Shown one piece after another: positions 1 to 64,000 of a stretch of DNA of 64,000 nucleotides (the stretch's first letter is position 1; every line of letters begins with the position of its first letter). Both the position numbers and the translations under genes were made by a program. The stretch comes from an uncultured Dokdonia sp. (lineage in GTDB: Bacteria; Bacteroidota; Bacteroidia; Flavobacteriales; Flavobacteriaceae): positions 24,117 through 88,116 of the forward strand of contig NZ_CALEMI010000159.1 of NCBI RefSeq assembly GCF_937910895.1, given 5' to 3'. The notes below the pieces were generated by a model, which was not told the DNA's origin, searched no databases, and worked only from the letters and a program-made list of their open reading frames with translations.

Positions 1-112
1 AGTTGTGATCTGATTGTATGTTGTGTTTTAGGATGTAAAAATAATGAATCCTAATTGCTAGTGTCAAAACGTAATGTGTGTTAGAAAAACTCATTACAGA
101 AACCTATGTTCT

Positions 113-505
113 TCAATTCGTTTTTATCGAACCTGAACACATATCGACTTCCTCAATTCCTTTTAACCAAATTGTTAATTTATCTGTTCTTTCCTCAGTC
201 AATTCTTTTAAATAGATAGCACTACACATTGGATAAGATAAACCGTAATATGAATCTGTATAATTCGGATATTTCATTTCTAATTCTGCATCACGAAATT
301 GAATCCAAATTCTTTGTACGTTTTTTAAACTCTTCACAAAGGTTACGTCTTCCTTATATTCAATCAAAATCTTCTGATAGACTTCATTTAGTTTTTTGTC
401 AGCTTCATTTAGTGCCGCATAAGCATCTTTATTCATTTCTGCTTGGGTTTGAGAAAAACAAGTCAAATTAAAAAAAAACAATAATAATAAAAGTATTCGA
501 TTCAA
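113..505 (-). CDS. Secreted LprI-like (DUF1311) protein
   Basis: The 130-residue protein starts with a signal peptide ending near CFSQT (residues 1-20). The rest fits the lysozyme-inhibitor LprI / DUF1311 family: an LNExYQKIL helix around 39-48, the QRIWIQFRD core at 64-72, and a late Cys followed by LTEERTDKL. In family members an early EMNxCA Cys usually pairs with later ones; here that position is Asp (EMNKDA, 24-28), so only Cys94 and Cys123 remain after the signal. The family includes periplasmic lysozyme inhibitors, but many members have no known role. It lies 32 bases downstream of the PhoH gene on the same strand and could be co-transcribed. The function is inferred from the family only. 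Confidence 0.75.
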   Translation of the reverse strand: MNRILLLLLFFFNLTCFSQTQAEMNKDAYAALNEADKKLNEVYQKILIEYKEDVTFVKSLKNVQRIWIQFRDAELEMKYPNYTDSYYGLSYPMCSAIYLKELTEERTDKLTIWLKGIEEVDMCSGSIKTN

Positions 506-537
506 TTTCTTTAAGTAATTTTTTAGCTTGTCATAAA

Positions 538-1491
538 CTAATTCCTATTCTCAATATCCTTATATGCTGCAATCACCTTTTTAACGAGATGGTGACGCAT
601 TACATCTTTATCATCCAGATAGATCATCCCCACGCCTTCTACGTTCTTAAGAATTAATAACGCTTCTTTGAGTCCGCTAGTGACACGTCTTGGTAAATCA
701 ATCTGTCCTGGATCTCCCGTAATGATAAACTTAGCGCTCCGCCCCATACGTGTCAAAAACATCTTCATTTGTGCATGTGTGGTGTTTTGACCCTCATCCA
801 AAATCACATACGCATTATCTAAGGTACGCCCTCTCATAAATGCCATAGGTGCAATCTGAATCACGCCTTTTTCTATAAAACTTTCTAACTTCTCATGCGG
901 AATCATATCACGTAACGCATCATACAACGGTTGCATATATGGATCTAATTTCTCTTTCATATCGCCTGGTAAGAATCCAAGATTCTCCCCTGCTTCTACC
1001 GCGGGACGTGTTAAAATAATCCGTTTTACTGATTTTTCTTTGAGCGCTTGTACGGCAAGTGCCACACTTACGTAGGTTTTACCCGTTCCCGCAGGACCAA
1101 TCGCAAACACCATATCATTCTTCTTTGCAAGCTCTACCAACTTACGCTGATTGGCTGTTTGAGGTTTGATCAATTTCCCACTTACGCCGTGTACAATCGT
1201 GTCTCCACTCTCTTTAGAGGTCTCGTAATCCGATTTACTCTGACTTGTAAGCACACGCTCTATCACGTTCTCATCCAGTTTATTATACTTTCCAAAATGA
1301 TCGGTGAGCATGGTAAACCGCCTATCAAATTCTTCTAGCAAGTCCTCATCACCATAGGCTTTTATTTTGTTCCCTCTGGCAACAATTTTCAATTTTGGAA
1401 AATAGCGTTTGAGCAATTCTATATTGGCGTTTTGTTGACCAAAAAACTCACGCGGATTGATTTCTGACAGTTCAATAATTATTTCGTTCAA
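538..1491 (-). CDS. PhoH-like ATPase (YbeZ type)
   Basis: The 317-residue protein has the usual PhoH/YbeZ layout: an N-terminal KH-like region (about 1-90) and a C-terminal ATPase. The Walker A is GPAGTGKT at residues 132-139, and the Walker B region reads YVILDEGQN about 90 residues later, followed by a sensor segment IITGDPGQIDLP. Family members are cytoplasmic NTPases linked to RNA metabolism and ribosome maturation through the neighbouring YbeY in many bacteria; no ybeY is visible here. The start is ATG. It is transcribed away from the SAM hydrolase gene across a 342-base spacer. Confidence 0.93.
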   Translation of the reverse strand: MNEIIIELSEINPREFFGQQNANIELLKRYFPKLKIVARGNKIKAYGDEDLLEEFDRRFTMLTDHFGKYNKLDENVIERVLTSQSKSDYETSKESGDTIVHGVSGKLIKPQTANQRKLVELAKKNDMVFAIGPAGTGKTYVSVALAVQALKEKSVKRIILTRPAVEAGENLGFLPGDMKEKLDPYMQPLYDALRDMIPHEKLESFIEKGVIQIAPMAFMRGRTLDNAYVILDEGQNTTHAQMKMFLTRMGRSAKFIITGDPGQIDLPRRVTSGLKEALLILKNVEGVGMIYLDDKDVMRHHLVKKVIAAYKDIENRN

Positions 1492-1541
1492 ATGGCAAGC
1501 GGTTTTTATGAGATACCTCGGTAAATTATTTTAGATTTGTT

Positions 1542-1701
1542 ATACCATGTATACTTTGAAATTACCAAAAAGAAAATGATGATTTTTTTCTTTATATGAA
1601 GAAGAAAACTAAAGCATACCATTAGATACGTTTTCTTTTTATTCTGAAATAGAAAGGAAAAAAGGGCATTTTATTACAGTACTTTCAAAGTATACAGGTA
1701 T
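1542..1701. repeat. Inverted-repeat-bounded 160-bp unit
   Basis: The left arm ATACC-A-TGTATACTTTGAAA (1542-1561) is the inverse complement of TTTCAAAGTATACAGGTAT (1683-1701), with only one bulged base. The interior is AT-rich and without a reading frame. This could be a small MITE-like element, or a long-range stem in the phoH leader. No target duplication is obvious. Confidence 0.6.
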
Positions 1702-1797
1702 TATATAGCAAAGTACGAAATTTTTGAGCGTATATACCTACTCAAAAGTTATCGTGTTATTAAAAATAATAAACAATTTGGGGATGGTTGTTTTTTT

Positions 1798-1812
1798 GCT
1801 TTCGCGAAAGCG
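1798..1812. repeat. Dispersed palindrome copy 1 (intergenic)
   Basis: GCTTTCGCGAAAGCG, followed by GACTA. Perfect 14-base palindromic core, 22 bases upstream of the SAM hydrolase ATG. Confidence 0.95.
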
Positions 1813-1833
1813 GACTACCCTTCACATATAGCT

Positions 1834-2667
1834 ATGGCGATTATCACATTAACTACCGATTTTGGCGAAAAAGATCACTTCGCGGGTGCTGTAAAAGGGG
1901 CTATTTATAGTGAGCTTAGTGATATTCGTATTGTAGATATCACCCATTCTATATCGCCATTTCACATCACAGAAGCGGCGTATATTATCCAAAATGCGTA
2001 CAAAAATTTTCCAAAAGGTAGTATTCATATTATAGGTGTAGATAGTGAACTGACGCCTGAAACCAATCATATCGCGGTCAAACTAGAAGATCATTATTTT
2101 ATTTGTGCCAATAATGGAATCATCTCGCTCATCACCAGAGACATTGTTCCTCAAGAAATGGTAGAGATTAATATTCATAATAGAGTGACGACTAACTTTA
2201 CGGTACTAGACGTCTTTGTTCAGGCGGCGTGTCATATTGCAAGAGGAGGTACGCTCGCTGTAATCGGGAAGCCTATTTCTGAAATCAAACCGCTTACCGG
2301 CATCCAACCTATCGTTAATAAATCACAAAAACAGATTATCGGAAATGTGATTTATGTTGATAATTATGGAAATGTGGTGAGTAATATCACTCGTAAACTG
2401 TTTGAAAAGGTAGGAAAAGGGCGTGATTTTAAAATAGAAGCCAGACGCACGCAAATTTCTAAAATACATACCTCGTATAGTGATGCCATTAATTTCTCAT
2501 TAGAAAAACACAAGCGAGAAGAAGAGGGCAAAAAACTGGCGATTTTTAATTCTGGTGATTATATAGAACTTGCTATTTATAAAAGTAATCCAAGTACGGT
2601 AGGAAGTGCAGCTACCCTTTTTGGGCTTGACTATCGGGATGCGATTACGATAAACTTTGAAGATTAA
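1834..2667 (+). CDS. SAM hydroxide adenosyltransferase (DUF62)
   Basis: The 277-residue protein belongs to the DUF62 family, which hydrolyses S-adenosylmethionine to adenosine and methionine and is related to fluorinase and the chlorinase SalL. The N-terminal signature TTDFGEKDHFAGAVKG (residues 6-21) carries the conserved Asp and Gly residues. The C-terminal barrel has the VIYVDNYGNVVSNI segment that forms part of the adenosine site. It lacks the insertion typical of fluorinases, so hydrolysis is the likely reaction. The stop codon overlaps the next ATG by one base, which indicates translational coupling with the ABM-fold gene downstream. Confidence 0.9.
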   Translation: MAIITLTTDFGEKDHFAGAVKGAIYSELSDIRIVDITHSISPFHITEAAYIIQNAYKNFPKGSIHIIGVDSELTPETNHIAVKLEDHYFICANNGIISLITRDIVPQEMVEINIHNRVTTNFTVLDVFVQAACHIARGGTLAVIGKPISEIKPLTGIQPIVNKSQKQIIGNVIYVDNYGNVVSNITRKLFEKVGKGRDFKIEARRTQISKIHTSYSDAINFSLEKHKREEEGKKLAIFNSGDYIELAIYKSNPSTVGSAATLFGLDYRDAITINFED

Positions 2668-2963
2668 TGCTCGTACGAATTGTCAAAATGCGCTTTCGCG
2701 AAAGCGAAATAGAAACCTTCTTAACCAATTTTGAGGTGGTCAAAGAAAGCATCAGAGCGTTTCAAGGCTGTCAGTTTTTAGAATTGTATAGAGGGCAGGA
2801 TGATACGCGTATCTTCTTCACCTATAGTTATTGGGATTCTGCCGAAGCTTTAGAAAACTACAGACATTCAGAGTTGTTTAAAGGGGTTTGGGCAACTACA
2901 AAACCCATGTTTTCAGATAAACCTGAAGCTTGGAGTGTAGATAAACTAGCGAGTTTGGAATGA
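2667..2963 (+). CDS. ABM-fold monooxygenase-like protein
   Basis: This 98-residue protein has the antibiotic-biosynthesis-monooxygenase (ABM) ferredoxin-like pattern: MLVRIVKMRF at the start, then FLELYRGQDD, FFTYSYWDSAEALENYRHSELFKGVW. ABM proteins are small dimeric oxygenases or ligand-binding proteins; the substrate cannot be told. Its ATG overlaps the previous stop codon. A full copy of the dispersed palindrome (2691-2706) lies inside the gene and encodes residues 9-13, Arg-Phe-Arg-Glu-Ser, directly after the first beta strand. Confidence 0.85.
   Translation: MLVRIVKMRFRESEIETFLTNFEVVKESIRAFQGCQFLELYRGQDDTRIFFTYSYWDSAEALENYRHSELFKGVWATTKPMFSDKPEAWSVDKLASLE
2691..2706. repeat. Dispersed palindrome copy 2 (in ABM gene)
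   Basis: Perfect CGCTTTCGCGAAAGCG inside a coding region, read in the frame that gives RFRES. Confidence 0.95.
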
Positions 2964-2969
2964 AATTAT

Positions 2970-3374
2970 TTAATATCTAGAGTATTTAGAGACAAACTTA
3001 TTCAATTTTTCTAGGTTTATGATTCCATTCTCACTTATTACTTGCTCTTTAAACATAGTAGCCAATAATTTTTTCCAATTACGACTTAATTTTTCAGATT
3101 CAAATTTAACTCTTTGTTCAAAAAAATTTATTACTATATAATCATCATTATAATAACCTCTAGTACCATTTTCGTTTGATGTCATGTATAAAATTTCATC
3201 GTTATCTTCTAACGAAAATATAGATATCTCAGTTCCTAAACCTTTTCTATCAAACTTGAATACTTCTTCTCCATCTAGAAGAACCTTATCTCCTTTAAAT
3301 TTAACCTTTTGTGCATTGACAGAATTTAAAGTAATCACGCTTAAAGCGAATAAAAGAAAGTATTTAATTTTCAT
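2970..3374 (-). CDS. Hypothetical secreted protein
   Basis: I do not recognise this 134-residue protein. It has a clear signal peptide (MKIKYFLLFALSVITLNSVNAQ) and a mature part rich in short beta-like stretches, beginning KVKFKGDKVLLDGEEVFKFDRK, a pattern common among small periplasmic Bacteroidota proteins. It ends six bases from the convergent ABM gene. It lies 43 bases downstream of the DUF4835 gene on the same strand and may share its transcript. Confidence 0.7.
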   Translation of the reverse strand: MKIKYFLLFALSVITLNSVNAQKVKFKGDKVLLDGEEVFKFDRKGLGTEISIFSLEDNDEILYMTSNENGTRGYYNDDYIVINFFEQRVKFESEKLSRNWKKLLATMFKEQVISENGIINLEKLNKFVSKYSRY

Positions 3375-3417
3375 AAATTAAAGAATTGAATATTTTAAAT
3401 AAGACTAAAATAATGTT

Positions 3418-4305
3418 TTAAAAAGAAATCTGCCTCCAAAACGTAGATTTGGTAGGTGCAATTCGGTTTAAAGTGGTTAACAAATCTGTAATCGGAAGTT
3501 GTGGTCCCCCAGAAAACATAGCTGCAATCTCTTCTGCTTTGGAGTCAAAGAACACCCGATTTAAGAAGTTATTAGGGCGTTTGTTATACATCGCCTTCAT
3601 TTTACCAATCGCATCCATCACAGCTTTCTTTCCTTTTTTGGTGTCATCTGCCATGATATCTAAACCCGTACGATGATACTCATATAGTACCTCGCTAAAG
3701 TCTCTAAAGTTAGGCGATAATAAGTCCTCATTGAGTCTGTAGCGTGATTGTGGTCCATCTTGTGGTCGCCATCCTCTGTTATTAGTTCCTTGCGCAGTAG
3801 TTACAATTTGCTTTGCTGTTTGAAAATAATCATCACCTGCGTTTGGTGTAAACGTATTGCTATCATATCCTAAGATCGTATATACATAATACGCAAGCAC
3901 AGAAACAAGATTAGAATCAAATGTATTAGGATTGAAAATAAGCGGTTGGAACTCTACATATTCAAAATCAAAGTCTCTGTCATTAAAGTTAAAAACTGGG
4001 CTGTTGTAATTGGAATTAAATACAGGACGTGATGATTGCACTTGAATACTTGCTTTAAAAGCATCTGAGTTCACTTCTTGAACGATGATATTAAACGAAC
4101 AATCAATACGTTCTTGTTGTTTGTATTTCTTATCGGTCCACTTTGTATTATTGATAAACTCGGTAAGTGCACGTTCTAGGGTTTTAAATACTTGAAGCTC
4201 TGCTTTTCCTGTTTGTTCTGCATTAATAATCACCACAGCATTTAATTCTTGTGCTTGAAGTGATAATGTGCATAAAATTACAAAGATTGCGATAAGTGTT
4301 CTCAT
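3418..4305 (-). CDS. DUF4835 / PorD-like secreted protein
   Basis: The 295-residue protein carries a signal peptide (MRTLIAIFVILCTLSLQAQ) and matches the Bacteroidota DUF4835 family, which has been linked to type IX secretion under the name PorD. Recognisable segments are ELNAVVIINAEQTGK at the start of the mature part, LVSVLAYYVYTILGYDSNTF in the middle and PITDLLTTLNRIAPTKSTFW at the end. The place immediately after coaBC is the usual one for this family. Its start overlaps the coaBC stop by four bases. The secretion role is from family knowledge, not visible here. Confidence 0.85.
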   Translation of the reverse strand: MRTLIAIFVILCTLSLQAQELNAVVIINAEQTGKAELQVFKTLERALTEFINNTKWTDKKYKQQERIDCSFNIIVQEVNSDAFKASIQVQSSRPVFNSNYNSPVFNFNDRDFDFEYVEFQPLIFNPNTFDSNLVSVLAYYVYTILGYDSNTFTPNAGDDYFQTAKQIVTTAQGTNNRGWRPQDGPQSRYRLNEDLLSPNFRDFSEVLYEYHRTGLDIMADDTKKGKKAVMDAIGKMKAMYNKRPNNFLNRVFFDSKAEEIAAMFSGGPQLPITDLLTTLNRIAPTKSTFWRQISF

Positions 4306-5510
4306 GTTGTTTTTATAAGTATCTGATCAAAAATATCTGCTGCCACTTCCTTTTTTGATTTCAAATCATAAGAAGTAGGCGATCCATTTTTGTCTATAAA
4401 CGTAATTTTATTGGTTTTGGTCTTAAAGCCAGCTCCTTTATCTCTAAGCGAATTTAAAACAATTGCGTCTAAATTCTTCTTTTTCAATTTTTTTAGTGCG
4501 TTTTCTTGCTCATTTTCCGTTTCCAGCGCAAAGCCTACAAGAAACTGTCCTTTCTTTTTCTCCCCCATAGAGGCGAGAATATCTTTGGTCTTTACAAGAT
4601 GAATCGTAAAGGTATCGTCGTTCTTTTTAATTTTTTCGACAGCGACTTGTGCTGGTTTATAATCTGCTACAGCGGCAGCGGCAATCGCAATATCGCATTG
4701 CTCATATACTTTATGTACTGCCTCGTACATCTCTTCTCCAGAAACGACATCGTGGACAGTAACCAAGTCGTGTTGTACCTTTAAGGCACTAGGTCCTAAA
4801 ATCAAATCGACAGAGGCACCTAGATCGGCAGCGCGTAATGCGAGCTCTGCTCCCATCGTACCGCTACTGTGATTTCCTATAAAACGTACAGGATCTATAG
4901 CTTCATACGTTGGTCCCGCTGTTATGATTACACGTTTCCCTCTAAGCGGTAATTTTTCTTGCATAGTATTTTCTATAAAACGTACGATATCTTCTGGCTC
5001 TGCCATTCTTCCCTGACCTATAAGCCCGCTAGCTAATTCGCCACTGGTGGCTTCGATCATAATATTTCCGTATGAAGTAAGCTTTTGAAAATTTTCTGTG
5101 GATGAAGGGTGGATGTACATATCCAAATCCATTGCGGGTGCGAAATATACAGGACATTTTGCACTAAGATAGGTCGCAAGTAATAAGTTATCACAAGTTC
5201 CTTGCGACATTTTTGATAGTGTATTTGCAGTAGCTGGGGCGATCACCATCAAATCTGCCCATAACCCTAGTTCTACATGATTGGTCCAAACAGCATTGGC
5301 ATCTTCTTCCTTTGTAAACGAGCTATGAACTGGATTTTTTGAAAGGGTAGATAATGTGAGAGGGGTTACAAAGTCTTTTGCTTTTTCTGTCATAACTACC
5401 TGAACAAAAGCGCCAGCTTTAATAAATGCTCTTACTAAAGTGGCGCTTTTATATGCTGCTATGCCAGCGGTAACTCCTAACAGTACTTTTTTACCGCGTA
5501 ATATGGACAT
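4302..5510 (-). CDS. coaBC: CoaBC, phosphopantothenate-cysteine ligase/decarboxylase
   Basis: The 402-residue bifunctional coenzyme A enzyme joins cysteine to 4'-phosphopantothenate and decarboxylates the product. The N-terminal flavoprotein half (CoaC) shows VTAGIAAYKS, the catalytic His78 in TNHVELG, and PAMD (125-128) where many homologues have PAMN. The C-terminal ligase half (CoaB) starts around residue 192 with VIITAGPTYEAIDPVRFIGNHSSG. Length and order are normal. It lies in a tight bamD-omega-coaBC-DUF4835 run typical of Flavobacteriia and is probably co-transcribed from the bamD promoter. Confidence 0.95.
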   Translation of the reverse strand: MSILRGKKVLLGVTAGIAAYKSATLVRAFIKAGAFVQVVMTEKAKDFVTPLTLSTLSKNPVHSSFTKEEDANAVWTNHVELGLWADLMVIAPATANTLSKMSQGTCDNLLLATYLSAKCPVYFAPAMDLDMYIHPSSTENFQKLTSYGNIMIEATSGELASGLIGQGRMAEPEDIVRFIENTMQEKLPLRGKRVIITAGPTYEAIDPVRFIGNHSSGTMGAELALRAADLGASVDLILGPSALKVQHDLVTVHDVVSGEEMYEAVHKVYEQCDIAIAAAAVADYKPAQVAVEKIKKNDDTFTIHLVKTKDILASMGEKKKGQFLVGFALETENEQENALKKLKKKNLDAIVLNSLRDKGAGFKTKTNKITFIDKNGSPTSYDLKSKKEVAADIFDQILIKTT

Positions 5511-5519
5511 ATATGTAAT

Positions 5520-5858
5520 TTATGCGTTTGTATCTTCTTCAGAAATACTTGTATCTCTGTAATAAATACGATCTTCTAGCCATTCTTGCACTGCAAGTGC
5601 ATGTGCTTTAGGAAGACGCTCATAAAATTTAGATACCTCTATTTGTTCTTTGTTTTCAAAGATTTCTTCAAGACTATCATTAAAGGTAGCAAACTCGTCT
5701 AACTTATCAGAAAGCTCTTTTTTGATTTCTGTATTGATTTGTGTTGCACGCTTAGCAATAATAGAAATCGCCTCATAGACATTATCTGTAGGGGCATCTA
5801 TTAGATTTTTATCTATAGTTGTTGTATTTACTGGTGCATCAAGATCTTTAATATTCAT
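5520..5858 (-). CDS. rpoZ: RNA polymerase omega-like subunit
   Basis: This 112-residue protein corresponds to the Bacteroidota form of the RNA polymerase omega subunit. It keeps the VYEAISIIAKRATQINTEIKKEL helix pair (about 28-50) that matches the conserved Ala-Arg-Gln region of omega, followed by an acidic helical tail. Its position between bamD and coaBC is diagnostic of this family. Identity is from pattern and context because the family diverges strongly from the proteobacterial form. Confidence 0.8.
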   Translation of the reverse strand: MNIKDLDAPVNTTTIDKNLIDAPTDNVYEAISIIAKRATQINTEIKKELSDKLDEFATFNDSLEEIFENKEQIEVSKFYERLPKAHALAVQEWLEDRIYYRDTSISEEDTNA

Positions 5859-5869
5859 CTTACAAGTGT

Positions 5870-6682
5870 TTAATTTATGGTCTCTTCTACTTGAAGTCGT
5901 TCGTTGATATCTTCTATCATCTCAGTAACTTCTTCTGTATATTTTCCTGACGGATAATATTTTTCTAATACTTCGTATGCTTCTTTTGCCTCTATCAATC
6001 GTTCTGTCATTAAGTCTAGTCGACTTCCTACGGCAAATTGATAAGCAGAGTCAAATCTCCAGAACATGGCATCTTCTCTGTAAACAGATCCTGGATATGC
6101 AGATATAAAATTATCAAATGCTTTTATAGCATTTGGGAATGTATTCCGACTAGCGCCTATAGTGTTATATCCCTTTGCAATTTCAAAATCTTTTTTTTCT
6201 AATTTTGTTTGCAATTCTTTAACCATGGCATTTGCTTGTTCCTGTCTTTCTGAATCTGGATACACATTGATATATTCTTGCAACTTCTCCATGGCTTTAT
6301 AAGTATCTGCTTGATCTAGATAATAGCTTGGAGAAAGTTGATAATAACTCTCTGCGCTTTTAAAAGCAGCTTCTTCTCTCTTGGTACTTTGAGGATATGA
6401 TTTTACAAAACGTTCAAATTGATAACCTGCTAAATAATAATCGCCTAATTGATAATAAATATCAGAATAGGCATACATAACACGCTCTGCTTGTGGACGA
6501 CCTCTGTACAAAGGAACAATCTGCTCGTACAACTTTAATGCTTTTTTATAGCTACCACCTTGGTATAGAGAATCTGCAAGTGTATACTTGAGTTTAATAT
6601 CATCAGACTTTAGCGCATCTTGATACGTTGAACATGAGCAAAATACAATTGCAAAAACAAAAAGGACACAAATATTCTTCAT
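5870..6682 (-). CDS. bamD: BamD outer-membrane assembly lipoprotein
   Basis: The 270-residue lipoprotein has a lipobox at VFCSC (Cys near residue 18) and five TPR-like helix pairs, for example YKKALKLYEQIVPLYRGRPQAERVMYAYSDIYYQLGDYYLA, shown here only as the first repeat start. BamD is the essential lipoprotein partner of BamA that helps insert outer-membrane beta-barrels. Length is normal. It heads the omega-coaBC-DUF4835 operon and has a TAATTTTG promoter element 18 bases upstream of its ATG. Confidence 0.88.
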   Translation of the reverse strand: MKNICVLFVFAIVFCSCSTYQDALKSDDIKLKYTLADSLYQGGSYKKALKLYEQIVPLYRGRPQAERVMYAYSDIYYQLGDYYLAGYQFERFVKSYPQSTKREEAAFKSAESYYQLSPSYYLDQADTYKAMEKLQEYINVYPDSERQEQANAMVKELQTKLEKKDFEIAKGYNTIGASRNTFPNAIKAFDNFISAYPGSVYREDAMFWRFDSAYQFAVGSRLDLMTERLIEAKEAYEVLEKYYPSGKYTEEVTEMIEDINERLQVEETIN

Positions 6683-6699
6683 AGGACTAAAACAGCAGG

Positions 6700-6707
6700 C
6701 AAAATTA
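6700..6707 (-). promoter_or_regulatory. Candidate -7 element of bamD
   Basis: Read on the minus strand this is TAATTTTG, a match to the Bacteroidota TAnnTTTG element. A TTG that could serve as the -33 element lies 24 bases further upstream (6732-6734). The expected leader is about 10 bases. Confidence 0.45.
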
Positions 6708-6802
6708 CAAAAAATCTATCACATAATAAAACAATATATGACACGTCAAAAATAAACGGATTTATCGCTCCTATCCTAGGATTAGCATAAGATTAACGCT
6801 TT

Positions 6803-7681
6803 TTAATAAGTTTTAAGATAGACACCTATTTTCTGACTTAACGGTATGCTGGCTTTCACAAGAGGTAATCTTACGTGATCTTCACAAAGATTCAATTGTG
6901 ATAATAATGATTTGATTCCTGCTGGATTTCCTTCTTCAAAAATAAGATCTATTCCTGGCATGATTTGATAATGTGTTGTATACGCTTTCGCGAAAGCGCC
7001 CTCTAACCCATTCCTAATCATTCCTGAAAATGATTGTGTCAATCCCTGTCCTATTACAGAAATCACGCCATCACCTCCTGCAGAAATCATAGGCAATGCC
7101 AACATATCATCACCCGAAATAACCAAAAAATCTTCTGGTCGATCTTTTAATAAACGTAAGGCTTGTGTGATGTTGCCCGCTGCTTCTTTGATCGCTATAA
7201 TATTTTTAAAGTCGCTGGCGAGACGTAACGTAGTTGCCGCTTCCATATTACTCCCCGTGCGCGAAGGCACGTTATACATAATAATGGGAAGAGAAGATGC
7301 CTCTGAAATTGCCTTATAATGTGCATAAATCCCTTCTTGCGAAGGTCTGTTGTAATAAGGAGACACCGATAGAATTGCATCAAAGCCATCCAAAACGCCG
7401 TCTGTAGAAAGTGCGACTACAATAGCTGCGGTATGATTTCCTCCCAAACCTAAAACGAGTGGTAAGCGTCCTTTATTTACAGATACGATATGCTGTTTGA
7501 TTTGTTTTTTTTCTTCCTCAGAAAGTGTAGCACTCTCGGCAGTAGTACCTAAAGCCACTAGATAATCAGTTCCTTGATTTATGTTGTGTTCAATAAGTCG
7601 TGTGAGTCCATCAAAATCGATAGACAAATCTTCATTAAAAGGAGTAATCAGGGCGACTCCTGTACCACGGAAGGATTGCAT
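6803..7681 (-). CDS. dapA: 4-hydroxy-tetrahydrodipicolinate synthase
   Basis: DapA condenses pyruvate with aspartate semialdehyde in lysine and diaminopimelate synthesis. The 292-residue TIM barrel shows the pyruvate-binding GTTAES (45-50), Tyr110, Tyr136 and Arg141 in YNVPSRTG, and the Schiff-base Lys165 in AIKEAAGN. A full copy of the dispersed palindrome (6983-6998) encodes AFAKA at residues 229-233, in a surface region far from the active site. The gene starts one base after the DUF6913 gene and forms an operon with it. Confidence 0.95.
   Translation of the reverse strand: MQSFRGTGVALITPFNEDLSIDFDGLTRLIEHNINQGTDYLVALGTTAESATLSEEEKKQIKQHIVSVNKGRLPLVLGLGGNHTAAIVVALSTDGVLDGFDAILSVSPYYNRPSQEGIYAHYKAISEASSLPIIMYNVPSRTGSNMEAATTLRLASDFKNIIAIKEAAGNITQALRLLKDRPEDFLVISGDDMLALPMISAGGDGVISVIGQGLTQSFSGMIRNGLEGAFAKAYTTHYQIMPGIDLIFEEGNPAGIKSLLSQLNLCEDHVRLPLVKASIPLSQKIGVYLKTY
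6983..6998. repeat. Dispersed palindrome copy 3 (in dapA)
   Basis: Perfect CGCTTTCGCGAAAGCG, read as AFAKA at residues 229-233 of DapA. Confidence 0.95.
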
Positions 7682-7682
7682 G

Positions 7683-8201
7683 TTATAAAATTTTAAGTAT
7701 TCGTAAATATTTTTCTAATTCATTGATAAATACGGTTTCTTCGCCTGTAGCCGTTGTAATTACTAGGTCGTGAAGACTTTCTTCCTCTTTGATAAGCCCT
7801 ACTTTAAATGTAGCTTTAGAGAGTCCAGATACCCATCGGAGCGGTAGTCGGTCTTCTGTATAATAACTTAATAATATATCAAAATCTTTTGCTATAAATG
7901 TTTTTAAGCTAGCCGTTTTTGCAATACCATTCCATCCTATTGATTTTACACTATACGTGCCTTCTACTTCTTTTTGATCCTTGGATAGTGTTGTCACGTA
8001 CGTAAGAATTTCTATGTCTTTTTCTTGGATGCCTAAAACCTTGGCAAGCTGTTCTCTATTTTTTTTATCAAAAGGCACCGCTTCTTCTTGTAAGATACCA
8101 ATGCTACGTATAGGCGTACCAGAAGGGACATACGTTCTACTTGCAACCTCGTTTTTAAGTTTTCTTATAATGGATTTTGTCTTTAATCCGTTTAAAAACA
8201 T
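7683..8201 (-). CDS. DUF6913 family protein
   Basis: The 172-residue cytoplasmic protein begins MFLNGLKTKSIIRKLKNEV and contains IRSIGILQEE, FDILLSYYTEDRLPLRWVSGLSKATFKVGL, which fit the flavobacterial DUF6913 family commonly found immediately before dapA. No catalytic motif is visible and no function is established. It is one base from dapA, so the two are almost certainly co-transcribed. A TACATTTG element is found 18 bases upstream of its ATG. Confidence 0.75.
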   Translation of the reverse strand: MFLNGLKTKSIIRKLKNEVASRTYVPSGTPIRSIGILQEEAVPFDKKNREQLAKVLGIQEKDIEILTYVTTLSKDQKEVEGTYSVKSIGWNGIAKTASLKTFIAKDFDILLSYYTEDRLPLRWVSGLSKATFKVGLIKEEESLHDLVITTATGEETVFINELEKYLRILKIL

Positions 8202-8218
8202 TTATCTTAGCTTTTACG

Positions 8219-8226
8219 CAAATGTA
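8219..8226 (-). promoter_or_regulatory. Candidate -7 element, DUF6913-dapA
   Basis: TACATTTG on the minus strand followed by C, matching TAnnTTTG, 18 bases upstream of the DUF6913 start. The 55-base spacer must also drive the divergent 5'-nucleotidase genes. Confidence 0.45.
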
Positions 8227-8256
8227 GCTAAAAAACAGACTAAATTTAACTTCATA

Positions 8257-9021
8257 ATGATACTTAAACTAAATATATCCACACTCCTTTTATGTGGAAT
8301 TCTCATAGCGTTTACAAGCTGTAAACAAGAGCGATATAACATCTCTAGAGTAGATGCCTCATTGGTCTCTATAGATCAAAATATAAAAGAAGATGCTACA
8401 ATTACTGCTTTTATGGCTCCATACAAAGCTTCGGTAGATAAAGAAATGGACGGTATCCTTGCTTATATACCTACCTCTATATCTAAAAAAGACAGCAAAT
8501 ACAATACGGCTATAGGTAATATGATGGCAGATGCTGTTTTTGAATTGGCAAATCCTGTTTTTGAAGCTAGAACTGGCTACCCGTTTAATGCCGTACTCTT
8601 AAATTATGGAGGCATACGTGCTCCCCTTTATAAAGGAACTATAACCACAAGAACCGCGTACGAGTTGATGCCTTTTGAAAACGAAGTCGTCGTTGTAGAG
8701 TTGAGCGGTTTTCAAATGAAAGAATTATTTCAATACCTCGCCAACGGAACGGCACACCCAATCTCAAACTTGCAAGTGATTCTTAACGAAGATGGAAGTC
8801 TACAAAAAGGATTGATCCAAGGACAAGAGATTATAGATAATGAAACGTATTTTATTGCAACCAGTGACTATTTACAAAAAGGAGGTGATAATATGACGTT
8901 TTTAAGTAAGCCTGTGAGTTTGCTTTCACTAGATTATAAGATACGTAATGTACTTATAGATTATTTTAAAAAGAACGATACGATCGCTCCCGTGAGAGAC
9001 GATCGATTTATAAAACAATAA
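8257..9021 (+). CDS. 5'-nucleotidase C-terminal domain lipoprotein
   Basis: The start chosen is the ATG at 8257 (MILKLN), because upstream codons would run antisense through the DUF6913 gene. The 254-residue product has a lipobox FTSC, then the substrate-binding C-terminal domain of 5'-nucleotidases: NMMADAVFELA, LLNYGGIRAPLYKGTIT, FENEVVVVELSG and FIATSDYLQKGGDNMTFL. It lacks the metallophosphatase half, which is the next gene, four bases on. The pair probably forms a two-chain periplasmic nucleotidase that releases phosphate from nucleotides. Confidence 0.88.
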   Translation: MILKLNISTLLLCGILIAFTSCKQERYNISRVDASLVSIDQNIKEDATITAFMAPYKASVDKEMDGILAYIPTSISKKDSKYNTAIGNMMADAVFELANPVFEARTGYPFNAVLLNYGGIRAPLYKGTITTRTAYELMPFENEVVVVELSGFQMKELFQYLANGTAHPISNLQVILNEDGSLQKGLIQGQEIIDNETYFIATSDYLQKGGDNMTFLSKPVSLLSLDYKIRNVLIDYFKKNDTIAPVRDDRFIKQ

Positions 9022-9025
9022 GGAT

Positions 9026-9937
9026 ATGAAACGGAGACATTTTATAAAACAAACCGCAGCTGCAGGAAGCCTTATTGGATTAGGAGGTATTGCAATGAGC
9101 ACCGCCTCACTAGCACCTAAAAAACAGATTACTATTTTACATACTAATGATGTGCATAGCCACATAGAACCCTTTGCAGAAAACGACCCTAACTATGCCA
9201 ACCAAGGAGGTGTCGCAAGACGATTAACCCTTATTAATAGCATCCGACAAGAAAATCCAAACGTCTTATTATTAGATGCTGGTGATATTTTTCAAGGAAC
9301 TCCTTATTTTAACTTTTATGGTGGAGAGTTGGAATTTAAACTCATGTCTATGCTAGGGTACGATGCTGCTACCATTGGAAACCATGACTTTGACAATGGT
9401 GTGGGCGGACTTGCACAGCAAATGCCACATGCTTCTTTTGAAATGCTGTCTGCCAACTATGATTTTACAAATACGATGATGGATGGATTTACAAAACCCT
9501 ATCGCGTGTTTGTCAAAGAAGGAATTCGCATTGGTGTATTTGGTATTGGTATCGAATTAGAAGGGCTTGTCAATCAACGTCAGTTTAAAGAGACCAAGTA
9601 TTTAGATCCTATAGAACGTACAGAGGATATGACGCGAATCTTAAAAGAAGAGAAAGCCTGTGACCTTGTTATTTGCTTATCCCACCTTGGCTATGATTAC
9701 AATACTAAAGAGCGTATCTCAGATCTTAAGTTAGCTGCTGCTACTAGAAACATAGACCTCATTATAGGAGGGCATACCCATACATTCTTAGACAAACCTA
9801 CCATTGCTCAAAATAAAGATGGAAACGTCGTTCTCGTTAATCAAGTAGGTTGGGGTGGTATTAATTTAGGACGTGTAGATTTTCATATAGATGCTGTAAC
9901 TGGCACAGAACACACCAGCACGTTTTACAATATATAA
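9026..9937 (+). CDS. 5'-nucleotidase metallophosphatase subunit
   Basis: The 303-residue product has a twin-arginine-like leader (MKRRHFIKQTAAAGSLIGLGG) and a calcineurin-type phosphatase domain. Metal-site motifs are all present: TNDVHSH, LLDAGDIFQGTP, GNHDFDNG, LSHLGYD and GGHTHTF. It lacks the C-terminal nucleotide-binding domain of one-chain enzymes, which is supplied by the preceding gene four bases upstream. The Tat-type leader suggests that it is exported folded, possibly with metals loaded, while its partner is a lipoprotein. Confidence 0.9.
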   Translation: MKRRHFIKQTAAAGSLIGLGGIAMSTASLAPKKQITILHTNDVHSHIEPFAENDPNYANQGGVARRLTLINSIRQENPNVLLLDAGDIFQGTPYFNFYGGELEFKLMSMLGYDAATIGNHDFDNGVGGLAQQMPHASFEMLSANYDFTNTMMDGFTKPYRVFVKEGIRIGVFGIGIELEGLVNQRQFKETKYLDPIERTEDMTRILKEEKACDLVICLSHLGYDYNTKERISDLKLAAATRNIDLIIGGHTHTFLDKPTIAQNKDGNVVLVNQVGWGGINLGRVDFHIDAVTGTEHTSTFYNI

Positions 9938-9968
9938 TATCATTTACCAATTAAATTTACTGGTATAG

Positions 9969-10637
9969 CTAAAGGTAGTCTTCATCTTCTACATCAAAAT
10001 CTTTAATAGCATCAATACGTGTAAGGTATAAAGCAAATATAATCTTTAAAAAGGCTCCAAAAATATGAGCCATCACTAGATAGGCTCTATGATCTGATAC
10101 GTACTGATATGTGAAGGCACAAACCATTTCTGCAATCAAACCCCCGCCAATCCCCCACAACATAATATTATCTGGATGTTTATTAAAAAGAGGTATTCCT
10201 ATACACGCAACGATAATCAATAAAAATGAAATAACAGAAGGTATAAACAATGTTAAATCAGGCACTAAAGGAAAAATCAAATAGAGCACATATCCTATAA
10301 CATAACTCATCCCCAAAAAACCTATAATTAACTCTGTTACATTATGAGTGCTAAAGTTTTTTATATTGATCTTAATCACGGGCTTTAAGAGCCATAAAAA
10401 AAACAACTGACTTGTTATATGCAGAAAAGAGATGACATTGATATACTTTTCAAAATCGTATAAAAATAAAATTTCATAAAACATAGCCACCAACAAATAT
10501 GTAAAAAAGGGAAATGAAAATTTCCCTGTTGCTTTGTAGTGATATATAAACAGAAAAATAGCAAATAAAGGAAAAAGCACCAATGTGTACTCTATGTCGT
10601 AAAGTAACGTTGCCAATACCAAAAGTATAGATACCAC
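9969..10637 (-). CDS. Multi-pass membrane protein, copy A
   Basis: This roughly 222-residue protein has six to seven hydrophobic segments and no motif I recognise; the conserved block HPDNIMLWGIGGGLIAEM and YVSDHRAYLVMAHIFGAFL is shared with a second copy at 11091. The start is uncertain: GTG at 10637 is the best in-frame codon, but similarity to copy B continues upstream (NQSYIQGRIYRTLTI), so a rarer start may be used. It is the downstream member of a tandem duplication that also copied the 3' end of ligA. Function unknown. Confidence 0.6.
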   Translation of the reverse strand: MVSILLVLATLLYDIEYTLVLFPLFAIFLFIYHYKATGKFSFPFFTYLLVAMFYEILFLYDFEKYINVISFLHITSQLFFLWLLKPVIKINIKNFSTHNVTELIIGFLGMSYVIGYVLYLIFPLVPDLTLFIPSVISFLLIIVACIGIPLFNKHPDNIMLWGIGGGLIAEMVCAFTYQYVSDHRAYLVMAHIFGAFLKIIFALYLTRIDAIKDFDVEDEDYL

Positions 10638-10687
10638 GATGGTTAGTGTCCTGTAGATTCTACCTTGTATGTAGCTTTGATTTTTGA

Positions 10688-11021
10688 TTATAGTAGCTTT
10701 AAAAATTCTTGTTCAGAAATCATTGTAATCCCCAATCCTTCTGCTTTTGCACGTTTACTCGACCCCATATTATCTCCTGCTATCAAAAAGGAAGTTTTTG
10801 GAGAGATCGAGCTGGGTACCTTCCCGCCATTATCTTCTATTAATTTTTCAACTCGTTACGAGACATTTCAAAAACGCCAGATACCACAAACGTTTTTTCT
10901 TGTATAACTGCAATAATTGCTCGAGCGAAAGTAGGTATAAATCTGAATAATTCACCATTAAATCCTCTTTTACTAACAAAGCAACCACCTCGCCTTCAAT
11001 CCCTTCTATATTTCCTGTCAT
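10688..11021 (-). pseudogene. Decayed copy of the ligA 3' end
   Basis: On the minus strand this stretch resembles the ligA end at 11805 onward. It begins like the LigA helix-hairpin region (IEGIEGEVVALLVKEDL), then jumps over about 113 codons to the BRCT start ([12 protein letters not shown]). After that a single A is missing from the run in GAGTTGAAAAA, which gives a stop after NELKN. The remainder to the final SEQEFLKLL is nearly identical to ligA. With an internal deletion and a frameshift it cannot encode a working domain. The spacing between its stop and that of ligA (1117 bases) equals the spacing between the two membrane-gene stops (1122). Confidence 0.85.
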
Positions 11022-11090
11022 AAAACATATAGAATTTCATATCGATCCTATCAAGGGGACTTAACAGACTAGCTATTTTATATCATATTA

Positions 11091-11790
11091 TTATACATAA
11101 TTACTATCATCAAATTCAATAATACTTTCAATACGCGTAAGATATATAGCAAATACAATTTCTAAAAACGCTCCAAAAATATGAGACATGACAATGTATG
11201 CTCTATGGTCTGATACATACTCAAAAATAAAACTACAGCACATTTCAGCAATCAAACCTATTCCTACACCCCACAACATAATATTATCTGGATGTTTATT
11301 AAAAAATGGAATCCCCGTACATAATATTATAGTAATAAAGAACGCTATTAGTGAAGGAAAAAAAAGAGTAAAATCTGGTATTAAAGGAAAAACTAAATAA
11401 AGTACATATCCTAAAATATAACTCAATCCCAAAAAGCTTATAATCAGTTCTGTTAAGTTATGATTACTAAAGCTTTTAAGCTTCACTTTCACTATAGGTT
11501 TTAACAAAATTAAAAAACAAATTTGACTTACAAGATTGAGAAATGACAACACATTAATATTCTCAGAAAAACCAAGCATAAATCCTATTTCAGCAAACGT
11601 CACAGAGACCAAATAGATCAGGAAATATACATTAAAATCCCCAGTAACTTTGTAATGATATAAAAAAAGAAATAACGCAAACAGTAGATAAAATAAAAAA
11701 CGTGTACTCTATATCAAAAACCATAGTGGCAAAGATCAAAAGTACGGCCACTACAATCGCTAAAGTCCTGTACACTTTCCCGTGTATGTA
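11091..11790 (-). pseudogene. Membrane protein copy B, frameshifted
   Basis: Copy B of the membrane protein matches copy A along its length. The intact frame 11091-11612 gives 173 residues with a TTG as the only nearby start. Upstream, the similarity continues in another frame (RSYIHGKVYRTLAIVV and FDIEYT), with the shift at the A6 run at 11695-11700, where copy B has one base more than copy A. Either the gene is broken near its N-terminus, or the run is a sequencing error, or a shortened product is made. The conserved HPDNIMLWG and YVSDHRAYIVMSHIFGAFL block is retained. Confidence 0.6.
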
Positions 11791-11804
11791 TGATCTATTT
11801 TCGA

Positions 11805-14110
<2,306 letters not shown>

Positions 14111-14701
14111 TTACGTCAAATCTCCTTTTAGCCACTTAGGAACGGGTTGTGGTGTGTAGGCTTGCATTTTTGCAATAAGTCCCTCCACAGACGTATCGAC
14201 GATGAGGAGTTCGTAGTTTTCCATTTTTAAGAAACCTCTCCGTACCATGTGCTCCAGCATTTTTAGTAAATCGTCATAAAAACCATTGATATTTAAGAGG
14301 CCTATCGGTTTTTGATGCAGTCCTAACTGACTCCACGTAATGATTTCAAAAAGCTCTTCCAAAGTTCCAAAACCACCTGGCAGTGTAATAAAACCATCAG
14401 ATATTTCTTGCATGGTCATTTTACGTTGGTGCATATTCTCGTTGGTAATTAACTCCGTTAATCCGAGATGAACCACTTCTTTAAGCTTTAGAAATTCAGG
14501 AATTACTCCAATCACTTTTCCTTTATGGTCTAAACTTGCTTGTGCCACCTGTCCCATCACACCAATCTTCGCCGCACCATACACCAATGTGATATCGTGG
14601 TTGGCTAGATACGCACCTAATTCTTTGGCTTGTTCTTCTATGTGGATATCATTGCCTTCACTGCTTCCGCAGAATACACAAATCGATTTTATAGTTGTCA
14701 T
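14111..14701 (-). CDS. LOG-family phosphoribohydrolase
   Basis: The 196-residue protein belongs to the LOG (TIGR00730, lysine-decarboxylase-like fold) family that cleaves nucleoside 5'-monophosphates, classically cytokinin nucleotides, to base and ribose phosphate. The signature PGGFGTLEELFEIITW (about 107-122) with the catalytic Arg-Glu pair region MQEISDGFITLPGG is clear, and the N-terminal Rossmann start is CVFCGSSEGND. In bacteria it is likely to act in nucleotide salvage or AMP breakdown; substrate not predictable. Length is normal for the short form. Confidence 0.9.
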   Translation of the reverse strand: MTTIKSICVFCGSSEGNDIHIEEQAKELGAYLANHDITLVYGAAKIGVMGQVAQASLDHKGKVIGVIPEFLKLKEVVHLGLTELITNENMHQRKMTMQEISDGFITLPGGFGTLEELFEIITWSQLGLHQKPIGLLNINGFYDDLLKMLEHMVRRGFLKMENYELLIVDTSVEGLIAKMQAYTPQPVPKWLKGDLT

Positions 14702-14769
14702 GAGTTCTCTATTTTGTTATTTTCAGAATCTAAAAATGATGTTTATAATTATCTAATGGCTTTGTCTTT

Positions 14770-14788
14770 TTTTCGCTTAAAGCGAAAA
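14770..14788. repeat. Small hairpin TTTTCGCT / AGCGAAAA
   Basis: Eight-base perfect arms around a TAA loop, between prmC and the LOG gene. On the minus strand it follows prmC but has A rather than T after it, so it is not a canonical terminator. Confidence 0.5.
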
Positions 14789-14830
14789 TTAAATTAGTCT
14801 GTAAAAATGCATATCAACAAACCCAAAGCC

Positions 14831-15805
14831 TTACTTACAAGCCTTGATCATCCGGTCATTACCGAAGATATCCTTACGTAATTGCACGCTAGTAAATCCA
14901 ATGTCTTTAAGGAGTTGAACGGTTTCTTTACCAAGATACTGATTGACTTCAAAAAATAACCAACCGTTTCCTGATAAGTTATCAAAAGCCAATTGCCCAA
15001 TGGTACGGTAAAAAATCAACGGATCTGTGTTTGAAACAAATAAAGCCGTATGTGGTTCGTGATCCAATACATTCGACTGTATTTCTTCTTTTTCGAGTTC
15101 ACGTACATACGGAGGATTGGACACAATAATATCAAAAGAAGGCTCTAGCTTCTCTGCTTGTAAGATGTCTACTTGTTTAAAAGTAACCGCAACCTCATTT
15201 GCAACAGCATTTTCTGAAGCGATTTGTAATGCGTCTTGTGAAATATCATACCCAGTCACCTCCACATTCGCCAGATGCTTTGCAAGGCTCACAGCTATAC
15301 ACCCTGAACCTGTACCAATATCTAAAATGGAGACTAATTTCTGCTTGCTTTGATAGCTATCATTTTGATCATTCCCATTTTCTTCACTCTCTTTTATCTC
15401 TTCTTTTCTCTCTTTTTTCTGTCTTCTAGAACTCTCTTCTTCATTTTCTTTCCCCACACTCACTTCTTCCCGCTCCTTCTCATCTTCAACAATCCAATCG
15501 ACCAACTCTTCGGTTTCTGGTCTTGGAATTAAGGTGTCTGGGGTGACTTTAAAAGGCAATCCGTAAAATTCGGTGGTACCTATAATGTATTGGATGGGTT
15601 CGTGTTTTTCTAATCGACTGACTACACGATGCATATTTTGAACAGTTGCTTCCGCAAGTTCTTCTTCTAATCTTAGAACAAGATCCATTCGGCTATATTT
15701 CAGAAAATGATCCATAGCAATTTGAAAGAAACTTTGAATTTCTTCCAACGGATAGTGATCCCGTAAACGAGTTTCAAAAGTGGAGCGGAGATCTTTTATT
15801 TTCAC
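14831..15805 (-). CDS. prmC: PrmC glutamine methyltransferase with charged insert
   Basis: PrmC (HemK) methylates the Gln of the GGQ motif of peptide release factors. The N-terminal helical domain ends at LIPRPETEELVDWI (93-106); the SAM domain has LDIGTGSGCIAVSLA (161-175) and the catalytic NPPY at 230-233. Between them, residues 108-156 form an extremely charged Glu/Lys/Ser/Asn segment absent from ordinary PrmC, where only a short linker joins the domains. This makes the protein 324 residues instead of about 280. The reading frame is intact, so the protein is probably active with a disordered loop. Confidence 0.93.
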   Translation of the reverse strand: MKIKDLRSTFETRLRDHYPLEEIQSFFQIAMDHFLKYSRMDLVLRLEEELAEATVQNMHRVVSRLEKHEPIQYIIGTTEFYGLPFKVTPDTLIPRPETEELVDWIVEDEKEREEVSVGKENEEESSRRQKKERKEEIKESEENGNDQNDSYQSKQKLVSILDIGTGSGCIAVSLAKHLANVEVTGYDISQDALQIASENAVANEVAVTFKQVDILQAEKLEPSFDIIVSNPPYVRELEKEEIQSNVLDHEPHTALFVSNTDPLIFYRTIGQLAFDNLSGNGWLFFEVNQYLGKETVQLLKDIGFTSVQLRKDIFGNDRMIKACK

Positions 15806-15819
15806 GAAAGTGTACTGAT

Positions 15820-16305
15820 TTACAAATCAATAAGCATGTGTACGGGACATGAAAAATGTCCTGTATCTCCCATCGGACCGTCTATATAGCGAAATCCTGT
15901 ACGGGTATATAGTTTTTGTGCAGCTTCCATATACGGCATGGTTTCTATATAGCATTGGTCATATCCAAAATCACGAGCCGTATCGAGACAAGTGCTCATC
16001 ATTTGCGCTCCAATACCCTTCCCTCTGGCTTCTTCGAGAAAATACATTTTTTGGAGTTCGCATACATTCCCGTCATAATTGTCAAGTTGTGCTATGCCTG
16101 CACAGCCAATCAATGTACCTTGATCTTCCACCACAAAATAACGGGCTTTTGGAGTATCATACGTTTCATACATCTGGTCTAATGCGGTATCTGCATAGGC
16201 AGTTCCCACCTTAGGAACTCCTAATTCTACAAGTACTTTACGGATAACGGCAGCAACTTGCTCATTGTCTGCCTTTTCAATTGGGCGAATAATAGGTTTG
16301 CTCAT
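15820..16305 (-). CDS. GNAT-family N-acetyltransferase
   Basis: The 161-residue protein shows the GNAT fold: FVVEDQGTLIGCAGIAQL, the beta-4 strand CELQKMYFLEEARGKGIGAQMM with the acetyl-CoA binding R-x-x-G-x-G/A loop (RGKGIG), and the C-terminal YIETMPYMEAAQKLYTRTGFRYID. The acceptor substrate is unknown. It is 14 bases upstream of prmC on the same strand and divergent from ribD, whose promoter overlaps its start. Confidence 0.88.
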   Translation of the reverse strand: MSKPIIRPIEKADNEQVAAVIRKVLVELGVPKVGTAYADTALDQMYETYDTPKARYFVVEDQGTLIGCAGIAQLDNYDGNVCELQKMYFLEEARGKGIGAQMMSTCLDTARDFGYDQCYIETMPYMEAAQKLYTRTGFRYIDGPMGDTGHFSCPVHMLIDL

Positions 16306-16328
16306 CGAAAGTTATAGTTCTATTTTTG
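16297..16328 (+). promoter_or_regulatory. Consensus Bacteroidota promoter of ribD
   Basis: TTTG (16297-16300), a 20-base spacer, then TATTTTTG (16321-16328) match the -33/-7 consensus closely. The GTG start of ribD is only five bases after the -7 element, so the transcript would have almost no leader. The -33 part lies within the first codons of the divergent GNAT gene. Confidence 0.65.
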
Positions 16329-16332
16329 CGGT

Positions 16333-17337
16333 GTGAAGATACACGAAAAGTATATAAAACGTTGTATAGATTTAGCGAAAAATGGACTCCCAAGCGCGAT
16401 GCCCAATCCTTCTGTAGGGGCACTTCTTTTGGTAGATGATCTCATTATTGCCGAAGGCTATACGAGTGCTTACGGAGGCAATCATGCTGAAGTGAATGCG
16501 ATTACGTATGTGCAAGCACACACGCCAGAACTTCTTGCAAAAGCGACGCTATACGTGACCTTAGAACCTTGTAGCCATTATGGCAAAACACCGCCTTGTG
16601 CTGATCTTGTGATTGCATCGGGGATTCCAAAAGTAGTGATCGGTACTATAGACCCTCATGCAAAAGTAGCTGGTAGTGGTATCAAGAAACTGATGAAGGC
16701 GGGTATCAACGTAACGGTAGGTGTTTTGGAATCCAAATGTTATGAAGTGAATAAACGCTTCTTTACGTTTCACGAGAGAAAGCGACCGTATATTTTATTG
16801 AAATGGGCAGAAACGGTAGATGGTTTTATCGCCCCAACAGAAAGGGATAAAATAGCACCCGTTTGGATTACCAATCTGTATTCCAGACAACTCGTGCATA
16901 AATGGCGGAGTGAAGAGCAAGCGATTCTCGTCGGAGCGCAAACGGTATTGGCAGATAATCCATCACTCACGACAAGAGATTGGTATGGCAACTCTCCTCT
17001 ACGAGTGGTGCTTGACGAACGAGGAGATTTGCCTAAAGAAGCTGCTGTTTTTAATGAGCAAGCAGCAACCGTTGTCATCGCATCAAAAGACCCCAAAGAG
17101 ATTGGACGTATTCTTTATGAAAAAGGAATACAATCGGTCATCGTAGAAGGAGGCGCCAACACATTGCAACGTTTTATAGATGCTGATCTTTGGGATGAAG
17201 CCCGCGTATTTACAGGAACCACTACGTTTGGAAAAGGAACGAAAGCACCTGTCCTTACTCAAGAACAAAAGAGCCTATCTAAATCTCAGGATCTCAAAGG
17301 AGATACACTTACCACCTACAAAAATAACCACTCGTGA
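16333..17337 (+). CDS. ribD: RibD, riboflavin deaminase/reductase
   Basis: RibD carries out the deamination and reduction steps of riboflavin synthesis. The N-terminal deaminase has the zinc site HAE (51-53) and PCSHYGKTPPC (79-89); the C-terminal half is the NADPH-dependent reductase (KWAETVDGFIAP, SRQLVHKWRSEEQAILVGAQTVLADNPSLTTR, VIVEGGANTLQRFI). The start is GTG, just downstream of a strong promoter, probably giving a leaderless mRNA. Its stop overlaps the GTG of the EamA gene by four bases. Confidence 0.95.
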   Translation: MKIHEKYIKRCIDLAKNGLPSAMPNPSVGALLLVDDLIIAEGYTSAYGGNHAEVNAITYVQAHTPELLAKATLYVTLEPCSHYGKTPPCADLVIASGIPKVVIGTIDPHAKVAGSGIKKLMKAGINVTVGVLESKCYEVNKRFFTFHERKRPYILLKWAETVDGFIAPTERDKIAPVWITNLYSRQLVHKWRSEEQAILVGAQTVLADNPSLTTRDWYGNSPLRVVLDERGDLPKEAAVFNEQAATVVIASKDPKEIGRILYEKGIQSVIVEGGANTLQRFIDADLWDEARVFTGTTTFGKGTKAPVLTQEQKSLSKSQDLKGDTLTTYKNNHS

Positions 17338-18200
17338 TATACCTACTGCTCAGCATTGCCTCGTCTTGTGTGATTTTTGTGGTGTTCAAATTATTTGCAC
17401 GTTTTAAAATCAACACCTTACAGGCGATTGTTTTTAATTATTTGACAGCGAGCACTCTAGGTCTATTTCTGTCTGAAGGCGGAATCACTACAGATGTTAT
17501 CCCACAACAGGATTGGTTTTTGGGTGCCGTCGCTTTGGGGTTTTTATTTATTCTCATTTTTAATCTAATGGCAATCACTACTCAGCGTAGCGGACTTTCG
17601 GTAGTTTCCGTGGCGACTAAAATGAGTGTGGTTATTCCTATCCTTTTTGGGATTCTTTATTACAAGGAGTCATTAGGGATCTTAAAAGCAAGCGGTATTA
17701 TCATCGCATTGATAGCGGTTTACCTTGCTTCTGTAAAATCTAAAAATGGCATTCCGTTTAAAAAAACAGACCTTATTTTTCCTGCACTCGTTTTTTTAGG
17801 AAGTGGAATTATAGATGTTAGCATCAAATATATTGAGGAAAAGTATCTCAGTACGGGCAATCTCCCTATATTTTTGACAACCGTTTTTGGTACCGCTGGG
17901 ATGATAGGGCTCCTTATTATAGGAAGTCAACTCCTACGAAAGCGTTTTACATTTAGTACCAAAAATATCCTTGCAGGGATTTGCTTAGGAGTTCCCAACT
18001 ACGGTTCTATGTATTTTCTGGTAAAAGCCTTACGAAATGACGCTTTCGAAAGTTCGACGATTTTTACCATGAATAATGTAGGGATAGTAATGATTTCTAC
18101 CTTGCTAGGAATTGCGCTATTTACAGAAAAATTACAGCTTAAAAACTGGATTGGTATTGCCCTTGCGGTGATTTCTATTATATTGGTTTCACTTTCGTGA
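17334..18200 (+). CDS. EamA-family transporter
   Basis: The 288-residue protein has about ten hydrophobic helices in two repeats, the pattern of the EamA/DMT exporter family: FVVFKLFARFKINTLQAIVFNYLTAS in the first half and AGICLGVPNYGSMYFLVKALRN, ALFTEKLQLKNWIGIALAVISIILVSLS at the end. It starts with GTG inside the ribD stop, so it is translationally coupled to ribD. Family members export small metabolites; a role with flavins or their precursors is possible only by context. Confidence 0.85.
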   Translation: MIYLLLSIASSCVIFVVFKLFARFKINTLQAIVFNYLTASTLGLFLSEGGITTDVIPQQDWFLGAVALGFLFILIFNLMAITTQRSGLSVVSVATKMSVVIPILFGILYYKESLGILKASGIIIALIAVYLASVKSKNGIPFKKTDLIFPALVFLGSGIIDVSIKYIEEKYLSTGNLPIFLTTVFGTAGMIGLLIIGSQLLRKRFTFSTKNILAGICLGVPNYGSMYFLVKALRNDAFESSTIFTMNNVGIVMISTLLGIALFTEKLQLKNWIGIALAVISIILVSLS

Positions 18201-18216
18201 AAAGATATACTACGTT

Positions 18217-18237
18217 CCTGTGCGCCGAACAGGCAGG
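18217..18237. repeat. Second repeat family, copy
   Basis: CCTGTGCGCCGAACAGGCAGG; its inverse complement starts CCTGCCTGT and ends ACAGG like the insert at 13811-13830. It can fold on CCTGT / ACAGG. It lies 20 bases before a palindrome copy. Confidence 0.65.
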
Positions 18238-18257
18238 TTTGCAAAAAGGTATAGTAT

Positions 18258-18272
18258 GCTTTCGCGAAAGCG
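18258..18272. repeat. Dispersed palindrome copy 4 (intergenic)
   Basis: GCTTTCGCGAAAGCG followed by TACTC, between the EamA and YigZ genes. Confidence 0.95.
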
Positions 18273-18303
18273 TACTCACAACGCATACAATCAATAGCAA
18301 AAA

Positions 18304-18912
18304 ATGAAAGACACCTATAAAACTATTACAAAACCATCACCCGAAGCACTGTTTAAGGATCGGAATAGTAAGTTTTATGGATATGCCTTTCCAATAGAAG
18401 ACGAAGATCAGGTCAAAGAATATATTGAAGATTTAAAAAAACAACACCATCAGGCACGTCATTGGTGTTATGCGTGGGTGCTTGGAAATGACTACAGTCG
18501 CTATAGAGCCAATGATGACGGGGAACCTTCCAATAGTGCGGGAGCTCCTATCCACGGACAATTACAAGCCTATGAACTTACCAACACGCTTGTTGTGGTT
18601 GTTCGTTATTTTGGAGGGACAAAACTAGGCGTCGGCGGCTTGATTAATGCGTATCGTACTGCAGCACAACTCGCCCTAGAAGAAGCAAAAATAATAGAAA
18701 AAACTATTGATATTGAGTTTACGATTACTTTTGAATATGCGCTTATGAATAAAGTCATGCGCGTCATCAAGGAACAAAACATTCGAATTATTGATCAAAA
18801 ATCAGCACTTGCCTGCGAGTATACACTCGCCATTAGAAAGAAAGATTTTAAGCAAAAAAGTGTACTTGTAAAAAATATCTACGGTGTTAAAATCAAAAAA
18901 GAAGATACTTAA
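18304..18912 (+). CDS. YigZ / IMPACT-family protein
   Basis: The 202-residue protein shows the UPF0029 N-terminal domain with its signature DDGEPSNSAGAPI (about 77-89) followed by VVVRYFGGTKLGVGGLINAYRTAA, and a short C-terminal DUF1949 domain. The family is widespread and related to the eukaryotic translation regulator IMPACT; its bacterial role is not settled. It ends in a four-base overlap with the convergent thioesterase gene. Confidence 0.9.
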   Translation: MKDTYKTITKPSPEALFKDRNSKFYGYAFPIEDEDQVKEYIEDLKKQHHQARHWCYAWVLGNDYSRYRANDDGEPSNSAGAPIHGQLQAYELTNTLVVVVRYFGGTKLGVGGLINAYRTAAQLALEEAKIIEKTIDIEFTITFEYALMNKVMRVIKEQNIRIIDQKSALACEYTLAIRKKDFKQKSVLVKNIYGVKIKKEDT

Positions 18913-19307
18913 TCTTGTAGTTTATCGAGAATATAAGCAGGACATCTTATAGGTCTATTTTTTTTGGCATCCATAAAAATTAATTCTGTACTTGCAGTTG
19001 TTAACAATTCATCATGTTGATTATAAATTTTATAGTCAAAAATGATGCGAACGGTAGGTAAATTACGTAGGGTTACAGCAACCGTAAGCAAATCATCAAA
19101 TTGCGCCGATTTCTTGTAGATAATGTTTAAAGAATAAACAGGCAAAAAGACACCATTTTCTTCCATGGATTTATAGGAAATCCCTAAGCCATCTAGCCAT
19201 TCAAGTCTCGCTATCTCAAGATATTGCGGGTAATTACCATGATGCACGATGCCCATCTGATCTGTCTCTGCGTATCGAACTTTAATAAAAGAATTATGTG
19301 TTTTCAA
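18909..19307 (-). CDS. YbgC-type acyl-CoA thioesterase
   Basis: The 132-residue protein has the hot-dog fold of 4-hydroxybenzoyl-CoA thioesterases. The catalytic region is RYAETDQMGIVHHGNYPQYLEIARLEWL (about 9-36), with the Asp in TDQMGIVHH as the likely active residue. It hydrolyses acyl-CoA thioesters; chain-length preference is not predictable. It is convergent with the YigZ gene and 202 bases from dnaA, from which it diverges. Confidence 0.88.
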   Translation of the reverse strand: MKTHNSFIKVRYAETDQMGIVHHGNYPQYLEIARLEWLDGLGISYKSMEENGVFLPVYSLNIIYKKSAQFDDLLTVAVTLRNLPTVRIIFDYKIYNQHDELLTTASTELIFMDAKKNRPIRCPAYILDKLQD

Positions 19308-19509
19308 GGAATGACTCGGTTTTTTTTTGTAGTTTTAAAAGATGCTAAGTATGCACAAAAATTAATCGAAAAACAACCCCTAAGTTGTTTTTTTATTCAA
19401 AAAATTGTTCACATATTTGCTACAGGTTAAAAGGGGGAGCAATTATGTTCATAATTGAAAAATTTTTAACCTTCTAAAGACAACTAACAACCAAACTAAT
19501 TAACAACTA

Positions 19510-20937
19510 ATGAGTAGAACTGCGCAATCTGTATGGGAGAACTGTTTGTCTTTTATAAAGGACAATATTACACCCCAAGCATATAAAACGTGGTTTGAAC
19601 CTATCAAGGCTGTAAAGCTTACTGACGTCGCACTTAACATACAAGTACCCAGTAAGTTTTTCTATGAATGGCTAGAAGAACACTATGTAAAGCTTCTAAA
19701 AGTTGCTCTCAATAAGGAACTAGGAGAGAACGCAAAGCTGGTGTATGTCATCAAAATGGAAAACACCTATGGTAACAATCAACCGTTCACAGAAAAAATC
19801 CCTAGTGCCAATAGATCTTCTTTAAAATCTCAAGATGTAGACGCACCTTTTAAAAACAAAAATCCTGAGTTAAAAAACCCGTTTGTAATTCCTGGAATCC
19901 GTAATCTACAAATAGAATCTCAACTCAATCCTAATTATAATTTTGATAATTTCTTAGAAGGAGATTCCAATCGTCTTGCCCGTTCAGCGGGAATGGCGGT
20001 GGCTAATAAACCTGGAGGAACTTCTTTTAATCCATTACTTGTATTTGGAGGTGTTGGTCTAGGAAAGACACATTTAGCACATGCTATTGGAGTACAAATC
20101 AAAGATCAATATCCAGACAAAACAGTATTATACATCTCTGCAGAGAAGTTTACACAACAATATATAGAATCCGTTAAAAAGAATAACAGAAATGATTTTA
20201 TTCATTTCTACCAAGTAATTGATGTGCTGATTGTAGATGATATTCAGTTACTAAGCGGAAAAGCAGGAACACAAGACGTATTCTTCCATATCTTTAACCA
20301 TTTACATCAAAATGGGAAACAGGTGATTCTTACCAGTGATAAGGCTCCTGTAGATATGCAAGATATAGAACAACGCTTATTATCTCGTTTTAAATGGGGA
20401 TTATCAGCTGAGTTGCAACATCCTGGTTTTGAAACCCGCATCTCGATCATCAAACACAAACTCTATCAAGATGGTGTGGAAATGCCAGAGGAAATTGTAG
20501 AGTTCTTAGCAAATAATATCAAGACCAATATCCGTGAACTTGAAGGTGCGATCATTTCATTAATTGCACATTCGTCTTTCAATAAAAAAGAAATCACGCT
20601 GGATCTTGCTAAGAAGATTGTAGATAATTATGTGAAGCATACCAAACGTGAAGTATCCATCGATTATATTCAAAAAATCGTTTCTGATTATTTCCAAATG
20701 GATGTAGATACTTTACAATCTAAAACACGTAAACGTCATATCGTACAAGCAAGACAACTGGCGATGTTCTTTGCAAAAAAATTAACCAAAGCATCGCTGG
20801 CAAGTATCGGATCTCAAATTGGACAACGCGATCATGCGACTGTATTACACGCCTGTAAAACCGTAGATAACCTCGCTTCTACAGACAAACAATTTCGTAA
20901 ATACGTAGAAGATTTAAATAAAAAGTTGACTGTCTAA
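19510..20937 (+). CDS. dnaA: Chromosomal replication initiator DnaA
   Basis: The 475-residue initiator is complete: N-terminal domain I (WENCLSFIKDNITPQAYKTWFEPIK), variable linker, AAA+ domain with Walker A GGVGLGKT at 180-187 and Walker B LIVDDIQLLSGK, and the C-terminal DNA-binding helix pair GSQIGQRDHATVLHACKTV. It binds DnaA boxes at the origin. The 202-base upstream spacer has only one loose box-like word (TTGTTCACA), so I do not place an origin here. A strong terminator follows at 20960. Confidence 0.98.
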   Translation: MSRTAQSVWENCLSFIKDNITPQAYKTWFEPIKAVKLTDVALNIQVPSKFFYEWLEEHYVKLLKVALNKELGENAKLVYVIKMENTYGNNQPFTEKIPSANRSSLKSQDVDAPFKNKNPELKNPFVIPGIRNLQIESQLNPNYNFDNFLEGDSNRLARSAGMAVANKPGGTSFNPLLVFGGVGLGKTHLAHAIGVQIKDQYPDKTVLYISAEKFTQQYIESVKKNNRNDFIHFYQVIDVLIVDDIQLLSGKAGTQDVFFHIFNHLHQNGKQVILTSDKAPVDMQDIEQRLLSRFKWGLSAELQHPGFETRISIIKHKLYQDGVEMPEEIVEFLANNIKTNIRELEGAIISLIAHSSFNKKEITLDLAKKIVDNYVKHTKREVSIDYIQKIVSDYFQMDVDTLQSKTRKRHIVQARQLAMFFAKKLTKASLASIGSQIGQRDHATVLHACKTVDNLASTDKQFRKYVEDLNKKLTV

Positions 20938-20959
20938 GTACAGTATACTAATTCATATT

Positions 20960-20993
20960 AAAACGGTCAAATGCAAATACATTTGACCGTTTT
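20960..20993 (+). terminator. Intrinsic terminator after dnaA
   Basis: A 14-base arm pair (AAAACGGTCAAATG / CATTTGACCGTTTT) around a CAAATA loop, 22 bases after the dnaA stop. Confidence 0.85.
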
Positions 20994-21074
20994 ATGTTTT
21001 ATTTATATTCTTTTCAAAAATTCATTGGTATTTTAGAATGAGTTTTCATACTATACTTTTAGTTTTGTTGAAAC

Positions 21075-22169
21075 ATGAATCGTAAAATCTTATTCATATT
21101 TATATCTACGCTCCTCCCTTTCTTATGTTTCGGACAACAATCGTATTTCTACACAGTCCCAACTACATATTCCGATGGTTGGAAAACGAGTGATTTGTTA
21201 TCACAACAGATCGATACTACCCTACTTTATAAAGGTTTTCAACAATTAGCAAATGTAGATCACAAAATTCATAGCGTACTTATTATCAAGAATGAACATC
21301 TAGTTTTTGAAGAATATTATCAGGATTATTCTTATGATATCGTACACGATTTACGGTCTGTCAATAAAAGTATCAAATCAATACTCATGGGGATTGCCAT
21401 TGACAAAGGTTTTATAGAAAGTGAAGATGACCTAATCTTCAAATATTTAAAAACGCCTGTTCCTCAAAAAAACCTCGATCCCCGAAAAGACAATATTACC
21501 ATCAAACACTTACTCACCATGAGCATGGGGCTAGACTGTAATGACTGGGATAAAAAATCAAAAGGACAGGAAGATCGTGTCTATAAAAAGAAAGACTGGT
21601 TACAATATACCTTAGATCTTCCGATGGATAGAGAACCTGGCAAAACTGCTCTCTATTGCTCTATGGGAACGGTACTTGCTGCCGAAATTATAGCGCAAGC
21701 TTCTGGCATGTCATTAGACGCGTTCACTAAAAGGTACTTGTTTGATCCTTTGGGAATCAGCAACATTCAACGAGGACATACCACAACGGATAAAGAAATT
21801 ATCTCATCAGGAAAGCGCTTGTATATGACCCCTAGAGATATGGCAAAAATTGGTAAACTCATCCTCCAAAAGGGACTTTGGGAGGGACAACAGATCGTAT
21901 CTGAGTCATGGATCACAACTTCCACTAGCATACATACCCAAATCACAGGGATTGATTATGGCTATTTATGGTGGCAATTTCCATTTATTCATCAAGGAAA
22001 ACGCACCAACGCAACGTTAGCGACAGGAAATGGCGGACAATATATTATGATCTTTCCTGAGCAAGATATGGTTATTGTTTTTACAGGAGGTGCTTATAAT
22101 TCGCAGGAAGATAAACTTCCATTCAAGATTGTAAGTGACTTGATTATACCTTCTTTACGTCAACATTAA
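21075..22169 (+). CDS. Secreted serine hydrolase (beta-lactamase-like)
   Basis: The 364-residue protein has a signal peptide ending LCFGQQ and a class C beta-lactamase / penicillin-binding fold. The catalytic Ser-x-x-Lys is SVNK (95-98) in HDLRSVNKSIKS, the Tyr motif is YCS (194-196) where YxN is usual, and the third motif region reads ATGNGGQYIMIFPEQDMV. Family members are periplasmic esterases, peptidases or hydrolases of beta-lactam-like bonds; true beta-lactamase action is not implied. It stands alone with its own spacers. Confidence 0.85.
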   Translation: MNRKILFIFISTLLPFLCFGQQSYFYTVPTTYSDGWKTSDLLSQQIDTTLLYKGFQQLANVDHKIHSVLIIKNEHLVFEEYYQDYSYDIVHDLRSVNKSIKSILMGIAIDKGFIESEDDLIFKYLKTPVPQKNLDPRKDNITIKHLLTMSMGLDCNDWDKKSKGQEDRVYKKKDWLQYTLDLPMDREPGKTALYCSMGTVLAAEIIAQASGMSLDAFTKRYLFDPLGISNIQRGHTTTDKEIISSGKRLYMTPRDMAKIGKLILQKGLWEGQQIVSESWITTSTSIHTQITGIDYGYLWWQFPFIHQGKRTNATLATGNGGQYIMIFPEQDMVIVFTGGAYNSQEDKLPFKIVSDLIIPSLRQH

Positions 22170-22189
22170 AATAGGATTCTGCCTTCGTA

Positions 22190-22205
22190 CGCTTTCGCGA
22201 AAGCG
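22190..22205. repeat. Dispersed palindrome copy 5 (intergenic)
   Basis: Perfect CGCTTTCGCGAAAGCG flanked by GTA and TAA, 38 bases before the phosphatase ATG. Confidence 0.95.
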
Positions 22206-22243
22206 TAACATTCCCTATTTTAGTATTCCCAAAACGAATCGCT

Positions 22244-22702
22244 ATGAACAAAACCAAGATCCTCATGGTATGCCTTGGCAATATATGTCGCTCACCACTC
22301 GCCGAAGGAATCTTACGTAACAAATTGGATATCAATAAATTTACTATTGATTCGACAGGAACAGGGAATTGGCATGTAGGGAATCCACCAGATAAACGAA
22401 GTGTTGCTGTTGCTAAAAAATATGGTATTGATATTTCTGGTCTACGAGGAAGACAATTCACAAGTTTGGACTATCAAAATTTTGATCACATCTATGTCAT
22501 GGATAGTTCTAATCTAGAAAATGTACTAGCCCTTGCCGAAAGCAAAGAAGATCGGGCAAAAGTGTCTATGATTCTAGACACGCTATTTCCTGGAGAGAAA
22601 GTAGATGTTCCAGATCCCTATTATGGTGGTGATGATGGCTTTGAGCAGGTTTATGCGATGCTAGATGAAGCCTGTGACGTCATAAAACAGCGACACACCT
22701 AG
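22244..22702 (+). CDS. Low-molecular-weight protein-tyrosine phosphatase
   Basis: The 152-residue protein has the P-loop CLGNICRSPLAEG with the nucleophile Cys10 and Arg16 of the C-x5-R motif, and the general-acid DPYYGGDDGFEQVY near the C-terminus. Enzymes of this family dephosphorylate tyrosine on proteins such as polysaccharide co-polymerase kinases, though none is visible nearby. Length and motif spacing are normal. Confidence 0.93.
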   Translation: MNKTKILMVCLGNICRSPLAEGILRNKLDINKFTIDSTGTGNWHVGNPPDKRSVAVAKKYGIDISGLRGRQFTSLDYQNFDHIYVMDSSNLENVLALAESKEDRAKVSMILDTLFPGEKVDVPDPYYGGDDGFEQVYAMLDEACDVIKQRHT

Positions 22703-22763
22703 TCATCTTTTGACTCCAGATTTTGTATATTTAGAAAAACTATAATCCTAATTCTATAATCCT

Positions 22764-24146
22764 ATGAAAAAATTTAAAATCCTACTGACGTTATTTTTGG
22801 CTACATATCTTTCCTATGGCCAAACCCCCGACATTGCTATTTTAGAAGTTGCTTCTGGTTTTGACAATCCTGTAGATATTCAAAATGCAGGTGACGATCG
22901 TCTCTTTATTGTAGAACAATCAGGTGCGATCCAGATCATAAATAGTGATAATACCGTAAACAGTACGCCGTTTATTTCGATTCCTGTGAATGATAGCGGA
23001 TTTGAACAAGGACTTCTAGGACTTGCGTTTCACCCAGAGTATGCAACTAATGGTTTCTTTTATGTGCATTACACACAAAATAATGGGGACACGCAAATAT
23101 CAAGATTTACTGTAACGAGCGATCCTGATATTGCAGATCCGAATTCTGAATTCCCCCTCTTGGAAGTAGATCAACCATTTTCAAACCATAATGGTGGTGG
23201 TCTCGCTTTTGGAGAGGATGGTTTTTTATATATTGCTTTAGGCGATGGAGGAAGTGGTGGAGATCCTGGAAATAGAGCCCAAAATCCTGGAATCCTTTTA
23301 GGTAAAATACTCCGTATAGATGTCGATAATCAAGATGCTGGCTTGGAGTATGCCATTCCAGATACCAATCCATTTGTAAGCAATAGCAGTTTTAGACCCG
23401 AAATTTGGGACTTAGGACTGCGTAATCCTTTTCGTTTTTCTTTTGATGATGAAACGGGAGCAATGTGGATAGGCGATGTGGGACAAAATCAAATAGAAGA
23501 AGTAGATCGTGGTATTGGAGGCGGTCATAATTATGGATGGCGTTGTTATGAAGGGAATAGTCCTTTTAATACATCAAATTGTCCTGATGACAGCGAACTT
23601 ACATTTCCTGTAGCGCAATATTTTCATAGTGGTAATGGCCCCGCTAAATGTTCTATTGTGGGAGGTTATGTCTATAGAGGTGCTCAATTTCCTACAATGC
23701 AGGGCTTGTATTTCTTTGCAGATACGTGTAGTAATGAGATTGCTTATATAGATGCTTCTACGCCTGCAGAGATTACATATAGTGAACAATTTGGCGGAAA
23801 TTCATTTGTCACTTTTGGAGAGGACATCAACAAAGAATTATATATTTCTGGTCTTGCTGGAACAGTATATAGAGTTGTTGATGCCGACTTATTAAGTGCT
23901 GACACCTTTGATCAAGAAAATTCAATAAGCATCTATCCTAACCCAGCAACAGACGTATTAAATATAGTCTTAACCCAGCTTACTAACACAGATACGCTAC
24001 GAATTTTTGATATCACAGGAAAACTTGTAAAATCACAATCGATTGAAAGCCTTACAACAACCATACGTATCGGAGATTTGACATCTGGTATCTATCTTGC
24101 ACAACTAGAAACTTCTGGATATACCCAGAAACTAATTATAAAATAA
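22764..24146 (+). CDS. Secreted PQQ-type sugar dehydrogenase, T9SS-sorted
   Basis: The 460-residue protein has a signal peptide (MKKFKILLTLFLATYLSYGQ), a six-bladed glucose/sorbosone dehydrogenase propeller (GLLGLAFHPEYATNGFFYVHY, HNGGGLAFGEDGFLYIALGDGG, NPFRFSFD, GDVGQNQIEEVD) and a C-terminal type A sorting domain from about residue 388 (SIYPNPATDVLNI ... LTSGIYLAQL ... KLIIK). The propeller family oxidises sugars or acts on carbohydrate-like ligands; the sorting domain sends it through the type IX secretion system to the cell surface or medium. This is direct evidence for that system in the host. Confidence 0.9.
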   Translation: MKKFKILLTLFLATYLSYGQTPDIAILEVASGFDNPVDIQNAGDDRLFIVEQSGAIQIINSDNTVNSTPFISIPVNDSGFEQGLLGLAFHPEYATNGFFYVHYTQNNGDTQISRFTVTSDPDIADPNSEFPLLEVDQPFSNHNGGGLAFGEDGFLYIALGDGGSGGDPGNRAQNPGILLGKILRIDVDNQDAGLEYAIPDTNPFVSNSSFRPEIWDLGLRNPFRFSFDDETGAMWIGDVGQNQIEEVDRGIGGGHNYGWRCYEGNSPFNTSNCPDDSELTFPVAQYFHSGNGPAKCSIVGGYVYRGAQFPTMQGLYFFADTCSNEIAYIDASTPAEITYSEQFGGNSFVTFGEDINKELYISGLAGTVYRVVDADLLSADTFDQENSISIYPNPATDVLNIVLTQLTNTDTLRIFDITGKLVKSQSIESLTTTIRIGDLTSGIYLAQLETSGYTQKLIIK

Positions 24147-24154
24147 AAAATCCT

Positions 24155-24880
24155 ATGAGTGAGCCCCAAGCGCTAGGTAAATTATATCTGATTCCAACAA
24201 CTTTAGGAGAAACAAGTGCTCTTGAGGTGATTCCGCTATCTGTAAAGAAAGTCATAGAATTGGTCGATCATTATATTGTTGAAAACGAAAAAACAGCAAG
24301 GCGATCTATCAAAGCGATTTCGCCAGGAAAGTCTCAACCTAAATTACAGATCAAGCTTCTCAATAAGTACACGGATGAGTTGGAACTTCCCTCCTACTTA
24401 GATCCTTGTTTTGAAGGAGTTTCTGTTGGTTTACTTTCTGAAGCGGGAGTACCAGGCATTGCAGACCCAGGAGCTGATGTGGTGAAAATTGCACATCAAA
24501 AAGGGATTCAAGTGGTGCCGCTGGTGGGACCATCATCTATTTTGATGGCGATGATGAGTAGTGGTATGAATGGGCAAAATTTTGCGTTTAACGGCTATAT
24601 ACCCATCGAGCAAAAACAACGCAAAATGGAATTAAAGCGTCTCGAAAAACTGTCATTTGATACAGGTCAATCACAATTGTTTATAGAAACACCGTATCGC
24701 AATGATAAAATGTTACAAGACATCGTAAGTTCGGTACATGCAGATACCCGTATCTGCGTGGCATGTGATATTACCCTGCCAACTGAATTTATACTTACAA
24801 AGCCAGCGAGTTACTGGAAAGAAAATATGCCGAATCTTCATAAACGCCCTGCTATTTTTATTATACATAAAGGACTTTAG
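24155..24880 (+). CDS. RsmI-like SAM methyltransferase
   Basis: The 241-residue protein has the tetrapyrrole-methylase fold of RsmI, which 2'-O-methylates C1402 of 16S rRNA. It shows GLLSEAGVPGIADPGADVVKIAHQKG and VPLVGPSSILMAMMSSGMNGQNFAFNGYIP, but its N-terminus (LYLIPTTLGETSALEVIP) differs from the usual ATPIGNL start, as in the second RsmI-like group common in Bacteroidota. The rRNA target is therefore an inference. It begins nine bases after the dehydrogenase gene. Confidence 0.8.
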   Translation: MSEPQALGKLYLIPTTLGETSALEVIPLSVKKVIELVDHYIVENEKTARRSIKAISPGKSQPKLQIKLLNKYTDELELPSYLDPCFEGVSVGLLSEAGVPGIADPGADVVKIAHQKGIQVVPLVGPSSILMAMMSSGMNGQNFAFNGYIPIEQKQRKMELKRLEKLSFDTGQSQLFIETPYRNDKMLQDIVSSVHADTRICVACDITLPTEFILTKPASYWKENMPNLHKRPAIFIIHKGL

Positions 24881-24947
24881 AAGCAATTCTAGCGCTATAG
24901 ATTTAGATACATTTTCTATAAAAACACTCTCATTTACGGAGATCATT

Positions 24948-25187
24948 TCATCTCAAATTTGAAGGTCTTGGATAGGTACGTTGTACTTTCTTAATCATGG
25001 GTTCTAGTCCGTTGAGTTTGATCTCATACATTTCTTGAAGTAAACGTCCTAGTTTTCCCTCTGGAAATCCTTTTTGCTTAAACCACACAAAATAATACTC
25101 AGGCACATCTACAAGATAATACCCTTTGTATTTACCAAAAGGCATTTTATAATGTGCGAGTTCTATGAGATGATCTTGGGGTGTCAA
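24948..25187 (-). CDS. DUF3820 family protein
   Basis: The 79-residue protein contains MPFGKYKGYYLVDVPEYYFVWFKQKGFPEGKLG, the hallmark of DUF3820, a small domain also seen attached to exonucleases. Its start overlaps the stop of the nuclease-like gene by four bases, so the two are made together. The family has been proposed as nucleic-acid-associated; no function is proven. Confidence 0.85.
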   Translation of the reverse strand: MTPQDHLIELAHYKMPFGKYKGYYLVDVPEYYFVWFKQKGFPEGKLGRLLQEMYEIKLNGLEPMIKKVQRTYPRPSNLR

Positions 25188-25933
25188 ATTATAAGCCTTT
25201 TGTAGTTTAATTCTATTCCTTTACTATCAAATCTCGAAATAAGAAAAATTTTATCGTAACTAGATGATAGCTTTGGGTACTGTCCTAAATCAATAAGAGT
25301 ATTTTTATCAACCCTACTGAATATATAATCGACTAAAATCAACCAATTCTTTTCAAAAGAGATTGAATCTAAATTATCTAGTAGTTTTTTTTCTTTTTCA
25401 CGAATAGCAATTTGAAGAGCTTGATATCTTTTTTTTGTAATATCCCAACCTTCATCTTTATCACTACAACCCCCTAAATAAATATTAGTATCTTGATCAT
25501 CACGTGACTCGTATAAAGTGTAACTAAAATTAGACTCAATTGAAACACTTTCACCAAATATCTTATGCTCTATTGTGTTTTTAATAGATTCCTCAAGGTT
25601 TTTGTAAAATATATTATCAGGTTTTAGGGGCCTCTTGTAAGCAACAGAGGCTCTTAAGCAATGATTTAATCCTGTGTCAAATTCATTTAGAAATAAACGC
25701 ATCCTTTTCAAAAAGCTTTCCTTAAAATCCTCTAAAGCAACAAATTTTCCGTCTACTTCTATTTGATAATTTAATCTTCTAACCTCAACTCCAATTTTTC
25801 CTATGGAAAAATCTGGGAAAGTATAACGACCTCTAGGCTCAAAATCAATATTATCATAGCCTAAGTAAAATAAAAACTTTTTTGCTTTTTTTTCATCTTT
25901 ATTCATTCCAAAAAAATCAATCTCACTCCCCAT
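25184..25933 (-). CDS. Unknown protein with PD-(D/E)xK-like motif
   Basis: I do not recognise this protein of about 249 residues. Its N-terminal part reads FPDFSIGKIGVEVRR, which resembles the active-site strand pair of PD-(D/E)xK nucleases with Arg where Lys is usual. The chosen ATG (MGSEIDFFG) overlaps the amidohydrolase stop by 11 bases and has GGAGAGAAGG just before it; an ATG 21 bases further upstream is also possible. It is followed, with a four-base overlap, by the DUF3820 gene. A nucleic-acid function for the pair is only an inference. Confidence 0.6.
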   Translation of the reverse strand: MGSEIDFFGMNKDEKKAKKFLFYLGYDNIDFEPRGRYTFPDFSIGKIGVEVRRLNYQIEVDGKFVALEDFKESFLKRMRLFLNEFDTGLNHCLRASVAYKRPLKPDNIFYKNLEESIKNTIEHKIFGESVSIESNFSYTLYESRDDQDTNIYLGGCSDKDEGWDITKKRYQALQIAIREKEKKLLDNLDSISFEKNWLILVDYIFSRVDKNTLIDLGQYPKLSSSYDKIFLISRFDSKGIELNYKRLII

Positions 25934-27551
25934 ACACCTTCTCTCCACCAACATAAGTCGCTTTGACTTCTAGGTTGGGGATTTTGTCTTCGTCTACGGT
26001 CATAATATCTTGATCCATGATAATAAAGTCAGCGAGTTTTCCTGTTTCAATGCTTCCTTTTTCCCCTTCTTCAAAATTTGAATAGGCCGCCCATATCGTC
26101 ATTCCTTTTAAGGTTTCTTCTCGGGTAAGGGCATTTTCCATTTGATACCCGCCTTCTGGGTATTGTTTTAAATCTTTACGAGCTACCGCTGCATAAAACG
26201 TATAAAATGGGCTGACTTGCTCTACAGGAAAATCAGTTCCTAAAACGACAATCCCTGATTTATTTAATAAATCTTTAAAGGCATACGCCCCTTTAATACG
26301 TGCTGCTCCTACTCTATCTTCTGCCCAATACATATCACTGGTGGCGTGTGTCGGTTGTACGGATGGAATAATCTTTTGATTAAAAAAATCAAAATCTCCT
26401 TGAGAAACTACTTGTGCGTGTTCTACCTTCCATCGTGGGTCTTCTATAGTTTGCAAGGCTTCTTTGTAGGCTCTTAATACCACTACATTAGCACTATCCC
26501 CTATCGCATGGGTATTCATTTGAAAACCAGCTCCTGCAATTCGCTTTGAGAGGTTTTGAATTTCTGACACTGGTGTAATCATTGCTCCAAAATGTCCGTC
26601 TTTATCAGTATACGGTTCTTTTAAAGCAGCACCTCTAGAACCCAAAGCGCCATCTCCATATACTTTTACAGAACGTACATTGAGATAGTCTGTTTTTACT
26701 TTTCCTGAGGTTAAATAATGATCTAGGTTTTCTGGTTTGTTACTAATCATAGCATAGACACGCATCTTTAAATCGCCAGCCGTTTGTAGACTGTCGATCA
26801 ACTCGATAATAGATTTATCGAGTCCTGCATCATTTACCGTAGTTAATCCGTAGGAGAAACATACTTCTTGCGCCCCTTTTAGGGATGCTATATTTTGTGA
26901 TCTACTTGCTTTTGGCATGACAGCGTCTACTAGTTCTTGCGGTCGGTCTACCAATACACCTGTAATCTTTCCATCTTCTTTGACAATTTCTCCTCCGGCT
27001 ACAGTGGTTGCTTCGGTAATTCTTGCAAGGTATAAGGCTTTTTGATTGACTAGATAGGCATGACCATCTACACGCTCTAATGCCACCGGTAGATTTGGAA
27101 ATAAGGCATCTAGTTTTTCTTTGGTAGGGAATTCCTTAACGTCCCAGTCGTTTTGATCCCATCCTCTTCCTCTTAAGAAGGTAGTGGCTGGGTTTGCTTT
27201 CGCGAAAGCGGACACCCGCTCCAACACTTCATCATAACTTGTTGTACCGACAAGATCTACGACTTGCAGATTTTGACCTAATCCGTAAAAATGACAGTGT
27301 CCATCAATGAGTCCTGGCAAGACCGTTTTTCCAAAAGCATCCACAACTTCTGGGGCGGTATAGGCTTCTGTAATTTCTTGTGTGGTGCCTACAGCGACAA
27401 ATTTTCCGTCTTTGATGGCAAAGGATTCCGCTTTCGCGAAAGCGTCATTCACCGTATATACCGTTGCATTGACAACAATAAGGTCTACTTCTTGTTTTGT
27501 AGTACAAGAGATTGTAAACGTAAGTAGGAGTAAAAAAGTAAAGATTCGCAT
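25923..27551 (-). CDS. Amidohydrolase lipoprotein (YtcJ-like)
   Basis: The 542-residue protein has a lipobox (FTISC) and a YtcJ-type amidohydrolase domain: the metal-binding HCHFYGLG near residue 85, WKVEHAQVVS, IPSVQPTHATSDMYWAEDRVG, VLGTDFPVEQVSPFYTFYAAV and a closing composite beta-domain (LADFIIMDQDI). It probably hydrolyses an amide or ester substrate in the periplasm or at the outer membrane; the substrate is unknown. Two full palindrome copies lie in frame, both read as AFAKA, 219 bases apart, near residues 38 and 116. Confidence 0.88.
   Translation of the reverse strand: MRIFTFLLLLTFTISCTTKQEVDLIVVNATVYTVNDAFAKAESFAIKDGKFVAVGTTQEITEAYTAPEVVDAFGKTVLPGLIDGHCHFYGLGQNLQVVDLVGTTSYDEVLERVSAFAKANPATTFLRGRGWDQNDWDVKEFPTKEKLDALFPNLPVALERVDGHAYLVNQKALYLARITEATTVAGGEIVKEDGKITGVLVDRPQELVDAVMPKASRSQNIASLKGAQEVCFSYGLTTVNDAGLDKSIIELIDSLQTAGDLKMRVYAMISNKPENLDHYLTSGKVKTDYLNVRSVKVYGDGALGSRGAALKEPYTDKDGHFGAMITPVSEIQNLSKRIAGAGFQMNTHAIGDSANVVVLRAYKEALQTIEDPRWKVEHAQVVSQGDFDFFNQKIIPSVQPTHATSDMYWAEDRVGAARIKGAYAFKDLLNKSGIVVLGTDFPVEQVSPFYTFYAAVARKDLKQYPEGGYQMENALTREETLKGMTIWAAYSNFEEGEKGSIETGKLADFIIMDQDIMTVDEDKIPNLEVKATYVGGEKVYGE
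27196..27210. repeat. Dispersed palindrome copy 6 (in amidohydrolase)
   Basis: GCTTTCGCGAAAGCG followed by GACAC, read as AFAKA in the amidohydrolase. Confidence 0.95.
27429..27444. repeat. Dispersed palindrome copy 7 (in amidohydrolase)
   Basis: Perfect CGCTTTCGCGAAAGCG, read as AFAKA near the N-terminus of the same gene. Confidence 0.95.
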
Positions 27552-27611
27552 AAGAAAGATTTTGCACTAAAATACAAAACCTAGCTGGTATACAATAGGA
27601 TCAAAACAATT

Positions 27612-28085
27612 TTAAAAAAGTAATCTGTAGGTTCCGAAGTTTGTGTTTTCAATGGTTACACTGTCGCTATTTACGGCTACGTTTGAATATACATTCCCAA
27701 GACAACAAGGATCAGAAATAGCTTCGACAGAAAAGCTGAAAGCGACTTCAAATACATTTGGAATCGAGATTTGATAGCTTTCTAAAGTACTACTTTCCAT
27801 AAATGTAGGAAGTACAACTACGGTTCTATCGCCTGACCCGAGGGTTTCTGCATTGAAATTAATGGCTTGATTGGTTTGGGTATTAATGATTTGTAAACTA
27901 TCGATAACAAATGTGTCATTAGAAAATAAATCTTCTCCTGAATCGGCAGCAACAAATTCTAATCTTAAACTAACTGAGATGCAATCTACCAAAGCACAGG
28001 CATTATTAGTTTCTTGTGTTTCATCTTGGGAACAAGAAAAGCAACTAATGGCTAGGAATAAAAAGGCGATACGTCGCTGTAACAT
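27612..28085 (-). CDS. Hypothetical lipoprotein, paralogue 1
   Basis: The 157-residue protein has a lipobox (AISCFSC) and a beta-rich mature part. It shares layout with the next gene: two spaced Cys (CALVDC), a hydrophobic strand followed by AADSGEDLF, a CC pair late in the protein (SDPCCLGN) and a beta-strand end FGTYRLLF. The family is seen in Flavobacteriia as tandem small lipoproteins; I know no function. The gap to its paralogue is 18 bases. Confidence 0.7.
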   Translation of the reverse strand: MLQRRIAFLFLAISCFSCSQDETQETNNACALVDCISVSLRLEFVAADSGEDLFSNDTFVIDSLQIINTQTNQAINFNAETLGSGDRTVVVLPTFMESSTLESYQISIPNVFEVAFSFSVEAISDPCCLGNVYSNVAVNSDSVTIENTNFGTYRLLF

Positions 28086-28103
28086 GGATTTATATTTTGG
28101 GGG

Positions 28104-28553
28104 TTATATAAAGATACGTAAAATCAATGTTGTATTATCTTGTACCTGCGTAAAAGTGGCATTGGTCACCGTTACGTTTTCATAATTATAATCTTGACAG
28201 CAACCACCGTCAGATACGGCTTCAATGTCAAATGCAATCTGAACATCAAACACATTTTCTAACGAAATTTGAAATTGCTCTGTAAACCTAAAAGTACTTA
28301 ACTGACCTGAAGTAAATCCGTAATCTTGTTCAAATGTTAATGGAGTATTGTCATCTCCGATGGTTATCACAAAACCATCTGGTGCCCCATTATCAAAAGC
28401 GCCTTCTAAGATATTTTCACCAGTGTCAGCATCTATAAATTCAAATAAGAATTCTGGCCCTACGCATAATACAGTGCCACAATCAAGAGTATCATCTGAG
28501 TTACATTGAATAAGTGATAGGCTTACGAATAGTATAAAAATTAGTTTTTTCAT
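28104..28553 (-). CDS. Hypothetical lipoprotein, paralogue 2
   Basis: The start is set at the ATG giving MKKLIFILFVSLSLIQC, a clean lipoprotein signal; a start 30 bases upstream would add a charged non-signal extension. The 149-residue product repeats the pattern of paralogue 1: CGTVLC, FEFIDADTGENIL, GGCCQDYNYENVTV and a beta-strand end TTLILRIFI. The two genes are co-directional and probably arose by tandem duplication with strong divergence. Confidence 0.7.
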   Translation of the reverse strand: MKKLIFILFVSLSLIQCNSDDTLDCGTVLCVGPEFLFEFIDADTGENILEGAFDNGAPDGFVITIGDDNTPLTFEQDYGFTSGQLSTFRFTEQFQISLENVFDVQIAFDIEAVSDGGCCQDYNYENVTVTNATFTQVQDNTTLILRIFI

Positions 28554-28604
28554 GGGTTTCAAATTTGTTTTCTTGTGATACACTCTAAAGAGTCATAAAT
28601 CTAG

Positions 28605-28645
28605 AAAAGGTTGCGTCCCTTTTTCACAAAGTGATGCAACCTTTT
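28605..28645 (-). terminator. Terminator after the barrel gene
   Basis: On the minus strand AAAAGGTTGC pairs with GCAACCTTTT around a 21-base loop, just downstream of the 28679-30457 gene. Confidence 0.65.
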
Positions 28646-28678
28646 TAAAATCTATGTAAAACAAGTGTTTCTTTCTAT

Positions 28679-30457
28679 CTAAAAGTCAAACCTATACGTT
28701 GCCCCTATCATTCCTTGAAGTCCTTGTACTTCATAGTTTACCCATTTTTGATAGTCACTATTTAAGATATTATTGACTCTTCCAAAGGCTGAGAGTCTAT
28801 CATTAAAACGGTATCCTACGTGTGCATTTGCATCTAGATAGCTATCCAATGTCACAACTTGTGGTTGTGCTAAAATATCAGTTGGGTCATTTGCAAACAG
28901 AAGATCTTGGCGTTCTCCCACAAAAAATAAGTTGATCCCTGCAAACCATTGTTGTGTGATTTGATAGTCTGCAAATACCGAAGCTCTCAACTCTGGCAAG
29001 TTCCATGCTTCTTCTTGGTTATCGGTTGTGTAAGAATTAAACTGTCCGTTGATTTTCATTTTGAAGTTGCTGTTGACATCAAAATTCAGTTCTCCAAAAA
29101 CACCTAAGGTTTCTACATCGTCATATACAATACTAAAAGAGTTTCCGTTTAGAAATGCCACTGATGACGCTACCTGCGCTGGATTAAAGATGAACAATGC
29201 TTTATTACTTTCAGCGACGTAATTGGCTCTCAAATTATAACTGATGCTATTAGAAAGTTTACCTTTCATCCCTAGATATCCATCATATTGTTGGTCTGTA
29301 GGGGTAATGGCTAGAGAGGGTGCTACAAAAGGATTTTCTTGTACAAAATCGTAATAACTGTTTTGTTGTAGGTTTCCTTCTAATCCTGCATAGGCGATAA
29401 AGTAATCACTCACAACACGATATGATGCTGTTATTCTTGGATATACAAAAAAATCGGTGTTGCTATTTTCACTATCCATGCTTACAAATCCAGCAACCCC
29501 TAAATTAACGGTAAGATCATCTCTTAGAATCACCAAACTTGGATTCACACCTACGTTAAGAATACTATGTTTTGTCTCTTCAATATTAGGAGAAAAATCA
29601 TTGGCAAAACTGCCGTTTACATAATCGACAATAAATCCAGTGGTAATATTTTCTCCTGCAATAGGAAGTTCTATCGTTGGTTTTATAATAGCACGTAGCT
29701 CATTACTGCTTTCTGAGTCTGTAAGATACCGAACCGTTGCTTTTCCTTCTTTAAAGATGGCATCTTTAAAAGCTACACTTCCATTGATAGCTCCTGTGAG
29801 ATAGGAATGGGTTACATCAAAGTCATCTGTAAGGATAGGTCCAGCTACTCCTCCCATATCTGTAATGGTAGGTGAAATCCCATACCAATTAAATACTTGG
29901 TGTTGCACGTCTAAATCTGTACGCCAAGAAAAATCACGTTCTCTGGCGCCATAATTCAAGTTAAGTCTTGTATCATAAAAAAAGTCATCTACTCTCACAT
30001 TATCAATACCTCCTTGTGATGAATTATGATTTAAGAACACCCCAAAATCTTCGGTACGACTGATTTGGAAGTTGCTATAAAACTCTGCGAGGACTGAGGT
30101 AAAACTACCAAAGCCAATCGTTGCATAATTATCATACAATTTTAATTTAGGTGCTTTCTTTACCGCGGCTGCTTTTCCTTTGGCTGGCGTGAACGTACTA
30201 GCTACTGGTGCCGAAAAAATACTGTATGTTACTTTCTTTTTGGTGGTATTGACTGAGTCATTAAGCTTTGGAGTAGCCTTTACCTTAAACGCATCACTAA
30301 TGGTAGGCGTATAGGGTTTTACTACATTAACTACCTCTGTCCCCAAGTCTTGTTTGTCTTTCTTCTCTTCTTTTTCTTGAGCATTCACTTGAGATACGCC
30401 AAGCCCTAAAGCCAATAAAAAAATAGTTTTATATGTTTTGATGTGATGAACTATCAT
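28679..30457 (-). CDS. TonB-receptor-like outer-membrane barrel
   Basis: The 592-residue protein has a signal peptide and, after a charged linker, the segment EVVNVVKPYTPTISDAFKVKATPKLND found in a flavobacterial TonB-dependent-receptor-like family. From about residue 110 it is a string of beta strands ending in the aromatic YRFDF typical of outer-membrane barrels. There is no recognisable plug domain and no carboxypeptidase-like start, so transport by TonB is doubtful. It follows the giant TPR gene by 33 bases and is likely co-transcribed, suggesting a joint surface complex. Confidence 0.8.
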   Translation of the reverse strand: MIVHHIKTYKTIFLLALGLGVSQVNAQEKEEKKDKQDLGTEVVNVVKPYTPTISDAFKVKATPKLNDSVNTTKKKVTYSIFSAPVASTFTPAKGKAAAVKKAPKLKLYDNYATIGFGSFTSVLAEFYSNFQISRTEDFGVFLNHNSSQGGIDNVRVDDFFYDTRLNLNYGARERDFSWRTDLDVQHQVFNWYGISPTITDMGGVAGPILTDDFDVTHSYLTGAINGSVAFKDAIFKEGKATVRYLTDSESSNELRAIIKPTIELPIAGENITTGFIVDYVNGSFANDFSPNIEETKHSILNVGVNPSLVILRDDLTVNLGVAGFVSMDSENSNTDFFVYPRITASYRVVSDYFIAYAGLEGNLQQNSYYDFVQENPFVAPSLAITPTDQQYDGYLGMKGKLSNSISYNLRANYVAESNKALFIFNPAQVASSVAFLNGNSFSIVYDDVETLGVFGELNFDVNSNFKMKINGQFNSYTTDNQEEAWNLPELRASVFADYQITQQWFAGINLFFVGERQDLLFANDPTDILAQPQVVTLDSYLDANAHVGYRFNDRLSAFGRVNNILNSDYQKWVNYEVQGLQGMIGATYRFDF

Positions 30458-30490
30458 ATATAAATAAATTACGTCTGTGATTGATGAAAA

Positions 30491-33400
30491 TTAGTTACCG
30501 CCTTCTTCTATAGAAGCGTTGGTCTTGGCTTCGTTTGTCTTAATAATAGCGAGTTGTTGCTGTGCTTCTTTTACAATAGCTGGAAAGTCTGAAAAGTTGG
30601 TAATCACACTTTCCAAAATATAGGTAGCTTGATAGGCGTCTTCCAAAGCATAAAAGTTTTTTGCCATAAGCACAAGCCCTTTGGCACCAAATTCCTTATA
30701 TCCGCTATAATCTCTTGCTAGTACTTGTACAGTCGTATTGGATCCTTTAAAATCATTGGCTTTATGTTTAAAGTAGGCATCGTAGTACAATGCTTCTGCA
30801 GCGAGTGCACCTGTAGCGATGGTTTGCACCTTCGCATAGGCTGTTTTTGCACGATCTTCATCGCCTGTTTTAATCGAAGCTCTTGCAATAATCACTTGGG
30901 CATCACTTTTTACAGCATTATCGATTTTTGTATTGGTCAATACTTTTTCTGCATACGTAACGGCATCTGTATAATTTTCTAGCTCATAGTGAGACTTCAT
31001 CAGATTCGATTGTGCAAAGATGACATTCTGTGGAAAATCGGCTTCTGTTTCTAAGCGTTTTAAAACAGGAATTGCTTTTGCATAGGCTTTCTGGGTTAAG
31101 AATACTTGTCCTAACCGCGCGAGGGCTTGCTCTGTAAATTCAGATCGTTCTTTGGCGATCACAAACTGATAATGCGGAATGGTTGTGGGATAGTCCGCTT
31201 TCGCGAAAGCGAGTTGACCCAAATAAAAATGGGCTTTCAAAGCATGTTGTCCGTTGGGATAACTTTCTAGGTATTCATCCAGCAAACGTGTGGCTTGCGT
31301 CGCATTATTCTCCAAATATTGTTTTTCTGCCGAAGCATACGCGGCATCATCCAACTCTGCGTCTTCTACATCTATAAAATCGAGTGTACTCACCCATTGT
31401 CCGTACTCATTGACACGTCCTAAGTCTATATAAATAAGTTTTGCAGTGGTGACCGCTTGTAGGGCTTCTGGCGTACCTGGATAATCGGCAGCTACTTTTT
31501 TAAGAATCGTAATGGCTTGATCTGACTGATTGTTATTGTCATAAATCAATGCTTTTTTAAGTAATGCACGAGATACATACGAACTTCCAGAGACTTCACG
31601 CACCAGCTGATCATAGGCTGCAATCGCCTGATCGTTATTTCCTTGAGAGACATATACGTTTCCTAATTCATACAAGGCATCGTCTCTATAACTTGATTTT
31701 GGAAAGCTTTGCGCGAAATTTTTCAACCCATTAATCTTATCTGCATTTCGGTTGACAAATCCGTAACTCATTGATTTTTGAAAAGTGGCATAATCACTAT
31801 CGGTTACATTGATTTCGATAGCTTTGTTATAGGCTTCAAGGGCTGGCCAATATTTACTAGAAATAAAACGGCTATCGCCTAAGCGTAAGTACGCATCATT
31901 GAGACGGACTTGGTCGTTTGTATTTTTTTTTGTGAATTTTTCAAAATATGTCGCTGCATTTTCATAATCTTTATCAGAAAAATAAGCGTATGCTAGATTA
32001 TAATTGAGGTCTTGATATTCTGGTGTTGCAGTAGCGTTGCTGTTTTGCAAATACTGTTTATAGCCTATCACTGCTTCTTTATGATTGCCCAATACATAAT
32101 CAGACTCTGCATTCCAATAGGTGGCTCTTGCGACAAATTGCTCATCTCTAGGTTCTTCTAAAGATTTTTTAAACATGGCTTGGGCGTCTATATAATTTCC
32201 AGCATTATAAAGCTCTACACCTCTGTAAAAAGCTACTTTTTGGTAGGCTACTTTACTTTCAAAAGAGTTATTTTTTTCTAATAACACCAAGGCTTCTTTG
32301 TAGTTTTTTGACGTAATATAAGAATCAATAAGAAGGGCTTCAAACTCTTCTTTTGCGGGCGTATTAGGATATTCCTTGATATAGTTGGCAAGGACTTGAG
32401 GAACGGTTTGGTAGGCATTTCCAATCTCATAACTCAATTTTGCATAGTTCAAACCACTGTCTTCTTTGATTTTTGCATCAAAATCCATTTCTGACGCATT
32501 TTTAAACGCATTTAAGGCTTGCTGCTTTTTATCTGTTTTTAAATAGGATTCTGCTAGATGGTAGTAAGCGTTTTGAGCGACACTGTTTTTACCATCTATA
32601 ATTTTATTAAATTCATTGATCGCGTTTTCATAATCGCCTTGTTTGTAATAGGCATATCCTAACTGGTAGTAATCGGTGTTATTCCACTTTCCTCTTTTTC
32701 CTTTGTATTCTTTTAAATACGGTAAAGCTTCTGCATACTTTTCTTGATTGAAGTAACTTTCCCCTATAATCTTATTGAGTTCTGATTTTTCTTTTGGATT
32801 TGCTGTAGGGAGTTGTGAGGTCCCTTCGGCAATGGCTTGGTCAAATTTTCCTAATTTAAAATTAAGATCGGCTTTAAAGTAAGCGAGTTCTTCTTTGTAA
32901 TCTTCTTTATCTTCTACGGCGTCAAAAAGTTCATCTGCCTCTTGGTAATCATCGCCTTCATACGCCATGAATCCTAAGTAATATTTGGCTTGTGATCCAT
33001 ACTTTTGAGAGTCACGTACACGGTTTAAAAACTTTTTTGCCTGATCATATTGTTTACTTTTATAATAGGAATATCCATTATTAAAATCGAATGTTTCTCT
33101 AGCGCTTCCTGTCAAACTTCCTTCATCAACCAGATCATACCACTTACGAGCATAGGCATATTTTCCATTATCAAAATAAAAAGAAGCGACATCTAGATAT
33201 GCTGAGTTACGCTTAGTACTTGTCGGATATTCATTGACAAAACTTTGCATGAGATTATCGGCTCCTTGTTGATTTAAACGAACAGCTGCATTTGCAATAT
33301 AATAAGCACAATCCCCTTGAATGGTGGTATCATTTGTTTCGTCTTTGACTTCTCCAAATAAGGTTTGTGCTGCGAGATACTGCTGACTATTATAAAGCGA

Positions 33401-33511
33401 TAATGCCTTGTTGTATTTTACAAGATCGTCTGTGTAAATAGCCGTTTGCTGTGCAGAGAGTATACTTGTATAAAGTAAAAATGCGGTAAGCACCGTGATT
33501 AATTTCTGCAT
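30491..33511 (-). CDS. Large secreted TPR protein
   Basis: The 1006-residue protein has a signal peptide (LLYTSILSAQQ) and over twenty TPR-like helix pairs from end to end, for example YNKALSLYNSQQYLAAQTLF and YYQLGYAYYKQGDYENAINEF. Such proteins act as periplasmic or outer-membrane scaffolds. One full palindrome copy (31196-31211) is read in frame as AFAKA within a repeat (GQLAFAKADYPTT), where it fits a helix well. Paired with the downstream barrel gene. Confidence 0.88.
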   Translation of the reverse strand: MQKLITVLTAFLLYTSILSAQQTAIYTDDLVKYNKALSLYNSQQYLAAQTLFGEVKDETNDTTIQGDCAYYIANAAVRLNQQGADNLMQSFVNEYPTSTKRNSAYLDVASFYFDNGKYAYARKWYDLVDEGSLTGSARETFDFNNGYSYYKSKQYDQAKKFLNRVRDSQKYGSQAKYYLGFMAYEGDDYQEADELFDAVEDKEDYKEELAYFKADLNFKLGKFDQAIAEGTSQLPTANPKEKSELNKIIGESYFNQEKYAEALPYLKEYKGKRGKWNNTDYYQLGYAYYKQGDYENAINEFNKIIDGKNSVAQNAYYHLAESYLKTDKKQQALNAFKNASEMDFDAKIKEDSGLNYAKLSYEIGNAYQTVPQVLANYIKEYPNTPAKEEFEALLIDSYITSKNYKEALVLLEKNNSFESKVAYQKVAFYRGVELYNAGNYIDAQAMFKKSLEEPRDEQFVARATYWNAESDYVLGNHKEAVIGYKQYLQNSNATATPEYQDLNYNLAYAYFSDKDYENAATYFEKFTKKNTNDQVRLNDAYLRLGDSRFISSKYWPALEAYNKAIEINVTDSDYATFQKSMSYGFVNRNADKINGLKNFAQSFPKSSYRDDALYELGNVYVSQGNNDQAIAAYDQLVREVSGSSYVSRALLKKALIYDNNNQSDQAITILKKVAADYPGTPEALQAVTTAKLIYIDLGRVNEYGQWVSTLDFIDVEDAELDDAAYASAEKQYLENNATQATRLLDEYLESYPNGQHALKAHFYLGQLAFAKADYPTTIPHYQFVIAKERSEFTEQALARLGQVFLTQKAYAKAIPVLKRLETEADFPQNVIFAQSNLMKSHYELENYTDAVTYAEKVLTNTKIDNAVKSDAQVIIARASIKTGDEDRAKTAYAKVQTIATGALAAEALYYDAYFKHKANDFKGSNTTVQVLARDYSGYKEFGAKGLVLMAKNFYALEDAYQATYILESVITNFSDFPAIVKEAQQQLAIIKTNEAKTNASIEEGGN
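31196..31211. repeat. Dispersed palindrome copy 8 (in TPR gene)
   Basis: Perfect CGCTTTCGCGAAAGCG, read as AFAKA in a TPR helix. Confidence 0.95.
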
Positions 33512-33560
33512 ATAGATTGTTTTTGATATGATGTATTAAGATTGGGTTTGTTATGGTATT

Positions 33561-33568
33561 CAAAGATA
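33561..33568 (-). promoter_or_regulatory. Candidate -7 element, TPR-barrel operon
   Basis: TATCTTTG on the minus strand, 50 bases upstream of the TPR gene start; the -33 element is not clear. Confidence 0.4.
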
Positions 33569-33697
33569 CTTTTCTTCTTTATGCATAACGGGAGAAATGG
33601 CGTATAATTATATAGAGTTTTAAAAAGGAAATTAACAATTGGAAATACAACTATGAATATGCTTCATTATACTACTCATTAACACAGATTAAAATTA

Positions 33698-33705
33698 TAT
33701 ATTTG
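33698..33705 (+). promoter_or_regulatory. Candidate -7 element of 33734 gene
   Basis: TATATTTG, matching TAnnTTTG, 28 bases upstream of the ATG. Confidence 0.45.
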
Positions 33706-33733
33706 AGCCACTTAAAAAATAAAAAAGATTTAC

Positions 33734-34951
33734 ATGAAATACATTTTATCGTTTTTTGCCTGTTTATTCATTAGTAGTTTACATGCTCAAATAGTTTTTG
33801 AAGAAGGATATTACATCAATAATGCAGGTGAAAATATCGAGGGTTTTATTAAAAATTCTGATTGGAAAAATAATCCTACTGATTTTGAATTTAAGGCCTC
33901 TATGGCTAGCGATGATTCAAAAAACCTCTCTATAAAAGAAGTCAAAGAATTTGGTATTACAAATGTATTTAAATATGAACGCCATCAAGTAAAAATAGAT
34001 AGATCTTCAAATGATTTAAAAAATTTAGGATATAGTAGAGAACCTGAGTTTAAAGAAGAAACTGTATTTCTAAAAGTACTCGTAGAGAATGATGTCATTT
34101 TATATAGATATACCGATTCTGATTTAACTACGTTCTTTTATAAGTCAGGAGAAAATTTATATACACTTGTGTATAAACGCTATATAAATATTCAGAAAAA
34201 ACTAGATGAAAATAGTTTTTACAAACAACAACTGGCTTCTGATGTAAATTGCACAGATAAAAAAATGCCTAATGTAGAGAACTTACGATACACTCAGTCT
34301 TCGCTTGTAAAATATTTTACTGCGTATGGTGTATGCACAGGTAGTGCTACAAATAAGACCTTTGTTAAAAAAGTAGAGAATTCTTTTAATATCAAGTTGG
34401 TTGCAGGAGTACAGTTTACTAATTTCTCTGTAGATTCTAATATGAGAAGAAGTGTTGATTTTGGAAGTAACGTTGGATTTGTTCCAGGCATTGAGTTTGA
34501 ATATTTATTACCATTTAATGCTCAAAAATGGGCGTTATTTCTTGATTTTAGATACCAAAGTTACGAGGCAGATAGAACTACCGAAGTATTTGTGCCAAGC
34601 TCTAATGTATTCGTTACTCGATCTAATGAAGCATCATATAAGGGTATCGATGCAGGTTTTGGAGTTAGACATTATTTTTTACTTTCTGAAAATTCTAAAT
34701 TTTATCTAGGACTCAACTATTCTATAGACTTCAGTAATGATACAGAAGTTATTTATGAAGATGCCGAAGATTTTATTGCTTCTAAAGCTACAGGAGTTTT
34801 AGGTATTGGAGCTGGATACGCTTATGATCGATTAAGTGCAGAGTTTAGGTATTATACCAATAGAAATAGTTTAGGAAATGAATTTCTTTTTCAAAATTCA
34901 GAATATAGCAACATTACGTTTAGCTTATCCTATAGACTTGCTAGATTTTAG
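33734..34951 (+). CDS. Predicted outer-membrane protein
   Basis: The 405-residue protein has a signal peptide ending SSLHAQ, an N-terminal domain of about 180 residues starting GYYINNAGENIEGFIKNSDW, and a C-terminal half made of alternating beta strands ending ITFSLSYRLARF, as in eight-to-ten-stranded outer-membrane barrels. The N-terminal pattern recurs in secreted Bacteroidota proteins of unknown role. No enzyme motif is seen. It stands alone with a TATATTTG element upstream. Confidence 0.75.
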   Translation: MKYILSFFACLFISSLHAQIVFEEGYYINNAGENIEGFIKNSDWKNNPTDFEFKASMASDDSKNLSIKEVKEFGITNVFKYERHQVKIDRSSNDLKNLGYSREPEFKEETVFLKVLVENDVILYRYTDSDLTTFFYKSGENLYTLVYKRYINIQKKLDENSFYKQQLASDVNCTDKKMPNVENLRYTQSSLVKYFTAYGVCTGSATNKTFVKKVENSFNIKLVAGVQFTNFSVDSNMRRSVDFGSNVGFVPGIEFEYLLPFNAQKWALFLDFRYQSYEADRTTEVFVPSSNVFVTRSNEASYKGIDAGFGVRHYFLLSENSKFYLGLNYSIDFSNDTEVIYEDAEDFIASKATGVLGIGAGYAYDRLSAEFRYYTNRNSLGNEFLFQNSEYSNITFSLSYRLARF

Positions 34952-35302
34952 AAACAGTCTATTTAACGATGTAGCAATTATAAGAAGGAAAATAACAATT
35001 TCATATTTTAGAACAAACTACTATTCTATGGGCGTTGTAATGAGTACGCTTTCGCGAAAGCGTATAAAACTAACATTCCCTATAAAAACTTGATTCAAGT
35101 GCGGTGATCATTAGAAAACCTGTATTTTTATTTCGATTCTTATAAAAAGAACTAAACGAACCAAGAAAAAAGAATTGTGTCTTATCTTTTATTTTATTAT
35201 AAATAAAAGTGAGATAGAAACACATGATTCGTGTTATTTTAGAGTTTACTTTGGTATAATTCATAAGATTTAATCTATTTTTATCGTTAGTTTTAATTCT
35301 AT
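34952..35302. other. Spacer before ftsE
   Basis: A 351-base AT-rich spacer. It holds one palindrome copy (35047-35062). A minus-strand frame at 35070-35309 has atypical composition and overlaps the ftsE start, so I do not call it. Nothing else is recognisable. Confidence 0.5.
35047..35062. repeat. Dispersed palindrome copy 9 (intergenic)
   Basis: Perfect CGCTTTCGCGAAAGCG flanked by GTA and TAT. Confidence 0.95.
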
Positions 35303-35986
35303 ATGTCAAATCCAGTATTACATCTTAGCAACGCAGCCATCTATCAACGAGAGAACATGATTCTCTCTGATGTACAGATTACTATTAACAAAGGCGATTT
35401 TGTCTACCTCATCGGAAAAACTGGATCTGGGAAGAGTAGTTTTATGAAAACGCTCTATGGTGATCTTCCGCTTACAGAAGGAGAAGGAGAGATTGTTGGA
35501 TTTACATTAAATGGGTTAAAAGAGAAGCAAATTCCATTTTTACGTAGAAAATTAGGGGTGGTTTTTCAAGATTTTAAATTATTGAATGATCGCACCGTCA
35601 AAGACAATTTGCTATTTGTACTTAAAGCTACAGGGTGGAAAGACAAAACTGCTATTGATGCAAAAATAGAAGATGTGCTCTCCAAAGTAGGAATGAAAAG
35701 TAAAGGCTTCAAATTTCCATATCAGCTTTCTGGAGGAGAACAACAACGTGTAGCAATTGCAAGGGCATTACTTAATGATCCAGAACTTATTCTTGCAGAT
35801 GAGCCTACAGGAAACCTAGATCCTCAAACCAGCGTAGAGATTATGGAAGTGCTACAAGACATCAATAAAAATGGGAATACCATCTTAATGGCAACGCACG
35901 ATTATGCGTTATTACTAAAGTATCCTTCCAAGACCTTAAAGTGTGATAATAATAAAATTTTTGAAGTGGTACAACGGACGGTGTAA
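35303..35986 (+). CDS. ftsE: Cell-division ATPase FtsE
   Basis: The 227-residue ABC ATPase has Walker [10 protein letters not shown] (38-46), the Q-loop FQDFKLL, signature [15 protein letters not shown], Walker [13 protein letters not shown] and the switch His in ATHDYALL. FtsE pairs with the membrane protein FtsX to activate septal peptidoglycan hydrolases. No ftsX is next to it here, which is the usual arrangement in Flavobacteriia. The closest relatives of the family also include lipoprotein exporters, but the sequence fits FtsE. Confidence 0.9.
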
Positions 35987-35995
35987 ATTCTTTTT

Positions 35996-36727
35996 ATGTA
36001 TCAACTCACAAAGAAAGTAGCGAAGTCAATCATCCCAAAATCATTTTTACTTAGAAATGAACTGATACTTCGCAAATTATTTTCTTTTAAATATCGGGGG
36101 AGTATATACACCTGCAATGTATGTGATGCAAGCCTTAAAAAATTTATTCCCATTGGAAAAGAAGACCTACTATGTCCTATTTGTGGCAGCCGAAGTAGAT
36201 CGCGTAGAGTGTATCATCTCCTAAAAGAAAATCATTTACTCTCTGGAAAAACACTGCATTTCTCACCTCCAAGGGCATTATACAGAATACTAAAAAAAAC
36301 ACCTGATATTATCTATATAGCTACTGACTATGAAAATGAGTTTATAGCAGATTACTCGTATGATATTACAGCGATTGCAGCACCTGACAACTCATTTGAT
36401 ACCATTATTTGTTATCACGTACTAGAACATATTCTTGACGACACAAAAGCAATGGCTGAGTTGTATCGTGTTCTAAAACCAAAAGGAACTTGCCTTGTAC
36501 AAACTCCGTTTAAGCAAGGAGCTATTTATGAAGATAATAGTATTACATCAGAAGAAGGAAGACTCGAAGCCTTTGGTCAGAAAGATCATGTACGTATCTA
36601 CTCCTTAGAAGGATTAAATACACGATTAAAAGATGCTTACTTTAAAACAGAAATTATAGATTTTACAACAGAAAAAGATCATATCCACGGATGGCAATCT
36701 GAATGTGTGATCAAGGCAATGAAGTAA
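35996..36727 (+). CDS. Zinc-ribbon SAM methyltransferase
   Basis: The 243-residue protein opens with a four-Cys zinc ribbon (CNVCDASLKKF ... CPICGSRSRSR, about 36-65) and continues with a class I methyltransferase lacking the long glycine loop; the core is YDITAIAAPDNSFDTIICYHVLEHILDDTKAMAELYRVLKPKGTCLVQTPF. It is nine bases after ftsE but its neighbours downstream are polysaccharide genes, and methyltransferases of this type are common in such loci. Substrate unknown. Confidence 0.82.
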   Translation: MYQLTKKVAKSIIPKSFLLRNELILRKLFSFKYRGSIYTCNVCDASLKKFIPIGKEDLLCPICGSRSRSRRVYHLLKENHLLSGKTLHFSPPRALYRILKKTPDIIYIATDYENEFIADYSYDITAIAAPDNSFDTIICYHVLEHILDDTKAMAELYRVLKPKGTCLVQTPFKQGAIYEDNSITSEEGRLEAFGQKDHVRIYSLEGLNTRLKDAYFKTEIIDFTTEKDHIHGWQSECVIKAMK

Positions 36728-36789
36728 GGAAACTTTATTATTAGTGTAATACAGTATCTTATAGACCACACATAAAACAAAAATAATCC

Positions 36790-38304
36790 TTGAAAAAAAA
36801 ACAATATTTCATCACAAATGACCCTTCTATAGAATTCACTTCTGAGGAGGGATTTTCAAACTTAGTTATTGATGACTATACCGTTTTTTATCATAAAGAT
36901 TTAGTGTGTACGCATTCAAGGAACATCGTGACGCAGAAGTCTATACTGAGCGAAGTTGAAGTACAAAAGCAAAATTGCACGATTGCCATTCTAGGGTTTG
37001 CTATAGATCCGTATCGACCAGAAGCAACAAATCAAGAAATTGCAGATACCCTTGTAAAATGTCAATCTAAAACAGACTTCTTTAAATCGCTTGAAGTACT
37101 TACTGGGAAGTATGCTATTTTTTATGTTTCTAAAGAATATAAGATTTTAATGACTGATTTCTTTTCAGAGAGACAATTGTATTACTGGAAAAGAACAGAT
37201 TACTATTATATCTCGTCGTCAGACAAACTGATTTTAGATACGTTACAATTAACTCCAGAAATAAGCCCTGAAAAAAAAGTATTAATTAACGCTACGCTAT
37301 TTTTAAACATTAACGAACATTGGTTACTCTCTGAAGAAGATTGGGATGATCGCATAAAAAAACTAATCCCAAATCATTATCTAGATGTTCAAAAAAATGA
37401 AATAGAGCGACTCCCTATTTTTGTGAGTAATCAACTAGATGAAAAAGAAGTGTTGGCTACTTTCAAAACCTACTTACAAAATGTGATGGAAGCGATCACG
37501 TTGCGATATACTTCTATTTATTTTCCCATAACAGCAGGATATGATTCTAGGCTATTATTGGCTGCTAGTATCCAATGGAAGGATAAAATGAAGTATTATA
37601 TTTTTAACTCTGGTAAGACCTATGTACTAAGGGATGTAAAAATTGCAAAAAAGATCGCCAAAAAATTTACTCTTGATTTTGAAGAAATTAAGGTATCCGA
37701 AATGAGTCCTGGGTTTAAAAAAGAATTTGCTTCTCATTTTATTGTGCCCCGCTTTTTATCAAAAACTAGAAATATCGCTTGGTTTAAGGAACATGTTAAT
37801 ACTCCTACGGTAAATATCTCTGGTGGTGGAGGGAATTTAAAAGGCGTATATGATGAAGCCAAATTTTCTACTATAGAAGACCTTATAAAAGAAATAGAGT
37901 ATGACAACCTACCTATTCATAAAAAGGCTATAGAAAAATGGCTAGTTGAAGCAAAACCCTATGCTAAAAGATACAATATCCCACTTAACGATTTATTCTT
38001 TCAAGAGTTACGTATGGGAAAATGGGCATCCAAAATGTATCACGAAGCAGACATCACTCCTGTAGACTACTACTCGCCCCTTAATTGCAGGCAGATTATG
38101 TATATGGCGTTTTTAAATATTCCAGCTACACGAAGACACAAACCCGATTCCTTTCTTTTTAAAACGCTTACAGAAGACATGCTTCCTGGTGCTACAAAGA
38201 TTCCTTTTAATCCTAAAACGTGGAGGGATTATGTTAAGAGTGTGATTCCATACCAACATATTAAAAAGCAAGTTCGGTTATTGCGATATGGGAACAAACT
38301 ATAA
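36790..38304 (+). CDS. Asparagine-synthase-like protein
   Basis: The 504-residue protein starts with TTG (MKKKQYFITND). The second half contains the ATP-binding loop of asparagine synthetases in a variant form, FPITAGYDSRLLLAAS instead of SGGxDS, and the late KWASKMYHEADITPVDYYSPLNCRQIMYMAF. The N-terminal half resembles the glutaminase fold but lacks the catalytic Cys2, so it would need another nitrogen source or a different acceptor. Such proteins are frequent in surface-polysaccharide loci. A 29-base flavobacterial repeat lies in the 5' part. Confidence 0.72.
   Translation: MKKKQYFITNDPSIEFTSEEGFSNLVIDDYTVFYHKDLVCTHSRNIVTQKSILSEVEVQKQNCTIAILGFAIDPYRPEATNQEIADTLVKCQSKTDFFKSLEVLTGKYAIFYVSKEYKILMTDFFSERQLYYWKRTDYYYISSSDKLILDTLQLTPEISPEKKVLINATLFLNINEHWLLSEEDWDDRIKKLIPNHYLDVQKNEIERLPIFVSNQLDEKEVLATFKTYLQNVMEAITLRYTSIYFPITAGYDSRLLLAASIQWKDKMKYYIFNSGKTYVLRDVKIAKKIAKKFTLDFEEIKVSEMSPGFKKEFASHFIVPRFLSKTRNIAWFKEHVNTPTVNISGGGGNLKGVYDEAKFSTIEDLIKEIEYDNLPIHKKAIEKWLVEAKPYAKRYNIPLNDLFFQELRMGKWASKMYHEADITPVDYYSPLNCRQIMYMAFLNIPATRRHKPDSFLFKTLTEDMLPGATKIPFNPKTWRDYVKSVIPYQHIKKQVRLLRYGNKL
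36935..36963. repeat. Flavobacterial GAGCGAAGT-type repeat
   Basis: AGAAGTCTATACTGAGCG followed by AAGTTGAAGTA resembles a repeat common between genes of Flavobacteriia (TCGACTTCGCTCAGTATAGA in inverse). Here it lies in frame and encodes KSILSEVEV. Confidence 0.5.
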
Positions 38305-38332
38305 ATGTATAGATCACACACTAGCGTTTATT

Positions 38333-38340
38333 TATATTTG
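38333..38340 (+). promoter_or_regulatory. Candidate -7 element of first GT2 gene
   Basis: TATATTTG, 24 bases upstream of the ATG at 38365; no clear -33 word. Confidence 0.4.
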
Positions 38341-38364
38341 AATATCGTATTTTCGTAATCCACC

Positions 38365-39252
38365 ATGCTTTCTATCCTTATCCCGACATATAACTATACA
38401 ATCTATAACCTCATCCAAGAGATAAGTAGACAAGCAGAAGCTATGGCTATCCCCTATGAAATCATAGTTTCAGACGATCACTCTTCACAATATCAGGAAG
38501 AAAATAAAAAAATAACATCCTTCCCACATACCAAATACCTTGAACAAACACAAAATCTAGGGCGTACTAAAAACCGTGAGCTACTAGCCCATACAGCCAA
38601 ATATAGTTGGATACTATTTCTCGACGCCGATGTAATTCCTGCATCAAAGGATTTTATAAAAAACTATATTCATGCTATACACGATGAAATAGACCTCATA
38701 TTTGGAGGAATTTCTTATCAAGAAAAATCTCCAAATAAAAATCAATACTTGCGCTGGTTTTACGGAAAACATCGAGAAGCACAAGCTGTTGAAAAAAGAC
38801 AGAAACATCCTTGGTTTGTAATCTCTCAAAATTTGCTTAGTAAGAAAGAACTCTTTTTAAAGGCAAATGTGAGTAAGGAAAATAGATATGGATTAGACAA
38901 TCTATTTTCCCACCAACTTAAAAAATTAGAAGCAAGAATTATTCATATCGATAACCCTATCATCCATTTAGGATTAGAGGAAAATCCAGTCTTTCTCAAA
39001 AAAAGTGTAGAAGCAGTAGAAACAACTATTCACTATGAACATATTGGTATGATGGAATCCTATGTAAGTCGTTTGCAAAAAAGCTATCAGTTTCTTAAAA
39101 GAACAAAACTTACAGGACTTTTTGTCTCTCTAATACAACCACTTAAAAAAAGAATAGAAAGAAATTTACTTGGAAAATCCCCGTCGCTATTTCTTTTTGA
39201 TCTCTATAAATTGTATCATTATACACGTCTAAAAAAGAATAGAGATGCCTAA
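38365..39252 (+). CDS. Family 2 glycosyltransferase
   Basis: The 295-residue GT-A enzyme starts LSILIPTYNYTIYNLI, has the nucleotide-binding IIVSDDHSS and the metal-binding DADV in ILFLDADVIPAS. It adds a sugar to a surface-polysaccharide intermediate on the inner face of the membrane. The C-terminal region is basic and amphipathic (LIQPLKKRIERN), which would bind the membrane. It overlaps the next glycosyltransferase gene by eight bases. Confidence 0.88.
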   Translation: MLSILIPTYNYTIYNLIQEISRQAEAMAIPYEIIVSDDHSSQYQEENKKITSFPHTKYLEQTQNLGRTKNRELLAHTAKYSWILFLDADVIPASKDFIKNYIHAIHDEIDLIFGGISYQEKSPNKNQYLRWFYGKHREAQAVEKRQKHPWFVISQNLLSKKELFLKANVSKENRYGLDNLFSHQLKKLEARIIHIDNPIIHLGLEENPVFLKKSVEAVETTIHYEHIGMMESYVSRLQKSYQFLKRTKLTGLFVSLIQPLKKRIERNLLGKSPSLFLFDLYKLYHYTRLKKNRDA

Positions 39253-40177
39253 ATTCTCTGTAGTCATATCGGTATACAATAAAGGAAACTTTATAAAAAA
39301 AACGTTGCAAAGTGTTTTTAATCAATCGGTACAAGATGTTGAAATTATCATTGTTAATGATGCTTCTACAGATCATAGTGAGACAGAGATACTCTCTATG
39401 CCGCAAGAGAAGATCATCTACCATGCATTTCAAGAAAATAAAGGTGCCGCCGCAACGCGTAATAAAGGGATTGAGCTCGCTTCTGGAGACTATATTGCCT
39501 TATTAGATGGAGATGATACTTGGGACCCTAACTATCTCGCAGAAATAACAAACTTAATCCACAACTTTCCAGACCATCACGTTTTTGCAACCGCCATCAC
39601 TATCGAAGAACATGATGGCAAACGCCCTTCACAATACACCTGTTCTAATCCAGAGAATAAAGAACAACTTTCTCTTAACTATTTTGAATCCAGTTATAAA
39701 AATACATTGCTCACTAGCAGTTCTACTGTTATAGAAAAAACGGTATTTGATATCATAGGCAACTATGATGAAACAATAAAAAGCGGACAGGATACCGATT
39801 TATGGATTCGTATAGGTTTGTACTACCTAATTGCATTTAGTACCAAATCCTATGCCTCCTATACGTACGCTCCTGTGAGTTTATACAAAAGTATACGCTC
39901 TGTAAAACACCGACCCAGTATTGTTGCGTATGAAAGTTTAGAAAAAGAAAATGAAGCTCTGAAAAAGTTTTTAGATCTCAATAGGTTCTCATTAGCCATA
40001 CGTGCAAAGTTGTGGAACGAACCTAAAGAAGCTCAGTTTTTTATAGATCGTATAGATCCTACAAACCTATCAAAAAAACAAGTCCAATTATTACATGCTC
40101 CCACTTTTGCGATCAAACTTCTTTTCAGTACCAAAAGAATTTTAGAAAAACTAGGTATCCGTTTAGGGGTGTATTAG
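39245..40177 (+). CDS. Family 2 glycosyltransferase
   Basis: The 310-residue protein has the GT2 start FSVVISVYNKGNFIKKTLQSVFNQSVQDVEIIIVNDASTD, the AAATRNKGIELASGDYIALLDGDDTWDP block with DGDD at the metal site, and the acceptor-side SGQDTDLWIRIG. Donor and acceptor sugars cannot be predicted. The eight-base overlap with the previous gene implies coupled translation. A hairpin follows its stop. Confidence 0.9.
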   Translation: MPKFSVVISVYNKGNFIKKTLQSVFNQSVQDVEIIIVNDASTDHSETEILSMPQEKIIYHAFQENKGAAATRNKGIELASGDYIALLDGDDTWDPNYLAEITNLIHNFPDHHVFATAITIEEHDGKRPSQYTCSNPENKEQLSLNYFESSYKNTLLTSSSTVIEKTVFDIIGNYDETIKSGQDTDLWIRIGLYYLIAFSTKSYASYTYAPVSLYKSIRSVKHRPSIVAYESLEKENEALKKFLDLNRFSLAIRAKLWNEPKEAQFFIDRIDPTNLSKKQVQLLHAPTFAIKLLFSTKRILEKLGIRLGVY

Positions 40178-40184
40178 TGAAAAT

Positions 40185-40219
40185 CAATCTTGAGAAGCCA
40201 TAAGGCACGCTCAAGATTG
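40185..40219 (+). terminator. Hairpin between convergent genes
   Basis: CAATCTTGAG and CTCAAGATTG pair around a 15-base loop just after the stop at 40177. The T-tract is weak, so it may act as a modest two-way terminator. Confidence 0.5.
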
Positions 40220-40307
40220 TAAAATGAACTAATCCCGATATATAGCGGTATATTTTTTTTTACCGACTTAAAAAATATAGTAAATGTGATAACAAAATCA
40301 ATACACC

Positions 40308-40718
40308 CTATGATTCAGCATCTTTGACTGAAGCAATAAAGACATCATAATCACGTATGTAATCTACTTCTTCATACTCGTGAGAAGCTAACACAAGACA
40401 CACAGCACCAGAGGAAAAGTTTTCCAATTCGCGCCACATCCCTGTAGGAATCAGCAACCCTTTGTTAGGTTTATTGAGTGTTACACGTTTCTTATTTTTT
40501 CCATCATCGAGAACCACATCAAAACTCCCACTCAATGCCACTAGAAATTCCATACATTCCTTATGAGAATGTCCGCCGCGATAGGCGTCACTAGGCACAT
40601 CATACAAGTAATATACACGTTGCACTTTATAAGGAAGCGTTTCTTTTTCTATCACAGCCAAGTTTCCACGAGGATCTGTTATTCTGGGGATGTCTAGTAA
40701 TGTGATTTGATCTACCAT
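40308..40718 (-). CDS. fdtA: FdtA-type dTDP-sugar ketoisomerase
   Basis: The 136-residue cupin matches the FdtA/QdtA family that isomerises dTDP-4-keto-6-deoxyglucose to the 3-keto sugar. Typical features are DPRGNLAVIE, RVYYLYDVPSDAYRGGHSHKECMEFLVALSGSFDVVLDDG and LLIPTGMWRELENFS, with the catalytic His residues in GGHSHK. It pairs logically with the DegT aminotransferase at 45994. Whether the product is the fuco (FdtA) or quinovo (QdtA) epimer cannot be decided from sequence alone. No rmlA/rmlB is in the window. Confidence 0.85.
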   Translation of the reverse strand: MVDQITLLDIPRITDPRGNLAVIEKETLPYKVQRVYYLYDVPSDAYRGGHSHKECMEFLVALSGSFDVVLDDGKNKKRVTLNKPNKGLLIPTGMWRELENFSSGAVCLVLASHEYEEVDYIRDYDVFIASVKDAES

Positions 40719-41549
40719 TTATTTACGTTCCTCGCCAGTAGCTAAGAGTTCTTTATATTTTTTAATTCCTGAAAAGGCTTTTTTTGCTTTCGCGAAAGCG
40801 TACTTAGCCTTAATAATTTGATGCCGTACTAAGAAAAATACATATTTACATACCCAAAGATAGCCCCAAATTCCGTAACATTTATACGCCAAAGCACCTC
40901 TAAGATACAAAAGCCGATCGCTTCCCAAATCCTGTCCAGAACTTACATCTGGATGTGTAAGAATCACAGCAGGCACAAAATAAGCAGGGAGTTTTGCTTT
41001 CATAACATTACGCATAAATACATACTCATTAGCACCACTAAACGTAGCACCCAATCCAAAATGAGGATGATACAACACATCGTTTTCTAACAGTACATCT
41101 TTCTTAAAGCTAATGACGACACCATTTACCGTTTTGTAAGATGAATTGTTATGCTTTATGACATCTGGATATTTTCTAAATAATTCTCCATTTGTTTTGT
41201 TTAATTGAAACGTGATTACAACAGCATCTGGATACGTTTTATATCCTTGGAGTATAATAGATTCTAGATTGGGTACATACAACACGTCATCATCAGCAAC
41301 GAGACATACCTCCCCTATCGCATTCCGAATTGCCATATTACGACTTTGTGGCAAACCACGCTCTTCTGTATTAATCACTCGTACGTTGGGTTGTAACGAT
41401 TGTAATTGCCGAGTTGTATCTGTTTGATTGATAATCAAAATAGCATACATACTATAATCTCCATTAGGAAACATCGCTTCCAAAAATGAAAGATCCGAAC
41501 GAAACATTGTCGATATTAAAATTTCAAAAGGAACAGAAACGGGTTTCAT
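40719..41549 (-). CDS. Family 2-like glycosyltransferase
   Basis: The start is placed at the ATG giving MKPVSVPFEILISTMFRSDL, since the 12 codons before it are not part of the fold. The 276-residue protein shows GLPQSRNMAIRNAIGEVCLVADDDVLYVPN with the DDD metal site. A full palindrome copy near the C-terminus is read as AFAKA (KAKYAFAKAKKAFSG) in a basic tail. It is directly followed by fdtA. It diverges from the next glycosyltransferase gene across only 39 bases. Confidence 0.85.
   Translation of the reverse strand: MKPVSVPFEILISTMFRSDLSFLEAMFPNGDYSMYAILIINQTDTTRQLQSLQPNVRVINTEERGLPQSRNMAIRNAIGEVCLVADDDVLYVPNLESIILQGYKTYPDAVVITFQLNKTNGELFRKYPDVIKHNNSSYKTVNGVVISFKKDVLLENDVLYHPHFGLGATFSGANEYVFMRNVMKAKLPAYFVPAVILTHPDVSSGQDLGSDRLLYLRGALAYKCYGIWGYLWVCKYVFFLVRHQIIKAKYAFAKAKKAFSGIKKYKELLATGEERK
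40786..40800. repeat. Dispersed palindrome copy 10 (in GT gene)
   Basis: GCTTTCGCGAAAGCG followed by TACTTA, read as AFAKA. Confidence 0.95.
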
Positions 41550-41588
41550 CTTGTGGATTATAGTATATTTGAAATAGTCATTCAACGC

Positions 41589-42737
41589 ATGAAAATACTC
41601 TTAATAGGCGAATATAGTCGTTTTCACAATTCTTTAAAAGAAGGTTTGATCTCTTTAGGGCATACAGCCACGATTGTAGGTACGGGAGATGCTTTTAAAA
41701 AATATCCTGTAGATATTTCTATTGTACCTACTTGGAGTACATCCAATGGGTTGATGACCAAAATAAAAAACCTTGTTTACACTCTTACAAAACTGGATTT
41801 TGCCGCTGTAGAAATAGGCTATCGCTTTTGGAAGCATCGAGAGCAAATGAAAGGATATGATGTGGTGCAGTTTATCAACTCTTGGAGTATCCGTACCACA
41901 ATAGCCAAAGAGAAAAAGTGTATAGCATTTTTAGAAAAACACAACAAAGCGCTCTTTTTATCTGCTTGTGGTACCGATACGCCTTGGATAGAAAGTTTAC
42001 TTAATGATACGCAATTACCCTATCACATGCTCACACCATATTTGAGAAATGCATCTCTTAAAAATTATTATAGTCCCGCTTTAAAATATGTAACACCAAA
42101 ATATAAAACCTTATATACTTACCTAGAAGAAAAAGTCAGAGCAATCATACCAACAGATATTGATTATTATATAGCGTTACGTGATCATAAAAAAGCAACA
42201 ACACTTATTCCCACACCTATAAACATAGGCAGATTAGATTTTAAAGTAGCTCCTATCCAAAGTAAAATAGTCATCTTTCATGGTATCAATAAATCTAATT
42301 ATTTAAAGAAAGGAAATGATATTTTTGAAGAAGCCTTACGTGTGGTTCAGGAGAAGTATGCCTCGCAAATAGAGGTCATCACAGTAGAATCATTACCCTA
42401 TACAGACTACATGAAAGCGTATGATGAGGCACATATTTTATTAGACCAAGTTTATTCTCACGATCAAGGATATAACGCCTTAGAAGCTATGGCAAAAGGG
42501 AAAGTAGTTTTTACAGGAGCTGGAACTTATTTTATGGAACATTATCAACTAGAACATATAGTTGCTATTAATGCAACACCTGATTCTGCACAAATTGCTG
42601 AGGAATTAGAAAAACTCATTACACATCCCGAACGTATCCAAGAAATTGCAGGGAATGCCAGAGCTTTTGTAGAAAAATATCATGATCATAAAATGATCGC
42701 TCAAAAGTATCTTGATATTTGGACAAAAGAATCCTAA
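41589..42737 (+). CDS. GT-B glycosyltransferase
   Basis: The start chosen is MKILLIGEYSRFHNSLKEGL, a normal GT-B N-terminus; 12 further upstream codons are open but overlap the divergent gene. The 382-residue enzyme has a C-terminal Rossmann half with IVIFHGINKSNYLKKGNDIFEEAL, HILLDQVYSHDQGYNALEAMAKGKVVFTG and a closing helix, as in family 4-like transferases. It is the only plus-strand gene between the two minus-strand blocks of the polysaccharide locus. Confidence 0.82.
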   Translation: MKILLIGEYSRFHNSLKEGLISLGHTATIVGTGDAFKKYPVDISIVPTWSTSNGLMTKIKNLVYTLTKLDFAAVEIGYRFWKHREQMKGYDVVQFINSWSIRTTIAKEKKCIAFLEKHNKALFLSACGTDTPWIESLLNDTQLPYHMLTPYLRNASLKNYYSPALKYVTPKYKTLYTYLEEKVRAIIPTDIDYYIALRDHKKATTLIPTPINIGRLDFKVAPIQSKIVIFHGINKSNYLKKGNDIFEEALRVVQEKYASQIEVITVESLPYTDYMKAYDEAHILLDQVYSHDQGYNALEAMAKGKVVFTGAGTYFMEHYQLEHIVAINATPDSAQIAEELEKLITHPERIQEIAGNARAFVEKYHDHKMIAQKYLDIWTKES

Positions 42738-42750
42738 ATTAGAAAGAGTA

Positions 42751-43704
42751 TTATCTTTTTCTGAGTCGGGTATCTCTATACGCTAAAATTGCTTCTTTTC
42801 GGGTATACCAAACTCTTCCCTCCTTATAAGCTTCTATTTTTCCTTTTCTAGCAAGTAAACTGACATATTCCTGACCGTAAGGAATATCTGGTTCACTCAC
42901 AATATCAGGAATAGGTTTATACCCACTTGACCTATCTTCAAGATTGCTCAGATATATAGATAAAGATCGTTCTGTAGCTTGTGCAATTAGAAAAACCAAC
43001 TTTGAATAATCATAAGTGTTTGCCAAGTTTAAGGCTGTATAATACTTTTTACGATCTACTTTTAAAATAATTGCTGGTGGAAAGCCTTCATTCATTAAAA
43101 GTAAATTATATAGCAAACGAACTGTACGACCATTGCCATCATAAAAAGGATGAATCCAGACAAATCGATGATGAAAAACACTAGCTTTTACAATAGGGTG
43201 TAAATCTTTTGCCTCTGTAGTATACCAATGGATTAATTCATTTAGTAGTTCTTCTACAAATAAGGCATCTGGAGGAGTAAAATTTGCTCCAGAAATACGG
43301 ACTCCACTCGTTCTATAAGTACCTGCTATACTTTTATCAATCTTATCTAGTACAAGCGCATGTACTTGAAGTATGTCTCGTTTTGTGAGAACAAAGTCTT
43401 TTTTTGAAATTTTTTCTATGTAATGAATTGCTTCTTGATGATTTACGATTTCAAGATGCTCACGTAACGATTTCCCTCCTATGGTTAATCCATCTTGAAC
43501 GACAAGTTGAGTCTCTACAAGAGTAAGAGTATTACCTTCTATACTATTAGAATTATAGGTCCATTCTAAATCAAGGTTTTCTCTAATATTACGGATTATA
43601 TAATCAGGTATAGGGCGATATGCATCTAGTTGTTGCTTCTGAATAGAAAGACGATCTAACAGTGCTTTTTGTTCATAATCAACAACTATGTTTTTCCACT
43701 CCAT
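42751..43704 (-). CDS. Fic-family AMP-transferase with HTH end
   Basis: The 317-residue protein has a class II inhibitory helix (SNSIEGN, residues 52-58), the Fic active site HPFYDGNGRTVRLLYNLLL (185-203) and a C-terminal winged or excisionase-like segment (GQEYVSLLARKGKIEAYKEGRVWYTRKEAI). Fic enzymes transfer AMP from ATP to a protein hydroxyl; the inhibitory Glu blocks ATP until displaced. The ATG at 43704 follows directly on a TATATTTG element, so the mRNA is likely leaderless. An inverted repeat just upstream may be its own operator. It sits inside the polysaccharide locus but has no obvious link to it. Confidence 0.88.
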   Translation of the reverse strand: MEWKNIVVDYEQKALLDRLSIQKQQLDAYRPIPDYIIRNIRENLDLEWTYNSNSIEGNTLTLVETQLVVQDGLTIGGKSLREHLEIVNHQEAIHYIEKISKKDFVLTKRDILQVHALVLDKIDKSIAGTYRTSGVRISGANFTPPDALFVEELLNELIHWYTTEAKDLHPIVKASVFHHRFVWIHPFYDGNGRTVRLLYNLLLMNEGFPPAIILKVDRKKYYTALNLANTYDYSKLVFLIAQATERSLSIYLSNLEDRSSGYKPIPDIVSEPDIPYGQEYVSLLARKGKIEAYKEGRVWYTRKEAILAYRDTRLRKR

Positions 43705-43707
43705 CCA

Positions 43708-43715
43708 CAAATATA
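43708..43715 (-). promoter_or_regulatory. -7 element of the Fic gene
   Basis: TATATTTG on the minus strand, three bases from the ATG at 43704. Confidence 0.5.
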
Positions 43716-43730
43716 CTTATTATTTTTAAG

Positions 43731-43761
43731 ATCGGATTAAATTTAATTTAATTTATCCGAT
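43731..43761. promoter_or_regulatory. Candidate Fic operator
   Basis: Seven-base arms ATCGGAT (43731-43737) and ATCCGAT (43755-43761) frame an AT-rich core containing TTTAAT repeats. It lies where the -33 region of the Fic promoter should be, and ends just before the stop of the acyltransferase gene. Confidence 0.5.
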
Positions 43762-43762
43762 A

Positions 43763-44509
43763 TTAAATTCGTTTTCGCAATAAGTTATCTAAGATATGTT
43801 GCTCTCCTTCCCAATCTCGAGTAATATCTGTTTTAAGAAGCTTGGCAGGAATCCCGCCTATAAGGATATGATTTCCTAAAGCTGTATAATCTTTATTACA
43901 AAGAGAGTTAGACCCTACCGTTGTATAATCGGGGGTGATTGTCCCTTTCATAATTGTAGATCTGTTGCCTATCCAATTATAATTTCCTATAGTAATAGGA
44001 GCTGTTTTTTCTTTTTTTGTATTGGTTTTCAAATCAATAAGTTGATGAAAAACAGAGTCCAATAATTGAGTTTCATACGCCACGCGCACGTAATCACCTA
44101 TAATTATCCGTTCTCTACAAATCAAGGTACATTGAGAACCTAAGCAAGAAAAAGTCCCCATCTCACAATATGCATTTTTGCCTACCTGAAAATAGACATC
44201 TTTTCCAAAATGGACATATCCTTTAAATTTAACCGTCCCTACAATCACAATCTCTCCAACACCTCTAGAACGTGTCTGTGCTTCAAAAGGATGACCAAAA
44301 CCGATCATTCCTCTTTCGATAGGTGCCTCTATGATGATACGACCACTAAGATCGGTAAGCTTATAATTACCATAAATAAATACAGGGAGCTTCTTAGCCG
44401 TTTCAAAAGGAAACATCTTCAAATTAAAATAATAGGTCTTGATCCAATTAACAGACCAGAAAGATTTCCAGCGTTTACGTAATCTTCGTAAAGGATTCAA
44501 TACACTCAT
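43763..44509 (-). CDS. Hexapeptide-repeat acyltransferase
   Basis: The 248-residue protein has left-handed beta-helix repeats (IIIEAPIERGMIGFG, VYFQVGKNAYCEMG, CTLICRERIIIGDYVRVAYETQL, ITIGNYNWIGNRSTIMKGTI, YTTVGSNSLCN). It resembles WbbJ/WcaF-type acetyltransferases of polysaccharide loci. It could acylate the amino sugar produced by FdtA and the aminotransferase, or decorate the polymer later; the long N-terminal extension favours the latter. It overlaps the flippase gene by one base. Confidence 0.85.
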   Translation of the reverse strand: MSVLNPLRRLRKRWKSFWSVNWIKTYYFNLKMFPFETAKKLPVFIYGNYKLTDLSGRIIIEAPIERGMIGFGHPFEAQTRSRGVGEIVIVGTVKFKGYVHFGKDVYFQVGKNAYCEMGTFSCLGSQCTLICRERIIIGDYVRVAYETQLLDSVFHQLIDLKTNTKKEKTAPITIGNYNWIGNRSTIMKGTITPDYTTVGSNSLCNKDYTALGNHILIGGIPAKLLKTDITRDWEGEQHILDNLLRKRI

Positions 44510-45993
44510 TATTTTTTTCTTTTTAAGATGGTATTCACCAATGATCGGAAGCCAATTTTAGTATCTAATAATCGAAATGAATATAACGAAGAAATTATAA
44601 TTAAACCGATAAGCACTCCATATTTAAATAGTGGAGTCTCGATATAAGTAGCTATAAACGCTGCTGTACAAAGCAGTATACACATCAAAAAGATAGGGTA
44701 AAACCCAGCTTTCATCTTAAATCCATAGCGATAATAAGTAAGAATCCGAACCCCGATATAATGAATAATAAAATAGATCAGCAAGCTCATTCCTATACCC
44801 TCCAATCCCCAATAGTAATAGCCTATTACATTTAACGCTAATAAAATGCTATTGAAAAAAATAGCCGTTTTTGTAAAGAGTTTGGAATCGCCTTTAGCTA
44901 TAATCACATAGCCTATAGACCAAGAAACCGCTTTAAATACCATGCCCAAAATCCCCCAGCGAACCAATGCCACCGCAGGTTCAAACTCATTAGAATACAA
45001 CAATGAAATAAATAAAGGGGCAAATGCAATAAATACAATCACCACTGGTGTGATCAATAATATGCCAATAAAAGCTTGTTCAAAAACGGTTTTAATAACA
45101 GCCTTAATATCATCACATACGGCTGCGAGTCTTGGGTAATAATCTGTAGACATAGCGTTAAAAATAAGCCCCACATAATTATTGAGAATCGCAATCCCAG
45201 CTCCATAAAACCCAGCTTCTATTTTTCCGCCTTCAGCACGTATATATACTAAAATAAGATAGGCTACGACCAAGCCTATAATGCTACTAAAACTAAGTGC
45301 CAATCCTAGTTTAATCATCGGTTTTCCTTCTGAAAAGACTGTTTTATTGGTCACAGAAGTGCGTACTTTTACGATCCTTTTTGCAAAGAGATATGCAAAA
45401 AGAAATACAAATCCAGAAGTCATCACGATGGCTGGTAGAATCCCGTCTAACTTTAGATAATAATACAACGGAATAGTCACGATGAGTCCCGCGATGGCAC
45501 CATAAATATTCGCCTTGGCTAGAAAAGCGAGCTTGCGTAACCCTTGTAAAACAGCAAGATTACTCATCGCTAACTGATTAAAAATCACTGCTAATCCTAG
45601 CCACATAAACGTATAGGTGTACTCATAAGAGTCAAAAGTAAACTTACTTAATATTCCTGAAAAAATAATAGTAAAAAGAGCTCCTATAATGGCTGTTATC
45701 CATACCAAACGTTTTAGAATGGCAATCATTCGGTAGGCTTGTGTTTCTTGTCCTTTTTTGTAATGAGCAGAAATTTCTTTGACCGCACTTTTATCAAGTC
45801 CTAATTGAGTCGCTACGGTAATTAATTGTAATGGACGGGTCAATAAATTAGAAATCCCAACACCCTCTGGACCTAATAAAAGCGCCATGATTTTTGAACG
45901 AATTACTGTCACCAGAATACGAATCACTTGCACACCTCCAAAGAGTGAAGTTGCCTTCATCACTTGTTGATATGACTTTTTTTCGTCTTCCAA
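44509..45993 (-). CDS. Wzx-type polysaccharide flippase
   Basis: The 494-residue protein has about 14 membrane helices and the start LFGGVQVIRILVTVIRSKIMALLLGPEGVGISNLL, which is characteristic of the O-antigen translocase (Wzx/RfbX) group. It moves lipid-linked oligosaccharide repeat units across the inner membrane. It lies one base from the aminotransferase gene and overlaps the acyltransferase gene. No Wzy polymerase is evident in the window, so the locus probably extends or has another mode of polymerisation. Confidence 0.9.
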   Translation of the reverse strand: MEDEKKSYQQVMKATSLFGGVQVIRILVTVIRSKIMALLLGPEGVGISNLLTRPLQLITVATQLGLDKSAVKEISAHYKKGQETQAYRMIAILKRLVWITAIIGALFTIIFSGILSKFTFDSYEYTYTFMWLGLAVIFNQLAMSNLAVLQGLRKLAFLAKANIYGAIAGLIVTIPLYYYLKLDGILPAIVMTSGFVFLFAYLFAKRIVKVRTSVTNKTVFSEGKPMIKLGLALSFSSIIGLVVAYLILVYIRAEGGKIEAGFYGAGIAILNNYVGLIFNAMSTDYYPRLAAVCDDIKAVIKTVFEQAFIGILLITPVVIVFIAFAPLFISLLYSNEFEPAVALVRWGILGMVFKAVSWSIGYVIIAKGDSKLFTKTAIFFNSILLALNVIGYYYWGLEGIGMSLLIYFIIHYIGVRILTYYRYGFKMKAGFYPIFLMCILLCTAAFIATYIETPLFKYGVLIGLIIISSLYSFRLLDTKIGFRSLVNTILKRKK

Positions 45994-47094
45994 TTAGTAC
46001 CTATTTAAGATTGAAATCACTCGTGTAATCATAGCCTCATCCATTACAGGACTTAACGGAACACTCAACACTTCCTGATGAATCTTCTCCGTCACAGGAA
46101 AAGAAAGATGCGCATATTCTTGTAACGCTTCTTGCTGATGTGGTGGGATAGGATAATGGATAATCGTACCTATATCATGCTTGGTAAGATAATCACGTAA
46201 ATGATCTCTAGTCTCGCATCGGATCACAAAGAGATGAAACACGTGAGACTCGTCCCCCTTCCAATCGGGAAGTACTAATTTAGGATTCTGTATTTCTTGT
46301 AAATATCGTTTGGCAATGGCACGTCTAAGCTGATTAGCTGTATCCAAATCCCGTAATTTAATTCGCAAAAACAAGGCTTGCACTTCATCCAGACGAGAAT
46401 TGATACCTGTATACACACTCACATAACGCTCTTTAAATCCATAGTTACGATACGATCTCACGACTTCGGCGAGAGCTTCATCATCTGTGGTAATCGCGCC
46501 ACCATCTCCGAGTGCACCGAGATTTTTGGTTGGATAAAAACTAAATCCTGAGGCATCGCCCAAACTTCCGCTGCGTTTCCCTTGAGAGGTCATGGCTCCA
46601 TGAGATTGTGCAGAATCTGTTACGATGTATAAAGAGTTCGCTTTCGCGAAAGCGGACACCTGCTCCATATCGGCTAACTGCCCATAGAGGTGTGTAGGCA
46701 TCATCACTTTGGTCTTTGCTGTCACCTTCTGTTGAAGATCCTCAAAATCAAAATTATAGGTATCTAGATCGGCTTCTACCAATACTGGAATCAATCCTGC
46801 TTGTTGGATTCCTAAAATCGTAGCTATATACGTGTTGGAAGCCACCAATACCTCATCACCTTCTGAGAGTTTTCCTAAGATTTTATAACCCTCCAAAATC
46901 ATTCGTAATGCATCAAGTCCGTTGGCGGTGCCTATACAATATTTTGTACCGCAATAAGTAGCGAATTCCGCTTCAAAAAGGCGGACTTCATCGCCGAGGA
47001 TATACCATCCTTTTTCTAGAAAACTTTTAAATTTCTCCTGAAACTCGGCATCATACGGAGCATTGATCGCACGTAAATCTAAAAACGGAATCAT
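45994..47094 (-). CDS. fdtB: DegT/DnrJ sugar aminotransferase (FdtB-like)
   Basis: The start is the ATG of MIPFLDLRAINAPY, which makes a four-base overlap with the FemAB-like gene; an ATG six bases upstream is possible. The PLP-dependent enzyme has FSFYPTKNLGALGDGGA with the Schiff-base Lys, SRLDEVQALFLRIKL and a His-rich C-terminal end. With the ketoisomerase at 40308 it should make a dTDP-3-amino-3,6-dideoxyhexose. A full palindrome copy is read as AFAKA (QVSAFAKANSLYI), in a normal helix of the fold. Confidence 0.88.
   Translation of the reverse strand: MIPFLDLRAINAPYDAEFQEKFKSFLEKGWYILGDEVRLFEAEFATYCGTKYCIGTANGLDALRMILEGYKILGKLSEGDEVLVASNTYIATILGIQQAGLIPVLVEADLDTYNFDFEDLQQKVTAKTKVMMPTHLYGQLADMEQVSAFAKANSLYIVTDSAQSHGAMTSQGKRSGSLGDASGFSFYPTKNLGALGDGGAITTDDEALAEVVRSYRNYGFKERYVSVYTGINSRLDEVQALFLRIKLRDLDTANQLRRAIAKRYLQEIQNPKLVLPDWKGDESHVFHLFVIRCETRDHLRDYLTKHDIGTIIHYPIPPHQQEALQEYAHLSFPVTEKIHQEVLSVPLSPVMDEAMITRVISILNRY
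46639..46654. repeat. Dispersed palindrome copy 11 (in fdtB)
   Basis: Perfect CGCTTTCGCGAAAGCG followed by GACACC, read as AFAKA. Confidence 0.95.
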
Positions 47095-48062
47095 AGCCAT
47101 ACGTCGTTTAAAAGGTAATGGTTTGCAGTCTCAATTTCATAAAACCGATGTACGTAGGTACGAGCGCCAAAACATTCTTTCCAGTACGAAAGTCCTTTGT
47201 TGAGTTTTTTCCCTTGTTGCTCATTAGAAATCCCAAAATCAAAATACCATTTTTTAGAAAAGATGTTTGTAATCAGTTCTTCAAAAAGAAAGTCTAAGGC
47301 ACCTAATTCTTGTTTCTGCTCATTGGCAGAGATATACTGTACGTGTGCGGTCGTTTTGGTTTCAAAAATAGTAGCACCAGCGACGATTTGATCTTCTTTA
47401 TAGACATTAAATTGTCTGATGTTTTTAGGAAATTTCGCGTAAAGCGATTGTATTTCTTTAAGTAGATGAGTCGGCGTTGCCTGATGACGTTTATCCAAAT
47501 TAGGAAGTAATATTTCCTTCCAGAATGGTTCAAAATCTGTTGTTTCTTGTATGGTTAATCCTTGTTTCTGAGCTTTCTTCACTCCTTCTATTCTATTGGA
47601 CTGTATGGCAAGTCTATGACGATAATCAATCACCGAAGCACTATCTACCCTCGTGCAATTAGCTTTTACTAATTGTAACACATAAGACACTTCTTCAGAA
47701 GGAAGTGTACTGTAAAAAGAAGGCAGTTCTTTAAGATGTAGCTTTATGATTCCTTGATCGTGTAGATGCTGTAAAAGTGTTTTACAGATCTCTATCGTAT
47801 CTGCCAACTTTACTTTGGAAGCTAATACCAATCCACCATACGTCAATCCCTGATGACTGTACAATTGATTATCTACCACATTTGCGGGTAGAACAGCAAG
47901 CAGTTTTGATTCTTTATACACAAGTAAAGAGTGATCTTTAAAACGATCCCTATGATACTCCATAAAATCTCTGTGAAATAAGAAAGTAGCATTTTTCGCG
48001 GAAGCGATAAAATCGTTCCACACGCTATAATCTGTAGCTTGGTATGTTTTAACTATATACAA
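47091..48062 (-). CDS. FemAB-like acyltransferase
   Basis: The 323-residue protein has the double-GNAT fold of FemAB-type enzymes: an N-terminal half with WNDFIASAKNATFLFHRDFMEYH and LLAVLPANVVDNQLYSHQGLTYGGLVL, and a C-terminal half with FNVYKEDQIVAGATIFETKTTAHVQYISANEQKQELGALDFLFEELI and YFDFGISNEQQGKKLNKGLSYWKECFGAR. In polysaccharide loci such proteins probably add amino-acid or acyl groups to sugars. It overlaps the aminotransferase start. Confidence 0.8.
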   Translation of the reverse strand: MYIVKTYQATDYSVWNDFIASAKNATFLFHRDFMEYHRDRFKDHSLLVYKESKLLAVLPANVVDNQLYSHQGLTYGGLVLASKVKLADTIEICKTLLQHLHDQGIIKLHLKELPSFYSTLPSEEVSYVLQLVKANCTRVDSASVIDYRHRLAIQSNRIEGVKKAQKQGLTIQETTDFEPFWKEILLPNLDKRHQATPTHLLKEIQSLYAKFPKNIRQFNVYKEDQIVAGATIFETKTTAHVQYISANEQKQELGALDFLFEELITNIFSKKWYFDFGISNEQQGKKLNKGLSYWKECFGARTYVHRFYEIETANHYLLNDVWL

Positions 48063-48066
48063 GAAT

Positions 48067-49545
48067 CTACTTTTTTATAAAGGTAATCGCACCAGCATCA
48101 TCTATACATTGGTACACGCCTTTGGGAGCCTCTTTTTTGATAACGATATAACTAGCATTATCTTCTGTGTGCTCTAAATATTTTTCGTCTGCACTAAGAT
48201 ATGAAAACAAGACTCTAAAAATATTAACCGCACTTTTTAGATCTGCTTCATGACGTTTCTGTCCGTCTGGCCAATGTATGGCGAGGTTACTACTAAAGAT
48301 AGAATATAAAAGATCTCGATCTTGTGTTTTGGTATGCATTTGCTTTGTACTCTCCAATCCTACAAAACCACCATGATCTGCCATGATCACAATAAGTGCT
48401 TTGGGATCTTTTTCTTTAATCAGGTTAATGGTTTCTTTAAGACGCATATTTGCCACCCGGACGCCTTCTAGCCAAAGCTGACGTTCTTCTTCAATTCCTT
48501 TAGAGTTTAGTGCATTATTGATATGACCTGGATTAAAAATCTCTATAAAAAAAAATTTTGGCATATTCGAAGTCTGCTCTAAATTCATTTTGAGAGGTGC
48601 TATCAAGTCTACCCGTTCTCCTAATCCTTTTCCTAAAAACTTGACATCATCATGTGTAAAGTTGCAATAATCATATCCTATTTCTGGTCGATTCTGTAAA
48701 AGATATGGGAGTTCGGTAAGTAAATGTGTTTTGTATCCATTATTCTTAAACACACTCAAAACAGTATTATCAGAAACAATAATATTACGTGCATTAAAGG
48801 TTTCTAGACTTAACCCCATATCATAATAATGATGCTTCATCATAAAGGTCGCACTATTGGAAGTAAGCGTCGAAGCATAATTACTTCTAAAATTTGGATA
48901 CAAACTAAAAGCGGCTGATTCTAAATATTCCTGAAAAGAATGATCTTCACTTTTATAATGTCCTGTATACAATTCTGAGAAATTCACATATCCATCAGGT
49001 TGTATAAAATATACATTAGGCTTTGTGACAAATAAGGCTTCTTTGATATCGTCTGGAGATTCTTGCCAAGAACTATCATATTGATAACTTTCTAAGGGTT
49101 TTGAAATAAAAGTAACAAGTCCCATCATAGCTAGCAACGCCTGAAAAACCATAATCTTTTTATACTGCTTCCATAAAAAATAAGCAACAAGACCCGCAAT
49201 TACAAACACAAGAATGGACGCCCAAAGACTTATGTCTCCAAAAAGCGAAATCTGAATCAAAAACAAAAAAGAAAATGTTCCAGAAAACGGAACAACATAT
49301 CGAGTCCATTTTCCAGCGTTTACTTTCTTTACCAACATATACGCAATTGTAATCCCGATCATAGGAATCAAGAGAAACACAGCGATAAAATAGAATAGAT
49401 GTGCTACCGTATTGACAAGTGTGTAATTATTGGTGGCATAAAAAAACATAGGGTACAAACCTGCTAGCAGTCCCGCTAAAACAGTATATGGCTTATGATC
49501 CTTGAGAAAACGCTGTATCAAATTATCTTTAGATGGCGCTGGCAT
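48067..49545 (-). CDS. Membrane sulfatase-like hydrolase/transferase
   Basis: The 492-residue protein has five membrane helices (about 20-170) and a large alkaline-phosphatase-superfamily domain with NVYFIQPDGYVNFSELY, the nucleophile Thr region SNYASTLTSNSATFMM and the metal-binding IVIMADHGGFVGLE. This resembles phosphoethanolamine or phosphoglycerol transferases. In this locus it could transfer a phospho-group to the polysaccharide. Its start lies three bases after the methyltransferase gene. Confidence 0.82.
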   Translation of the reverse strand: MPAPSKDNLIQRFLKDHKPYTVLAGLLAGLYPMFFYATNNYTLVNTVAHLFYFIAVFLLIPMIGITIAYMLVKKVNAGKWTRYVVPFSGTFSFLFLIQISLFGDISLWASILVFVIAGLVAYFLWKQYKKIMVFQALLAMMGLVTFISKPLESYQYDSSWQESPDDIKEALFVTKPNVYFIQPDGYVNFSELYTGHYKSEDHSFQEYLESAAFSLYPNFRSNYASTLTSNSATFMMKHHYYDMGLSLETFNARNIIVSDNTVLSVFKNNGYKTHLLTELPYLLQNRPEIGYDYCNFTHDDVKFLGKGLGERVDLIAPLKMNLEQTSNMPKFFFIEIFNPGHINNALNSKGIEEERQLWLEGVRVANMRLKETINLIKEKDPKALIVIMADHGGFVGLESTKQMHTKTQDRDLLYSIFSSNLAIHWPDGQKRHEADLKSAVNIFRVLFSYLSADEKYLEHTEDNASYIVIKKEAPKGVYQCIDDAGAITFIKK

Positions 49546-49548
49546 AGA

Positions 49549-50928
49549 TTATCTTTTTTTAAAGAGATAAAGAATCCTAGATGTTCCTGGAATAGTTTCT
49601 TTTTTTTCTAACTCAAAATAAGGCGTAAACCCTGCTTCAAAGTTAACTGAATTATAAAAATCAAAGTGATCTATAAACTCTCGCTTACGCACTAATAATG
49701 ACGTCACCCAAGAGTCTTCTCGCTCTGGAAATTCAATGATGAGATACTTTGAAAAGGAAGCAAAAAATACCGCCGACTTTTCAAAAGGTACATTTCCAGA
49801 TAAGGTGATGTGGTGGATGAGTGCTAATGCCATCGTAACATCTGGTGCATACGCCTGTAATCGGTTTAAGAGCGAACTCCGCTCTGTATTATTAAATCCA
49901 ATATTGGGTACGGGTTGTAAAACGTCGCATACAAAAGCAAGCATGTTTTGCTCTTTATTTTTTTGCGCTTTCGCGAAATTTTGATCCACCGCATTCGCAT
50001 CTATATCGGTGACGATAAGGTGTGCGTCACTCTCTAATGCACGTGCAAAGGTCCCGTCATTACCGCCAACATCAATAATGCGTTTTGCGGCTAGAGGTGC
50101 TACCCAAGACTTGATAAGCTTCTTCTTAGCTTCAAAAGCCTGTGCATCGTAATTTGTTTTTGTGTAATAATCTCCCCACTCCGTAGCTTCTTGAAGTGAC
50201 AACTTTTTTATGTAGTCATAAAGACTATCTAAAATAGTATTTTGTGCTTTTAACGAAAGTCTAGCTACCTTAGACTCTGCCTTATAATCTTCACTGTGCT
50301 TTCCTTCCATCTTAGCCAGCAAGTGGATGTTTGTATATAGCGTAGAACTCAGTTTGCTCTTTCCTGGTAATAAAGAAGCAATCAGTTTTACAGGAATCCC
50401 ATCAATATGGGTTTGCATCATTTTAAACATATCGGTGCCGTGGTATTTTGCCAATCCCAAGGGACCTAAAAAATGAGTGATAAACTGTTTATAAGCTCGC
50501 CACGGCGTTCCTTCTTCATAAAAATCAAAGGATAGGGTATCTATAAAAATAGGACTTCCTTCAAACAGCGTTACATTATATGCAGAGGCATCCTTCAGGA
50601 TAAAACCTTTGGACAAGGCATATTTCTGGATACGTAAAGTAAGTAATGCGGCTTGTTTATATTGTTCAAAACTCCATTCATACGGATATGTAATAAACGG
50701 AATCACTTCGGGCGTGATGATGATTTCGGTATCAGATACCGAGGTCTCTGTGTGGGGAATGAGAATCCGCTTTCGCGAAAGCGTACTAAAAAAACCTTCC
50801 TCAGAAAGTTGCTTGTATTGTTTAAAATAAATGGGGAATATTCTTCTTCTTAATACGTCTCCATCATAAAAAAGATGTCCTGATGGATCTCTAAAAGAAG
50901 CTTCGTGTACTGTATTCTTACTTGTCAT
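49549..50928 (-). CDS. SAM-dependent methyltransferase
   Basis: The 459-residue protein has a long N-terminal region (SFRDPSGHLFYDGDVLRRRI; KDASAYNVTLFEGSPIFIDTLSFDF) and a C-terminal Rossmann fold with RIIDVGGNDGTFARAL and MALALIHHITLSGNVPF. The N-terminal part resembles nodulation/LPS-type methyltransferases acting on carbohydrate. Two palindromes are in the gene: a full one read as LSRKR (STLSRKRILIP) and a half one read as NFAKAQ. It overlaps the small membrane gene by 11 bases. Confidence 0.82.
   Translation of the reverse strand: MTSKNTVHEASFRDPSGHLFYDGDVLRRRIFPIYFKQYKQLSEEGFFSTLSRKRILIPHTETSVSDTEIIITPEVIPFITYPYEWSFEQYKQAALLTLRIQKYALSKGFILKDASAYNVTLFEGSPIFIDTLSFDFYEEGTPWRAYKQFITHFLGPLGLAKYHGTDMFKMMQTHIDGIPVKLIASLLPGKSKLSSTLYTNIHLLAKMEGKHSEDYKAESKVARLSLKAQNTILDSLYDYIKKLSLQEATEWGDYYTKTNYDAQAFEAKKKLIKSWVAPLAAKRIIDVGGNDGTFARALESDAHLIVTDIDANAVDQNFAKAQKNKEQNMLAFVCDVLQPVPNIGFNNTERSSLLNRLQAYAPDVTMALALIHHITLSGNVPFEKSAVFFASFSKYLIIEFPEREDSWVTSLLVRKREFIDHFDFYNSVNFEAGFTPYFELEKKETIPGTSRILYLFKKR
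49966..49978. repeat. Partial palindrome (in methyltransferase)
   Basis: CGCTTTCGCGAAA followed by TTTTG; right arm lost; read as NFAKA. Confidence 0.7.
50768..50783. repeat. Dispersed palindrome copy 12 (in methyltransferase)
   Basis: Perfect CGCTTTCGCGAAAGCG followed by TACTA, read in the third frame as LSRKR. Confidence 0.95.
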
Positions 50929-51109
50929 CTACCGATGTATCGTTCTCATCTATATCTATAGAGTCATAGTCACTCTCCTTAATCAATCCAAAAAAGAGCT
51001 TGATTTTATACATGATCCCTTTTGAAAAAAGAACGATAGCAGCCGTTGCAGCCACAATCCCCTGAACAATCATCGCTCCTACTCCTACATCAAAATATAA
51101 TAAACTCAT
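50918..51109 (-). CDS. Small single-pass membrane protein
   Basis: This 63-residue protein has a short extracytoplasmic start (MSLLYFDVGVG), one helix (AMIVQGIVAATAAIVLFSKGIMY), a basic-hydrophobic stretch (KIKLFFGLIK) and an acidic tail. I do not recognise it, but small proteins of this type occur at the head of flavobacterial polysaccharide operons. It is the first gene of the 51.1 to 43.8 kb minus-strand block and overlaps the methyltransferase gene by 11 bases. Confidence 0.65.
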   Translation of the reverse strand: MSLLYFDVGVGAMIVQGIVAATAAIVLFSKGIMYKIKLFFGLIKESDYDSIDIDENDTSVDDK

Positions 51110-51190
51110 AACTCTAGAATAACGTATTAAGTATCAAAAATACTATAATTCCAGTAGAAGTCATTTAGACTCCTTCACTTAAACGCAAAA

Positions 51191-51221
51191 AAAAGCCCTA
51201 TTCGTAAAGAATAGGGCTTTT
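51191..51221 (-). terminator. Intrinsic terminator of typA
   Basis: Read on the minus strand, AAAAGCCCTATTC pairs with GAATAGGGCTTTT around a five-base loop and ends in a run of eight T. It lies 19 bases after the typA stop. Confidence 0.92.
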
Positions 51222-51240
51222 GTAGCTCATCAATTAGAGC

Positions 51241-53037
51241 TTATACAATCTTGTTACGCTTACGGTCCACCTCTTTTAAATGCACTTTACGAAGACGTAA
51301 GTGATTTGGTGTGACCTCCACATATTCATCTTTCTGAATATATTCTAACGCTTCTTCTAATGAGAATTTGATAGCAGGAACAATCTTTGCTTTATCATCT
51401 GCTCCAGAAGAACGTACGTTACTTTGCTTTTTAGCCTTGGTGATGTTTATATTCATATCATCCTGACGTGAGTTTTCACCGATCACTTGACCTTCATAAA
51501 TATCTTCTCCTGGTGCTACAAAGAACTTCCCACGATCTTGTAACTTATCGATAGAATATGGAATTGCATTTCCGTTTTCCATAGATACTAAAGAACCACT
51601 GATACGTCCAGGAATATCTCCTTTAAACGGTTGGTATTCTTTAAAACGGTGTGCCATAATCGCTTCTCCCGCCGTAGCAGTAAGCAACTGATTACGTAAA
51701 CCGATGATACCACGTGATGGGATCATAAATTCAATAATCATACGATCTCCTTTTGCTTCCATAGAAAGCATTTCTCCTTTACGCATGGTTACAAACTCAA
51801 CTGCTTTACCAGATACACTTTCTGGAAGGTCAATGGTAAGCTCTTCTATAGGCTCACATTTTACACCATCTATTTCTTTTATAATTACTTGCGGTTGCCC
51901 GATTTGTAATTCGTATCCTTCACGACGCATCGTTTCTATTAATACTGAAAGGTGCATCACACCACGACCGTACACTAAAAACTTATCTGCACTATCAGTA
52001 TCATTTACGCGAAGTGCTAAGTTTTTTTCTAACTCTCTAGCTAAACGATCTTTAATATGACGAGAGGTCACAAACTTTCCGTCTTTTCCAAAGAATGGAG
52101 AATCATTAATAGAGAATAACATACTCATGGTAGGCTCATCGATCGCAATCGTAGCGAGTCCTTCTGGGTTTTCAAGATCGGCAACCGTATCACCAATTTC
52201 AAATCCTTCAAGTCCTACAATCGCACAAATGTCTCCAGCTTGTACGCTTTCTACTTTCAAACGCCCTAAACCGTCAAAAGTGTGTAGTTCTTTAATACGT
52301 GTTTTCTTAATCGTTCCATCACGTTTTACAAGAGATACTTGCATGTTTTCTTTAAGCTCTCCACGATTTAAACGTCCGATAGCGATACGTCCTGTAAAGG
52401 AAGAGAAATCCAATGATGTAATTAACATCTGTGTATTTCCTTCTTTTACTTCAGGTACTGGAATGTGCTCCATGACCATTTCTAATAATGGCTCTATAGA
52501 ATCTGTTTCATTTTTCCAGTCGTCAGACATCCAGTTATTCTTTGCACTTCCATAAACGGTAGGAAAGTCTAATTGCCACTCTTCTGCTCCTAGTTCAAAC
52601 ATCAGGTCAAAAACCTTTTCATGAACTTCTTCTGGCGTACAGTTTTCTTTATCTACTTTATTGATCACCACACAAGGCTTTAACCCTAAGTTTAATGCTT
52701 TCTGTAATACAAAACGTGTTTGTGGCATCGGTCCTTCAAAAGCATCTACTAATAAGCAAACACCGTCTGCCATATTTAATACACGCTCTACTTCTCCTCC
52801 AAAATCGGCGTGACCAGGGGTGTCGATAATATTAATTTTAGTACCCTTATACATCACAGAAACGTTCTTAGATGTAATAGTGATTCCACGCTCACGTTCA
52901 AGATCGTTATTATCAAGGATGAGTTCTCCTTTAGATTCGTTTTCACGAAAAAGTTCACAGTGATACATAATCTTGTCTACCAGAGTTGTTTTACCGTGGT
53001 CAACGTGTGCAATGATGGCGATGTTTCTAATATCCAT
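51241..53037 (-). CDS. typA: Translational GTPase TypA/BipA
   Basis: The start is [19 protein letters not shown]; 24 further upstream codons are open but lie before the universal start of the family. The 598-residue GTPase has P-loop AHVDHGKTT, switch [19 protein letters not shown], domain II, domain III and the BipA-specific C-terminal domain ending [13 protein letters not shown]. It binds ribosomes and helps growth under cold and other stresses. A TACTTTTG element is 98 bases upstream of the ATG. Confidence 0.96.
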
Positions 53038-53497
53038 AACTCTCTCATATCCGCAAAGGCGAATATCTTTTTTAATTAACTGCCTTGTTATTGAAAACGA
53101 CGTATTCACAAATAATAGGTCGTTTTTGGCGGTGCAAAAGTACTCTTTTTTAATGGATAAATAGGGGAATAGATAGGAATATTAGATTGATAACGATTTC
53201 GTAGTCTTTTTGAGGTCTAAGATCTATTAGTTTTTAATCAACCTTTGTATGAAAACACCTAGAAAGTTGTTCATTTTCAGGAGAGAGACATATAATAAAT
53301 TAAACATTCTATCTTAAAACAAGGTCTCTATACTTTTACTAAGGCTATTTTGAATTTCTTTATACCAAAATAGATTTCTTTGAAGGTTATTAAAAACATT
53401 CATTTAGTATTCATTTAAAATTACGAATTTACCATAACCATTTGATTATTATATTTTTAATATCTTAGTTATACTATTCATCTTAAATTTTCTTATT
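53038..53497. other. AT-rich spacer between typA and peptide gene
   Basis: The 460-base spacer contains the typA promoter region at one end and, at the other, the leader of the 48-residue peptide gene. In between I see AT-rich sequence without frames of note. Confidence 0.5.
53135..53142 (-). promoter_or_regulatory. Candidate -7 element of typA
   Basis: TACTTTTG followed by C on the minus strand, a typical Bacteroidota TAnnTTTG, with a leader of about 95 bases. Confidence 0.45.
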
Positions 53498-53644
53498 ATG
53501 TTAAAAAACATTTCAAGCCTAGGAAAAAGCCTAGACAAAACGGAGCTGAAATCTATTAATAGAGGAAATGGTCAATGTGACTATTGGACATGCGTACACT
53601 GGGAAATATTAATTTTTAAACCCGCATGCTATTGTGATGCTTAA
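53498..53644 (+). CDS. Small peptide precursor, 48 residues
   Basis: The ATG at 53498 opens a 48-residue frame. The N-terminal part MLKNISSLGKSLDKTELKSI is a leader of the kind seen on flavobacterial ribosomal peptides (hydrophobic-LGK-LxKxELKxI-x-G), here ending INRG where INGG is usual. The remaining 25 or so residues are rich in Cys and aromatics (QCDYWTCVHWE ... PACYC, four Cys). A perfect six-base-stem terminator follows six bases after the stop. The product may be a secreted bacteriocin-like or signalling peptide; no processing gene is nearby. Confidence 0.65.
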   Translation: MLKNISSLGKSLDKTELKSINRGNGQCDYWTCVHWEILIFKPACYCDA

Positions 53645-53650
53645 TCTTAT

Positions 53651-53672
53651 AGAGAGTTTACCTCTCTTTTTT
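53651..53672 (+). terminator. Terminator of the peptide gene
   Basis: AGAGAG and CTCTCT pair around TTTAC and are followed by a run of T, six bases after the stop at 53644. Confidence 0.8.
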
Positions 53673-53686
53673 ATTTACTTATGGTC

Positions 53687-53719
53687 ACCGCTTCCACCAC
53701 GCTTCTAGCGTGGTGGCGG
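53687..53719. repeat. GC-rich REP-like hairpin
   Basis: CCACCACGC (53694-53702) pairs perfectly with GCGTGGTGG (53708-53716) around TTCTA; outer CCG/CGG extend it past a two-base bulge. It is far richer in GC than its surroundings and lies about 75 bases before the truncated Y1 transposase, as REP hairpins do. Confidence 0.65.
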
Positions 53720-53792
53720 TATAAGTATTCAAAATAAAAATAATGATGCAAGAAGCTAAGATGTTAATTCATAGTTTTTTTTGTATTCTAAG

Positions 53793-53957
53793 ATGATAAG
53801 TAGAAATTATAAGTTTCATAATCTTAGTACTGCTTATTTTGTGAGTTTTGCTATAGTATATTGGATAGATGTCTTTACAAGACAAGAATATTTTAAAGTT
53901 TTGGCAGATAGTATTGATTACTGTAGAAAAGAAAAAGGAATGGAGCTTTTTGTATAA
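53793..53957 (+). pseudogene. Truncated Y1 (REP-associated) transposase
   Basis: The 54 codons from ATG 53793 to TAA 53955-53957 read MISRNYKFHNLSTAYFVSFA then IVYWIDVFTRQEYFKVLADSI and DYCRKEKGMELFV. This is the N-terminal strand-helix of the IS200-like REP-associated tyrosine transposases, which continue with a Y-C-I-M-P-S-H-V-H type motif. The stop comes just before that motif, so the HUH metal site and catalytic Tyr are missing. It is a fragment lying between the two peptide-precursor genes. Confidence 0.7.
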
Positions 53958-54009
53958 CGCCACCAGTTACAAACTAGCAGCTGCAAATCAAATGAATATT
54001 ATTTATAAG

Positions 54010-54036
54010 AAAAAAGAAAAGCGAACCAAAGTTCGC
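54010..54036 (-). terminator. Terminator of the lanthipeptide-type gene
   Basis: On the minus strand GCGAAC-TTTG-GTTCGC is followed by TTTTCTTTTTT, 58 bases after the stop of the 54094-54270 gene. Confidence 0.8.
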
Positions 54037-54093
54037 AATTTCTATATTAGTCCTAAGAATACTATTATCAAGAGTTAACACCTGTAATTCATA

Positions 54094-54270
54094 TTAACAT
54101 CCCCAAGGCTCAACAGACGTACATAAGTTGGGATCACAGGAATAACCACATTGTGAATCATTTTGAGACCCTGCTGAACCATCCTCTAATCTATTCCCTC
54201 CTTTTAGTTTGTCAAGATTTGCTACAGATTCTTTGTTTAACTTTAATGATTTTAGATTTTTCTTTTTCAT
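54094..54270 (-). CDS. Class I lanthipeptide-type precursor
   Basis: The 58-residue frame starts with ATG at 54270. Its leader MKKKNLKSLKLNKESVANLD followed by KLKGG (residues 21-25) matches the Bacteroidota lanthipeptide leader pattern LNKExIxxLD...GG, cleaved after the double Gly by a C39-peptidase transporter. The core (26-58) has Ser/Thr-rich stretches and four Cys at 41, 45, 50 and 58 (CGYSCDPNLCTSVEPWGC), the layout needed for thioether rings. A terminator follows it on the same strand. No LanB, LanC or peptidase-transporter gene lies in the window, so it is an orphan precursor served from elsewhere. Confidence 0.8.
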   Translation of the reverse strand: MKKKNLKSLKLNKESVANLDKLKGGNRLEDGSAGSQNDSQCGYSCDPNLCTSVEPWGC

Positions 54271-54380
54271 AATTAATATTTTTTAGAATTGGTGATATAC
54301 TAAAATTACAAAACGGAATATGAACTACCTACATTACATACGTATTTAACATTTTAAAAGACTCATTTTAAACATTATGA

Positions 54381-54396
54381 TGTAGGCTTCCCTACA
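54381..54396. repeat. Small hairpin TGTAGG-CTTC-CCTACA
   Basis: A six-base perfect stem with a four-base loop in the spacer between the lanthipeptide-type gene and the cassette. Role unknown. Confidence 0.45.
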
Positions 54397-54447
54397 AACT
54401 AACCTTATACATACCGCGTTGGCGTGCATTTGAGAAAAACCGAGTAA

Positions 54448-54750
54448 ATGATTAAAAACAGTAAAATATCGAGTAATATAAATCAATGGAATATTGAATA
54501 TGACCAAAACGGATTCGTGTCTGATGAAAATTGGTTGGTTACTGCTGAAAAAACAGAAGATATTTTACAATTAAGTCATATTTATCATGAAGGACCGATT
54601 TTAGATCTTGGATTTTACACAGAGAATTATAAAATTTATGTCATTTATGACAATGATTGGGATAAACCAAAAGAAGTCTTTGAATCCAAAATAACGGAAT
54701 CTGTTACGGAAAAGCTTGACGAATTGATTGACAAATACGCAAATGGATAA
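54448..54750 (+). CDS. Hypothetical cassette protein 1
   Basis: I do not recognise this 100-residue acidic protein (MIKNSKISSNINQWNIEYDQNGF; HIYHEGPILDLGFYTENYKIYVIYDNDW). It looks like a small alpha-beta soluble protein without signal peptide. The layout within a repeat-bounded cassette, together with the tightly following second gene, suggests a mobile unit. An immunity-like role is conceivable but unsupported. Confidence 0.65.
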   Translation: MIKNSKISSNINQWNIEYDQNGFVSDENWLVTAEKTEDILQLSHIYHEGPILDLGFYTENYKIYVIYDNDWDKPKEVFESKITESVTEKLDELIDKYANG

Positions 54751-54752
54751 TT

Positions 54753-54980
54753 ATGAGCAGGTCAAAAAAGAAAACAAAGATTCACGGAATTACAACTGCA
54801 ACGTCTGAAAAGGAAAATAAACAAGACGCAAACAGAAAATTTCGGAGAACTATAAAACAAAAAGTTAAATCAGAGGAAACTGAATTACCTGAATTACGTG
54901 AAGTTTCGAATGTTTGGAGCTTTGACAAAGATGGAAAAAGATATAATCCTGAAATGACTGAAAAAGAATTACGGAAATAA
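54753..54980 (+). CDS. Hypothetical cassette protein 2
   Basis: The 75-residue protein is strongly basic at its start (MSRSKKKTKIHGITTATSEK, then NRKFRRTIKQKVK) and ends acidic (ELREVSNVWSFDKDGKRYNPEMTEKELRK). It has no membrane segment and would bind nucleic acid or a charged partner. It begins two bases after the previous stop, so the pair is co-translated. I know no function for it, though similar small basic proteins are common in Bacteroidota. Confidence 0.65.
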   Translation: MSRSKKKTKIHGITTATSEKENKQDANRKFRRTIKQKVKSEETELPELREVSNVWSFDKDGKRYNPEMTEKELRK

Positions 54981-55046
54981 AAAACGACACGCCAACAACG
55001 GTAACCGTTGCACAAGTCCATAATTCTAATAAAAACGACGCATTTT

Positions 55047-55071
55047 AAGCCTCTCTCCCGAGGCTTTTTTT
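55047..55071 (+). terminator. Intrinsic terminator after the cassette
   Basis: AAGCCTC and GAGGCTT pair around TCTCCC and are followed by T7, 66 bases after the second cassette gene and outside the repeat boundary. Confidence 0.85.
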
Positions 55072-55234
55072 ATGCCATCCGATATTCAGGTCTGATTTTA
55101 AAAACGGTTACATCAAAGGATATGAGGTCATAAAAAGTGATTTTGTAAAATTCCATCAGTTGGTGCCAGTTCGTAACTAGTGCGTTAGTAAGCCAGAAAT
55201 CAAGATGTATTTTCACTACAATTATTGATAATTC

Positions 55235-55250
55235 CGCTTTCGCGAAAGCG
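55235..55250. repeat. Dispersed palindrome copy 13 (intergenic)
   Basis: Perfect CGCTTTCGCGAAAGCG flanked by TTC and AAT, 24 bases downstream of the argS stop. Confidence 0.95.
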
Positions 55251-55273
55251 AATACCTCAACAAAACAAATCTT

Positions 55274-57049
55274 CTACATCCGCTCAGGCACATCAATCCC
55301 TAACAACCCAAACGTACTCTTAATGATTTGCGCGACTTTCCCACTCAAGGCTACACGGAAGGCTTTTTCTTCTTCGTTGTCAGTACCAAGGATAGGAATC
55401 TGTTGGTAAAAAGAATTAAACTCTTTGACTAAATCATAGGTGTAATTAGCAATTAATGCTGGACTATGATTTTGTGCTGCTTGTTGTACGATGGCTGGAT
55501 ATTCTTGAATCCATTTTAATAATTCCTTTTCTTTAGGTTCTAGCGAAGTAGTTGTGATCTTGGTGGCTACACCTAACTCTTTTGCTTTACGCAAGATAGA
55601 TTGGATCCGCGCATAAGTATACTGAATAAAAGGACCTGTGTTCCCTTGAAACTCTACAGACTCTTCTGGATTAAACAGAATACGTTTTTGAGGATCGACT
55701 TTTAGGATATAATACTTGAGTGCTCCTAACCCTATAATCTTGTAAAGTTCTTGCTTCTCTTCTTCAGAATAGCCTTCTAGTTTTCCGAGTTCTTTAGACA
55801 GAGTTTCGGCGGTGGTTGCCATTTCGGCAATCAGATCATCGGCATCTACGACCGTGCCTTCACGGGATTTCATTTTTCCAGAAGGAAGATCGACCATTCC
55901 GTAACTTAAATGGAATAAATTTTCTGCCCAATCGTAGCCAAGTTTCTTAAGGATTAAGAACAGTACTTTAAAGTGATAATCTTGCTCGTTTCCTACGGTA
56001 TAAATCATCCCGCCTACGTCTGGGTTGTCTTTAACACGTTGAATCGCCGTCCCAATATCTTGCGTCATATAAACTGCAGTTCCGTCCGAACGAAGGACTA
56101 ACTTTTCATCCAGACCATCTTCGGTCAAATCACACCAAACGGAACCATCTTCTTTCTTATAGAATACGCCTTTTTCTAGACCTTCTTCAATATTATCTTT
56201 TCCTAATAAATACGTGTTACTTTCATAATATAAACTATCAAAATCGACGCCTAAGTTTTTATAGGTGACGTCAAATCCAGCATACACCCAGCCATTCATT
56301 TTCTTCCAAAGGCTGATCACTTCTTCGTCTCCGGCTTCCCATTGAAGAAGCATATCTTGTGCTTCTAATAATAAAGGAGCTTCTTTCTTCGCTTCTTCTT
56401 CTGTTTTTCCAGATGCTATGAGTGTTTGTATTTCTGCTTTATATTCTTGATCAAACTTTACATAGTAGTTCCCAACCAACTTATCGCCTTTCAATCCTGT
56501 ACTTTCTGGGGTTTCGCCTTCCCCATATTTCTGCCAAGCCAACATCGACTTACAAATATGAATGCCTCGATCATTGATGATCTGCGTTTTGTATACCTTT
56601 TTTCCTGAGGCTTCGATAATTTTCGCGACAGCGTACCCCAATAAATTATTACGAACATGTCCTAAGTGTAGTGGCTTATTCGTATTAGGAGAAGAATATT
56701 CGACCATCACAGCTTTGCCTTCTGGAGCTTTTGTTCCATAAGTATCTTGATGCTGAATTTCTTTAAAGAAATCTACATAATAACTGTCAGCAATGACTAG
56801 GTTTAAGAATCCTTTGACCACATTAAAAGTACTTACCTCAGCTACATGCTCTACCAAAAATTCGCCAATTTGGGTGCCAATTTGCACAGGATTTCCTTTG
56901 ACAACACGTAACATCGGAAAAACAACGACCGTAATATCTCCCTCAAATTCTTTGCGAGTGGCTTGAAATTCTACCGTTTCAAGATTTGATTGATATAAGG
57001 AATAAATAGCTTTTTTTACCTGCGTTGTAAGCGTTTGCTGTAAGGACAT
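55274..57049 (-). CDS. argS: Arginyl-tRNA synthetase
   Basis: The 591-residue class I synthetase charges tRNA-Arg. The N-terminal Add1 domain leads to the HxGH-type PLHLGHVRNN (near 130), the KMSK-type loop appears as GKMKSREGTVV, and the C-terminal anticodon-binding helical domain ends LLGIDVPERM. Length and motif order are normal. A degenerate palindrome-like word lies at about 56630. A TATCTTTG promoter element is 56 bases upstream of the ATG. Confidence 0.96.
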   Translation of the reverse strand: MSLQQTLTTQVKKAIYSLYQSNLETVEFQATRKEFEGDITVVVFPMLRVVKGNPVQIGTQIGEFLVEHVAEVSTFNVVKGFLNLVIADSYYVDFFKEIQHQDTYGTKAPEGKAVMVEYSSPNTNKPLHLGHVRNNLLGYAVAKIIEASGKKVYKTQIINDRGIHICKSMLAWQKYGEGETPESTGLKGDKLVGNYYVKFDQEYKAEIQTLIASGKTEEEAKKEAPLLLEAQDMLLQWEAGDEEVISLWKKMNGWVYAGFDVTYKNLGVDFDSLYYESNTYLLGKDNIEEGLEKGVFYKKEDGSVWCDLTEDGLDEKLVLRSDGTAVYMTQDIGTAIQRVKDNPDVGGMIYTVGNEQDYHFKVLFLILKKLGYDWAENLFHLSYGMVDLPSGKMKSREGTVVDADDLIAEMATTAETLSKELGKLEGYSEEEKQELYKIIGLGALKYYILKVDPQKRILFNPEESVEFQGNTGPFIQYTYARIQSILRKAKELGVATKITTTSLEPKEKELLKWIQEYPAIVQQAAQNHSPALIANYTYDLVKEFNSFYQQIPILGTDNEEEKAFRVALSGKVAQIIKSTFGLLGIDVPERM

Positions 57050-57104
57050 GAATTCTTAAATTTAATAGATGTAAGATGCCCGTCTTCACAGGCATTTCTA
57101 AACG

Positions 57105-57112
57105 CAAAGATA
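57105..57112 (-). promoter_or_regulatory. Candidate -7 element of argS
   Basis: TATCTTTG followed by CG on the minus strand, 56 bases upstream of the argS ATG; -33 word unclear. Confidence 0.45.
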
Positions 57113-57335
57113 GCGTAAAAACGATATAATTTGTGTCTATCTCTAAGAGGAAAATAGTGACTTTACAGAAAAGTAAATGTATATAAGAATACCGTTTAAT
57201 CGCTAGTAGCTACGAATCCCAAACCCCGTACTTATACCTGTTTTTAAAAATACTCTTTTCTATTCACTTATAATTTATGAGATTCTTTGTAATTTTTAAT
57301 CCTTTAACAATCAAAGATGAATCTAACAAAAAGTC

Positions 57336-60300
57336 ATGAGCAAAAAATCCTCCGATCAAAATAATATAGATAAACCTACGGCAAACGATGTAAAATGCTG
57401 GGATAGCAATGGTGCTACAAAAGTAGTTACGCAACGTCTGAAAGAGATGTTTGTTGAAATGGGACAAAAAACACGGATTGAAAACGGGCAGAAACCTGCC
57501 GAGAGAGCCGTCTTTAGAAAACAACACGGAATTGCGTATGCTAATTTTGTGATCAATGAAGACATTCCTAAAAAATATAAAGTGGGCATATTTGCTGGCG
57601 ATTCGTATGAATGTGCGATGAGATTTTCTAGTGATACGGCACCTACCTCAACCGACTTGCATACCACGATGGGAGTTGGCTTAAAACTCTTTGGCGTAAA
57701 AGGAAGAAATTTATTTGGAGAAGGAGATACAGCCGATTTTATCTTTCAAAATATCGATCGGTTCTTTGCAAAAGACGCACAACAAATGTGTGCATTTACC
57801 ACAGCAGGCGTTGTCGATAAAGATTATGATGCATATATCAACAAACATCCAGAAGTTGGCAGGATTCTAGCTGCCATGGCGAAGGAAGAAGGTAGTTGCT
57901 TAAGTGCTGACTATTGGGCAATTCTTCCGTTTCAATTAGGAAAAACACAGATTGTAAAATACCGTTTGGTTCCAGAAGAAGGTACACCAAAAGGCGCTCC
58001 TTTTGACGATCCTAATTACCTGAAACTAGATTTAGAAAAACGGCTTCGTCAGGGCGATGCTACATTTAGATTTGAAGTGCAGTTACGCACCAATGACAAA
58101 ACCATGCCGCTGGATGATGCACAAGTTGTCTGGAGTACCAAAGAAAGTCCATACGTTTGTATTGCAAAATTACATATCCCACAACAGGATGTGACAGCGA
58201 TTGGTCAAGCTGAATTTGGTTCTAATTTATCCTTTAATATTTGGAGAACGCTAGCAGCTCACAAACCCTTAGGTTCTATAGCCGATGTGCGTAAGGATGT
58301 CTATGAAGCGAGTGCCAATGCACGACATCAAGCCAATGGACAACAATTGCAGGAACCGAAACAACGATGTCCTTTTTTTCAAGGAAACACCGATGAAGAT
58401 GATGATTGTATCGTCAGAGCAGGCATCTACCCTCCTATCGGAATCACACGTGTTGGGAATAGTGAAAACGAATACTATATAGGACCACTCGTTGATGTTC
58501 CAGAAGTAAAAGAAGATGACTATGCGTATAGAGATAAAACAGGTGCTTTAAAACGACAGGCAGCTCAATTTAGAATCTACGGATTTAATGCGGCTGGAAA
58601 AGCGGTAAAAGAATTAACTGCCGATAATGCAAAAATTACGTGGCATGCCCATTTAGCCAATCAAAAAGCATCTTGGTATCAGTTTCAAATTGCCTTAGAT
58701 ATTCCTGATGCTAGCAATCCAGATATTCCCCCTTCGCTTTTGCGAAATATTGACGTAAAAGATAGAAGCACTTTATTCATAGATGGAGGTGCGCAAAGTA
58801 TTTCAAAACCAAATGTTAAGACAGGATATACCTTTGAAGGAAAGTTTCAATCGAAAGATGTGTATTTAGGTGAAATGCATACGGATGAAAAAGGACGTTT
58901 AATCATGTTAGGGGGTCATGGGAAATCTGAAAACTTAAAAGGAGATATTGCGGTTACTTTTGCTAATAATGAAGGTTGGTATGACGATACTTCGGATGGT
59001 CCTATTACTGCCGATGTAGCATATAAAGGCGTAAAACTCAATGTAGACCCAGCATGGGTTGTTTGTGCACCACCAGATTATGCGCCGCTACAAAAATCGG
59101 TACGTACGATGTGGGATTTAATGCGAGATGTTGCTGTACGAGCGGGAATGCTAGAACGTCCTGCAAGACCATCGTTTACCAAAGATATTTTACCAATTTT
59201 TGAACGGATGACCAACTTACAATGGGTAAACGCAGGATTTGCGGGTGCTTTTGGTTGGGGAGGACAATTTGATTATACCTCTGAACAATGGGTAAAAAGA
59301 CTTGGAGATCCGTCGTCTGCTAATTATGAAATGCGTCGTACGATTTCAAATAATTTTCGTCGTTATGAGGTTTCTGGTGCAGAAGCTCCGCAATTATGGC
59401 CGTGGATGTATGGAGATGCGATTGCCATTCCAACCAATGGATCGGTACGTCAACACTCGACCTTATCCAGATTACAATTGAGCTTTTTAGATCAATGGGT
59501 CAAAGGGGATTTTGATGCAGATTTTGAAGAGGTAAGTACTCAAGTTATTACAGATATTGATCAATTATCAGTTGCAGATCAACCTGATATGTTGACGAAA
59601 GCAGCGATGGATTTCTGTCTTGCAGATGCGTTCCATCCTGGCTGTGAGATGACCTGGCCTATGCGTACGTCTGGAATGTACTCAGCGCCGTTTAGATTAA
59701 AACATGCGCCAAAAACACCACAAACGGATACAAGCTATTATGGCTCTACCATGGATAGCGGTGTGATTACGATGGCGGCTGGACCGTTGTTAGGCGGCCA
59801 AGTGCCTGGAGGAATTACACGTTGGATGGCTATTCCTTGGCAGACAGACACGGCAAGTTGTAGAGATGGATACACTAAATCGTATGATCCGTATTTACCA
59901 ACCTTCTGGCCTGCAAGAGTGCCTAATAATATCCTGAGTGAAGAACGCTATAAAGAAGCGATTGATCCAAAGTTGTCTGAAGAAACCCGTAGAGAAGCCT
60001 TTGCGTATCGTTATTTCTGGTTAGATGATTTACCAATGGATGGGGAAGCGCCAACGCAAACCAACCAGATCAATAAAATGGTCAAGTACTTTGATAAATT
60101 AGCTGTCGTTCAAGCAAGACCTGGGGTTACAGATAATCCAAATTTCCCGCCAGAAATGCAAATAGGTGTTGTCCCTAGTGAAAAGCAACAAGCCGCCTTA
60201 CTTACTGAGACCATGAAAGACTTAAAGAAAGTATTGAGCAGCAAAAAACGAATCGGTAAAAAAGAGCAAGACTTATTAGATACTACGATGAAGCATCTCT

Positions 60301-60554
60301 CGCATAAAAGCCTATTAAACGAGCAATTCTTAATGGAAGGTGCAAAAGATCAATTACTCACATTAATTGAAACTGAAGTCACAGAAGATTATAAAATCAC
60401 AGCTAGTATCGAACGGTTGTTACATCTATTAGCTTCAAAAACACATAAAGCAGATCAGGTAAAAACGGTACAACATCAAAAACAGCCAAGAACATCTGTA
60501 GGTGTTCCAGAAAAAATGGTGCGTTTTGAGAGGTTCATACCAAAAGAATATTAG
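57336..60554 (+). CDS. Catalase-like / LodA quinoprotein oxidase fusion
   Basis: The 1072-residue protein joins two enzyme types. Residues 1-340 form a catalase-family domain: FRKQHGIAYANF with His64 at the distal site, GIFAGDSYECAMRFSSD, VGLKLFGVKG, and RTLAAHKPLGSIADVRKDVYEASANARH. Residues 355-985 match the LodA/GoxA amino-acid oxidases: CIVRAGIYPPIGITRVGNS, FCLADAFHPGCEMTW (Cys761 or Cys770) and GGITRWMAIPWQTD (Trp830 or Trp835), the region supplying the Cys and Trp of the CTQ cofactor. A helical tail follows. The oxidase would make H2O2 and the fused domain could remove it. No signal peptide is seen, as in other LodA proteins. Confidence 0.85.
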   Translation: MSKKSSDQNNIDKPTANDVKCWDSNGATKVVTQRLKEMFVEMGQKTRIENGQKPAERAVFRKQHGIAYANFVINEDIPKKYKVGIFAGDSYECAMRFSSDTAPTSTDLHTTMGVGLKLFGVKGRNLFGEGDTADFIFQNIDRFFAKDAQQMCAFTTAGVVDKDYDAYINKHPEVGRILAAMAKEEGSCLSADYWAILPFQLGKTQIVKYRLVPEEGTPKGAPFDDPNYLKLDLEKRLRQGDATFRFEVQLRTNDKTMPLDDAQVVWSTKESPYVCIAKLHIPQQDVTAIGQAEFGSNLSFNIWRTLAAHKPLGSIADVRKDVYEASANARHQANGQQLQEPKQRCPFFQGNTDEDDDCIVRAGIYPPIGITRVGNSENEYYIGPLVDVPEVKEDDYAYRDKTGALKRQAAQFRIYGFNAAGKAVKELTADNAKITWHAHLANQKASWYQFQIALDIPDASNPDIPPSLLRNIDVKDRSTLFIDGGAQSISKPNVKTGYTFEGKFQSKDVYLGEMHTDEKGRLIMLGGHGKSENLKGDIAVTFANNEGWYDDTSDGPITADVAYKGVKLNVDPAWVVCAPPDYAPLQKSVRTMWDLMRDVAVRAGMLERPARPSFTKDILPIFERMTNLQWVNAGFAGAFGWGGQFDYTSEQWVKRLGDPSSANYEMRRTISNNFRRYEVSGAEAPQLWPWMYGDAIAIPTNGSVRQHSTLSRLQLSFLDQWVKGDFDADFEEVSTQVITDIDQLSVADQPDMLTKAAMDFCLADAFHPGCEMTWPMRTSGMYSAPFRLKHAPKTPQTDTSYYGSTMDSGVITMAAGPLLGGQVPGGITRWMAIPWQTDTASCRDGYTKSYDPYLPTFWPARVPNNILSEERYKEAIDPKLSEETRREAFAYRYFWLDDLPMDGEAPTQTNQINKMVKYFDKLAVVQARPGVTDNPNFPPEMQIGVVPSEKQQAALLTETMKDLKKVLSSKKRIGKKEQDLLDTTMKHLSHKSLLNEQFLMEGAKDQLLTLIETEVTEDYKITASIERLLHLLASKTHKADQVKTVQHQKQPRTSVGVPEKMVRFERFIPKEY

Positions 60555-60557
60555 TCC

Positions 60558-61676
60558 TTGGTACAGACAGAAACAGACATTCTTATTATAGGTGGCGGTA
60601 TTGCAGGTTGCATTGCCGCCATCTCTTTGGTAGATACACACACCGTTACTTTAATTGATAAATTAGAGCACCCAAAAGAACGTATTGGGGAATCGTTAGC
60701 ACCCGCTACACAAAGAATCCTTAGAGAACTTCATTTAGTAGACGATCTTCAATCTCATCAAGAATCCCTTTACATTCAGAATCTGGGAATGCAATCCTAT
60801 TGGGGAAGCGACCAAGTACATATTGTAGATCACTTACGCAATCCTGACGGCTTAAGTAAAAGTTTAGATAGAAAAGCGTTTGAAGAATTTCTTAGGGAAT
60901 CAGCGGTTTCTAGAGGTGTGCACTGTATCTGGCATACCAAGTTACATCATAGTAGATTTGAAGCCAACCAATGGCTCGTCACTACAAAATCAGTTGACCA
61001 ACAAGAACAGTGCATCAAAGCCAAATTTGTCATAGACGCCACAGGTCGACAATCTCACTTTGCAAGAAGTCAAGGTATCAAACGCTTATCTATTGACAAA
61101 CTAATAGCTTGTTGGGTCACACTCCCAAATACAGAAGAAAATAAGATGAGTACCATTACTGCGACGGAGCATGGCTGGTGGTACACCGCTGTCGTTCCGC
61201 AAAACAAACGTGTCATTGCTTTTCAAACAGATTCAGATCTAGTAGATAAAAGTACTTTTAAAGATTTGAATTCTTTTCTTAAGCTTGCTAAAGACACTAC
61301 TCAAATCAGCGCTATTTTAGATAAAAATAAAGCAGCTATCAAGTTTCATGGGACTGTTGCTGCAAATTCCACGCGACTAGAACAGGTTGTCGGACAACAA
61401 TGGGCTGCTTTAGGAGATGCTGCTATTAGCTTTGATCCGCTCTCTTCACAAGGGATGTTTCATGCTATGGCAAGTGCCATGCAATTAAAAAACCTACTTA
61501 TAGATTCAGCGATTATTCATAGACATACCAATCAAAAAGAAGCTGTATTTCAAAAGAGGTATACACTACAGATCCATGCGATATGGGATCAATATCTGCA
61601 TCATAAGAATATATTTTACAAAGCCGAAACACGTTGGAAAGAAAGCCCTTTCTGGAAGAGAAGACATCTCAATTAA
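60558..61676 (+). CDS. LodB-like flavoprotein for CTQ maturation
   Basis: The 372-residue protein starts with TTG three bases after the oxidase stop, so the two are translationally coupled. It has the dinucleotide motif IIGGGIAGCIAAISL (9-23), a GDAAISFDPLSSQGMFHAMASAM segment and the halogenase-like layout of LodB. LodB proteins are needed to form the cysteine tryptophylquinone cofactor of the partner oxidase in the cytoplasm. It lacks the Lys and WxWxIP motifs of active tryptophan halogenases. Confidence 0.85.
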   Translation: MVQTETDILIIGGGIAGCIAAISLVDTHTVTLIDKLEHPKERIGESLAPATQRILRELHLVDDLQSHQESLYIQNLGMQSYWGSDQVHIVDHLRNPDGLSKSLDRKAFEEFLRESAVSRGVHCIWHTKLHHSRFEANQWLVTTKSVDQQEQCIKAKFVIDATGRQSHFARSQGIKRLSIDKLIACWVTLPNTEENKMSTITATEHGWWYTAVVPQNKRVIAFQTDSDLVDKSTFKDLNSFLKLAKDTTQISAILDKNKAAIKFHGTVAANSTRLEQVVGQQWAALGDAAISFDPLSSQGMFHAMASAMQLKNLLIDSAIIHRHTNQKEAVFQKRYTLQIHAIWDQYLHHKNIFYKAETRWKESPFWKRRHLN

Positions 61677-61754
61677 TTATGATTCAAAACGTCTTCACTT
61701 AGTAAGAACAACAATTTATAGATGCGTTTTTCGTATTTTTATACAAAAAAGAAA

Positions 61755-62180
61755 ATGCTATTAAATGTATCATACAACAATCCAGAAATTCGAAAAAAGA
61801 TAGACGCAGAAGTAGGGAAACCTTTTCCTCTTTTTGAGCGTATCAAACAAGGAGGTATCGGGATAGGACATCTTATTATTACCTCTTCAAGTATTGAAAT
61901 TCAAAATCTACTCGCACTCGATAAGTATCGAAATAAATGTAACATTGAGTTACGTCCTAACGGAATTATCGTAGGCTTTCGCTCTTTGTTAGAATCTTAT
62001 GCGCTTGTGATTCCGTATTGGAAACTCACCATCTACAAAGGGAAATCTGAAGAGTATAGTATCTACAGAGATACGTATTGCATCAAAATTGAAGCAAAAA
62101 ATAAAAATGTACATCAGTTTATAAAACGTGTACTGACAGAAAAAGAAAAACAGTCTTTACCGACTATAGAAGATATATAA
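61755..62180 (+). CDS. Hypothetical protein after lodAB
   Basis: The start is placed at MLLNVSYNNPEIRKKIDAEVG; an in-frame ATG 33 bases upstream would add an unlikely MRFSYFYTKKK. The 141-residue protein contains a beta-rich central part (GIGHLIITSSSIEIQNLLALD, NGIIVGFRSLLESYALVIPYWKLTIYKG) and a basic end. It has no signal peptide and I do not recognise the family. It is 78 bases after the LodB gene and may belong to the same transcription unit. Confidence 0.6.
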   Translation: MLLNVSYNNPEIRKKIDAEVGKPFPLFERIKQGGIGIGHLIITSSSIEIQNLLALDKYRNKCNIELRPNGIIVGFRSLLESYALVIPYWKLTIYKGKSEEYSIYRDTYCIKIEAKNKNVHQFIKRVLTEKEKQSLPTIEDI

Positions 62181-62536
62181 TCTTGTTGTATGCGTGTATC
62201 CGCTTTCGCGAAAGCGGACTTAGTAAAACATGAAAAGAGAGGTATCAGGAAAGGGTAAGAATACCATAAAACTTATACCTAACCATTGATCTGCCAAGTT
62301 GTTTTAACTAATCGCTATTCTATTTTCATTTTATACTATATGTGGAGCTATAAACTTTGCTCTTTATTTTGTACCTTATAGTATTCATTTTTAACAAACT
62401 CGAATTTTATATAAAACATCGTCCTGATTGTTTTGTATACTGCTGTAGTAGAATAGTAGTATATGATTACCGCAGTGATGATTTCTCAATATACCATTCG
62501 GATTAAAAACCAATGTTACACTAAAACACCAAAATT
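62181..62536. other. Spacer before 62537 gene
   Basis: A 356-base AT-rich spacer with one palindrome copy (62201-62216) near its start. I see no RNA gene and no clear promoter. Confidence 0.5.
62201..62216. repeat. Dispersed palindrome copy 14 (intergenic)
   Basis: Perfect CGCTTTCGCGAAAGCG followed by GACTTA, 20 bases after the stop at 62180. Confidence 0.95.
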
Positions 62537-62983
62537 ATGAAAGCTATATTACTCTTTAGTTGTTACTTGATGGTTGCTACACTCGTATTGGGTGATGGAA
62601 GAAATATAACAGACGAAAAAGTCTCTTTAGAAGGGGTTTGGGAACTGCAAAACCAACAGATGTATGAAAATGGTAATGTATCAGAAGTCATGGAAAATGA
62701 AAACGGATACAGACAGGTCAAAATGTATAGTAAAGGAAAGGTGATGTGGACACGTAATGATCCATCGGATAGTAATGAATGGTTTGGATATGGGACTTAT
62801 ACTGTAAAAGATGGAATGTTAGAAGAACGTCTAGAATACGCATCAGGTCCTATGATGAAAATTGTAGATACCACACAGGTTTTCAAATTTGAGCTTGTGA
62901 TGGAAAAGAACGCATATCAACAAATCGAATTAGATGAGAACGGCAATCGTTTTCAAGGAGAAAGTTACATCCGCTTAGAATAA
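62537..62983 (+). CDS. Hypothetical secreted lipocalin-like protein
   Basis: The 148-residue protein has a signal peptide (MKAILLFSCYLMVATLVLG) and a mature domain opening SLEGVWELQNQQMYENG, then YRQVKMYSKGKVMWTRND, FGYGTYTVKDGMLEERLEY and YIRLE. This is the layout of small lipocalin-like DUF proteins that bind a hydrophobic ligand. There is no lipobox. Ligand and role are unknown. Confidence 0.65.
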   Translation: MKAILLFSCYLMVATLVLGDGRNITDEKVSLEGVWELQNQQMYENGNVSEVMENENGYRQVKMYSKGKVMWTRNDPSDSNEWFGYGTYTVKDGMLEERLEYASGPMMKIVDTTQVFKFELVMEKNAYQQIELDENGNRFQGESYIRLE

Positions 62984-63087
62984 ATAGATATCAAATTTTA
63001 AGATTCTTTATAAAGATTTTAGCGGTTCTTTAACACTAAATATGGTACTCATTTCTTATATTAAAATTAAATAAAAAAGAAAAAGAA

Positions 63088-63225
63088 ATGATAGAAGAAA
63101 ACAGAAAATTTAAAAGAACAACAGAACAATCAACTCCAACAAATCCTACGGGAAGCACAGATGTTACTCCTAAAGAATTTGATATAAATAGAGATACTAT
63201 TAAAGATGGTCAATCCAAAAAATAA
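63088..63225 (+). CDS. Short hydrophilic protein, 45 residues
   Basis: The ATG at 63088, preceded by AAGAAAAAGAA, opens a 45-residue frame rich in Thr, Pro, Lys and Asp (FKRTTEQSTPTNPTGSTDVT, ending DGQSKK). It has no membrane segment and looks intrinsically disordered. It may be a stress-related small protein like the CsbD gene downstream, but I know no family. Confidence 0.45.
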   Translation: MIEENRKFKRTTEQSTPTNPTGSTDVTPKEFDINRDTIKDGQSKK

Positions 63226-63463
63226 TCTTTACTAGTATAAGATAAATCATTGGTTTTGCTAAAATCATTATCCTATATCCATAAAAAGCTTGAAGAAAAT
63301 ATATTCTCAGGCTTTCTTATTTAAAGGATTTAAAATGTAATCTAGAAACTGGTTTAAAATAATTTTTTACCGTTAATAATAGATGTTTTAAGAGCAACAC
63401 CATGGTAATTTTCTTAATAGATTAGACGTCACATTAAATGAATTTTTAATTAAAAACAACACT

Positions 63464-63649
63464 ATGAACTCAGAACAATTAGAAGGAAAATGGAAACAAG
63501 TCAAAGGAAAGTTTAAAGAGAAATATGGTGATGTCACAGATGATGACATGACTTATTCTGAAGGCAAATTTGATCAAATGCTAGGAAAACTTCAAGAAAA
63601 GACAGGAAAGAAAAAGGAAGAACTTAAAGAAGAAATAGAGAAGCTATAA
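63464..63649 (+). CDS. CsbD-family stress protein
   Basis: The 61-residue protein is a typical CsbD: MNSEQLEGKWKQVKGKFKEKYGDVTDDDMTYSEGKFDQMLGKLQEKTG, then a Lys/Glu-rich helical end. CsbD proteins accumulate under general stress (sigma-B in Bacillus; osmotic and phosphate stress elsewhere), with unknown mechanism. The gene has its own terminator at 63670. Confidence 0.9.
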   Translation: MNSEQLEGKWKQVKGKFKEKYGDVTDDDMTYSEGKFDQMLGKLQEKTGKKKEELKEEIEKL

Positions 63650-63669
63650 GTTTTTATCCATTTTATTAA

Positions 63670-63713
63670 AATAAGAAAGCCTAAAATCAATTGATTTTAG
63701 GCTTTCTTATTTT
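63670..63713 (+). terminator. Intrinsic terminator after csbD
   Basis: A near-perfect palindromic stem (AATAAGAAAGCCTAAAATCA and its inverse) followed by TTTT, 21 bases after the csbD stop. Confidence 0.9.
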
Positions 63714-63756
63714 TGGTCGGGAGTAATTACGCTTTAGGCGTGACAACCTCTATTTT

Positions 63757-63771
63757 GTCGGGATGGCAGGG
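63757..63771 (-). repeat. Partial copy of the tRNA-Pro 3' end
   Basis: GTCGGGATGGCAGGG matches GTCGGGGTGGCAGGA of the tRNA-Pro 3' end (63927-63941) except at two positions. A shorter piece, GGTCGGGAG, lies at 63715-63723. Confidence 0.55.
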
Positions 63772-63841
63772 TTAACTCTGTTGATCCTGATTTTGGGTAT
63801 GTTGCTCAACTAAATCCATCACAGGCAATGTCTGTGTGTCC

Positions 63842-63895
63842 TTTTTTATTTACAACAAGACTTCAAGCGAGCTTGGTCTTGTTGTAAATAAAAAA
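63842..63895. repeat. Long hairpin downstream of tRNA-Pro
   Basis: TTTTTTATTTACAACAAGAC (63842-63861) pairs perfectly with 63876-63895, and the loop holds CAAGC-GA-GCTTG. It could be a terminator in either direction. Confidence 0.7.
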
Positions 63896-63922
63896 ATCCA
63901 ATCATTTTCATGATTGGATTTT
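63893..63922 (-). terminator. Intrinsic terminator of tRNA-Pro
   Basis: On the minus strand AAAATCCAATCAT pairs with ATGATTGGATTTT and is followed by further T, directly after the tRNA. Confidence 0.7.
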
Positions 63923-63924
63923 GT

Positions 63925-64000
63925 TGGTCGGGGTGGCAGGATTCGAACCTGCGACCTCCGCGTCCCAAACGCGGCGCGATAACCGGGCTACGCTACACCC
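63925..64000 (-). tRNA. tRNA-Pro (anticodon TGG), 5' end cut
   Basis: Read on the minus strand, the anticodon arm is CCGCG-TTTGGGA-CGCGG with anticodon TGG (Pro). The T arm is CGCAGGTTCGAATCCTGCC and the acceptor end CACCCCGACCA has an encoded CCA. The acceptor 5' strand begins at the window edge (GGGTGTAG), so about two bases of the mature 5' end lie outside the window. Confidence 0.92.

Follow-up and report, generated by a model that had tools for sequence, protein, structure and literature searches.

Palindromic sites in the window

The window analyzed here, a stretch of 64,000 nucleotides from an uncultured Dokdonia sp., contains ligA and genes for, among others, a DHDPS family protein, an amidohydrolase, a TPR protein, and a DegT-type aminotransferase (gene calls throughout were made with a simple in-house caller). 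Dispersed within and between the genes are 14 copies of a 14-letter palindrome, GCTTTCGCGAAAGC. All 14 had been listed in a first-pass annotation, which correctly placed six between genes and eight in predicted genes. It also gave degenerate copies at 12111, 13803, and 49966; the first and last of these are one-arm forms, but the second keeps only GCTTTCGCG. The sites are as follows (numbers beginning with G denote genomes).

1798..1811, full palindrome between two diverging genes; D. pacifica has the identical site
2692..2705, full palindrome inside gene 2667-2963 (+), read in frame RFRES; the D. pacifica site is identical
6984..6997, full palindrome inside DHDPS family gene 6803-7681 (-), frame AFAKA; shared unchanged with D. 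pacifica, G208, G199, G202, G203, and G205, but not with G206
12112..12123, one-arm form GCTTTCGCGAAA, inside ligA
13803..13811, remnant GCTTTCGCG only, ~10 bp upstream of ligA; a perfect copy there in D. pacifica
18258..18271, full palindrome, intergenic between tandem genes; identical in D. pacifica
22191..22204, full palindrome, intergenic between tandem genes; ACTTTCTAGAAAGC in D. pacifica
27196..27209, full palindrome at codon 115 of the amidohydrolase gene, 25923-27551 (-), frame AFAKA; D. pacifica, G213, and G215 share it unchanged, whereas G199, G205, and G206 do not
27430..27443, full palindrome at codon 37 of that amidohydrolase gene (-), frame AFAKA; five other Dokdonia have the identical site but G215 does not, and another genus (G190) also has one at this codon
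31197..31210, full palindrome inside the gene for the TPR protein, 30491-33511 (-), frame AFAKA; D. pacifica has the identical site
35048..35061, full palindrome, intergenic between tandem genes; no D. pacifica alignment
40786..40799, full palindrome inside gene 40719-41549 (-), frame AFAKA; the D. pacifica site is identical
46640..46653, full palindrome inside the gene for the DegT-type aminotransferase, 45994-47100 (-), frame AFAKA; D. pacifica has the identical site, and the same codon carries a site in G199 and G190
49967..49978, one-arm form GCTTTCGCGAAA, inside gene 49549-50928
50769..50782, full palindrome inside the same gene, 49549-50928 (-), frame LSRKR; no D. pacifica alignment
55236..55249, full palindrome between two converging genes; no D. 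pacifica alignment
62202..62215, full palindrome, intergenic between tandem genes; no D. pacifica alignment

The full 16-mer is present in 10 of the 14 copies, and T replaces the first C in the other four. As had been claimed, such a word is not expected by chance in 64 kb: under a first-order Markov model, the 14-mer would occur 1.7 × 10−4 times in the window, and shuffled windows had a mean of 0.08 matches at ≤3 mismatches versus 16 in the real window. The genome has 878 copies versus ~0.01 expected by chance, an observed/expected ratio of ~10^5 that rises with word length; the reversed control word had no copies in the genome. These counts dispose of two possibilities that the annotation had raised, a genome count near random expectation and a word confined to this window.

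Distribution, form, and spacing of the word

All 18 Dokdonia genomes are rich in the word, with 369 to 905 copies each, and only three genera are rich among the 219 sampled in the family. Across 13 genomes, copy number was weakly correlated with genome size (Spearman 0.40, P = 0.18), and site density dropped as genome size rose (Spearman −0.70, P = 0.008). A search for iterated exact words in 80 named ligA loci, also repeated without loci of <12 kb, turned up a different 8-mer but no further palindrome that is iterated to a comparable degree. Consensus 30-mers had no match in phages and three matches in plasmids, which is chance level. In viral contigs, at least 120 stretches had matches, and most among the matches listed hold a single match. 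The word may also be a label of DNA once resident in its rich hosts, a possibility suggested by islands in other genera that carry metal-resistance genes.

The word is sharp. Rich hosts had 416 perfect and 34 one-mismatch copies; poor hosts, in stretches chosen because perfect copies were present, had 40 and 12, relatively more single mismatches. The inner TTTCGCGAAA had both of its GC arms in 431 cases, one in 83, and none in 0; one GC arm is dispensable, never both. One-arm sites avoid full sites, with 17% lying within 1 kb of one versus 50% under uniform placement, but they make the whole set only slightly more even than random addition does (coefficient of variation [CV], 0.68 versus 0.72, with 5% of the null sets as low). 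The full site of ~22 bases proposed in the annotation is supported as TTACGCTTTCGCGAAAGCGTAA, and base preferences reach further: the flanks are C-poor on the 5′ side and G-poor on the 3′ side, symmetrically, fading by ~30 bp on each side. These mirror-image flanks were found in every context and reading frame, but arm pairing showed no excess past 3 bp and the flanks showed no compensatory pairing. The word thus acts at the level of DNA rather than as a hairpin in RNA.

Spacing was analyzed in G199, a Dokdonia genome with 899 copies, of which 1.28 of 3.29 Mb was sampled. The 347 sites have a mean spacing of 3.7 kb and a CV of 0.67, versus 1.08 ± 0.06 in simulations that preserved the coding/intergenic split; only 17 distances were <1 kb versus 98 under this null. 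Density was nearly the same in three stretches (275, 262, and 275 per Mb). Other rich genomes gave CVs of 0.46 to 0.76 on 14 to 43 sites (64 to 200 kb sampled each). The even spacing noted in the annotation is therefore strong on the G199 sites but no more than suggestive in the window alone (CV, 0.56; two distances of <1 kb versus 2.5 expected). The two sites of the window's one close pair are separated by 234 bp, whereas the annotation gave 220. The 14-mer holds 27 bits of information, whereas one site per 3.7 kb needs 11.8 bits.

Conservation and origin of the sites

In G199, 163 sites are coding and 183 intergenic; intergenic DNA is enriched ~5-fold, and the nearly half of the copies that are in genes occupy all three reading frames. 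Sites are conserved in place. Between D. pacifica and the window, 9 of 10 aligned sites are identical versus 7% of random 14-mers. In directed comparisons at 75 to 80% DNA identity, with genome pairs counted both ways and 69 of 229 unaligned comparisons left out, 128 of 160 aligned sites were identical versus 3 to 10% of random 14-mers. Identity around conserved sites had no clear bump or dip.

Aligned places that were not identical (n = 41) had no gap in 26 cases and a gap in 15. The amidohydrolase gene was compared in 21 of 28 searched genomes; three had no match, and we left out G007 (stop in frame) and G009, G014, and G040 (distant matches only). At codon 37 there was a gap in none of the 21 genomes, and the siteless places differ by substitutions; near codon 115, one codon is missing in some distant genomes. 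Inside genes, sites arise by substitution. A mobile palindrome (REP or insertion element) was rejected within genes because siteless places show substitutions; between genes, insertion or deletion may also occur. Sites at the same codon were found across genera in three of five gene pairs with G190 and in none of two with G010. A poor genus had near-matching letters at one such place, and so repeated gain, besides ancestry, is possible for same-codon sites.

Candidate functions and known systems

The reading that we tentatively favor is that GCTTTCGCGAAAGC is a double-stranded DNA docking site for a predicted homodimeric protein that would organize the chromosome every few kilobases. The symmetry of the palindrome points to a dimeric reader, one half of which would tolerate a poorer half-site, and the spacing suggests that a second site within ~1 kb adds little and that each site serves a few kilobases, for which it would act like an anchor, loader, or loop base. 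Point mutations at near-matching places would create sites, and selection would retain them as long as the putative reader is present; copies in genera without the system have relatively more single mismatches. In support are the mirror-image flanks, the even spacing, the behavior of one-arm sites, and the conservation in place, and all 18 Dokdonia genomes are rich whether the pilus motor is present or absent. However, a copy number that is only weakly tied to genome size and a density that falls with it are unexpected if every stretch of chromosome needs a site. A ParB/Noc site is unsupported: each of 18 genomes, rich and poor alike, has one chromosomal ParB of ~300 amino acids and no extra paralogue, and G199 has a separate, near-canonical parS cluster at 738 to 741 kb, in line with the annotation's statement that the word is not parS.

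A palindromic self-label for DNA uptake and recombination, like DUS or USS, with preferential uptake of labeled fragments that would spread and preserve copies, is somewhat unlikely. DUS and USS are not palindromic, unlike the Dokdonia word. The excess of 27 bits over the 11.8 needed suits such a label as well as or better than an organizing site. The word is iterated, sharp, conserved in place, evenly spaced, lineage-restricted, and found at permissive positions, near the DUS pattern in passages of PMC2397512. By the formula given there, its perfect/one-mismatch ratio of 12.2 corresponds to a 2Nes of ~6.2; the DUS/DUS-1 ratio in those passages is ~2.4. Riemerella columbina is reported in a portion of PMC7965970 to favor its own DNA. 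ComEC was present in all 13 rich genomes tested, yet also in all six poor ones. A PilB-type motor (T2SSE) scored over the cut-off in four of nine Dokdonia genomes and in neither of two other rich ones, although most genomes are drafts and a missing gene is not proven absence. G199 has no T2SSE over the cut-off and still keeps its 899 sharp copies. An uptake word would be missing from recently acquired DNA; site density falls with genome size, but in one comparison, of the window with D. pacifica, unaligned DNA was not site-poor (7 sites per 32.4 kb, against 20 per 99.2 kb of aligned DNA). The uptake word suggested in the annotation thus fits the statistics, but the motor missing in 7 of 11 rich genomes leans against the known, pilus-type kind.

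A Chi-like stop or loading signal for a DNA-end nuclease, with the palindrome making it bidirectional and GT-rich 5′ flanks favoring RecA, is improbable. One site per 3.7 kb would suit it, as would 5′ flanks that are G/T-rich on both strands, since RecA prefers GT-rich DNA. However, the Chi sites known from other bacteria are short and lack symmetry, end-processing nucleases are widespread whereas just three of the 219 genera sampled are rich in the word, and RecC (PF04257) was found in none of 18 genomes with the E. coli control positive, so there is no sign of RecBCD and its Chi is unsupported. We consider it quite improbable that the word is a by-product of a methyltransferase acting on the inner TCGCGA or TTCGCGAA and of a bias in mismatch repair, the origin put forward for cyanobacterial HIP1 in sections of PMC4390886. 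That precedent and the presence of a 6- or 8-mer within an iterated palindrome favor it, but the short inner word is not enriched alone: in 400 kb of G199, 107 of 120 TTCGCGAA are the full 14-mer, and no TTTCGCGAAA lacks both arms. Methylation does not predict even spacing or rules for 30 bp of flank. A transcription terminator or RNA hairpin was rejected as highly improbable. RNA of the palindrome could fold into a short hairpin, and enrichment in G199 peaks between converging genes (34 sites versus 4.4 expected), but the flanks, T-rich 5′ and A-rich 3′, are the reverse of an intrinsic terminator, in which a T run follows a GC-rich hairpin; 163 of 346 copies lie in genes in all three frames, and the flanks have no compensatory pairing.

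If the chromosome-organizing reading holds, Dokdonia and two other flavobacterial genera might possess a chromosome ruler, in which a putative homodimer nucleates at hundreds of even, near-invariant palindromes, one-arm sites are weaker posts, and few-kilobase domains are set by DNA sequence alone; we regard this as possible but doubtful. Such a ruler would perhaps be of a previously undescribed kind. The word stands out from other short iterated words by its sharpness and regularity, and near relatives of its hosts lack it. The question of whether chromosome organization, DNA exchange, or repair selects for hundreds of identical dispersed words thereby becomes testable.

Sites of the parS/Noc type are sharp palindromes of 14 to 16 bp that are read by homodimers and organize chromosomes, but the Dokdonia word and its half-site spacing differ, and it has hundreds of copies across the chromosome. 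The matS site of MatP is also a palindromic organizing site, with a few dozen copies confined to the terminus, whereas the Dokdonia word has similar density in three stretches of G199. Chi resembles it in being over-represented and in spacing (about one site per 4 to 5 kb), but Chi is short and directional, and no RecC was found in the 18 genomes. DUS and USS, as described in parts of PMC2397512, are likewise sharp, conserved in place, at permissive positions, and lineage specific; the Dokdonia word differs in being palindromic and in occurring once per 3.7 kb, and of the 11 rich genomes tested, 7 had no pilus motor over the cut-off. The annotation's comparison with HIP1 (GCGATCGC) holds for the kind of element: both are highly iterated, lineage-restricted palindromes, the Dokdonia word is far above expectation genome-wide both inside and between genes, and HIP1, according to sections of PMC4390886, is sometimes extended beyond its core. 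It does not hold for the word itself, whose letters are unrelated to GCGATCGC or a derivative, the words that go together with GATC/CGATCG methyltransferases. HIP1 is 8 bp with observed/expected ratios of 55 to 228 in those sections, versus 14 to 22 bp and ~10^5 in Dokdonia, and unlike HIP1, the longer Dokdonia word is sharp and evenly spaced and has long symmetric flank preferences.

Abundance and distribution of the palindrome

The first-pass annotation reported 14 perfect copies of the palindrome GCTTTCGCGAAAGC in the window, 6 between genes and 8 inside them. All 14 were recovered, and predicted genes gave the same split; 6 of the 8 genic copies use the AFAKA reading frame. Shuffled window sequence yielded 0.08 matches even with three mismatches tolerated. 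The annotation had also proposed counts in the complete genome and in relatives. The genome (4,809,286 bases) has 878 copies versus an expectation of ~0.013 under a first-order Markov model with the composition of the window, so the count is neither near random nor confined to the window. As a control, the pattern read backwards has 0 copies in the whole genome.

The window belongs to the genus Dokdonia; its DNA ligase shares 92% identity with the enzyme of Dokdonia pacifica DSM 25597. The palindrome was abundant in relatives, with 369 to 905 copies in each of the 18 Dokdonia genomes searched. A family sample of 199 genomes gave a match in 44, but the only genomes rich in the palindrome (hundreds of copies) were the window's own (878) and two from other flavobacterial genera, genomes G010 (578) and G190 (408); the next had 17. 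A search with the 16-mer of a second family sample, 395 genomes from 219 genera, gave matches in 52. The rich ones were Dokdonia (549 and 630 copies in two genomes), the genus of G010 (495, 579, and 448 in the three sampled), and G190 (153), and every genome outside this group had ≤13. Across the phylum, 22 of 394 genomes matched, and only the window's own had >6 copies.

Judged by title and the start of the abstract, none of the open-access papers containing TTTCGCGAAA, the 10-mer of the palindrome, was on such a site, and none on Dokdonia and palindromes was on such a word. Nothing was found on an iterated palindrome in flavobacteria in the open-access literature searched. The main text of the HIP1 paper (PMC4390886) does not contain the words Bacteroidetes, Flavobact, or Dokdonia.

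Two other features were observed. The non-palindromic 8-mer CTTCGGAA, which could be another lineage-specific iterated word, occurs 14 to 16 times per 22 kb (0.4 to 0.8 expected) in loci of Aequorivita, Ulvibacter, Psychroserpens, and Arcticiflavibacter. It is scarce in Dokdonia, with 6 copies in stretches of the Dokdonia genome G199 where 23 would be expected.

L021, L022, L024, L034, L036: CTTCGGAA loci (whole loci)
L018, L020, L023, L031: also CTTCGGAA loci
Window 57336-61676: L-lysine epsilon-oxidase (LodA) gene, then a 372-aa reading frame, possibly a LodB-type partner

Sharpness, spacing, and flanks of the sites

In 1.6 Mb sampled from five Dokdonia genomes, copies numbered 416 with no mismatch, 34 with one, and 82 with two, many of the last accounted for by loss of one outer GC. 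When the window was included (~1.66 Mb), TTTCGCGAAA occurred 431 times with both GC arms, 83 times with one, and 0 times with neither, against 1.5 copies expected in total. G190 was looser than Dokdonia: it had the 10-mer 559 times, and 408 of these were full 14-mers.

In G199, genes held 163 sites versus 309 expected, and intergenic enrichment was about five-fold (tandem spacers, 118 versus 24 expected; convergent, 34 versus 4.4; divergent, 31 versus 8.3). The even spacing previously claimed for the window was only suggestive there and strong in G199: over 1.28 Mb the mean distance was 3.68 kb with a CV of 0.67, whereas 1000 runs of a null preserving the proportions of coding and intergenic sites gave 1.08 ± 0.06 and never fell under 0.88. 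Distances of <1 kb numbered 17 versus 98 in the null, and those of 2 to 4 kb numbered 158 versus 75. Smaller samples went in the same direction (CV of 0.56 in the window, 0.76 in G190, 0.55 in G010, and 0.46 and 0.53 in the Dokdonia genomes G206 and G205).

Among the 58 one-arm sites in the G199 stretches, 17% had a full site less than 1 kb away, versus 50% under uniform placement, and 27 lay in gaps of >6 kb, which make up 29% of the DNA. Full and one-arm sites taken together had a CV of 0.68, only marginally below the 0.72 obtained by adding sites at random; 5% of nulls were as low. The largest gaps fall at the ATP synthase region, which contains three one-arm sites, at a region carrying integrase and HipA-like genes, and at three giant genes without any full palindrome:

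G199 C1 288426-301589: 4388 codons
G199 C1 305125-320283: 5053 codons
G199 C1 1594900-1607919: 4340 codons

The extended consensus is TTACGCTTTCGCGAAAGCGTAA. At 347 sites in G199, the 5' flank is poor in C and the 3' flank in G, a bias that fades by ~30 bp; the preferred bases are A (positions -5 and -15) and T (positions -3, -4, -7, -9, -10, and -13). The depletion was seen in intergenic sites and, to a slightly lesser degree, in each of the three reading frames. The palindrome is a symmetric double-stranded DNA element. An RNA stem was rejected because the flanks showed no excess pairing beyond three bases (2242 pairs at positions 2 to 20 versus 2267 ± 34 in shuffles); among single positions there was an excess at 2 (z, 3.4) and a deficit at 5 and 6 (z about -2).

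Conservation and copies outside rich genomes

Between D. pacifica and the window (79.8% identity), 9 of 10 aligned sites were identical, versus 7.0% of random aligned 14-mers; four window sites did not align. In directed pairs among five other Dokdonia genomes, 128 of 160 aligned sites were kept at 75 to 80% identity (random 14-mers, 3 to 10%) and 124 of 133 at 85 to 94% (26 to 52%). The 41 nonidentical places comprised 26 gap-free and 15 gapped alignments. A site at codon 37 of an amidohydrolase gene is common to five other Dokdonia genomes and G190 but missing in G215 (Dokdonia), G010, and all 13 poor genomes examined, one of which reads GCTTTCAGTAAAGC there; none of 21 genomes had an alignment gap at this codon. 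In gene pairs where Dokdonia and the other genus both carry the palindrome, the codon was the same in 3 of 5 pairs for G190 and in 0 of 2 for G010.

Of 20 copy-bearing stretches sampled from poor genera, 13 have related DNA in another stretch, with identity between genera of up to 96%, which suggests that these stretches are mobile islands. In the 20 stretches the ratio of perfect to one-mismatch copies was 40:12, versus 416:34 in Dokdonia (Fisher P = 0.001), suggesting that upkeep of the palindrome depends on some host factor. The islands (L176-L179, L380-L387, and L391, from several flavobacterial genera) have a palindrome every few kilobases, resembling the stamp of an earlier host. In the poor genome G087 they carry metal-resistance genes, encoding RND pumps, P-type metal ATPases, an HlyD-type protein, and a multicopper oxidase. 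In genomes G012 and G160, a 616-aa ParB-like protein shares a contig with such an island.

Candidate readers and roles

The symmetry of the palindrome points to a putative dimeric protein as its reader, and the regular intervals, together with a similar density in the stretches measured, suggest that the sites would space the chromosome. One chromosomal ParB of ~300 aa is present in each of 18 genomes, rich and poor alike, and a second, 616-aa ParB(-like) protein in 5 of them; parS-like sites with 1 to 2 mismatches lie at 738 to 741 kb of G199. RecC was found in 0 of 18 genomes.

A DNA uptake label would account for the same statistics and also for the excess information, the 14-mer holding 27.3 bits where 11.8 suffice to locate one site per 3.7 kb. 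It is considered less likely than chromosome spacing, most palindrome carriers tested having no sign of the pilus route known for uptake: the T2SSE motor scored over the cut-off in 4 of 9 Dokdonia, 0 of 2 other rich genomes, and 5 of 31 others. ComEC, present in 19 of 19 genomes, does not discriminate. The window's own genome has a PilB-type motor domain (C113:43669-44787, L346), which is absent from five of nine Dokdonia genomes examined for it.

Applied to the perfect/one-mismatch ratio of 12.2, the mutation-selection formula of PMC2397512 gives a 2Nes of ~6.2 for the Dokdonia palindrome, versus ~4.3 for the neisserial word by the same formula.
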